Shown one piece after another: positions 1 through 64,000 of a stretch of 64,000 nt of DNA; positions within the stretch are counted from its first letter, which is position 1, and every line of letters starts with the position of its first letter. The DNA comes from Cliona cf. orientalis. Taxonomy: Eukaryota; Porifera; Demospongiae; Clionaida; Clionaidae. The notes under the pieces were generated by a model that was not told where the DNA came from, made no database searches, and saw only the letters and a program-made list of their open reading frames with translations. The stretch is from contig OZ005706.1 of NCBI GenBank assembly GCA_963930775.1, positions 5,762,546 to 5,826,545 of the forward strand, given 5' to 3'. Made by a program: the position numbers and the translations under genes.

Positions 1-741
1 CATCAAGGTGAGAAACTAATATTCCATCATTTACTCTGTAACTATGATACTTTGTTCTCTATAGCTGCCAGTGTAATATGTCAAGGCGGTGAAGAGAGCA
101 TTTCCAGTGAAGTTCAAACCAGCAGTAGTGAATCTAAAGGTTTGTTGTAAATTAACAATAATAATTTACTAGTTATGTACATGTATATGACTTTCATAGT
201 CTCTATACTGTTTTATCATCTTCTTAATGTTAATGCTATGTGTTGTATCATTTTTCAGAACCGGTAGGGACGTTTGCTGAGTCAGACCCAACAGTACCCA
301 CCATGATATCTCCTCAACAAAAGGAGCAGCTTCGTCGAAAGCAATACTTCGAGTCCGAGCAAATAATATACAAATTTCAGAAACTATTCACATCCACGAA
401 GAAATCTCTACGTGAGGAAAAAGTCTCCGTTGCTGAGCTTATCAGTCATTTAGAGTGCTTAGGATCAATCAAACCAACATATGTAGATATTGGTCGATCT
501 CCACTGCGAAGCCAGCTACCAGGGCTAGCTGACGCTAAGACTGTTGATGCTGTCATGTCCGTTGTCAAGGACTACTGTTCATTCTTCAATTACCACATGG
601 TGGAGCACATCATCGATGAATTCGGGACAAAGCAAGACAAGGAGAACATGGCCAGCTACAAAGAGGACTTCACCAAATATGCCGAGTGCTGCATTACACA
701 ATGTCCTTCAGAGGTTGGGAAAATGAGTGAAGAGGGGTGCG

Positions 742-2299
742 TATGGCATTCCAACACTGACAAAATTGGCAAGCTCAAATATATGATCAAACTTGAGTCA
801 GATATATGGTCAAACTCAAATATGTGGTCAAAATTGTTGCCTATGTATGGTCAAAGCCAAATATATAGTCAAATTTTATATGATCAAACTCAAATACATG
901 GTCAAACGAAAGTTATGGTCATTTTTCCCATATATGGTCAAACATGCAGCAAATATATCAGGCGCGTAGGCAGGGGGGCTTCCATGTTGCCTGGAAGCCC
1001 CCCCTCCCCCCTCCTCACTCCCCGACAAACCATATCTATGGTACAAGTGCGCGCGCGTTAAGTTGGGATAGCAGCATGCTCCGCCTACTCAGTGGGCGAA
1101 CTTTGACCCTGCAACTCAAGGACCAGAATGGTGGAGAGAAGATAGAAAAAGCTTGAGTATTTTTTACGAAAGTGAGCGCTCCCGCTTCTAGAGGTATGGC
1201 ACTGGAAAACATTGTATGAAAAAAACATGACATTGTATTGTTCATAATAGTAGCTATTGTCACTTATCGACATCTATACCGATTTATGAAAATTTTTACG
1301 GGCATGTGCAAGTGCATGCACTCATTTTATACCACTTCTTCCCCTATGGAAGCCCCCTAAAACTTTTTCTGCCTACGCCACTGTATATGGTCAAAATTCA
1401 AGAAGATCCCTTACATAATAGTCACGGATATGACGTATTAATTGGACCGACGTGACGTCAACAGAATCATAGCCAGAATCCGCGTTCACGAATAAAATTC
1501 GCGATCGCGCGCACAAACGTACACTCTCGATCCTTACCTTATGTAGTCTCATTCACGGACCCGCCCCCTTTAGGGCGGAGTCTGGGGACTTGACCATTTC
1601 GCTCCGCTCCTACGTGGGAGGGCTGGTGCGTGAGACTAGGTACAATCGGAGCAGTATGGTAAGCATGAATGAAACTACTAGCTATTCATGCACTATAATA
1701 TATCCTACTACACCTGGTGTGTCCGAGGCTTACCTTGGCTAGCCTTATCCCCAGGTCCTCTCTCGATCTCCCAGTATTTTAATATTATGAAAGATAGAGA
1801 GAGGGCCTGGGGACACGGCTAGCTCAGCTAATTTCATTCATACTTACCTTACAATGTCCGATTGTACCTATTCTCGCGCGCCAGCCCTACGAAGGAGGGA
1901 TTGTAGCGGAGCGAGATGGCCAAGTCCCCAGAGGGGGCGGGTCCGAGAACGAGACTACGTAGCGGGTAAAGGGATCGTTTGTGCGCGCGATCGCGAATTT
2001 TATTTGCGAACGCGGATTCTGGCTGTGATTCTGTTGACGTCACGTCGGTCCAATTAACTAATAGATACGTCATATCCGTGACTATTATGTAAGGGGATCT
2101 TCTTGAATTTTGACCATATATTTGCTGCGTGTTTGACCATATATGGGCAAAATGACCATAACTTTCGTTTGACCATATATTTGGCTTTGACCATACATAG
2201 GCAACAATTTTGACCACATATTTGAGTTTGACCATATATCTGACTCAAGTTTGATCATATATTTGAGCTTGCCAATTTTGTCAGTGTTGGAATGCCATA
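742..2299. mobile_element. Long-TIR (foldback-like) DNA transposon inside gene A exon
   Basis: The ends are mirror images (TATGGCATTCCAACACTG and its complement), and the inverted arms continue for several hundred bases (742-1690 against 1850-2299). They are rich in a short repeat reading TATATGGTCAAA. The flanks carry a 7-bp direct repeat GGGTGCG (735-741 and 2300-2306). Removing the element plus one repeat restores the sequence seen in genes B, C and E. No transposase reading frame is visible, so it is non-autonomous. A 7-bp duplication with long arms recalls Galileo-like members of the P superfamily, but this assignment is only a suggestion. Confidence 0.85.
959..1383. mobile_element. MITE (CAGNGGCGTAG family) nested in the foldback element
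   Basis: It begins CAGGCGCGTAGGCAG, ends TGCCTACGCCACTG and is flanked by a 5-bp repeat TATAT. The other arm of the host transposon (around 2,110-2,130) shows the uninterrupted sequence. The same family occurs at 18,701-19,030 and 46,545-46,882. Confidence 0.8.
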
Positions 2300-2762
2300 G
2301 GGTGCGCTAACTTATTCGTAACGTTGGATGATTCGTTTGACAATTGCGCCATCAGTCACCTCAGTGTATTCATTGGCAACTTACGGAAGGTCCTGAAGAT
2401 TCCTTCTGATGTTGCACTCAAGCTGTGTCGTGTTAATCTCGGAAGCATCAAGCTGATCTTTCAAATCCCTCTTTCTGTCCAGCAAGCCATCTTTCCTCTC
2501 TCCAGTGAGCAGGAAGCAGAGTTATCCAGTCTAAGTGTTGTACAGCTCTCCTGTGGGGACTACCAGTTCACTCCACAACAGATTGAGGTAAAGTTAACAG
2601 ACCCTAGTGGATGGATTTGTTGAGTAGCTCCATTTTCTGTGTTTCCAGGAAGTGGTAGAAGAGCCAGCGACTGATGGAGACTCTGATAGCGGGGCAACTA
2701 TTGACAGCAAAAACACATGTGAGTTAGCATTAATTTTCTTGTATATGAACCCTTGAGCACAT

Positions 2763-3236
2763 CCCCAGTGGCTGTATAGTTCTAATGGTGCATGTGGTAA
2801 AGGTCGTCAATACACACATCGATGCCAGGGCCTCAATCGTAGAGATGGAGTCTAATATCAACTTTCGACTTTGAGTTTCGATGCTTCAATCAAAGGAGAT
2901 GAACTCGACAGCACAGTACAGCTTCCGAACTTCAGATCGGTCGTGGCATGACGCGTGCTATAAATAGCACAAGGCTAGCTTTATTTATCCACAGGATTAC
3001 GTCAGCCAAGGGAACGCGTGAATTTTGGCCGGCATTACTTGTCGGAGAAAGTAGCACTCAGCTTTTAATGTATTCGCTGGATATGTATGTAAGTTAATAT
3101 ATGATTCTGTGGATTTTCAGGTCTCAGAAGTGTTCTGTAAAGGCTCTGAATTTTAGCGCTATGACGACATAGGTTACATCATAATTACAACATAATTACC
3201 TAATAACCGCAAAAAAGTAAATTTATACTGGGGATG
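2763..3236 (-). repeat. Dispersed repeat S with CCCCAGT ends (intron of gene A)
   Basis: The ends are short inverted repeats (CCCCAGTGG... and ...ACTGGGG). The body matches 24,312-24,862 in the opposite orientation and, more weakly, 55,158-55,475. It contains no credible reading frame. It lies next to two U repeats here, and next to the U array near gene B, so S and U seem to travel or accumulate together. Confidence 0.65.
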
Positions 3237-4078
3237 TAATGAACAACTTTGAGACTACGTCCAGAGTCCCTCACGAACACGCCGCCATAAATTCGAACTA
3301 GGACACATCGACAAACTGCGCATGCTCCGTATACGCGTACAATGTTGGGCATGGGGCGCGCGGCTTGAGCCGGTTGACCTTCATCTGCCACGTGCTCGAC
3401 TGAATAGGGAAATCCCCCTGCCCTGAAAGCGAGCTCGCTAGAGAAAGCGAACTGAGAGAAACGCCATAAGGATATCATCGGATAGTCCACGATGTCTTCT
3501 ACGCTAGGCTCGAATTCTGGGCCCCAACAAGCTTTCATGCGTGCTAAACATTTTGAAACGGTCTTAACCGCATTTTCGTCATATTTTACATCATATTTTA
3601 CATCACAATTACCTCATCGGTCGGCCGAATAGTTTTTTTCTAATTGGGACTCTGGACGTAATGAACAACTCAGAGACTACGTCCAGAGTCCCTCACGAAT
3701 ACGCCGCCATAAATTCGAACTAGGACACATCGACAAACTGCGCATGCTCCGTATACGTGTACAATATTGGGGCGCGCGGCTTGAGCCGGTTGACCTTCAC
3801 CCGCCATGTGCTCGACTGAATAGGGAAATCCCCCTGCCCTGAAAGCGAGCTCGCTAGAGAAAGCGAACTGAGAGAAACGCCAAAAGGATATCATCGGATA
3901 GTCCACGATCTCTTCTACGCTAGGTTCGAATTCTGGGCCCCAATAACCTTTCATGCGCGCTAAACATTTTGAAACAGTCTTAACCGCATTTACATCATCA
4001 TTACTCATCATTACTCATAATTACCTCATCGGTCGGCCGATTTGTTTTTTTCTAATTGGGACTCTGGACGTAATATAC
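3237..4078 (-). repeat. Two tandem units of the 430-bp U repeat (intron of gene A)
   Basis: Two copies (about 3,237-3,660 and 3,661-4,078) are inverted relative to the six-unit array at 21,691-24,309. Each has AGTCCC/GGGACT near its ends, a central GC-rich part and a terminal run of ATGATGAAA-like triplets. A 100-codon reading frame occurs in the copies but is broken differently from copy to copy and is not believed to be a gene. Confidence 0.7.
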
Positions 4079-5918
4079 TCTGGATCATCCATGTTTTTTC
4101 AATGCTACATGAACAATGTCATGTGTTTTTAATATGGGAATGGGCCTTGGGATGATAGGCACTGATCTAGAAATTTTATATGGAAGGTGGCTGATAGGGT
4201 GGCTACCCATAGTAAAGCAAACTATACTGGTACAAGGGGTGGGGTGGCTGATTGATAATGGTGGACGTCTCCAACACTATTACTTACATTGCATAAAAAT
4301 AAATGGGGGTGGCTAGCCACCCTATCTACCCCCTTGGATCAACCCCCGGGCCCATTTGATTCCATATAATTATGTACATGCACGGCACTACATGTAGATG
4401 TACAAACCATTGTTGGAGTATACTCTTAATAATAGTGCACCCCTCCCATTTTTGTTTCTTTCAATCTCTGTCAAATTAGACAATAATAAACATCTATTCA
4501 TCCTAAATGATGTATATGCTTTTATTCTTTTTGTGTGTGTGTGGGTGTACTATGATTGGCCTATTAAATTTGAAACTCAAGGCTACACTAGTACTCAGTT
4601 TATGGTCTTTGCCAGTATTGTGTTCACATCTATAATATATACTGTTACAGGCTCTGCATGACAATAGTCTATCACTTTGTGTGACTATAGGTGATGCTGA
4701 GTTGTCATCGATGGCTGCTGGACTGGCTGTGGGCAAACCTGGGGATACTGCCTCCATCAGTGCTGACTCAGCACTAGGGAGGAGCAGTGTTATCACTGGC
4801 ACTACAGCCAGAGTGACACAGTTCAGTGAGGTGAGTCAGATCACTGACTGCTACTGGTCTGGGCTGTTCTAATGTCCCATATTCCATTCCCCTGGCAGGA
4901 TCTGGTGGACAGAGAATTAGGTGATCCTGGAATGGGAATGGGACATGGTGGTGCTTATACATCAACCCAAAATAAACTATTTCAAGCATCATACAGGGGA
5001 GACTTGAAGAAAGTAAAAGAACTCATTGAGGAGAAGCAATTTGATCCACTACAGAAAGAAGGCCAGTATGGAGGGAATGTTCTTCACTACTCCGCTCAGT
5101 TTGGACAGCTTGAAGTGCTGAGATATTTCATCGAAGAGAGGGGATGTAGTCCAGCAAGTCAAGACAATCGAGCAGCAACACCTCTCCATTATGCAGCTCT
5201 CGGTAAACATTTTGATATAGTGCGCTACCTGGTTGCCAAGCAACAAATGGATCCACTGTGTTATGATGACACTGGCACTACTCCACTACATGCTGCTTGT
5301 CAGGGTGGAGATATTAATGTCGTGAGATATCTAGTGAATGAACTAAGCAAGTTTCTTCCACTCAAGGACATACTCACCAGCAGAGGCATCAATGGAAATG
5401 CTCCTATCCACCACGCAGCTGGATTCGGACATTTACAGGTCATCCAATATTTTATTGCAAACTTGAACTGTGATCCTAACATTGCTCGACCTATTGAGTA
5501 CCAGGGTAGGACTACTGGATTTGGAGGTAGAATTGCCCTTCATTCAGCTGCCCAAGGAGGACATCTGCACGTCGTCAAATACTTGGTAGAACAGTGTAAC
5601 TGCAACCCATCGCACTTGGACAGTGAGAGAGTAACACCGCTGTACCTCGCAGCTCATGATGGTCATCTTGAGGTAGTGCAGTACCTCACCCTGGAACAGC
5701 ACTGTGACCCACTGTGTGTTACCAAGAATAACGACACTCCTCTTCATGATGCTGCTTACTGTGGCCACCTTCAACTTGTTAGATTCTTCATTGAAGTGCT
5801 CCACTGTCCTCCTGATGTTAGAGGATGGCTCAACATGACACCACTGGAACAAGCACGTAGCCGAGGTCACCGCCATGTTGTACAATATTTAGAGTTCATT
5901 CATCCTAAACTTCAGTAA

Positions 5919-6236
5919 ATTTTATATAATTATTGTTTTAATTTGTACTATCTTTCGCTGTTATGATTCTGTGACTATTGTTTTTGATGATTAATTTTTG
6001 AGACTAAAAACCCATGACAATAGTGCTCATTGCTGATTGGATTGATTACAACATCACCAAAAATAATAGTTATCAGTGAAACAAAAGAAAATTACCTCAG
6101 TAATAATATTATTAAGTATTATGACATAATTGTGCATGAAAATTCAACAATTGTATGTGAATAATACCTGCTGCATTAATATAAACAGAGTATGGACATA
6201 CATGGCACAGAACTACGCAGAGTCTAACATCAACAA
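5919..6236. other. Short convergent intergenic space
   Basis: A/T-rich 3' flank of gene A that faces the stop codon of the opposite-strand UBASH3-like copy. The same spacer, with the same small motifs (for example CATCACCAAAAATAATA), recurs behind genes B to E. This shows that it belongs to the duplicated unit. No other feature is seen. Confidence 0.6.
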
Positions 6237-7520
6237 TCACTGCAGGCATCTCCAATCAAATCGGATGTTTGGTGCGTGAGTGAGAGGTGGGATGGGAGGA
6301 TCGATAAAGTCCCAAGTGCTGTTCTGTCAAACTCGCTCTCCTGACACAAACAAAGTCCACAGTAGGGGATCTTCTGGACAATCTTGGTCAGCTCCTGGGC
6401 GGTGCGGGGCTGAGCTCCAACTAGCTGTCTGGTACAAGCCTCCAGCGTAGCAGCGTGACCGACAAACATCATGTTGCCAGAAGCTGCCCAATCATCTTCA
6501 GAATCAGCCGGGTGATGTTAAACATTCTCTTGTAGAATTCCAAGTGCGTCTCGTTTAGTTTGGGGTCTTGAAGAGCGACCTGCGACACATAACTGGTGTC
6601 CACATTTGCTGAGCTCAGCAGGTGTCCTGAATGTGGGGAAACTCCCTCGGCACAACACTAGCCACTCAAAGAGACCATTCTCGATCCTCAGCTTGATGCT
6701 CGGGTCCTGGAGACCTTGGACAATGGTGTTTGCTGTCTGGACGCAGCGCAGTGCGGGAGAGCAGTGGACGTATTGGATCCATATGCTTTGCTCTCTCATG
6801 CCTTCGCCCGTCAGTCGAGACTGGAAAAAAACAGTTTCTGTGATCGGAGAGTCCTTCATGAAGTCGCTTGGACCTCCTTTGCGTTTTGGTATCTCCTTTG
6901 GCATGTTCAGGTTTCTCCGGTGATAGCAGCCATTTGTGTCAAAGGAGAGCCGGATCCACTGCTTACCAAATGTCACATCGACTCTCTCTGCGTGTCTAAA
7001 GATAAAAAGCCGTCTCGGTTCGAAATCTTGAGGTGGGATGGGTGGAGCATTCTCTTCAATTGGGCTACCTCCGTCTGCGATGTGATTGGTCACACTGTGA
7101 TCCTTTTTCTTAATTTGTGGTTTTTGTACTTTTGCGTAGAGTTCTTCAACATTTCCTTGATCAGGGAGCAGTCCAGCGGCGTCATCATAGCATTGTTCGT
7201 CTTCGGTCCTTCGTAGTGAGTCTTTTCGAGAGAGGAACGGGGGGCGGATGTATTTTGAAGGGGAGGGGAGAGAGTCACTCCCGGAGATTACCCATGACCT
7301 GTAGGGAGAGAATTTGGAGGGCTGAGCACATTAGCATATTCAGTGTCTGACGGTAGCAAATAATCGTCTATTGACTCTATTATTAATAGTAACCACCGAA
7401 GCTACGTCTACCTGTGTAGAGTCTAGCAGTCTGAGTCTTTTGTCTTCTCGACGTAGTTGCCGGGATAGAGGCCGGACATGCCTGAGTTCTGAGAGGTGCC
7501 GAAGAACCAACCTTCACTAT
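6237..7520 (-). pseudogene. UBASH3 (TULA/STS)-like copy 1: partial SH3 plus histidine phosphatase domain
   Basis: Read on the minus strand. The exon at 7412-7520 encodes the second half of an SH3 domain (GWFFGTS...GLYPGNYVE). An exon starting at 7298 encodes a linker (ELYAKVQKP) and a phosphoglycerate-mutase-type phosphatase domain. The catalytic RHAER, the NLNMPKEIPKR segment, HCSPALRCVQTA and the second histidine in VGHAATLEA are all recognisable. The C-terminus (FDWRCLQ, stop at 6237-6239) is present. UBASH3 proteins dephosphorylate or bind tyrosine-kinase signalling proteins. The UBA and 2H domains and the first half of SH3 are absent. An 11-bp deletion near 6,605 and a 1-bp loss near 6,490 shift the frame and give a stop shortly after AELSKCG. 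It is best read as a decayed partial duplicate of a host gene. Confidence 0.75.
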
Positions 7521-7859
7521 CTGTGTGTAAATGTATGTGCATATGTGCATACAGTATTAATGTTGGTATGGTAAGGGTCAACAATAATGCATGTATACAT
7601 GCTATATGTATGTGAGTGAGTGTGTGTATGCATATGGTAAGGGTCAACAGTTTCAGATACTAGCTAGCTATGACAATGCTAGCCTACTTCCAAAGATGCT
7701 TGGAGAATGACACATAATCGGCATACAAATGTTCCATAATAATTATTATTATACCATATACATGTGCATGTGACGTGTAATCTAATTAGAGGTGGCATGG
7801 TTTAGCATTTACATCTCTCCTCGGATTGCTGGTGAGAGGCAGAGAGAGGTGATGGGGTG

Positions 7860-7970
7860 ACCAGACCCAACACAAGATGGCGGGGTCGCTCTGCGGCCAA
7901 TCAGACAGCCAGCCAATCAGAACATCTACATGCCTGCCAACTGCAGACCAATGCCGACCACTGCAGCTTA
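7860..7970. promoter_or_regulatory. CCAAT/YY1-like promoter module, copy 1
   Basis: It contains AAGATGGCGG, a YY1-type initiator motif, and three CCAAT boxes (GGCCAATC, GCCAATCAG, GACCAATG) within about 80 bp. This is the make-up of a housekeeping promoter. It lies upstream of UBASH3 copy 1 on the minus strand and is repeated upstream of copy 2. The direction is uncertain because a short + strand frame also begins at the ATGGCGG. Confidence 0.4.
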
Positions 7971-8009
7971 TAGTAGCTGCTATGTCTGTACGTGTAATGC
8001 TGGTTCTTT

Positions 8010-9180
8010 CCAAACTCGCTCTCCTGACACACACAAAGTCCACAGTAGGGGATCTTCTGGACAATCTTGGTCAACTCCCAGCTCCAACTAGCTGTCTGGT
8101 ACAAGCCTCCAGCGTAGCAGCGTGACCGACAAACATCACATTGCCAGAAGCTGGCCCAATTGTCTTCAGAATCAGCCGGGTGATATTAAACATTCTCTTG
8201 TAGAATTCCAAGTGCGTCTCGTTTGGTTTGAGGTCTTGAAGAGTGACCTGCGACACATAACTGGTGTCCACGATTAGGCCACATTTGCTGAGCTCAGCAG
8301 GTGTCATGAATGTGGGGAAACTCCCTCGGCACCACACTAGCCACTCAAAGAGCCTGTTCTCGATCCTCAGCTTGATGCTCGGGTCCTGGAGACCTTGGAC
8401 GATGGCGTTTGCTATCTGGATACACTGCAGTGTGGGAGAGCAGTAGATGTATTGAATCCGTATTCCTTGCTCTCTCATGCCTTCGCCCGTCAGCCGAGAG
8501 TGGAGTTTCTGTGATCAGAGAGTCCTTCATGAAGTCGCTTGGACCTCCTTTGCGTTTTGGTATCTCCTTTGGCATGTTCAGATTTCTCCGGTGATAGCAG
8601 CCGTTTGTATTAATGATAGCTGGATCCACTGCTTATCAAACGTCACATCAACTCTCTCTGCGTGTCTGAAGATAAAAAGCCGTCTCGGTCCAAAATCTTG
8701 AGGCAGGATGGGCAGAGCATTCTCCTAAATAGGGCTACCTCCGTCTGCTATGTGATTGGTCACACCGTGATCCTTTTTCTTGATTCGTGGTTTTTGTACT
8801 TTTGCGTAGAGTTCTTCAACATTTCCTTGATCAGGGAGCAGTCCCGCTGCGTCATCATAGCACTGTTCATCTTCGGTCCTTCGTAGTGGGTCTTTTTGAG
8901 AGAGGGACGGGGGGCGGACGGATTTTGAAGGGGAGGGGACAGAGTCACTCCCGGAGATTACCCATGACCTATAGGGAAAGAATTTGGATATTAGTATATT
9001 TAATATTTGATGGTAGCAAATAATTGCCTATTAACTATATTATTAATATAACCACTGTAGCTACGTCTACCTGTGTAGAGTCCAGCAGTCTGAGTCTTTT
9101 GTCTTCTCGACGTAGTTGCCGGGATAGAGGCCGGACATGCCTGAGTTCTGAGAGGTGCCAAAGAACCAATCTTCACTGTC
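8010..9180 (-). pseudogene. UBASH3-like copy 2: partial SH3 plus histidine phosphatase domain
   Basis: The minus-strand duplicate of copy 1. The SH3 half exon lies at about 9072-9180 (DWFFGTS...YPGNYVE) and the linker/phosphatase exon starts near 8,970. A stop interrupts the linker just after NHIADGGSPI. A gap removes part of the N-terminal phosphatase segment near 8,615-8,630, and the sequence after ITE is also shortened. The C-terminal half (AELSKCGLIVDTSYV, VGHAATLEACTRQL) is well kept, but the last ~40 codons are replaced by the duplicated promoter-like block at the junction. It is a non-functional copy unless unusual splicing rescues it. Confidence 0.7.
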
Positions 9181-9399
9181 TGTGTATGAGTGCGTGTATG
9201 CATATGGTAAGGGTCAACAGCTTCAGATACAATGACAATGACACATAATCGGCATACAAATGTTTCATATTATATACCATACATGTACATGTATATGTGC
9301 ATGTGATAGACGTGTAATCTAATTAGAGGTGGCACGGTTTGGTATTTACATCTCTCCTCGGATTGCTGGTGAGAGGCAGAGAGAGGTGATGGGGTGACC

Positions 9400-9510
9400 A
9401 GACCCAACACAAGATGGCGGGGTCGCTCTGCGGCCAATCAGACAGCCAGCCAATCAGAACATCTACATGCCTGCCAACTGCAGACCAATGCCGACCACTG
9501 CAGCTTATAG
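9400..9510. promoter_or_regulatory. CCAAT/YY1-like promoter module, copy 2
   Basis: Duplicate of the 7,860-7,970 module with the same AAGATGGCGG and CCAAT boxes almost unchanged. Its position is upstream of UBASH3 copy 2 and downstream of the TOMM40 exons (both minus strand). Confidence 0.4.
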
Positions 9511-9748
9511 TAGCTGCTACACGTATGTCTGTATGTGTAATACTGGCAATATAACTAGCAGAAGTATTTGGCTGATATAATTATAGTTCCCCTCGCAGAT
9601 TTATACCGGAAGATAAGCTTTTATTATTATATGTGTACGCACTTTGAACCCACATAATAAACTGTATATTCAAAATATTAATCAGGTGCTGGTATCAATT
9701 GCGCACAGTGCGCATATTAATTCAACCCACCTCATTTTCTCTAACTAC

Positions 9749-10375
9749 TTTAGAGCCAACGTAAGTTGCTCCAAACTGCCACTGAGATGGCAGGACATCA
9801 GAGCCAAGTGTGATGGTGTGGGTGGTCTGGAAATATCTACTCAATCCTTTCTGGATGATGATCTTAGCTCCATCAAACACCTGCGGATACAATTGCTCTG
9901 CAAAGGGGGCCCGGGGGGGAGAGATCAGTACAGAGAGGTTATTAGGACAACATTTGGTACCTAAAATTGTATTAAATATTACTTGTCGTTGCTGTGGCCT
10001 ACGGCACTAACATTACTAACTTTACTAACTTTACCAACATTACCCTTGTCACTGCTGTGGTCGCAACTTACTGTAACCTGCCCAATTACATGTAAGGATC
10101 CCCCCTTACATTTGTAATTGTGAGGTTACGGCAGGTTATGGGGGGGGGGGGGGGGGAGAAAGATCAGCTAGTACAGAGAGGTCATTATGACTCCATTGGC
10201 TACACTGCACCTTATTATTAGTATTAGCCTGAGGTGTACTCCATGATGCCTTTATTACCTTTTAATTTTCTTCCAATTTCTTCGTAGCTTCCTGGGTTTG
10301 ATAGCACATCCTCTGCTGTGACCTCTGAACCACTGGCCTTCTGTTGGGAGTCTGGAGCAGGAACTGACGGGGGCA
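9749..10375 (-). pseudogene. TOMM40: TOMM40 fragment (two N-terminal exons only)
   Basis: The minus-strand exons 10259-10375 and 9749-9897 join in phase across a GT-AG intron. They encode a Pro-rich stretch, then LSNPGSYEEIGRKLK, EQLYPQVFDGAKIIIQKGLS and QWQFGATYVGSK. This matches the N-terminal region of Tom40, the mitochondrial outer-membrane import pore, where the conserved order is NPG-x-(F/Y)EE, EG(V/F)K, NHT and FG(A/V)TYVG. The last exon ends at a usable donor, but the rest of the beta barrel (starting QLSPTEAFPV in animals) is not found downstream. UBASH3 sequence follows instead. No first exon is seen before the neighbouring repeats. It is a fragment left by rearrangement, or a gene whose other exons are far away. 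Confidence 0.65.
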
Positions 10376-10403
10376 CTGCAGAGACGAAACATCATACACA
10401 TAA

Positions 10404-11056
10404 GTGGGCTATTCCAATTAATAAAGATACACCCCTGTTGAGGAACGATAATTGTATCCTGAGGGGGTAGCTTGACTTGATGAGGTCTTGGGGGTTGTTG
10501 AGGCTATTTTATTACCCCGCGCGCATGCGCAAGGGGTAAAGCAATCGGTTTGTCTATCTGTTATTGTTGTTGTCGTCGTTGTCGTTGGCACGAAAATCAC
10601 CAGATCTCGCGTTCTAGGCATCTGTGTGTGCTGTAAGCACGACCAATCGGTAGATATTGGTGAAAAACTGGTTCGTGTGCGCTTCGAATTTCTCAAAAAG
10701 GCTTACTAGTGCTACAAATTGTGCATTTTCTGTTCAGCATACCTGTGGCTTATTGACCACACCCAATCTTTGAGCATAATAGAATGCAGATGCGACTGCG
10801 CATGCTCAAGCACGGTGTTGGAAAGGGTTGTCACGTCATGAAACAGCTATGTTGCAATACTGGCTACAGAGCGTGCAGGGTATGTGCTCTAGTTAAATGA
10901 TGTTCTGGGGGTAAAATGGTGCACTTTAACGATGTCTTGGGGGTCACTGCCTCCATTTTAATTAAGTCCTCTGGGGGAAATTTATCTGATTACTTGTCTT
11001 CAGGGGAACTGGAAAAGTGTTCCTCAACAGGAGTGTATTCTTAACTGTATTGGCCC
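10404..11056. mobile_element. Inverted-repeat element with ATACACYCCTGTTGAGGAAC ends
   Basis: The left arm (about 10,404-10,450) and right arm (about 11,015-11,056) are reverse complements over roughly 40 bp. The interior holds a copy of repeat R (about 10,508-10,895). There is no coding potential. A run of 17 G lies just outside at 10,141-10,157. Confidence 0.55.
10508..10895 (+). repeat. Dispersed repeat R, copy 1
   Basis: It starts near TACCCCGCGCGCATGCGCAA and ends near GGGTATGTGCTCTAG. It contains a TTGTTGTCGTCGTTG stretch and is closely matched by 19,571-19,990. A short inverted piece of its start lies at 19,300-19,370. The short reading frame inside is not conserved in a way that suggests a protein. 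Confidence 0.6.
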
Positions 11057-11239
11057 AATTTCGGTATGCTAAATTATTATGCACCTATCAATATAATGCC
11101 CCACTACCCCCCTCCCGGGCACTATAGGGGACAACACAGGGGGATTGACACAGAAAACCAAGCCCCAGACAGGCACTCATAGCCAGTGGACCCATGGACT
11201 GTCCCTCATTTACCTTGGATATCCAACATACTACTATTA

Positions 11240-12650
11240 TAGGATGTTCACTATGATCAGCTCCTGTGTCTGAGTATCCATGTAGACCAATGGAACCGGA
11301 CTATACACCAAGGATACTCAGGGTATCCCGGACTATCCAAGGATGTCCACCCATGACTAGCCCCATGCGCCTGAGTATCCCCGAGGATACTTGGGGTATC
11401 CCAGACTATCCGAAGACGTCTACCCACGACCAACCCCATGTGCCTGAGTATCCGATATCCCCGTACCCTTATGCCCAAAGTATCCAGGACTATCCGAGGA
11501 CGTCCACCCATGACCAATCCTCTGTGTCTGAGTATCCCCATATACCAAGGATACTTTGGATATGCCCGACTATTTGGGGATGTCCACCCATGACTGATGC
11601 CCTGTGTCTGAGTATCTGCATACTCCGAGGATACTCAAAGTATCTCGGACTATCCGAGGATGTCCACCCATGATTGATCCCCCATGTCTGAGTATCCATG
11701 TACACCGAGGATATATACTCAGGGTATCCCGGACTATCTGAGGACGTCCACCCACGATTGATCCCCCATGTCTGATTATCCCCGTACATCGAGGATACCA
11801 TGAGTGTCCCAGACTATCCGAAGACGTCCACCCATGATTAGACCCTGTGTCTGAGTATCCATGTACACCAAGGATACTCAGGGTATCCTGAACTATCCGA
11901 AGACGTCCACCCATGATTGATCCCCCATGTCTGAGTATCCATGTACACCGAGGATACTCAGGGTATCCCGGACTATCCGAAGACGTCCACCCATGATTAG
12001 CCCCTGTGTCTGAGTATCCATGTACACCGAGGATACTCAGGGTATCCCGGACTATTCGAGGACGTCCACCCATGATTGATCCCCCATGTCTGAGTATCCA
12101 TGTACACCGAGGACACTCAGGGTATCCTGGACTATCCGAAGACGTCCACCCATGATTAGCCCCTGTGTCTGAGTATCCATGTACACCAAGGATACTCGGA
12201 ATATCCCGGACTATCCGAAGACGTCCACCCATAATTGATCCCCCATGTCTGAGTATCCATGTACACCACGGATACTCGGGGTATCCCGGACTATCCGAGG
12301 ACGTCCACCCATGATTGATCCCCCATGTCTGAGTATCCCCGTACATTGAGGATACCATGAATGTCCCGGACTATCCGAAGACGTCCACCCATGACTAGCC
12401 CCTATGTCTGAGTATCCACGTACACCGAGGATACTCGGGAGTATTCCGGACTATCCGAGGACGTCCACCCATGATTGATTCCCCATGTCTGAGTATCCTC
12501 GTACATTGAGGATACCATGAGTGTCCCAGACTATCTGAGGATGTCCACCTATGACCAACCTCCAGTATCAGGCTGAGCATCTGTGTTCACTGAGGATACC
12601 CAGAATGTTCCAAGGATCTCCACCTCATGACTAATAGTTATAACCCCCTG
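11240..12650 (+). repeat. 80-bp minisatellite, left arm array (~17 units)
   Basis: The period is 79-80 bp, measured at 11,853, 11,933, 12,012 and 12,092. Each unit holds a hairpin (GAGTATCC...GGATACTC) and the word GACGTCCACCCATGA. The long apparent open frame on the minus strand follows from the repeat and is not a gene. Confidence 0.9.
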
Positions 12651-12908
12651 TCTCAGAGTATCACGGACTGATGTCCTTTTATGTATGGTTATTGATAAGC
12701 AGACTGATGATATTAACTACAAGGAGCAATATAAATAAATATTTGATCAGTACACCTACATGTATAATTGAAGAGGATTGTTATGTTGACAATTAATGGA
12801 GCATTTTAATTAACTATAATTAACCACATACTTGTAATAATTTTGATAATGGATAGAATTGTTCAATTCCAATCAGAGCAGCATTTAATGAAATGTCAAA
12901 AGTGCATT

Positions 12909-13059
12909 TCAATTTGTACGGGAAGTTTTGGTGGGTGTTTCAGGAGTAGGAGTTGAATCACCTGTTGAATCACCTGTTGTTCGCTTTCGAGGGGATTGGC
13001 GCCTATCATCAGGAGTAGGAGTAGTCACAGCAGTTTTCTTGGCATTTGCGATACTCTGC
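12909..13059 (-). CDS. Orphan exon-like frame in the centre of the 4-kb element
   Basis: On the minus strand, a TTATTACAG acceptor at 13,060 precedes an open frame of about 50 codons ending in a stop at 12,909. It is basic and Ser/Thr/Pro-rich (SIANAKKTAVTTPTPDDRRQ and then a DSTGDSTPTPETPTKTS-like tail) with short internal duplications. It could be the last exon of a gene carried by the element or a chance frame. I do not recognise it. Confidence 0.25.
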
Positions 13060-13311
13060 CTGTAATAATTAAGAGATGAAATTAATAATGTGTGCACAAA
13101 AAAATTTGCTGGATAAAAATTCCAGCTACATTGTTTTGCAGAAATTTTCTGTGGAATATTTTTTTGCCAATAAAGTCAAGCTCTGTAAAGATTAATGCAG
13201 GGCAAAATGTTATGATAACATTTTATTTATGATAGCAGATAATGAAATTGGCAAATTTTGTTTTCCTGGTAAGTAGTTGTGTACACCGTATTTCTCTCCT
13301 AGTTGGAAAAG

Positions 13312-14420
13312 TTGGACGTCCTTGAATAGTCCGGGATACCCCAAGTATCTTTGTTGTACATGAATACTCAGACACAGGGGGTTGATCATCAGTGGACATC
13401 CTCGGATAGTCCAGGATACCCTGAGTATCTTCGGTGTACGGGGATACTCAGACATAGGGGTTGATCATGGGTGGGCGTCCATGGATAGTCTGGGATACCC
13501 TGAGTATCCTCGGTGTACGCGGATACTCAGACACAGGGGGTTGATCATCAGTGGACATCCTCGGATAGTCCAGGATACCCTGAGTATCTTCGGTGTACGG
13601 GGATACTCAGACATAGGGGTTGATCATGTGTGGGCGTCCATGGATAGTCTGGGATACCCTGAGTATCCTCGGTGTACGCGGATACTCAGACACAGGGGGT
13701 TGATCATCAGTGGACATCCTCAGATAGTCCAGGATACGCTGAGTATCTTTGGTGTACGGGGATACTCAGACATAGGGGTTGATCATGGGTGGGCGTCCAT
13801 GGATAGTCTGGGATACCCTGAGTATCCTCGGTGTACGGGGATACTCAGACATAGGGGTTGATCATGGGTGGACATCCTCGGATAGTCTGGGATACCCTGA
13901 GTATCCTCAGTGTACGGGGATACTCAAACATAGGGGTTGATCATGGGTGGGCGTCCATGGATAGTCTGGGATACCCTGAGTATCCTCTGTGTACGCGGAT
14001 ACTCAGACACAGGGGCTAGTCATAGGTGGACGTCCATGGATAGCCTTGGATACCCCAAGTATCCTCGGTGACCACGGATACTCAGACACAGGGGCTAGTC
14101 ATGGATAGACATCCTAGGATAGTCCGGGATACTCAGTGTATCCTCAGTGTACTTGGATATTCAGACACAGGGGCTAGTCATGGGTGGACATCCTCGGATA
14201 TCTGGGATACGCCAAGTATTTCCAGTGTATGGGGATACTAAGATACAGTGTCTAGTCATGGGCAGACGTCCTTGGATAATCCAGGATGCCCCGAGTATCC
14301 TCAGTAGCTATATTATGTGGATGCTCAAACACAGGAGGTTGGCCATGGATCCTTGGATAGTCCAGGATATTTCCTCAGGTATTATGTGATACTCCAGTTA
14401 TCTTCGGTAGTTCTGTGTGC
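13312..14420 (-). repeat. 80-bp minisatellite, right arm array (inverted)
   Basis: The same unit as the left array in reverse orientation, about 14 units. From about 13,380 to 13,860 the units alternate between two variants (CATCAGTGGACATCC and CATGGGTGGGCGTCC types), giving a 160-bp higher-order period. The far end is degenerate. Confidence 0.9.
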
Positions 14421-14533
14421 ATGATGAGAGTAGCTCATCTACATGTACATTGTTGTACATTGTATATACCCCATTTACACACTTTGGACATCCAAGATAA
14501 ATGTAGGATAGTCCTCGGGTCCACTGGACTACC

Positions 14534-14870
14534 TAGTCTCGCGCGCCAGCCCCTCCTACCCAAAGAGGGAGAAAGGGTCTGGTCAAATGCCTTTAGGGCT
14601 CGTGTCCCCGCGCACTGTATAGTGCGCGCCAATCAGATGCACGGAATAAAGTCACATGACTGCGCGGGCATGAAAGGAATGCAAATTAATGATTATGCGC
14701 GTGCGCGATCGTGCCCCAGTACAATGGAATGTTAATTTAAATTTGTATTTCTTATTCACGCACACCAGAAATACGTGACGTCATGCATTCCTCGGCGACA
14801 CGGGTCCTATACGCATTTGACCAGACCCCTTCTCTCCGCGTGCGTGAAAGGGGGCTGGCTCGCGAGACTA
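14534..14870. mobile_element. MULE-like MITE (TAGTCTCG ends), copy 1
   Basis: It begins TAGTCTCGCGCGCCAGCCCC and ends GGGCTGGCTCGCGAGACTA. It is flanked by a 9-bp direct repeat TGGACTACC (14,525-14,533 and 14,871-14,879). A 9-bp duplication is typical of Mutator-like elements. It is inserted in the right arm of the 4-kb element. A second copy with its own 9-bp repeat is at 38,973-39,323. Confidence 0.8.
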
Positions 14871-15085
14871 TGGACTACCCTCCAGACAGGGGCATTTGAC
14901 TTGCATGTATTCGGTATTTGTCAAATCCCCTATCATTTCCCCACCCTGGAAGGGGATAGAGTGGGGATTTGACAGACGAGGCTGGCCCCACCTTACGGGA
15001 AGTTGACGAGTTCATTAATCAAATCCCCACCTTGCCCCTATGGTGCCCGGGAGGGTAGTGGGGCATTACATTGATAGGTGCATTA

Positions 15086-15511
15086 GGCCACTCCAAATGG
15101 GAATATAGTTTCCCGTCCTGGCTTCCTGCATTTTACATGCGGGCGGGCGCCCATTACCATTAACCATTATTATGAATATCATTATGAGCACAATGAATAT
15201 AATTAAAATTCTTGATCCCACAACTGTGCACGTGCATACAAGGAGCATGCTAGCCCTATAGGCCTAGCCAGCGCTACCGCTAGCTAGCTAGCGCGCGCTG
15301 ATAGCAGCACCTTGACAAGAAGGGGCATTATTATCATGAAAGTAAGGTAAGTACACACATCACCGTTGGTTGCTAGCTTCAAATTCATGAAGCAGTACTG
15401 CTCCTAGCTAGCTACAACCATAAATAATGGACATAATGGTCAAATGAAGCGGTAGCATCAGAGAGAGGCGGGCGGTGGACGGGAAACTATGTTCTCATTT
15501 GGAGTGGCCTT
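15086..15511. mobile_element. MITE with GGCCACTCCAAATG ends
   Basis: The terminal inverted repeat is GGCCACTCCAAATGGGAATA on the left with its complement on the right. TTA is repeated at 15,083-15,085 and 15,512-15,514, again a PIF/Harbinger-type target. It abuts the right end of the 4-kb element, sharing one TTA. Confidence 0.7.
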
Positions 15512-15859
15512 ATATAAATATAGGCTGAAAGAAGATTGAAAGCTTAAATACTTGAATGAAGGCTCACCTGCCGTGATCGGGGGAAGGGGAGGGAGGGATG
15601 AAGATGAACAGCTCGCTTAGCTAGACGCGACACCCACAGCTGATGCACTCAAAAACAACCACGCGTAAATATGTGCTGAGTCAGCAGCTTCTACATGTAC
15701 ATGTGACTTACGAGCCCCGCCCACTGCAGATGGGAATCCCCCTCCACCGCAGTGCCAGCGAAGCAGTTCTGCCATTTGCCTCTGTACAGCTCGTCAAGCG
15801 TAGGAACCTCCGTCTCGGTGAAGAGATTTATGATAGATCTACCAATCATCTATATTCCT

Positions 15860-15982
15860 TCATTATTTTGTGGAATTGACAGCACGAAAAGTCTCCCCGT
15901 ACTCTGACGTGTGTCGATAAACATCCGCGGGCCATTTTGCTGCTTGTTATACACCAGTCGAGATTCCATCACCAGTGCTCCG
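15860..15982 (+). promoter_or_regulatory. Conserved 5' region of gene B (ATAAACATCCG...CCATTTTG)
   Basis: The block before the start codon, with ATAAACATCCG and GCCATTTTG at 15,915-15,940, is shared with gene D (32,921-32,940). The core alone is shared with C (25,894-25,914) and E (38,911-38,930). The complement AAAATGGCGG is a YY1-like initiator motif. The role as core promoter is inferred. Confidence 0.45.
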
Positions 15983-18900
15983 ATGATGGATGGAGTTGAT
16001 CTCGACATTTCCCAGGCTCGTGCCAATCTTCTCCCTGACAAGTATGGTCGTCGCCGGATTAGCGGGGTCCTTGCAATTAGGAGGTTGTCCAGCCGTCACT
16101 ACAAGAGGCAGATGAGCGAGGGGGACGTGTGTAGTGTATGGGTGCTACTGCTCCTTCTCGTCTGCTCCCTGCATCACGTGATTCACTCCAAGCATTGGAG
16201 ATCATTCAAGAGACGCCATTGGCTCCTTGTCTTCTTTGTGTCTTTGCCGCTGGGTTTTTGTTGGAAGATCGTAAAGAAATTATTGACTGTGGTTTGTAAG
16301 ATCATGTTCAAACTGTTGGCTGTAGTTTGTAAGATTGTAAAGAAACTATTCAAACCGTTGGCTGCAGTGTGTGGTACATTGGTGATTGGCTGCAAGTTTT
16401 ATTATCTTCTGTGGCTGTTTCTCAAATGGTGTTTCCTAACGGCAGAACTTTGTAAACAGCTAGATTACAGTGCAACCAGACCGAGCCAGGATGTGGTGGG
16501 GTCAAAGGTCACCAAGAAGGAGCCAGTTTGCCACGTTTCTTGTGAGGTATTTGTGTCCTCTGGAGTGGGGTGGGTGTGGTCTGGGTCAATCCAGCTTCGA
16601 GCAGCTCAGCTGGTCATACGTCAACGACTCATCTTGTCTGGAGATGTGGAACTCAACCCTGGACCAAGTGAGAAATGAGTGATATTATTCATCATAGAAT
16701 GTTTATGATGATACATATTGTATTTTCTAGATGGTCAAGAAATGGAGGCAGTACTTGCATCAGTGGATGATACTGTATTTGGTAAGTGAAGTTAATTTTC
16801 ATGCAATTAACAGATCTGAAATTTATTGTGGATTCTATCCACAGAAAAAAAGCATTGGAATATTTTGATCATCGAGTGTAAATCATTGTCTAGCAATTGG
16901 GAAAAAGTCAGTGGATATCTGGGCCTCTCCTTTGAGACCATCAAACAGGACAACCCGAGGGACAGCACTGGCTGTTGGAATGAAGCCCTCAAGCACTGGA
17001 TCAAACAAAACTATGACACGAAGCTGTTCGGCCAACCATCATGGAGGAGTCTTCTCAAAGCTGTGGCCGAGGTAGACAAACATCAGTTTCAGAAGTTGGC
17101 AACAGAACATCAATGTGAGAAAACAAAAACTTCTTTGTAATTATTATCTTATCTATTACTGCTGGTGGCATCTTAATACAGGTACTGATGATAAACATCA
17201 GGATAGTAAGGAGTGTGCAGAAACTGCTTCTGGTGAAGCTCAAACTAGCTCCAGTGACTCTAGAGGTTCATTGCTATAATATTATTATAGGACTGAATTG
17301 TTATCAGTTTCAATTTGTATTATACATGTAGGTATTGTTCAAGGTGGTTCAGAATTGGTGCCAGCCGTGGCCATTGCTGAGTCCATTCCCTTCACTGCTC
17401 CTAAGCATAAACAACAAATTTTTGAGCAATGTAGTTTCGAGTCTGAGCAAATGATATTCAAATTTCAAAAACTATTCACGTCCACAAAAAAATCTCTACG
17501 CGAGGAAAAAGTCTCAGTTGCTGAGCTTATCAGTCATTTGGAGTGCTTAGGATCCATCAAACCAACATATGTAGATATTGGTCGATCTCCACTGCGAAGC
17601 CAGCTACCAGGACTAGCTGATGTTAAGACTGTCGATGCTGTCATGTCTGTTGTCAAGGACTACTGTTCATTCTTCAACTACCACATGGTGGAGCACATCA
17701 TCGACGAATTTGGGACGAAGCAAGACAAGGAGAACATGGCCAGCTACAAAGAGGACTTCACCAAGTATGCCGAGTGCTGCATTACACAGTGTCCTTCAGA
17801 GGTTGGGAAAATGAGTGAAGAGGGGTGCGCTAACTTATTCGTAGCGCTGGATGATTCGTTTGACAATTGCGCCGTCAGTCACCTCAATGTATTCATTGGC
17901 AACTTGCGGAAGATCCTGAAGATTCCTTCTGATGTGGCGCTCAGGCTGTGTCGTATTAATCTCGGAAGCATCAAGCTGATCTTTCAGATCCCTCTTTCTG
18001 TCCAGCAAGCCATCTTTCCTCTCTCCAGTGAGCAGGAAGCAGAGTTATCCAGTCTAGGTGTTGTACAGCTCTCCTGTGGGGACTACCAGTTCATTCCACA
18101 ACAGACTGAGGTAAAGTTAACAGACCCTAGTGGATTGAGTAGCTCCATTTTCTGTGTTTCCAGGAAGTGGTAGAGGAGCCAGCGACTGATGGAGACTCAG
18201 ACCACACTGATAGTGGGGCAACTCTCGACAGCAAAAATACATGTGAGTTAGCGTAATTTTTTTGTACTCTGGATCATCCATGTTTTCAATGCTACATGTA
18301 GCTAAATGCAGTTTTAAAGATGTGGGAATGGGCCTGGGGACAATAGGCACTGATCCAAAAATTTTGCATGGAAGGTGGCTACCACTAGTAAATACTGGTG
18401 CAAGGGGGTGGCTGATTGATAAATAAATGGTGGACGTCTCCAACACTATTACTTACGTTTCGGTTTGGCTAGCCACCCTATCTACCTCCCTGGACTAGCG
18501 CCTGGATGGGCCTTCATTTTGATTCCACAATCGTGTACATGCACAGGACGGGTATGGCACTAGATGTACAAACCATTGTTTGGAGCATACCCTTAACAAT
18601 GGTGCTCCCCTCTCTCTCAAATTAGACAGCGATAAACATTTATTCATCCTTTAATTAGTGTTCACCATGATGCATCTATACATCCAGTGTGCAACACATG
18701 CAGGGGCGTAGCCAGGATTTTCTGAGGGGGTTTCCTAGCAGTTGCGCGCGAAGCGCGCGCGAAAAATTTGAAGGCCACGCCCACTTTCGGCCACGCCCTC
18801 TAATTAACGATCGCCATTTTTAGCAAGATTTTGCTAGATTCTCGAGATTTTGGCAGAGAAAAGCACAAAAGGAGGAGATCTAGGCTAAGTTTTAGGAGAT

Positions 18901-21316
18901 TTTAGTGCCTGTACATTGAATCTGGAAACCAAGGGGGTTTCCTGATAGCTAAATCATACTAAGATAATACTGAATCTGACTGCCAGGGGGGGTTTCCGGG
19001 CAACAAGGAAACAACTAAGCTACGCCCCTGACATGTATGGTGGTGCAATGATCAAAATAGCTTAGTATTGCTCTACAGATATTATTGTGAAATAGTCTGT
19101 TGCATATTAATTCAAATGCCCCCATACCGGTGAGCGTGTCAGAGAAACTAAATTTTGCGTGACTTATTAAACTTGTAACTCAAATCTGCACTAGTACTCA
19201 GCGTTCTCTTCACATCTGCTGCATATCGTAGCTGCTCAGGCTAACCCCCACTATATTAAAGGCCCTGCATATTTCTATACTTCTTTGTGTGACAGACAGA
19301 CAGACAGACAAGCATAATGGATTGCTTTACTCCTTGCTGCGCATGCGTGTGCGGGGTAACAATTTCTGGAGCATTTCCTTATGATTTATGGTTTATGGCT
19401 TCAGTTTTGACAATCTAGCCATATTATTATGCATTTTAATTATACAGTGATAAATATCTATTTATCCTTTAAATGGGTAGTACCTGTCTGTGACTTTAGT
19501 TCTCTCATCCACTATCCTCGATTTCTACTCTACTCTACTATCTGCCTCGCTGCATGATCTATCATGGTACTTTTTACCCCGCGTGCATGCGCAAGGGGTA
19601 AAGCAATCGGTTTGTCTGTCTGTCGTCGTCGTTGTTGTTGTCGTCGTTGTCGGTACGAAAATCGCCAGATCTCGCTTTCTAGGCATCTGTGCGTGCTGTA
19701 AGCACAACCAATCAGTAGATATCGGTGAAAAACTGATTTGTACGTGCTTCAAAGTGCTCAAAAAGGCTTACTAGTGCTATAAATTGTGCATTTTCTGTTC
19801 AGCATGCTTATGGTTTATTGACCACACCCAGCATAATAGTATGCTAGTGTGACTGCGCATGCTCAAGTTCAGTGTTGGAAAGGGACGTCAAGTCATAAAA
19901 CGGCTATAATATGCCGCAGAGTGTTGCAATACAGTGACTACAGAGCGCGCGGGGTATGTGCTCTACAGAGCTCTAGTTCTAATCTGTTGTCCCACTAGCT
20001 GCTCCTGCTTATGACTGTCGAACTCAGACTCCCGCTATAATATACAGGCCCTGCATGGCGCTAGTCTATTATTTTATGTGATTATAGGTGATGTTGAGTT
20101 GTCATCGATGGTTGCTGGACTGGCTGTGGGCAAACCTGGGGATACTGCCTCCATCAGTGCTGACTCAGCACTAGGGAGGAGCAGTGTTATCACTGGCACT
20201 ACAGCCGGAGTGACACAGTTCAGTGAGGTGAGTCAGATCACTGACTGCTACTGGTCTGGGCTGTTCTAATGTCCCATATTCCATCCCCAGGATCTGGTGG
20301 ACAGAGAATTAGGTGATCTTGGAATGGGAATGGGACATGGTACATGTATACCTGGTGCAGCAACTAAAAATGAACTACATCTAGCATCGGGGAGGGGAAG
20401 TTTGAAGAAAGTAAGAGAACTCATTGAGGAGAAGCAATTTGATCCACTACAGAAAGAAGACCGGTTTGGAGTGAATGCTCTTCACTACTCAGCTCGACAT
20501 GGACAGCTTGGAGTGCTGAGATATTTCATCAAAGAGAGGGGATGTAATCCAGCGAGTCAAGACAATCGAGCATTCACACCTCTTCATTATGCAGCTCTTG
20601 GTAAACATCTTGATATAGTGTGCTATCTGGTTGCCGAGCAACAGATGGATCCACTGTGTTGTGTTGATGATGGCACTACTCCACTACATCTAGCTTCTCA
20701 GGCTGGGGATATTAATATCGTGAGATATCTAGTGAATGAACTAAGCAAGTTTCTTCTACTCAATGACATAGTCACTAGCAGAGGCAAAGATGGAGCAGCT
20801 CCTATCCACCTCGCAGCTTTGTATGGACACTTGGAAATAGTAAAATTCTTCGCCGCTGAACTTAAGTGTGATCCTACTATTGCTCTACCTGTTGAGTACC
20901 AGGGTAGGACTACTAGGCTTGGAGGTAGAATTGCCCTTCATGATGCTGCCCAAGGAGGACATCTGCACATCGTCAAATACTTAGTAGAACAGTGTAACTG
21001 TAATCCATCGCACTTGGACAGTGAGAGAGTTACACCACTGCACATGGCAGCTCAGTATGGTCATCTTGAGGTAGTGCAGTACCTCACCCTGGAGCAGCAC
21101 TGTGATTCACTGTGTATGGCCAAGAATAACGACACTCCTCTTCATGTTGCTGCCTACTGTGGCCACCTTCAACTTGTTAGATTCTTCGTTGAAGTGCTCC
21201 ACTGTCCTCCTGACGTTAGAGGATGGCACAACATGACACCACTGGACACTGCATGTAGCCAAGGTCATCGCCATGTTGTAAAATATTTAGAGTCCATTCA
21301 TCCTGAAGTTCTGTAA
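15983..21316 (+). CDS. Cluster gene B: multi-pass leader-2A-Death-unknown domain-ankyrin protein, intact
   Basis: Eight exons: 15983-16667, 16731-16781, 16845-17114, 17182-17265, 17332-18110, 18164-18242, 20088-20227 and 20291-21316. They total 3,114 bp, giving 1,037 codons plus stop with no break. The start is the ATGATG at 15,983, conserved in gene D. Residues 1-228 have a basic N-terminus, hydrophobic segments at about 50-67, 80-95 and 126-154, and end in GDVELNPGP. Residues ~246-335 form a Death domain (CWNEALKHWIKQNY, SWRSLLKAVAEVD). ~363-623 is the conserved unnamed domain (VVKDYCSFFNYHMVEHIIDE, LDDSFDN, FPLSSEQEAELSSLG). Acidic and Ser/Thr linkers follow, then about nine ankyrin repeats (697-1037). 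If the 2A motif skips, products of 227 and 810 residues result. It may act in Death-domain innate signalling; this is inference. Confidence 0.85.
16640..16666 (+). other. 2A-like ribosome-skipping motif, gene B
   Basis: It encodes GDVELNPGP, fitting the D(V/I)ExNPGP consensus at which ribosomes skip the final Gly-Pro bond. The upstream context LRAAQLVIRQRLILS is helical and hydrophobic, as in active 2A sequences. It is the last complete codon block of exon 1, and the splice donor follows one base later, so the break falls at the exon and domain border. Confidence 0.85.
18701..19030. mobile_element. MITE (CAGNGGCGTAG family) in intron of gene B
   Basis: It begins CAGGGGCGTAGCCAGG, ends CTACGCCCCTG and is flanked by the 5-bp repeat ACATG. 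Gene C carries the uninterrupted sequence (TACATGTATGG, near 29,697-29,707), which gives an empty site. Confidence 0.85.
19571..19990 (+). repeat. Dispersed repeat R, copy 2
   Basis: A close match to 10,508-10,895 with the same ends and the same TCGTCGTTGTTGTTG stretch. A short inverted piece of its start lies at 19,300-19,370, next to a GACA microsatellite. It is in the intron of gene B before the Gly/Ser/Thr exon. Confidence 0.6.
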
Positions 21317-21690
21317 ATTTTATTTTAATTAAATTTTGTGTTCATCACGGCGTGTAATTCTTCTTTAGCTATTAAATTTTTATGTCTGTGTCTATTGTTT
21401 TTTGATGATTAATTTTTGAGCCAAACACACGACAATAGTGCTCATTGCTGATTGGATTGATGTTTATGGAGGGTGGAGCCAGAGGTTGTATAATTTAATT
21501 AATCAGTTCCTTAAGCATTACATCATCAGCCTCCGCCCCCAACACACACCACACATGTCACAAATTAAACATTTAGCCTGGCAAACAGTATGCATGCACT
21601 AGAATAATAATATTATATTTTCAGTAATTTGTAATTCAGTTATACTTTAGTGATTATGAGTCAAGTACCAGACTAGACCAAACAATAATT
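21317..21690. other. Conserved 3' flank of gene B
   Basis: A/T-rich 3' flank that matches the flanks of C (31,179-31,550), D and E, including CTCCGCCCCCAACACACACC. It is part of the duplicated unit. No gene is seen. Confidence 0.5.
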
Positions 21691-24309
21691 ACATCCCGAG
21701 TCCCAATTCGCAAAAAAGAATTCGGCCCTCGCTATGATGAAATTATGATGAAATATGATGAAATGATGATGAAACCTATGATGAAACTTATGATGTAATT
21801 GCTCTGAATACTGCTTCAAAATGTTTAGCGCGCATGAAAGGTTGTTGGCCGGACCCAGAATTCGAACCTAGCGTAGAAGAAATCGTGGACTATCCGATGA
21901 TATCCTTATGGCGTTTCTCTCAGTTCGCTTTCTCTAGCGAGCTCGCTTTCAGGGCAGGGGGATTTCCCTATTCAGTCGAGCACATGGCAGGTGAAGGTCA
22001 ACCGGCTCAAGCCGCGCGCCCCAATATACGCGTGTACGGAGCATGCGCAGTTTGTCGACGTGTCCTAGTTCGAATTTATGGCGGCTACTTTTCATGAGGG
22101 ACTCGGGATGTAGTCTCTAAGTTGTTCATTACGTCCAGAGTCCCAATTAGAAACAAAGAATTCGGCTCTCGCTATGATGAAATTATGATGAAATGATGAT
22201 GAAACCTATGATGAAATTTATGATGAAACTTATGATGTAATTCCTGTGAAACTGTTTCAAAATGTTTAGCGCGCATGAAAGGTTGTTGGGACCCAGAATT
22301 CGAACCTAGCGTAGAAGACATCGTGGACTATCGATGAGATATGGCGATTTTCTCGGTTCGCTTTCTTTGGCGAGCTCGCACTCGGGGGGATTTCCCTATT
22401 CAGTCGAGCACATGGCGGGTGAAGGTCAACCGGCTCAAGCCGCGCGCCCCAATATTGTACACGTATACGGAGCATGCGCAGTTTGTCGATGTGTCCTAGT
22501 TCGAATTTATGGCGGCGTATTCATGAGGGACTCTGGACGTACTCTCTAAGTTGTTCATTACGTTACGTCCAGAGTCCCAATTAGAAACAAAGAATTCGGC
22601 TCTCGGTATGATGAAATTATGATGAAATGATGATGAAATGATGATGAAACCTATGATGAAACTTATGATGTAATTCCTGTGAAACTGTTTCAAAATGTTT
22701 AGCGCGCATGAAAGGTTGTTGGGACCCAGAATTCGAACCAAGCGTAGAAGACATCGTGGACTATCGATGAGATATGGCGATTTTCTCGGTTCGCTTTCTT
22801 TGGCGAGCTCGCACTCGGGGGGATTTCCCTATTCAGTCGAACACGTGGCAGGTGAAGGTCAACCGGCTCAAGCCGCGCGCCCCGATATTGTACGCGTATA
22901 CGGAGCATGCGCAGTTTGTCGATGTGTCCTAGTTCGAATTTGTGGCGGCGTATTCATGAGGGACTCTGGACGTAGTCTCCAAGTTGTTCATTACGTCCAG
23001 AGTCCCAATTCGCAAAAAAGAATTTGGCCTCGCGATGAGGTAATTATGATGAAATTACGATGAAATGATGATGAAACCTATGATGAAACCTATGATGAAA
23101 CCTATGATGTAATTGCTGTGAAACTGTTTCAAAATGTTTAGCGCGCATGAAAGGTTGTTGGGACCCAGAATTCGAACCTAGCGTAGAAGAGATCGTGGAC
23201 TATCCGATGATATCCTTATGGCGTTTCTCTCAGTTCGCTTTCTCTAGCGAGCTCGCTTTCAGGGCAGGGGGATTTCCCTATTCAGTCGAGCACATGGCAG
23301 GTGGAGGTCAACCGGCTCAAGCCGCGCGCCCCAATATTGTACGCGTATACGGAGCATGCGCAGTTTGTCGATGTGTCCTAGTTCGAATTTATGGCGGCGT
23401 ATTCGTGAGGGACTCTGGACGTAGTCTCTAGGTTGTTCATTACGTCCCGAGTCCCAATTCGCAAAAAAGAATTCGGCCCTCGCTATGATGAAATTATGAT
23501 GAAATATGATGAAATGATGATGAAACCTATGATGAAACTTATGATGTAATTGCTCTGAATACTGCTTCAAAATGTTTAGCGCGCATGAAAGGTTGCTGGG
23601 ACCCAGAATTCGAACCTAGCGTAGAAGAGATCGTGGACTATCCGGTGATATCCTTATGGCGTTTCTCTCAGTTCGCTTTCTCTAGCGAGCTCGCTTTCAG
23701 GGCAGGGGGATTTCCCTATTCAGTCGAGCACATGGCAGGTGAAGGTCAACGTGCAACCGGCTCAAGCCGCGCGCCCCAATATACGCGTGTACGGAGCATG
23801 CGCAGTTTGTCGACGTGTTCCAGTTCGAATTTATGGCGGCTACTTTTCATGAGGGACTCGGGATGTAGTCTCTTAGTTGTTCATTACGTCCAGAGTCCCA
23901 ATCAACAAATCGATTCGGCCTCGCGATGAGGTAATTATGATGAATAATGATGAAACCTATGATGAAATTATGATGTAATTGCTGTGAAACTGTTTCAAAA
24001 TGTTTAGCGCTCATGAAAGGTTGTTGGGACCCAGAATTCGAACCTAGCGTAGAAGAGATCGTGGACTATCCGATGATATCCTTTTGGCGTTTCTCTCAGT
24101 TCGCTTTCTCTAGCGAGCTCGCTTTCAGGGCAGGGGGATTTCCCTATTCAGTCGAGCACATTGCAGGTGAAGGTCAACCGGCTCAAGCCGCGCGCCCCAA
24201 TATTGTACGCGTATACGGAGCATGCGCAGTTTGTCAGTGTGTCCTAGTTTGAATTTATGGCGGCATATTCGTGAGGGACTCTGGACGTAGTCTCTGAGTT
24301 GTTCATTAT
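21691..24309 (+). repeat. Six-unit tandem array of the 440-bp U repeat
   Basis: Unit starts are near 21,691, 22,132, 22,563, 22,995, 23,443 and 23,886 (period about 425-448 bp). Each unit begins near AGTCCCAATT, has an ATGATGAAA-rich stretch and a GC-rich middle, and ends AGGGACTCTGGACGTAGTC plus a linker ending TTGTTCATTACGTCC. Single or paired units also occur at 3,237-4,078 and 26,485-26,952. It separates gene B from its UBASH3 stub. Confidence 0.85.
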
Positions 24310-24311
24310 CT

Positions 24312-24862
24312 CCCCAGTAGAAATTTACTTTTCTGTGGTTATGAGGTAATTGTGGTGTAATGTATGATGAAACCTATGGTGTAATCTCTTAGGTAATCTA
24401 TGAGGTAATTATGAGAAAATCCAGGGCCTCGCTGGAGCCTTTCTGGGACTTGAAAATCAGTAAATATGTGGAGTATCTTACGCGCGTATCCAGCGAATAC
24501 ATTACAAGCTGAGCGCTACTTTCTCTGAGAAGTACCGTTGGTTGAACTTCACGTGTTTCCTTGGCTTACGTAATGCCGTGGATAAATAAAGCTAGCCTTT
24601 CGCTATATATAGCACGCATCATTGTCACAAGGGGCTGGCCCGCGCGGCGACTGCAGCAACGTGACCAACCTGAAATTCGGAAGGAATACTGTGCTATCGA
24701 GTTCGTCTCTGTGATTGAAGCACCGAAACCTGTCGCTATCAAGGTTGAGAGTCGATCTTAGACGCCATCTCCATGATTTCTGGGCCAGCATGGATCGATG
24801 TGTACGCATTCTATTGACGACCTTTTACCACATGCACCATTACACTGTGCAACCACTGGGGA
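24312..24862 (+). repeat. Dispersed repeat S with CCCCAGT ends, copy 2
   Basis: It begins CCCCAGTAGAAATTTAC and ends GCAACCACTGGGG, and is the inverted counterpart of 2,763-3,236. It abuts the U array directly, as in gene A. Confidence 0.65.
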
Positions 24863-25069
24863 GATGGTCAAGGGTTCATTATTACAACATCACCAAAAAT
24901 AATAATAATTATCAGTGAAACAAAAGAAAATTACCTCAGTAATAATATTAAGTATTATGACATAATTGTGATGATCGAGAAAATTCAACAATTGTATGTG
25001 GACAATAACTGCTGCATTAATAAACTGAGTATGGACATACATGGCACAGAACTATGCAGAGTCTAACAT

Positions 25070-25561
25070 CAACAATCACTGCAGGCATCTCCAATCAAAT
25101 CGGATGTTTGGTACGTGAGTCTCGGAGAGGTGGGATGGGAGGATCGATAAAGTCCCCAGCTGTTCTTTCCAAACTCGCTCTCCTGACACACACAAAGTCC
25201 ACAGTAGGGGATCTCCTAGACAATCTTGGTCAGCTCCTGGGCGGTGCGGGGCTGAGCTCCAACTAGCTGTCTGGTACAAGCCTCCAGCATAGCAGTGTGA
25301 CCAACAAGCTGGCCAAGTCGTCTTCAGAATCAGCCGGGTGATGTATATAAACATTCTCTTGTAGAATTCCAAGTGCGTCTCGTTTGGTTTGAGGTCTTGA
25401 AGAGCGACCTGCAACACATAACTGGTGTTCATGATTAGGCCACATTTGCTGAGCTCAGCAGGTGTCATGAATGTGGGGAAACTCCCTCAGCAACACGCTA
25501 GCCACTCAAAGAGCCCGTTCTCAATCCTCAGCTTGATGCTCGGGTCCTGGAGACCTTGGAC
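25070..25561 (-). pseudogene. UBASH3 3' fragment behind gene B
   Basis: Minus-strand remnant of the phosphatase C-terminal half: DPSIKLRIEN, AELSKCGLIMNTSYV, IPYCGLC and FDWRCLQ can be read in pieces. The VGHAATLEA histidine motif is damaged and the frame shifts several times. It ends abruptly at about 25,561 inside the exon, at the same base as the fragments behind C and D. Confidence 0.75.
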
Positions 25562-26064
25562 CAAGGAGATGGAGAGTTCAAGTCGGGACACCTAAAGATG
25601 TGCTGAATCAGTATTACGAGCCTCACCCACTTTAGGAGACAAGATGAGCCACTCCCACTTTAGGTTTACAGAGCTCAGTAATCTCATCGTATACTAGAAT
25701 TTCAAGATTCTTTCTTGCCAGCGAAGCAAACCAGTGAATTTTCGTGACTCTGTAATCGACGCAATCCACGTCTCAGTAAAGTTCTTTCGCGTTGACCTCT
25801 TAGATTGTCTACATCCTTTTACCATTTCACGCCAAGTAAGTCAGTATTGATGATCTATACGCTAGCCGCGGTGGAGTGGAGTGATAGCGAGAGATAAACA
25901 TCCGCCATTTTGTTCTTCCTAGAGTTACGAGTGTCGTTGATCTGCTGGTGGGTCTATCTGTCGTCCAGGCTCCGCCCCACCCTCTCCCTGACCAATCAGA
26001 TTGTCGTCAGATCAGCCACGCCCTCTTATTTTCACTTTTGACCAGCAATAATTAATATCAGCTG
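25562..26064 (+). promoter_or_regulatory. 5' region of gene C (type-2 promoter)
   Basis: A 500-bp block shared with the region before D (32,232-32,660) and E (38,584-39,431). It includes ATAAACATCCGCCATTTTG at 25,894, a CCAAT box (GACCAATCAG), and a strong splice-donor-like CCAAGTAAGTC near 25,831 that could end a 5'-UTR exon. Promoter function is inferred from conservation and position. Confidence 0.4.
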
Positions 26065-26157
26065 ATGTGTGATTTGTGTGTTGTGTGGTGGGCGTGGTTT
26101 GGGTCACTCCTGCTCGGAGTGTCCTGGTTGGTCATTGCCCTGCGTCTCATCATGTCT

Positions 26158-26184
26158 GGAGATGTTGAGCTCAACCCTGGACCT
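26158..26184 (+). other. 2A-like ribosome-skipping motif, gene C
   Basis: It encodes GDVELNPGP at residues 32-40, directly after a hydrophobic helix (WLVIALRLIMS). The whole leader is 40 residues long, so signal sequence and 2A are effectively one unit. This arrangement is known to me from sea-urchin NLR-type proteins. Confidence 0.85.
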
Positions 26185-26484
26185 ATCGACCAAGGTTGGT
26201 CTCTCAGCAATGCCTGCCATCAGTGCCGTTCATTAATGATATTCATGATATTATTTTTATAGAAGATCGAGAGATTCTCTCTAAAGTGGATGACACAACT
26301 TTGGGTATGTAAATATGTGATGATAAGATACCTGTGGTTTAATATACTGTAGCTAGCTACTGTATATAGCTAAAATTTTTCGAGGGATACAATTTTTGCT
26401 GTTTTTGTGAATAACTGAGCACAGTACGAAAATTAGACCCCCCAAATAGCGCAATTGTACCATATGTATGATGAGCAGTGAAAA

Positions 26485-26952
26485 TTACGTCCCCAGTCCC
26501 AATCCACAAATCGTCAGATTCCGCCAACCGATGAGGTAATTATGATGAATAATGATGAAACCTATGATGAAATTATGATGAAATTAAGATGAAATTGGGG
26601 TGAAAACTGCTTCAAAATGTTAAGCTCCCGGCATGACAGGGTATTGAGACCCAGAATTCGAACCTAGCGTAGAAGAGATCGTGGACTATCGATGATATAT
26701 GGCGATTCTCTCAGTTTGCTTTCTTTAGCGAGCTTGCTCTCTGGGGGGATTTCCCTATTCAATCGAGCACATGCATGGCAGGTAGAGGTCACGTCCGGGT
26801 CAACCGGCTCAAGCCGCACACGCAATATACACGTATATGGAGCATGCGCAGTTTGTCGATGTGTCCTAGTTCGAATTACGGCGGCGTATAGCTAATAGCG
26901 CGGTATAATACTTTTCATGAGGGACTCGGGATGTAGTCTAAGTTTTTCATTC
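26485..26952 (+). repeat. Single U repeat in intron of gene C
   Basis: A diverged copy of the 440-bp unit. Gene E lacks it at the same place (the sequence GTGAAAATTAAATCC near 40,046-40,061), so the insertion followed the C/E split or was lost in E. Confidence 0.7.
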
Positions 26953-28903
26953 AATCCAAAATGGTATAGATCGCCTATATCCATGAAAATTGAATCCCTC
27001 AAAAATTTTCTACTATTATAATAAAATATTATATGGCATAATAGTGTGTGAGCTGATGAATACACTCATTGATATTCATGGTTTATTCTTGCCAGAGGAG
27101 GATGACTGGAACATAGTGATTGATGAGTGCAGCTCAGTGTCTGCTAAGTGGGAGCAGGTCAGTGGGTTCCTTGGACTCCGTCTCTCCCTCATCGACACCA
27201 TCAAACAGAACCACCCTGGAGACAACGTTGGCTGTTGGAATGATGCCCTCAAGCACTGGATCAAACACAACTACAACACAAGCAAGTTCCATGAGCCATC
27301 GTGGAGGTCTCTGCTCAAAGCCATCGCTAGGGTCGACAGGGCACTCTTCAAGAAATTAGCAGCTGAGCACCAAAGTGAGAATGGACCAAGTTCAATTTTT
27401 AAGTATATTTTTGAAGAGAGAAATTTCATTTCTATCTGTTGCAGTGAGTGTAAGTGTTGAAGTGGATCATGTGGAGAGAGACATGGAGAGATTGAAGGTG
27501 ACAACAAGTGATGTCCAAGAGTCTAAAGGTTAGCTACAATAACAGCATTAACTCAGCGAATACTTTCATCAATGTGTACTGCTATTTTACAGATAGTGGT
27601 AATGCTATAAAGTCGCCTGATGCTGGTACACAGGCTGCCGACAGTGGAGGGGCTACAGTGGAACACCAAGGTCCGTCTTTTTGCATAAGAATTCTTACAA
27701 ACTAACTTTATTGCTTGTATGACCTGTCTAATATCTACTATTTTCATCTTGTGTTTTATCCTCTCAGAACCAGTTGCTGAGTCAGACCCGACAGTACCCA
27801 CCGTATCTCCTCAGCAGAAGGAGCAGCTTCGTCGAAAGCAATACTTCGAGTCCGAGCAAATGATGTACAAATTTCAGAAGCTTTTCACGGACACAAAAAA
27901 GTCACTACGAGAGGAAAAAGTTCCTGTTGATGAGCTAGTTGGTCATTTTGAGTGCTTGGGCTACATCAAACCAACGTTCACTGACTCTGACCTTCCATCT
28001 TTACGACACCAGCTACCAGGACTAGCTGACGCTAAGACTGTCGATGCTGTCATGTCCGTCGTCAAGGACTACTGTTCATTCTTCAACTACCACATGGTGG
28101 AGCACATCATCGACGAATTCGGGACGAAGCAAGACAAGGAGAACATGGCCAGCTACAAAGAGGACTTCACCAAGTATGCCGAGTGCTGCATTACACAGTG
28201 TCCTTCAGAGGTTGGGAAAATGAATGAAGAGGGGTGTGCTAACTTATTCGTAACACTGGATGATTCATTCGATAATTGCGCCGTCAGTCACCTCAATGTA
28301 TTCATTGGCAACTTGCGGAAGATCCTGAAGATTCCTTCTGGTGTGGCGCTCAGGCTGTGTCGCGTTAATCAAGGAAGCATCAAGCTGATCTTTCAAATCC
28401 CTCTTTCTCTCCAGCAAACCATCTTTCCTCTCTCCAGTGAGCAGGAAGCAGAGTTATCCAGTCTAGGTGTTGTACAGCTCTCCTGTGGGGACTACCAGTT
28501 CACTCCACAACAGACTGAGGTAAAGTTAACAGACCCTAGTGGATGGATTTGTTGAGTAGCTCCATTTTGTGTGTTTCCAGGAAGTGGTAGAGGAGCCAGC
28601 GACTGATGGAGACTCAGACCACACTGATAGTGGGGCAACTGTCCACAGCAAAAACACATGTGAGTTAGCAGTTACAAGGCATAATTTTCTTGTACCCTGG
28701 ATCAACCATGTTTTCGATGGTACATGTGATTTTTAAGATGTGGGAATGGGCCTTGGAATGATAGGCACTGATCCAAAAATTTTGCATGAAGGTGGCTGAT
28801 GGGGTGGCTACCCATAGTAAACTATACTGATGCAAGGGGGTGGCTGATTGGTAATCCAATACTATTACTTATGTTGCATAAAAATGAAGGGAAAGCCCAT
28901 CTA

Positions 28904-29474
28904 CAGTAGAACTTCCGAATAACGGACACATTGGGAGCAGGCCTTTTGTCCTTTATATGGAGGTTGTCCCTTTACAGAAGTGGAGACAGTTTACATAATA
29001 ATATAATACAGTCTACACATTATGATAGCTATATAGCTAATTAGCGTTTGCAGAGGTGACTGGAGAAAGAATCAATAGGAAAGCAGGATATATATATGAG
29101 CTGGATTTGAGTCTACTTCAATTTAAGTACTGTGCATGTATACACTTGAATTGTATCATGCATTGATGCTTGCCCCAGACCCACCTTCAAGATAGCACCC
29201 CTCCTACAAAGGGTTGGCTAGGCTATCATGATTACGTCACTGGCCGCGAAAAGGGGTGTGGCTTCCTGGCCGTCCGCTATTTAGAAGTAAAATTATACTG
29301 AAATGTTCAATCGGGTCCGAACAATCCGTCCGTTATAGAGAATTGAGAGGTTGTCCGCTCCTCGGAGGTTCGTAATGTACTAAGTCTATGGCAAATTCAA
29401 TCCGTTCCATAGCGGTTGTCCGTTATATAGTGGGTGGTCGCTCCTGGGAGGGTCCGTTATGAGAAGTTCCACTG
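28904..29474. mobile_element. Tigger/pogo-like MITE in intron of gene C
   Basis: The ends are CAGTAGAACTTCCGAATAAC and the complement GTTATGAGAAGTTCCACTG, inserted at TA. Genes A and B have the empty site (CCCTATCTACC). CAGT ends with a TA target fit the pogo/Tigger branch of Tc1/mariner. No transposase remains. Confidence 0.8.
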
Positions 29475-31178
29475 TACTCCCGGCCCTGGATCAGCCCCTA
29501 AAATTTATGAGCCTTCATTTTGATTCCACAATCGTGTACATGACAGTATGGTACTAGATATACAAACCATTGTTTGGAGCATACCCTTAACAATGGTGCA
29601 CCCCTCCCTCTAGATAATGATAAACATCTATTCATCTTTCAATTGGGTGAGCCTGAGTGAGCCTAAATGATGCATCTATACATCCAGTGTGCAATACATG
29701 TATGGTGGTGCAATCATCAATATAGCTTAGTGTTGCTCTACAGATACACTGCGAAATAGTCTGTTGCATATTCAAATGCCCCCATACAGTTGAGCGTGTC
29801 AGAGAAACTAAATTTTGCTCTGCTCACTAAAGTTGTAACTCAAATCTGCACTAGTACTCAGCATTCTTTTCATATCTGCTGTCGTAGCCGCACCCCGCTA
29901 TAATTATACAGGCCCTGCATATTTCTATACTTTGTGTGACTATAGGTGATGCTGAGTTGTCATCGATGGCTGCTGGACTGGCTGTGGGCAAACCTGCATG
30001 GGGATACTGCCTCCATCAGTGCTGACTCAGCACTAGGGAGGAGCAGTGTTATCACTGGCACTACAGCCGGAGTGACACAGTTCAGTGAGGTGAGTCAGAT
30101 CACTGACTGCTACTGGTCTGGGCTGTTCTAATGTCCCATATTCCATTCCCAGGATCTGGTGGAGAGAGAATTAGGTGATCTTGGAATGGGAATGGGACAT
30201 GGTATAGATGGTGCATATCAACTGAAAATGAACTATTTCAAGCATCATACAGGGGAGACTTGAAGAAAGTAAAAGAACTCATTGAGGAGAAGCAATTTGA
30301 TCCACTACAGAAAGAAGGCCAGTTTGGAGGGAATGTTCTTCACTACTCAGCTCAGTTTGGACAGCTACGAGTGCTGAGATATTTCATCGAAGAGAGGGGA
30401 TGTAGTCCAGCAATTCAAGATAATCGAGCAATGACACCTCTTCATTATGCGACTCTTGGTAAACATCTTGATATAGTTCACTATCTTGTTACCAAACAAC
30501 AGATGGATCCACTGTGTTGTGCTGACGATGGCACTACTCCACTACATGCTGCTTCTCAGGAAGGGGACATTAATGTCGTGAGATATCTAGTGAATGAACT
30601 AAGCAAGTTTCTTCCACTCAAAGACATAGTTACTAGCAGAGGCAAAGATGGAGGAGCTCCTATTCACCACGCAGCTTTAAATGGACATTTGGAAATAATA
30701 ATGTTTTTCATCGCTAAATTATACTGTGATCCTAACATTGCTCGACCTGTGGAGTACCAGGGTAGGACTACTGGAGTTGGAGGTAGAATTGCCCTTCATG
30801 ATGCTGCCCAACGAGGACATCTGCACGTCATCAAATACTTAGTAGAACAGTGTAATTGTAATCCATCGCCCTTGGACAGTGAGAGAGTAACACCGCTGCA
30901 CATGGCAGCTCAGTGGGGTCATATTGAGGTAGTGCGGTACCTCACCCTGGAACAGCACTGCGACCCACTAGCTGTGTGTGGCCAAGGATAACAACACTCC
31001 TCTTCATACTGCTGCCGCATTTGGCCAACTTCAACTTGTTAGATTCTTCGTTGAAGTGCTCCACTGTCCTCCTGACGTTAGAGGACAGCTCAACATGACA
31101 CCACTGGACAAAGCACGTAGCCGAGGTCACCGCCATGTTGTACGATATTTAGAGTCCATTCATCCTAAACTTCAGTAA

Positions 31179-31735
31179 ATTTTATTATTTTGTGTTCATC
31201 ACTGTGTGTAAATCTTCTTTCGCTATTAATTTTGTCTGTGTCTATTGTTTTTTTTGATAATTAAATTTTTGAGACAAAAAACATACGACAATAGTGCTCA
31301 TTGCTGATTGGATTGATGTTTGTGGTGGGTGGAGCGAGAGGTTAATTAATTAGTTCCTTAAGCATTACATCATCAGACTCCGCCCCCAACACACACCACA
31401 CACGTCACAAATTAAACATTAAATTTTAGCCTGGCAAACAGAGCAGTATGCACTATAATAATATTATGTATGAGTTTCAGTAATTTATAATTCAGTTACA
31501 CTTTAGTGATTATGAGTCAAGTACCAGACTAGACCAAATAATAATTATTACAACATCACCAAAAATAATAGTTATCATTGAAACAAAAGAAAATTACATC
31601 AGTAATAATATTAAGTTTTATAATATTTAATATGATGATTGAGAAAATTCAACAATTGTATGTGGACAATAACTGCTGCATTAACAAACTGAGTATGGAC
31701 ATACATGGCACAGAACTACGCAGAGTCTAACATCA
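31179..31735. other. Conserved 3' flank of gene C
   Basis: Same A/T-rich spacer as behind A, B, D and E. It includes CTCCGCCCCCAACACACACC and the run up to GCACAGAACTACGCAGAG before the opposite-strand UBASH3 stub. Confidence 0.5.
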
Positions 31736-32231
31736 ACAATCACTGCAGGCATCTCCAATCAAATCGGATGTTTGGTGCGTGAGTGAGAGGTTGGATGGGA
31801 GGATCGATAAAGTCCCAAGTGCTATTCTTTCCAAACTCGCTCTCCTGACACACACAAAGTCCACAGTAGGGGATCTTCTGGACAATCTTGGTCAGCTCCT
31901 GGGCGGTGCGGGGCTGAGCTCCAACTAGATGTCTGGTACAAGCCTCCAGCGTAGCAGCGTGACCGACAAATATCACGTTGCCAGAAGCTGGCCCAATCGT
32001 CTTCAGAATCAGCCGGGTGATGTTAAACATTCTCTTGTAGAATTCCAAGTGCGTCTCGTTTGGTTTGAGGTCTTGAAGAGCAACCTGCGACACATTACTG
32101 GTGTCAACGATTAGGCCACATTTGCTGAGCTCAGCAGGTGTCATGAATGTGGGGGAACTCCCTCAGCACCACGCTAGCCACTCAAAAGCCCGTTCTCGAT
32201 CCTCAGCTTGATGCTCGAGTCCTGGAGACCT
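31736..32231 (-). pseudogene. UBASH3 3' fragment behind gene C
   Basis: On the minus strand, codons from TPAELSKCGLIVDTSNV through VGHAATLEACTRHLVGAQP to the end FDWRCLQ are open. Upstream of that the frame is shifted near 32,150-32,200, and the fragment is cut at about 32,231, the shared breakpoint. It includes the second catalytic histidine but lacks RHAER, so it cannot be an active phosphatase by itself. Confidence 0.75.
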
Positions 32232-32972
32232 CGGACCAAGGAGATGGAGTCGAAGCAACCTAAAGATGTGCTGAATCAGCATTACGAGCCCCACCTACTT
32301 TAGGAGACAAGACGAGCCACTCCCACTTTAGGTTTACAGAACTCAGTAATCTCATCGTATACTAAAATTTCAAGATTCTTTCTTGCCAGCGAAGCAAACA
32401 AGTGAATTTTCGTGACTCTGTAATCGACGCAATCCACGTCTCAGTGAAGTTCTTTCGCGTTGGCCTCTTAGATTGTCTACATCCTTTTACCATTTCACGC
32501 CAAGTAAGTCAGTATTGATGATCTGTACGCTAGCCGCGGTGGAGTGGAGTGATAGCGAGAAATAAACATCCGCCATTTTGTTCTTCCTAGAGTTACGAGT
32601 GTCGTTGATCTGCTGGTGGGTCTATCTGTCGTCCAGGCTCCGCCCAACCTTTAATCAGATTAATATCGTCAGATCTGCCACCCCTCCTATTTATTTTGAT
32701 CAACTATAAAAATTAATTAATGCCTCCACCGCAAAGCAGTTTTGCCATATTTAATTTTGACCTCTACACAGTTCATCAAGCGCAGAAACCTCCGAGAGAG
32801 AGAGAATTGTAATTGACTTGATTTGTGGTCGATCTACCAATCATCTTTATTCTTTCATTATCCAATTTTTTTGTGGCACTGACAGCAAGAAGAGTCTCCC
32901 CGTACCCTGACGTGTGTCGATAAACATCCGCCATTTTGTTGCTTATTGTACACTCCCATCACCAGTGCTCCG
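32232..32972 (+). promoter_or_regulatory. 5' region of gene D with both promoter types in series
   Basis: 32,232-32,660 is the type-2 block seen before C and E (core at 32,562-32,580). 32,700-32,972 is the type-1 block seen before B (core at 32,921-32,940). The short signal-2A exon expected after the type-2 block is missing; the sequence is replaced just after the CCAAT box. Confidence 0.45.
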
Positions 32973-35900
32973 ATGATGGATGGAGTTGATCTCGACGTTT
33001 CCCAGGCTCGTGCCGATCTTCTCCCTGACAAGTATGATCGTCGCCGGATCAGCGGGGTCCTTGCAATTAGGAGGTTGTCCAGCCGTCACTACAAGAGGCA
33101 GATGAGCGAGGGGGACGTGTGTAGTGTATGGGTGCTACTGCTCCTTCTCGTCTACTCCCTGCATCATGTGATTCACTCCAAGCAGTGGCGGTCGTTCAAG
33201 AGACGCCATTGGCTCCTTGTCTTCTTTGTCTCATTGCCACTGGGATTTTGTTGGAAGATTGTAAAGAAACTGTTCAAACTGTTGGCTGTAGTGTGTGGTA
33301 CATTGGCAATCGGCTGCAAATTTTATTATCTTCTGTGGCTGTTTCTCAAATGGTGTTTCCTAACGGCAGAACTTTGTAAACAGTTAGACTACAATGCAAC
33401 CAGACCGAGCTGCGATGTGGTGAGGTCAAAGGTCACCAAGGAGCCAGTTGGCCACATTTCTTGTGAGGTATATGTGTACTCTGACGTGGGGTGGGTGTTA
33501 TCTGGGTCAATCCAGCTTCGAGCAGCTCAGCTGATCATACGTCAACGACTCATCTTGTCTGGAGATGTGGAACTCAACCCTGGACCTCTCGACCAAGGTA
33601 TTCCAATCCTGTCCTTATAAGTTTTAACATAGATATGGTATGTAGCAATTTAGTGCTTAACAAAATATTATTCTCTTTATTTAGATCAGAAGGTTGAAGA
33701 AGTTCTTATGACTGTTGATGACAAAACCTTTGGTATGATTTCAATATATGCCATCTGCAGCTGCCAAGACTATGCAACTTGTTTTATACCATTGCAGAAA
33801 TAGAGGACTGGAATGTTGTGGTGATAGAGTGCAAGTCACTAACTACAAGGTGGAAAGAGTTGAGCATCTCCCTCGGCCTATCAAGTGATGTGATCGATGA
33901 CATTAAGGGCTCTGGTGACAACTACCACTGCTGGAGTGAAGCCCTCAAACACTGGATCAAACAAAACTACAACACAGCGACATTTGATCAACCTTCATGG
34001 AGGAGTCTTCTCAAAGCTGTGGCAGAAATTGACAAGCTTTTATTTAAAAGATTGGCTGCAAAACACTCTCAGTCTGGTATGTGTACATGTATGTGCAAGG
34101 TTGTTGTGCTTATCATAATATTCTATAATATTTGTAGCTTCCAGTGACGAAACAAAAGAAAGTAATAATTCTCAAGAAGATGTTGCACATGTACAAGGTA
34201 TTACATTGACCTCCTATGGTTGATTACATGTGTAGGACTCATCAGTGGGTTCTTATTCTTTCTGATAGACAAACCTGCTTCTCCCAGGACCAATACACCG
34301 ACTGCTGTGGTTGCTAGGCCTTGTTTCACCTTCCACTGCTTGAATTTGAAGGATATGAGTGACGAAAGGAGACGAGAACTGTACCAAGAGCTTTATGCTG
34401 ATTCAGAAGATATGATGTACAAATTCCAGGGACTATTTGAATTGACAACGGACTCTTTAGAGAGGAGAAACATTTCAGCAAAAGAGCTGACTCGTCATTT
34501 AAAATGTTTGGGACAGTTGAAGCCAACATTTGATGATTCTGGTGAACCTGATTTCACACATCAATTGCCAGAACTAAGAAAATGTGAGTCTGTTGATGAC
34601 GCCATGTCAGTGGTCAATAAGTACTGTTCATTCTTTAATTATCGGATGGTGGAACTAATCATACAGAAGCTAGGAACAGAGCAAGACAAAGAGAAGCTAG
34701 CCAAGTACAAGGAGGATTTTGCTAAGTACGGTGAGCGTCATGTGTTCAAGTGTCCATCAGAAATTGGTGAAATTTATGAAGAAGGACAAGCAAATATGTT
34801 TGTGACACTGGATGATTCATTTGACAAGTGCAATGTGAACCATTTATCGGCATTTGTAAGGAACTTGCAGAAAGTTTTGAACATCTCTGGTGTATCACTA
34901 CGACTATGTCGCATTGGACCTGGAAGCCTGAAGCTCATCTTTCAACTCTCTCTCGTTGTTCAGCAAGCCATCTTTCCTCTCTCCAGCGACCAGGAGGCTG
35001 AGTTAGTCCACCTTGGCATTATACAGCTCTCCTGTGGGGACTACCAGTTTACAGTAGACGATATGATGGTAAGTACAATAATTGTGTTAATTTACCTACA
35101 CCCAGTGTGTGGGGGGAGTGGGTGAAGGTCTTCAGCTTGCTAGATTATTTTATATAGCAGTGAAGGCTTAGCTTCATACATGTATAATATCTCATGCTCA
35201 ACCATGAAAATATGCTATGTTCCTCATGTATTTATGTATGTACCTTCAATTTTATTCCAATTTTGTTGCAGGAAGTGGTAGAGGAGCCAGTTACTGATGG
35301 AGACTCAGACCACAAGGATAGTGAGGGGAGTGTGGTGGACAGCATGGAGGCCTGTGAGTGATATCACTTTACTTCTGGTGTAGCATTGCATGACTCTCCT
35401 TGTAATCTGCGACCCCTACCCCCCCCCCCCTCTATCTATGCCTCTCCTCTAGGATTGTATGTTGAAACAAACGATACCTATATTGCAACTAAAGGTAGTT
35501 ATGAGAATTTGAAAAAGAATTAATAACATCCCATTGAATGATGATTAGATGATTACTCACAAAAGAGATTTATTTTTTGAGCATCAACTCGGATTGAAAT
35601 CTTTAATATCAAATACCATATTCGCTCGATCAAACGCTGCGGCTACTATTTATTTCACCACCCGAGTTTGTGCAGCGTTTATTCGAGAGCGGCGACTATT
35701 CGAGAGCGGCGTTTATTAATACCAGTAGCTGCCAGAGAGGCAATCCTTAGAGAAACGGTCGATTTATACTGCTGATCTAGGAGATTCTGGCCCCTTTGCT
35801 GATGTAGAAGAAGGTTAGAACTTGTTCTAGACTGTTTATCGTGTACTTGCCATCGAAAACGAGTCGCGAGGCATGTCCACGTGCTGGTGTTCTCGAATAG

Positions 35901-37329
35901 TAGGCGTGGCACGGCTACTATTCGAGAGCAGCCACTATTTCGTTCAACACTTCCGGAGGTGCGGCGACTATTCGAGAGCAGCGACTAATCGAGAGCGGCG
36001 TCTGATCGAGCGAATACGGTATCTGTGACTCATGCATGCACACTAAAGGCATTCTGTATACATTTCCTCATAACTACTTCATTTTCTCCCTCAGATGATG
36101 CTGAGTCAGCAGTAGCTGTCCAGGGTGCTAGGTATGGACTGGCTGTGGGCAAACCTGGGGATACTGCCTCCATCAGTGCTGACTCAGCACTAGGGAGGAG
36201 CAGTGTTATCACTGGCACTACAGCCGGAGTGACACAGTTCAGTGAGGTGAGTCAGATCACTGACTGCTACTGGTCTGGGCTGTTCTAATGTCCCATATTC
36301 CATTCCCAGGATCTGGTGGACAGAGAATTAGGTGATCTTGGAATGGGAATGGGACATGGTGTAGCTGGTGCATCAACTGAAAATGAACTACATCGAGCAT
36401 CAGCCATTGGAGACTTGAAGAAAGTAAAAGAACTCATTGAGGAGAAGCAATTTGATCCACTACAGAAAGAAGGCCGGTTTGGAGCGAATGTTCTTCACTA
36501 CTCAGCTCGGTATGGACAGTTTGGAGTGCTGAGATATTTCATTGAAGAGAGGGGATGTAGTCCAGCAAGTCAAGACAATCGAGCATGGACACCTCTTCAT
36601 TTTGCAGCAGTTGGTAAACATCTTCATATAGTCCACTATCTGGTTGCCGAGCAACAGATGGATCCACTGTGTTGTGCTGACAATGGTGATACTCCACTAC
36701 ATCTAGCTTCTCAGGGTGGGGACATTAATGTCGTGAGATATCTAGTGAATGAGCTAAGAAAGTTTCTTTTACTCAAGGACATAGTCACTAGCAGAGGCAT
36801 CAATGGAAGTGCTCCTATCAACCCTGCAGCAGGATTTGGACACTTAGAAATAGTAAAATTCTTCATTACTGAACTAAACTGTGATGCCAACATTGCTTAT
36901 CCTGTTGAGTACCAGGGTAAGACTACTGGACTTGGAGGTAGAATTGCCCTTCATTCTGCTGCCCAAGGAGGACATCTGCACGTCATCAAATACTTAGTAG
37001 AACAGTGTAACTGTAATCCATCACACTTGGACAGTGAGAGAGTAACACCGCTGCACATGGCAGCTCAAGACGGTCATCTTGAGGTAGTGCAGTACCTCAC
37101 CCTGGAGCAGCACTGTGACCCACTGTGTACTAAGAAGAATAACGACACTCCTCTTCATCATGCTGCCTCATGTGGCCACCTTCAACTTGTTATATTCTTC
37201 ATTGAAGTGCTCCACTGTCCTCCTGACATTAGAGGATTGCGCAACATGACACCACTGGACATGGCACGTAGCCGAGATCACCGCCATGTTGTACAATATT
37301 TAGAGTCCATTAATCCTAAACTTCAGTAA
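32973..37329 (+). CDS. Cluster gene D: multi-pass leader-2A-Death-unknown domain-ankyrin protein, intact and most diverged
   Basis: Exons: 32973-33597, 33685-33732, 33798-34076, 34138-34197, 34269-35068, 35272-35353, 36095-36246 and 36310-37329. They total 3,066 bp, 1,021 codons plus stop, with no break. The leader resembles that of B but is 23 residues shorter in the hydrophobic middle; 2A is at residues 197-205. The Death domain (DWNVVVIECKSL, CWSEALKHWIKQNY) and the unnamed domain (VVNKYCSFFNYRMVELIIQK, NMFVTLDDSFDKC, FPLSSDQEAELVHLG) differ clearly from A, B, C and E. The ankyrin exon and the AVGKPGDTASISADSALGR part are nearly identical to the others. Predicted products are 204 and 817 residues. 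The sharp change in similarity along the gene suggests gene conversion. Confidence 0.85.
33561..33587 (+). other. 2A-like ribosome-skipping motif, gene D
   Basis: It encodes GDVELNPGP after LRAAQLIIRQRLILS, the same context as gene B. The motif is retained although the rest of gene D has diverged, which argues for selection on it. Confidence 0.85.
35616..36019. mobile_element. CCGTA-type MITE in intron of gene D
   Basis: The ends are CCATATTCGCTCGATCA and CTGATCGAGCGAATACGG, flanked by TA. The interior is rich in CGAGAGCGGCGACTATT repeats. It lies just before the Gly/Ser/Thr exon. Confidence 0.75.
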
Positions 37330-37494
37330 ATTAATTTGTGTTGATCATTGCGTGTAATTCTTCTTTTGCTAATTAATTTTATGTTTGTGTCTATTGTTTT
37401 TTGATGATCAATTTTTGAGATAAAAAACACACGACAATAGTGTTCATTGCTGATTGGATTGATGTTTGTGGTGGGTGGAGCTAGAGGTTGTATA

Positions 37495-37686
37495 CCGTAT
37501 AGCGGGAAATTTTCGAGGGAGAAAACTTTCACGGATCGGTAGGAAAGGAGCATTTCGCGGAATGTTAAAATTGGTCGCATAATGGGTGTGGCATGCCTAG
37601 AATTTCGTGGAGAAAACTTTCGCGGATGGCGGAAAAATCGCGAAATTCATGAAAGTTTTCTCCCTCGAAAGTTTCCCGCTATACGG
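37495..37686. mobile_element. CCGTATAGCGGGAAA MITE behind gene D
   Basis: A 192-bp near-palindrome with ends CCGTATAGCGGGAAATTTTC and its complement. The flanking TA is single in the empty sites behind B and E (GAGGTTGTATAATTTAATT), which proves a TA target. Confidence 0.9.
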
Positions 37687-38081
37687 TAATTTAATTAATC
37701 AGTTCCTTAAGCATTACATCATCAGACTCCGCCCCCAACACACACCACACGTGTCATAAATTAAACATTTAGCCTGGCAAACAGAGCAGTATGCACTATA
37801 ATAATATTTATGTATGTTTCAGTAATTTGTAATTTAGTTACATTTTAGTGATTATGAGTTAAGTACCAGACTAGACCAAACAATAATTATTACAACATCA
37901 CCAAAAATAATAATTATCAGTGAAACAAAAGAAAATTACCTCAGTAATAATATTAAGTATTATGACATAATTGTGATGATTGAGAAAATTCAACAATTGT
38001 ATGTGAACAATAACTGCTGCATTAATAAACTGAGTACGGACATACATGGCACAGAACTACGCAGAGTCTAACATCAACAAT

Positions 38082-38583
38082 CACTGCAGGTATCTCCAAT
38101 CAAATCGGATGTTTGGTGCACAAGTGAGAGGTGGGATGGGAGGATCGATGAAGTCCCAAGAGCTGTTCTTTCCAAACTCGCTCTCCTGACACACACAAAG
38201 TCCACAGTAGGGGATCTTCTGGACAATCTTGGTCAGCTCCTGGGCGGTGCGGGGCTGAGCTCCAACTAGCTGTCTGGTACAAGCCTCCAGCGTAGCAGCG
38301 TGACCGACAAACATCACGTTGCCAGAAGCTGGCCCAATCGTCTTCAGAATCAGCCGGGTAATGTTAAACATTCTCTTGTAGAATTCCAAGTGCGTCTCGT
38401 TTGGTTTGAGGTCTTGAAGAGCGACCTGCGACACACAACTGGTGTCCACGATTAGGCCACATTTGCTGAGCTCAGCAGGTGTCATGAATGTGGGGAAACT
38501 CCCTCGGCACCACGCTAGCCACTCAAAAAGCCCGTTCTCGATCCTCAGCTTGATGCTCGGGTCCTGGAGACCTTGGACCAAGA
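38082..38583 (-). pseudogene. UBASH3 3' fragment behind gene D
   Basis: The best-kept stub. The minus-strand frame is open from VQGLQDPSIKLRIENGLFEW through VGHAATLEACTRQLVG to FDWRYLQ, then stop. It lacks SH3, RHAER and every upstream domain. It is cut at the common breakpoint (about 38,583), where gene E's promoter block begins. The frame happens to extend upstream into that block. Confidence 0.8.
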
Positions 38584-38972
38584 AGATGGAGAGTTCAAGA
38601 CGGGACACCTGAAAATGTGCTGAATCAGCATTACGAGCCCCACCCACTTTATGAGACAAGACGAGCCACTCCCACTTTAGGTTTACAGAACTCAGTAATC
38701 TCATCGTATACTAGGATTTCAAGATTCTTTCTTGCCAGCGAAGCAAACAAGTGAATTTTCGTGACTCTGTAATCGACGCAATCCACGTCTCAGTGAAGTT
38801 CTTTCGCGTTGGCCTCTTAGATTGTCTACATCCTTTTACCATTTCACGCCAAGTAAGTCAGTATTGATGATCTGTACGCTAGCCGCGGTGGAGTGGAGTG
38901 ATAGCGAGAGATAAACATCCGCCATTTTGTTCTTCCTAAAGTTACGAGTGTCGTTGATCTGCTGGTGGGTCT
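38584..38972 (+). promoter_or_regulatory. 5' region of gene E (type-2 promoter, split by a MITE)
   Basis: Same block as before C, with the core ATAAACATCCGCCATTTTG at 38,911-38,930 and a donor-like CCAAGTAAGTC near 38,850. The block resumes after the 351-bp MITE at 38,973-39,323. Confidence 0.4.
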
Positions 38973-39323
38973 TAGTCTCGTGCCCAGCCTCTTTATCGCA
39001 CGCGGAAAAAGAGTCTGGTGAAACGCGTATTCAATTTTGGCGTACGTGACGTATTCTGACACGGGCACAATGAATGTCATTATAAGCGATGGCGCAATCA
39101 CTGTTTAACATTATTATTCGCGCAAAGTATTTGAAAAGCACCTACCGTAGGCTATGGCGCCAGCGGGATCCTTGGACAGTGAAGTCCGAGTGCTATGCTT
39201 GTCTTGTTGCCTGATCTGCAATCTGATTGGACGCGGCCAATCTCACCGCGCGGAACCAAAATTGAATACGCGTTTCACCAGACTCTTTTTCCGCGTGCGA
39301 TAAAGAGGCTGGGCACGAGACTA
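38973..39323. mobile_element. MULE-like MITE (TAGTCTCG ends), copy 2
   Basis: It begins TAGTCTCGTGCCCAGCC and ends GGCTGGGCACGAGACTA, flanked by the 9-bp repeat GGTGGGTCT (38,964-38,972 and 39,324-39,332). Genes C and D have the empty site (CTGGTGGGTCTATCTG). Confidence 0.9.
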
Positions 39324-39524
39324 GGTGGGTCTATCTGTCGTCCAGGCTCCGCCCAACCTTCTCCCTGACCAATCAGATTGTCGTCAGATCAGCCACGCCC
39401 TCCTATTTTCAACAATAATTAATATCAGCTGATGTGTGATTTGTGTGTTGTGTGGTGGGCGTGGTTTGGGTCACTCCTGCTCGGAGCGTCCTGGTTGGTC
39501 ATTGCCCTGCGTCTCATCATGTCT

Positions 39525-39551
39525 GGAGATGTTGAGCTCAACCCTGGACCT
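39525..39551 (+). other. 2A-like ribosome-skipping motif, gene E
   Basis: It encodes GDVELNPGP at residues 32-40 of the precursor, with the same upstream context as gene C. Confidence 0.85.
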
Positions 39552-39820
39552 ATCGACCAAGGTTGGTCTCTCAGCAATGCCTGCCATCAGTGCCGTTCAT
39601 TAATGATATTATTTTTATAGAAGATCAAGAGATTCTCTCTAAAGTGGATGATACAACTTTGGGTATGTAATTATGTGATAATAAGATACCTGTGATTTAA
39701 TACACAGTAGCTAGTTACTGTATAGCTAAAATTTTTCGAGCGATACAATTTTTGCTGTTTTCGTGAATTACTGAGCACAGAACTAAAATCAGACCCCCCA
39801 AATAGCACAATTGTACCATA

Positions 39821-40027
39821 CCGTAGGTCAGGTTTTAATTGCGAGTATCTATTAAATGTGAATTGCGAGTTTTTCTACGTTTCGCAATTAATAGATTCGC
39901 AAACATAAATGTTCACGTATACTACAGTACGGTACGGGGTCGTCCATCGCAATTATTGGATTTGCAATTTGGCCTGACTTGACTAGAACGCATTTATTAA
40001 ACTACGCAATTAAAACCTGTCCTGCGG
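39821..40027. mobile_element. CCGTAGGTCRGG MITE in intron of gene E, first copy
   Basis: The ends are CCGTAGGTCAGGTTTTAATT and CTGTCCTGCGG, at TA. Gene C has the unoccupied sequence (TTGTACCATATGTATG). A sister copy lies 70 bp downstream and another at 59,018-59,224. Confidence 0.8.
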
Positions 40028-40099
40028 TATTATGTATGATGAGCAGTGAAAATTAAATCCAAAAAGGTATAGATCGCCTATATCCGTGAAAATTGAATA

Positions 40100-40306
40100 C
40101 CGTAGGTCGGGTTTTAATTGCGAGTATCTATTAATTGCGAATTGCGAGTTTTTCTACATTTCACAATTGATAGATTCGCAAACATAAACGTGCACATATA
40201 CTACAGTACGGTACGGGGTCGCCTATCACAATTATTGGATTCACAATTTGGCCTGACTTGACTAGAACGCAATTATTAAACTACGCAATCAAAATCCGTC
40301 GTACGG
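40100..40306. mobile_element. CCGTAGGTCRGG MITE in intron of gene E, second copy
   Basis: Same family and same orientation as 39,821-40,027, flanked by TA. Gene C lacks it at the corresponding place. Confidence 0.8.
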
Positions 40307-43300
40307 TAATCATTTTCCACTATATATGGCATACTATTGTATGAGCTGGTGAATACACTCATTGATATTCATGTTTTTTTCTTGCCAGAGGAGGATGACT
40401 GGAACATAGTGATTGATGAGTGCAGCTCAGTGGCTGCTAAGTGGGAGCAGGTCAGTGGGTTCCTTGGACTCCGTCTCTCCCTCATCGACACCATCAAACA
40501 GAACCACCCTGGAGACAATGTTGGCTGTTGGAATGATGCCCTCAAGCACTGGATCAAACACAACTACAACACAAGCAAGTTCCATGAGCCGTCGTGGAGG
40601 TCTCTGCTCAAAGCCAATGCTAGGGTCGACAGGGCACTCTTCAAGAAATTAGCTGCTGAGCACCAAAGTAAGAATAAACTGAGGTCGATTTTTAGTAGAT
40701 TTTTGAAGAGGGAAATTTCATTTATATCTGTTGCAGTGAGTGTAGCTAAGTGTTGAAGTGGATCATGTGGAGAGAGACATGGAGAGGTTGAAGGTGTCAA
40801 CAAGTGATATCCAAGAGTCTAAAGGTTAGCTACAATAACAGCATTAATCCAGCGAATACTTTCACCAATATGTACTGCCATCTTACAGATAGCGGTAATG
40901 CTACAAAGTTGCCTGATACTGGTACACAGCCTGCCAACAGTGGAGGGAACACCAAGGTGTGTATTGTGCTTAAGAAATTCTTACAAACTAACTGTATTAC
41001 ATTAGCATGAATCTAAAGGTTTGTATGATCTGCCCAATCTACTATTCGTGTTTTATCATCTCAGAACCAGTTGCTGAGTCAGACCCAACACTACCTTCCA
41101 TATCTCTTCAACAGAAGGAGCAGCTTTGTGAAAGAAGATGCTTTGAGTCCGAACAAATGATGTACAAATTTCAGAAGCTATTCACAGACACAAAACGGTC
41201 ACTACGAGGGAAAAAAGTTCCAGTTGATGAGCTAGTTGGTCATTTGGAGTGCTTAGGATCAATCAAACCAACATATGCAGATATTGGTCGATCTCCACTG
41301 CGAAGCCAGCTACCAGGACTAGCTGACGCTAAGACTGTCGATGCTGTCATGTCCGTTGTCAAGGACTACTGTTCATTCTTCAACTACCACATGGTGGAGC
41401 ACATCATTGATGAATTCGGGACGAAGCGAGATAAGGAGAACATGGCCAGCTACAAAGAGGACTTCACCAAGTATGCCGAGTGCTGCATTACACAGTGTCC
41501 TTCAGAGGTTGGGAAAATGAGTGAAGAGGGGTGCACTAACTTATTCGTAACACTGGATGATTCGTTTGACAATTGCGCCGTCAGTCACCTCAATGTATTC
41601 ATTGGTAACTTGAGGAAAATCCTGAAGATTCCTTCTAATATGTCGCTCAGGCTGTGTCGCGTTAATCTTGGAAGCATCAAGCTGATCTTTCAAATCCCTC
41701 TTTCTGTCCAACAAGCCATCTTTCCTCTCTCCAGTGAGCAGGAAACAGAGTTATCCAGTCTAGGTGTTGTACAGCTCTCCTGTGGGGACTACCAGTTCAC
41801 TCCACAACAGACTGAGGTAAAGTTAACAGACCCTAGTGAATGGATTTGTTGAGTAGCTCCATTTTCTGTGTTTCCAGGAAGTGGTAGAGGAGCCAGTGAC
41901 TGATGGAGACTCAGACCACACTGATAGTGAGGCAACTGTCGACAGCAAAAACACATGTGAGTTAATTATTACTAACTTACTTGGGTACCCTAGCTACATG
42001 TAGTGTTGAAGATGGTCTTAGGGATGAGGCCAACTTACCTTCATTCAGATGTCACATGTACTATGTCATACGTACATGGTATATTGTGCATGTATGGCCT
42101 ACTCTACTGAGCTACTAATATTATTATTATAACAACTTTCATTGGGAGCATGCCCACTGTCTGAAGCTCCAGTTAATCATTCGAAAATCTAGCCATTATT
42201 ATTATTGTTATGTGTGTTTTTTTCTTACCAATTACACAATGAAAAAATATTTATTCACTCTTTACTTGGGTTGTGCCTGTCTGTAGCTAGCTTCAATTTC
42301 TCACTAGCTGCTCCTGCTCGTGACTATGTTGAACTTAGGCTTACTCCCCACTACGGGCCCTGTATAACACTAGTCTATACTTCGTGTGACTATAGGTGAT
42401 GCTGAGTCGTCATCGGCGATGGCTGCTGGACTGGCTGTGGGCAAACCTGGGGATACTGCCTCCATCGGTGCTGACTCAGCACTAGGGAGGAGCAGTGTTA
42501 TCACTGGCACTACAGCCGGAGTGACACAGTTCAGTGAGGTGAGTCAGATCACTGACTGCTATATTATACTGGTCTGGGCTGTTCTAATGTCCCATATTCC
42601 ATTTCCAGGATCTGGTGGACAGAGAATTAGGTGATCTTGGAATGGGAATGGGACATGGTGTGGCTGGTGCAGCAAATGAAAATGAACTACATCTAGCATC
42701 AGCCAGGGGAGACTTGAAGACAGTAAAAGAACTCATCGCGGAGAAGCAATTTGATCCGCTACAGAAAGGAGGAAAGTTTGGAATGAATGCACTTCACTAC
42801 TCAGCTCAGTTTGGACAGTTTGGAGTACTAAGATATTTCATCGAAGAGAGGGGGTGTAGTCCAGCAAGTCAAGACAATCGAGCAATGGCACCTCTTCATT
42901 AAGCAGCAGTTGGCAAACATCTTGATATAGTGCGCTATCTTGTTACCGAGCAACAGATGGATCCACTGTGTTGTGCTGACGATGGCTCGACTCCACTACA
43001 TCTAGCTTCTGAGGGTGGGGACGTTAATATTGTGAGATATCTAGTGAATGAACTAAGCAAATTTCTTCCACTCAAGGACATAGTCACTAGCAGAGGCATT
43101 CAAGGAGCAGCTCCTATCCACCTCGCAGCGGCATTTGGACAGTTAGAAATAGTAAAATTCTTCATTATTGAACTAAATTGTGATCCTAATATTGCTCGAC
43201 CTATTGAGTACCAGGGTAGGACTACTGGAGTTGGAGGTAGAATTTCCCTTTATGGTGCTGCCCAACGAGGACATCTGCACATCGTCAAATACTTAGTAGA

Positions 43301-43928
43301 ACAGTGTAACTGTAATCCATCGCACTTGGACAGTGAGAGAGTAACACCGCTGCACCTCGCTGCTCAGTGGGGTCATCTTAAGGTAGTGCAATACCTCACC
43401 CTGGAGCAGCACTGTGACCCACTGTGTGCTGATAAGAATAACAACACTCCTCTTCATCTAGCTGCCAGACGTGGCCACCTTCAACTTGTTAGATTCTTCA
43501 TTGAAGTGCTCCACTGTCCTCCTGATGTTAGAGGATGGCGCAAGAAGACACCACTGGAACAGGCACGTAGAAAAGGTCGCCGCCATGTTGTACAATATTT
43601 ACTGTCCATTCATCCTAAACTTCAGTAAATTTTAATTGTGTTCATCACTGCGTGTAAATCTTTTTTTGCTATTATTTTTATATATGTCTGTGTCTATTGT
43701 TTTTTTGATGATTAATTTTAAACATATGACAATAGTGCTCATTGCTGATTGAATTGATGTTTGTGGTGGGTGGAGCGAGAGGTTGTATAATTTAATTAAT
43801 CAGTTCCTTAAGCATTACATCATTAGACTCCGCCCCCAACACACACCTCATGCATCACAAATAATAATATTAAACATTTAGCCTGGCAAACAGAGCAGTA
43901 TGCAATACTATAATTATATGTATCAGTA

Positions 43929-44127
43929 CCGTATAGCGGGAAATTTTCGAGGGAGAAAACTTTCGCAGATCGGTAGGAAAGGAGCATTTTGCAGAGAAAA
44001 TTTTCGCGGAATGTTAAAACTGGTCGCATAATGGGTCCTAGAATTTCGTGGAGAAAACATTTGCGGATGGCTGAAAAATCGCGATATTCGTGAAAGTTTT
44101 CTCCCTCGAAAGTTTCCCGCTATACGG
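43929..44127. mobile_element. CCGTATAGCGGGAAA MITE behind gene E
   Basis: 199 bp, close to 37,495-37,686 but at a different site. The empty site is seen behind B, C and D (TTTCAGTAATTTGTAATT). Confidence 0.9.
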
Positions 44128-44145
44128 TAATTTGTAATTCAGTTA

Positions 44146-44376
44146 CCATATTTCTTCTAAAAATTCGGCCCTTCTAATTATTCGGCACCCTTTACCGAAT
44201 GATTGAACATAGTCTCTACTTTTTCGGCAAAGGTCGATTGTCATGCGTATATTATGCTATAAACGGGAATGGAATGCGCACACAGACAGAATATTGAATA
44301 TTAACCTCTAAAAATTCGGTGAAGCTAATTAAAGCAATATTGTTCTTTTCATGCCGAATTTTTTGAAGAAATACGG
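44146..44376. mobile_element. CCGTATTTCTTC MITE behind gene E
   Basis: The ends are CCATATTTCTTCTAAAAATT and TTTTTTGAAGAAATACGG with TA on both sides, inserted 18 bp from the previous MITE. The other cluster copies lack it. Confidence 0.8.
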
Positions 44377-44616
44377 TATACACTTGAGTGATTATGAGTC
44401 AAGTACCAGACTAGACCAAACAATAACTATTACAACATCACCAAAATAAGAATTATCAGTGGAGCAAAAGAAAATAACCTCAGTAATAATATTAATTATT
44501 ATGACATAATTGTGATGATTGAGAAAATTCAACAATTGTATGTGGACAATAACTGCTGCATTAATAAACTGAGTATGGACATACATGGCACAGAACTACG
44601 CAGAGTCTAACATCAA

Positions 44617-44870
44617 CAATCACTGCAGGCATCTCCAATCAAATTGGATGTTTGGTGCGTGAGTGAGAGGTGGGATGGGAGGATCGATAAAGTCCCAAGT
44701 GCTGTTCTTTCCAAACTCGCTCTCCTGACACACACAAAGTCCACAGTAGGGGATCTTCTGGACAATCTTGGTCAGCTCCTGGGCGGTCCGGTGCGGGGCT
44801 GAGCTCCAACTAGCTGTCTGGTACAAGCCTCCAGCATAGCAGGCTAGGGTGACCAACAACATCATGTTCC
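44617..44870 (-). pseudogene. UBASH3 3' fragment behind gene E (shortest)
   Basis: A minus-strand remnant of the last ~75 codons: AQELTKIVQKIPYCGLCVC, EFGKNSTWDFIDPPIPPLTH and FDWRCLQ. It stops short of the common breakpoint, at about 44,870, and marks the right edge of the duplicated cluster. Confidence 0.75.
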
Positions 44871-44888
44871 TATATACATTCATTGCAA

Positions 44889-45049
44889 ATTGGGCAGGAA
44901 AGAGTGTACCCCTACACTCTTTCTTGCCTGAAAAACGGACGCAAGGTCCAAGTGTACATCCACACTAAATTTAGACTATGTCTGCCTCCGTTTTTCAGGC
45001 AGGAAAGAGTGTACCCCCTAGTACACTCTTTCCTGCCAGTTAGAATGGA
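44889..45049. repeat. Compound palindrome (GGCAGGAAAGAGTGTAC)
   Basis: Two hairpins built from GGCAGGAAAGAGTGTAC and its complement bracket a GCCTGAAAAACGGA...TCCGTTTTTCAGGC stem. It lies between the cluster and the kinase gene, just upstream of the kinase start. It is a small MITE or nested pair. Confidence 0.6.
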
Positions 45050-45170
45050 CGTGGTTATCTAAAATTAGTGTAATTTTATCCACACCCTCGCAAAATACGG
45101 GTGGGTGGAGCTAAAAATCGCGAATGTCTCGCTTCACGTTTGGGAGCACGGACGTACTACTATATCATCT

Positions 45171-55824
<10,654 letters not shown>

Positions 55825-56189
55825 CACACCTAGTAATACTACAATAATATTATCATAAAATTAATAATTATGATTCCACCACTAGCTGATATACTCTTGG
55901 CCATAGCTAGGACTCTAAAAATTTTTTTGGTTGCTGTAGAGAATGCCATCTGTGCATGTGAATAATATCTAGACAATGCAAGAACAGCAACATGCACTTT
56001 TGGGGAATGGAGCCTACTCGATCTCTAAGCTCGAAGATCCACACAGTACACAATGCATTGGAATTCCGTATCTACCCTGCTATTGGCCATCATTCTCTAC
56101 AATGGCGATGATCATTTACTGCCAAATAAAACATGAGCTATGCATAATAATAATATTATTATACAATGTGGAGAAGACAGACGATGCCA
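55825..56189. other. Convergent intergenic space after the kinase gene
   Basis: A/T-rich. It lies between the kinase stop and the stop codon of the opposite-strand ASH gene. I see no gene or repeat in it. Confidence 0.5.
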
Positions 56190-62338
<6,149 letters not shown>

Positions 62339-62975
62339 CTACATGTATATGTATGAGGGGAATTACGTACAATAGATCAGCACATATACGTAATTTCTAT
62401 TTAGATTTTGATCTGATTAGAAAAGTAATGTACACAAGCATGATATTGTAGGTAGGATGAGCCTTGGAGAACCAATCGATTGATATGCTTTAGTTGCTAT
62501 GGTTGTTACAAGGATGAAATCAATGTGAAATGTAGCAGGGATTCCCCCAGAACAGAATCCAAACCGGGTGCTTAATGATATTCATAGGCTTTTAATTAAG
62601 TTGTGGCTTTAAACTCCACCCATTTCTTTGATGTTTATCCAATTAGCCCAAAGTCAAACCGGGTGGCCCACCCTGATTCAGGTATGCTGGGGGAAATACT
62701 GATGTAGTAAGACACATTGCCAATGCAGTAAGCTTTAAAAATTAATACTTCTACCACACCCACTCAGGCCATATAGGGTTTTATCAACTTCTGAATCATA
62801 GACTAATGTATTACGAAAACATCTCTATTGGCCTATTCTCATGATAGTAACATTCACTATTCTAAAATCTTTCTGTTTTTCTCATCAGTAAACATTATAC
62901 AATGCCTGTAGCTACAAAATCAAATTAAGTTTGTATCTGGCTCACTGCAAAAAAAAAAAGAAGAAAATATCAGCC
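62339..62975. other. Gap between the ASH gene exons and the beta-helix gene
   Basis: I see no exon with convincing splice sites and no repeat with clear ends. It may hold the promoter of the + strand gene; AAGAAAATATCAGCC directly precedes its ATG. Confidence 0.4.
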
Positions 62976-64000
62976 ATGGCCAAGGTACATGTAGTTACTG
63001 CGGTCATGTTGGGAAGTGTTCTACTGGTGAACTATATCACTAATCCACACTCAGATGATGATACTACTGTGGCTAACAATTCTTATTACGTCATACCAGC
63101 AGCATCCAGTGGAACTCCATGTCCATTCCCTGCAGAACCAGCTGCTGCCCTCGCACTCGAGGATTATGCAAATCAACTGGACACACACTTTACTAACAAC
63201 ACTGTATTCTACTTTTGTCCAGGGATTCATCAACTAAATGCAAGCATAGAACTGATCAGTGTGCACAATTTTACTATGCAAGGCTTGCCAGGAAACGAAA
63301 CGGTCCTTATCGTACTTGATCCGCTGGTCAATATCACCTGGGATAACTGCTATAATGTTGAGATCTCTTTCATTTCTTTCCAACTGACAGGCTATTTCTC
63401 TTACAGCATTGCCTTTGGAGAAAGCTTCTTTGTTAGACTGTTCAATATCACTGTTCTTGGGAGTGAAATCAAAGGTCAAAGTGCCATTACAATCCACAAT
63501 AGCTCGCTGGTTATCGCCGATTCCACATTTATCAGAATCTATGGGTATATTGGAGCAGCGCTTGCGATTTTTGATTCCAGTGTTGTCATATTTACTGGTC
63601 ACAATTTTTTCAAGAACAATAAGGCAAAATTCGGAGGTGCTGTATATTCAGCAGAAAGCATACTAATTTTGAATGGAACTAACCTTTTTATGAACAATTC
63701 CGGTACCACATATGGAGGAGGAATGGAAGCCATCCTTAGTTATGTCACATTCGCTGGAACTGCGCTATTTGTTGGAAATTATGCTATAATGGGTGCATCA
63801 GTATTCAGCATTGACAGTAAACTAACAATGAAAGGAAATGCGAAATTTGAACTGAACTTTGGTTATTTTGGGGCAGGAATAGCACTAATAGGAACATCAA
63901 AGCTAGTCCTTATTCCACCCACTAACCTGATATTCATTCAAAATTATGCCAAAATTGCAGGGGCTGCACTCTATATTCAAAATGATAACTGTCCAGCTCA
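62976..64000 (+). CDS. Secreted or membrane right-handed beta-helix protein (5' part, open to window end)
   Basis: The start ATG at 62,976 is followed by a hydrophobic signal or anchor (VVTAVMLGSVLLVNYI). The frame then stays open for 341 codons without an intron and leaves the window. After an Asp-rich spacer and CPFPAEPA come repeated short strands (FTMQGLPGNETVLIVLD, SLVIADSTFIR, SVVIFTGHNFFKNNKAKFGG, TNLFMNNSGTTYGGG). The alternation of N-rich turns with FxxNxAxxGGA motifs is that of parallel beta-helix or Pmp-type repeats, found in large families of sponge and chlamydial surface proteins. Many NxT/S sites suggest glycosylation. The role is unknown; cell-surface recognition is a guess. 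No N-terminal enzyme motif is seen. Confidence 0.75.
   Translation, partial: MAKVHVVTAVMLGSVLLVNYITNPHSDDDTTVANNSYYVIPAASSGTPCPFPAEPAAALALEDYANQLDTHFTNNTVFYFCPGIHQLNASIELISVHNFTMQGLPGNETVLIVLDPLVNITWDNCYNVEISFISFQLTGYFSYSIAFGESFFVRLFNITVLGSEIKGQSAITIHNSSLVIADSTFIRIYGYIGAALAIFDSSVVIFTGHNFFKNNKAKFGGAVYSAESILILNGTNLFMNNSGTTYGGGMEAILSYVTFAGTALFVGNYAIMGASVFSIDSKLTMKGNAKFELNFGYFGAGIALIGTSKLVLIPPTNLIFIQNYAKIAGAALYIQNDNCPA

Follow-up and report, generated by a model that had tools for sequence, protein, structure and literature searches.

Background

According to Li et al. 2026 (PMC12846837), 2A peptides act within the ribosome exit tunnel, leaving out one Gly-Pro bond, and have the core (D/G/C/N)(V/I)ExNPGP; in one class, D at position 12 goes together with an L-rich upstream hexapeptide that ends in (A/S/C)G. 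The same source describes 2A skipping as rare in cellular genes. A described cellular case is SpNLR2A of the sea urchin (2016, PMC4981915), for which the report gives an active peptide, SpNLR2A6, with about 80% skipping in vitro as a qualitative estimate, and secretion of part of the unskipped reporter fusion. In sponges, the account of the demosponge Dysidea avara reports large Death and NACHT families, with some NLRs possessing transmembrane segments (PMC12909245), a likeness to the species studied here; a text search of that paper gave no occurrence of "NPGP" or "ribosom". The searched text of PMC5890393 contains both "2A-like" and "Amphimedon".

The presence of 2A in cellular NLR genes of sea urchin is already known; otherwise, the making of two proteins from one message by 2A has been described mainly for viruses and mobile elements. 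The literature searched gave no paper that we recognised as dealing with 2A in cellular genes of sponges; related cases may be contained in Rao et al. 2025 (Cell Rep), reportedly a search for 2A in viral and cellular proteomes. Within the same literature, what appears to be new here is the scale of the phenomenon, a phase-1 2A exon that is portable and serves Death-ankyrin, NACHT and Roc/COR-like genes alike, and the existence of polytopic leaders under their own selection.

Here we analyse a window of 64,000 nt of Cliona cf. orientalis (contig OZ005706.1 of assembly GCA_963930775.1; C18:5762546-5826545 in our labels), together with the genome, searched as 217 Mb in 149 contigs. The window holds four tandem genes, named A to D, and the 3' part of a fifth. 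Like SpNLR2A, these genes combine an N-terminal hydrophobic leader with D(V/I)ExNPGP in a large Death-type family of putative innate immunity, and the 26-aa leader of SpNLR2A6 (PMC4981915) has the same design as the about 40-aa leaders of genes B and D. However, the window genes are of Death-like/TRADD-N-like/ankyrin type and not NACHT-LRR, two of the four leaders are 204-227 aa long with 3-4 hydrophobic segments, and the 2A ends a phase-1 exon common to several gene classes; moreover, activity was assayed for the sea urchin peptide, whereas that of the window 2A is predicted from sequence. With the viral StopGo/2A peptides of the L-rich class (motifs 2/6 in Li et al. 2026, PMC12846837) the window genes share DVELNPGP after an L-rich stretch ending in (S)G, although here the motif is found at an exon boundary of an intron-containing cellular gene and not inside a polyprotein ORF, and position 15 is L where S is preferred in the viral peptides.

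Tandem genes with a 2A motif closing exon 1

When the window was scanned in six frames, GDVELNPGP was in frame at four positions only, 16640, 26158, 33561 and 39525, always on the + strand and always as the end of an open exon 1; a wider 2A motif returned the same four sites. A fifth NPGP string, at 24418, is without D(V/I)Ex and surrounded by stops. From base composition, 1.4e-6 motifs are expected in the window and 0.005 in the genome; with four observed in the window, a chance origin was ruled out. The octapeptide DVELNPGP of all four genes agrees with the known 2A core, and the hexapeptide before the core (RLILSG in genes A and C, RLIMSG in genes B and D) is L-rich, ends in SG and is accompanied by D12, as in the known upstream class, a match judged by eye and not by FIMO. 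The features of the array are the following (positions in the window).

301..5918, + strand: fifth (leftmost) gene, 3' part; its leader/2A exon lies outside the window at C18:5761416-5762084 (L051:816-1484)
15983..16667, + strand: gene A exon 1, 227-aa leader with N-terminal helices and 4 hydrophobic segments, ending in 2A; donor GTGAGA, phase 1
16640..16666, + strand: gene A 2A core GDVELNPG/P, from the motif scan
16731..16781, + strand: gene A exon 2, phase 1-1 linker exon
16845..17114, + strand: gene A exon 3, Death-like, Pfam sub-threshold; related to an exon at locus L031 that is above the cut-off
17182..17265, + strand: gene A exon 4, from the splice model
17332..18110, + strand: gene A exon 5, its second half encoding the TRADD-like N-terminal domain
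18164..18242, + strand: gene A exon 6, from the splice model
20088..20227, + strand: gene A exon 7, from the splice model
20291..21316, + strand: gene A exon 8, ankyrin repeats and stop
26065..26194, + strand: gene B exon 1, signal-anchor-like leader of about 40 aa that ends in 2A; donor in phase 1, GTTGGT (poor)
26158..26184, + strand: gene B 2A core, from the motif scan
26263..26304, + strand: gene B exon 2, from the splice model
27096..27374, + strand: gene B exon 3, Death-like
32973..33597, + strand: gene C exon 1, leader of 204 aa in which 3 segments are hydrophobic, followed by 2A and three more codons; donor GTATTC, phase 1
33561..33587, + strand: gene C 2A core, from the motif scan
33685..33732, + strand: gene C exon 2, from the splice model
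33798..34076, + strand: gene C exon 3, Death-like
36316..37329, + strand: gene C ankyrin exon, ORF limits
39432..39561, + strand: gene D exon 1, about 40-aa leader with 2A
39525..39551, + strand: gene D 2A core, from the motif scan
39621..39662, + strand: gene D exon 2, from the splice model
40389..40667, + strand: gene D exon 3, Death-like, judged from its similarity to gene B
42930..43628, + strand: gene D ankyrin region, ORF limits

Insertion of a retrotransposon or virus at the window sites was ruled out, since the leaders are coding exons with donors and have Death-like exons downstream. The tandem array extends leftward, with motifs listed at C18:5667610, 5677659, 5685429, 5737954, 5753825 and 5762058, the last of which, 488 bases left of the window, belongs to exon 1 of the fifth gene. 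The model of gene A has eight exons, all GT-AG, and encodes a stop-free protein of 1037 aa in the order leader, 2A, Death-like, TRADD-N-like and ankyrin repeats; removal of the 227-aa leader leaves a predicted downstream product of 810 aa beginning with Pro. Exons 1-3 are joinable in frame into the Death-like exon in all four window genes (GT-AG, phases 1,1,1, no stops), the full in-frame models of genes B, C and D covering these three exons. The predicted donors of genes B and D (GTTGGT) and of gene C (GTATTC) are weak.

The Death domain PF00531 was matched in genes A, B and C with 13.3, 19.0 and 16.0 bits (Pfam E-values 0.094, 0.0016 and 0.013), below the gathering score of 22.6, and hence these exons are called Death-like; the paralogous exon at L031 is above the Pfam cut-off (26.4 bits, E 7.8e-6). 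The TRADD-like N-terminal domain PF20694 reaches 24.6 bits in gene A, above its gathering score of 23.7, and 23.1 bits at locus L044, just under it. The AF2 model of gene A exon 5 is alpha/beta, and Foldseek gave no PDB match at E <= 0.001, several of the weaker matches being ferredoxin-like. No NACHT was found by Pfam in the window genes, which have ankyrin instead. Relatives of the middle exon were confirmed neither in viral contigs nor in genome contigs. Of the two protein searches with the spliced gene A model, the full-length one was dominated by ankyrins and gave four weak ankyrin-domain matches, and the other gave nine unspliced-looking proteins without the leader.

These results can be compared with the preliminary description of this DNA, which had reported GDVELNPGP closing exon 1 in four tandem genes and had placed exon 1 of a fifth gene beyond the window: the six-frame scan confirmed all four positions, and the missing exon was located and carries the motif. 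The position of the 2A between a hydrophobic leader and a Death/ankyrin protein is borne out by the motif scan, the gene A model and hydropathy, and the downstream piece of ~810 residues starting with Pro, which had been foreseen, has its counterpart in gene A. What had been called the diverged gene D, in which the motif was said to be kept, is the gene at 32973-37329 (here gene C), with GDVELNPGP at 33561. As for the domains, ankyrin stands, while Death has to be restated as sub-threshold in genes A-C and passing in the L031 paralogue.

Other features of the window

Between the fifth gene and gene A there are two minisatellite arrays (11304-12554 and 13313-14302) with ~80-bp units, and their consensus sequences look like mutual reverse complements. 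On the opposite strand within the gene array lie a histidine-phosphatase-like piece at 6521-7093 (-) (His_Phos_1, E 9.9e-5) and a similar-looking piece at 38084-38704 (-) without a Pfam match; both are possibly UBASH3/TULA-like. To the right of the array, the stretch 45105-49804 (+) contains IPT/TIG domains (E 4.1e-17) and is presumably plexin-like; the ORF at 45105 has no Pfam match.

Leader peptides

Two kinds of leader are present in the window, a long one (genes A and C) and an about 40-aa, signal-anchor-like one (genes B and D). The short leaders are hydrophobic, with KD 19-residue means of 1.66 (gene B) and 1.72 (gene D), the membrane character of all leaders being judged from KD hydropathy. 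For leader A the AF2 model (50-row alignment, mean pLDDT 70) is helical to residue 164 and then disordered, with a low-confidence helix at 204-218 directly before the 2A, and its fold has no PDB match at E <= 0.001.

Across five families, pairwise dN/dS of the leader ranged from 0.23 to 0.63, and the leader is therefore a genuine protein, subject to purifying selection. Nonsynonymous changes are few in the last 20 codons of leaders that otherwise diverge. In an alignment of 18 leader sequences, 11 of the 18 invariant columns fall within the last 17 residues, eight of these 11 belonging to the motif used for selecting the sequences. Three of the gene-leader families can be aligned with one another.

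Conservation of the 2A tail

Loci found through the motif cannot show selection for 2A, and the genome was therefore searched with the first 199 residues of leader A, from which the 2A end had been removed. This gave 24 genomic loci (28 matches, merged by hand), and the 2A tail is kept in all of them. The exact core was seen in 21 of the 24, where a listed motif follows at 61-64 bp downstream (20 loci) or at 441 bp (one locus); the other three are located past the end of the motif listing, and there the 29-residue 2A tail is matched at 93-97% up to the last residue. An in-frame stop interrupts two of the copies (C13:249271 and C13:338295), which may be decayed. A second leader family, searched with protein P0067 as query and with the 2A included, gave 13 merged loci, each with a listed motif, plus six weaker matches to the first family.

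Public contigs were searched with a profile of 18 leaders, 2A included, scoring the 7998 candidates that shared most words, and 155 leader homologue proteins were obtained. Among the 120 listed, 114 have the canonical motif, and the remaining six are ORFs of 108-179 aa which end or leave the frame before the motif position. The preliminary description had proposed recurrence elsewhere as a check, and the 2A was thus found again both in the 24 leader copies of the genome and in these 114 homologues. It should be noted that P0016 and P0038 are flagged as the window's own, that P0024 is by eye the same as L051, and that some homologues come from the same species. In the genome, P0067 and P0052 have best full-length matches of 76% and 77%, respectively, rising to 80% over parts of P0052. 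Judging from these identities, at least one other species, perhaps two, probably shares the leader-2A arrangement, unless paralogues are missing from the assembly.

Genome-wide occurrence and downstream genes

The GDVExNPGP DNA pattern occurs at 105 sites of the genome (59 +, 46 -), 100 of which are listed with positions, and the reversed-pattern control gave 0. A broader pattern, in which position 12 may also be Gly or Glu and position 13 also Ile or Met, gave 153 sites (100 listed; control 0). Among those listed of the 48 sites so added, nearly all are DIE, including many near-identical DIEVNPGP sites on C1, which may be relatives of the retrotransposon found at locus L042.

Taking the 105 sites in the order of their listing, we followed 10-kb stretches at the first 20, about 8.5 kb of each being downstream. 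A Death-like exon was found downstream in 19 of the 20 loci, the remaining one being L042. Death is above the Pfam cut-off at L031 and L034 and below it at L033, L035, L037, L039, L045 and L050; the other Death-like loci were assigned by BLASTP matches to those exons or to that of gene B at >=48% identity, a test in which only L042 and L045 had no match to the exon of another locus. As regards the rest of the protein, the pattern is wider than in the preliminary description and includes NACHT and Roc/COR-like genes. Pfam identified ankyrin at L031, L032, L038, L044 and L049 (L048 and L050 were added by eye, from similarity to L049) and NACHT at six of the 20 loci (L034, L035, L036, L039, L040 and L043; E 2.5e-18 to 4e-22), and gave weak support for Roc/COR-like domains at L045-L047 (E 0.003-0.004). 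L033 and L041 have the Death-like and the middle exon with no ankyrin in reach, and L037 the Death-like exon only.

The association was also evaluated from positions. A gene-A-like Death exon lies within 4 kb downstream on the same strand for 45 of the 100 listed motifs, compared with 2 upstream and 0 on the opposite strand. For NACHT exons, a motif was found within 8 kb upstream in 11 of 103 (1 downstream, 0 opposite), a count using 143 of the 153 motif sites and 103 of the 104 matches (a second fragment was dropped), with part of the candidates scored. Conversely, 86 of 131 Death-like exon matches have no listed exact 2A within 4 kb upstream, notably 30 on C10, and 92 of the 103 NACHT exons have no motif within 8 kb upstream; the 2A exon is therefore optional and not required by these families. 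Most of the 30 Death exons on C10 lie at about 7.5-8.8 Mb and form a natural contrast set. On the same contig, L056 has two 2A motifs 370 bp apart on the same strand (C10:760122 and 760492), with different leaders.

The phase-1 rule

Donors were evaluated in the DNA of 48 motif sites (the first 30 listed matches, five array sites, of which four in the window and one to its left, and 13 from 12 hand-picked stretches), a sample chosen for having the motif and containing family copies that do not count as independent. Within 30 nt after NPGP, the 5' splice site with the best score is in phase 1 in 44 of the 48, at 1-13 nt, and all 38 donors with a score of at least 4 are in phase 1. The rule spans unrelated leaders and variable distances between 2A and donor (1, 4, 7, 10 or 13 nt), which speaks strongly, though indirectly, for splicing of the 2A exon to what follows. 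The four exceptions are the retrotransposon-type ORFs L012 and L054, and L057 and L060; at L057, by reading of the sequence, a GTAAGT 49 nt further on is also in phase 1. At L060 (C17:631204) the open frame continues past the 2A with no nearby donor, and it was not recognised as the PHD retroelement.

A retrotransposon with 2A

The element at L042 (L042:5532-8843, -) is an open non-LTR retrotransposon ORF of 1104 aa with N-terminal 2A, PHD, endonuclease and reverse transcriptase; there is no good donor after its motif and its leader is unlike the gene leaders. L054 resembles a relative of this element. Non-LTR retrotransposons with a hydrophobic N-terminus plus 2A are said to have been described by Odon et al. 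in 2013, and in these two traits, represented in this genome by L042, they are like the window genes; they differ in that one long ORF includes the RT and the 2A is not followed by a good donor.

Proposed mechanism and alternatives

The explanation we prefer is that the first exon of each gene codes for a leader directed to membranes, with an active 2A (StopGo) at its end, and would be spliced in phase 1 onto a Death-like/TRADD-N-like/ankyrin protein. At NPG^P the ribosome would usually omit the Gly-Pro bond, so that two products would result: the separate leader, a polytopic protein in its long form and a signal-anchor stub in its short form, and a free cytosolic Death/ankyrin protein starting with Pro. 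Ribosomes that do not skip, a minority, would give a fusion carried by the leader to the ER or membrane. By analogy with SpNLR2A6, the short leaders of genes B and D may target this rarer unskipped product to the ER, most of the Death/ankyrin protein being cytosolic, and the long leaders of genes A and C may additionally become free membrane proteins with an independent existence. The 2A exon would then be a portable module of several Death-type families with a presumed immune role. That genuine 2A skipping separates a membrane leader from a cytosolic Death-type sensor or adaptor is a prediction drawn from the genomic data, to which we assign a probability of roughly 0.83. Counting against it are the outcome of the protein searches, the sub-threshold Death-like exons of the window, the weak donors of genes B, C and D, the many Death-like and NACHT exons with no motif upstream and the in-frame stops of two leader copies.

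Death/ankyrin modules are, from general knowledge, expected to be cytosolic, and the A and C leaders, with several hydrophobic segments and their own selection, go beyond the need of a mere signal. Both points weigh against the hypothesis that dual targeting is the purpose, namely that skipping is deliberately incomplete, so that the Death/ankyrin protein of one gene would occur both in the cytosol and in a secreted or membrane form. SpNLR2A6 is described as behaving in this way with reporters in HeLa and plant cells (PMC4981915), and the about 40-aa leaders of genes B and D share its anatomy, but on balance we consider this purpose rather unlikely. If the 2A were instead an inactive relic, the genes would make one membrane-anchored leader-Death-ankyrin fusion, in line with the sponge NLRs with transmembrane segments reported as putatively membrane-bound (PMC12909245); retention of the tail in all 24 leader copies examined, the few nonsynonymous changes in the last 20 codons and the invariant final columns (even considering that eight of the 11 are the selection motif) make this improbable.

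It could also be supposed that the 2A exons are derived from a non-LTR retrotransposon and hitch-hike without function, and the same genome does contain such an ORF at L042. Its different leader and lack of a good donor, however, together with the mutual alignment of three gene-leader families and the purifying selection on leaders, render this very improbable; an ancient origin of the exons from such an element is possible, but lack of function is unlikely. The most improbable reading is that exon 1 is a separate gene or a pseudo-exon, not spliced to the Death gene. Read-through into the intron does meet a stop soon after NPGP in the window genes and in most loci examined, but the phase-1 rule across unrelated leaders and varying spacing, the in-frame joins in all four window genes and the directional clustering of Death exons all point to a connection with the downstream gene.

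Significance

Taking the preferred explanation of active skipping further, we tentatively propose, at somewhat less than even odds, that a portable 2A first exon couples a conserved family of membrane leaders, in fixed stoichiometry from one message, to changing intracellular Death-type sensors (ankyrin, NACHT, Roc/COR), that the leader product has its own job, and that the "transmembrane" sponge NLRs may partly be two proteins.

At least 105 exact 2A sites exist in one animal genome; of the 20 whose downstream DNA was followed, 19 stand at the head of Death-like genes. Provided that these sites are active, they would constitute a natural system for co-translational protein separation outside viruses, and annotations predicting membrane-anchored sensors from such genes would be wrong. 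The finding could extend 2A-tagged immune-type genes from echinoderms to a sponge, and whether this reflects convergence or deep ancestry becomes testable.
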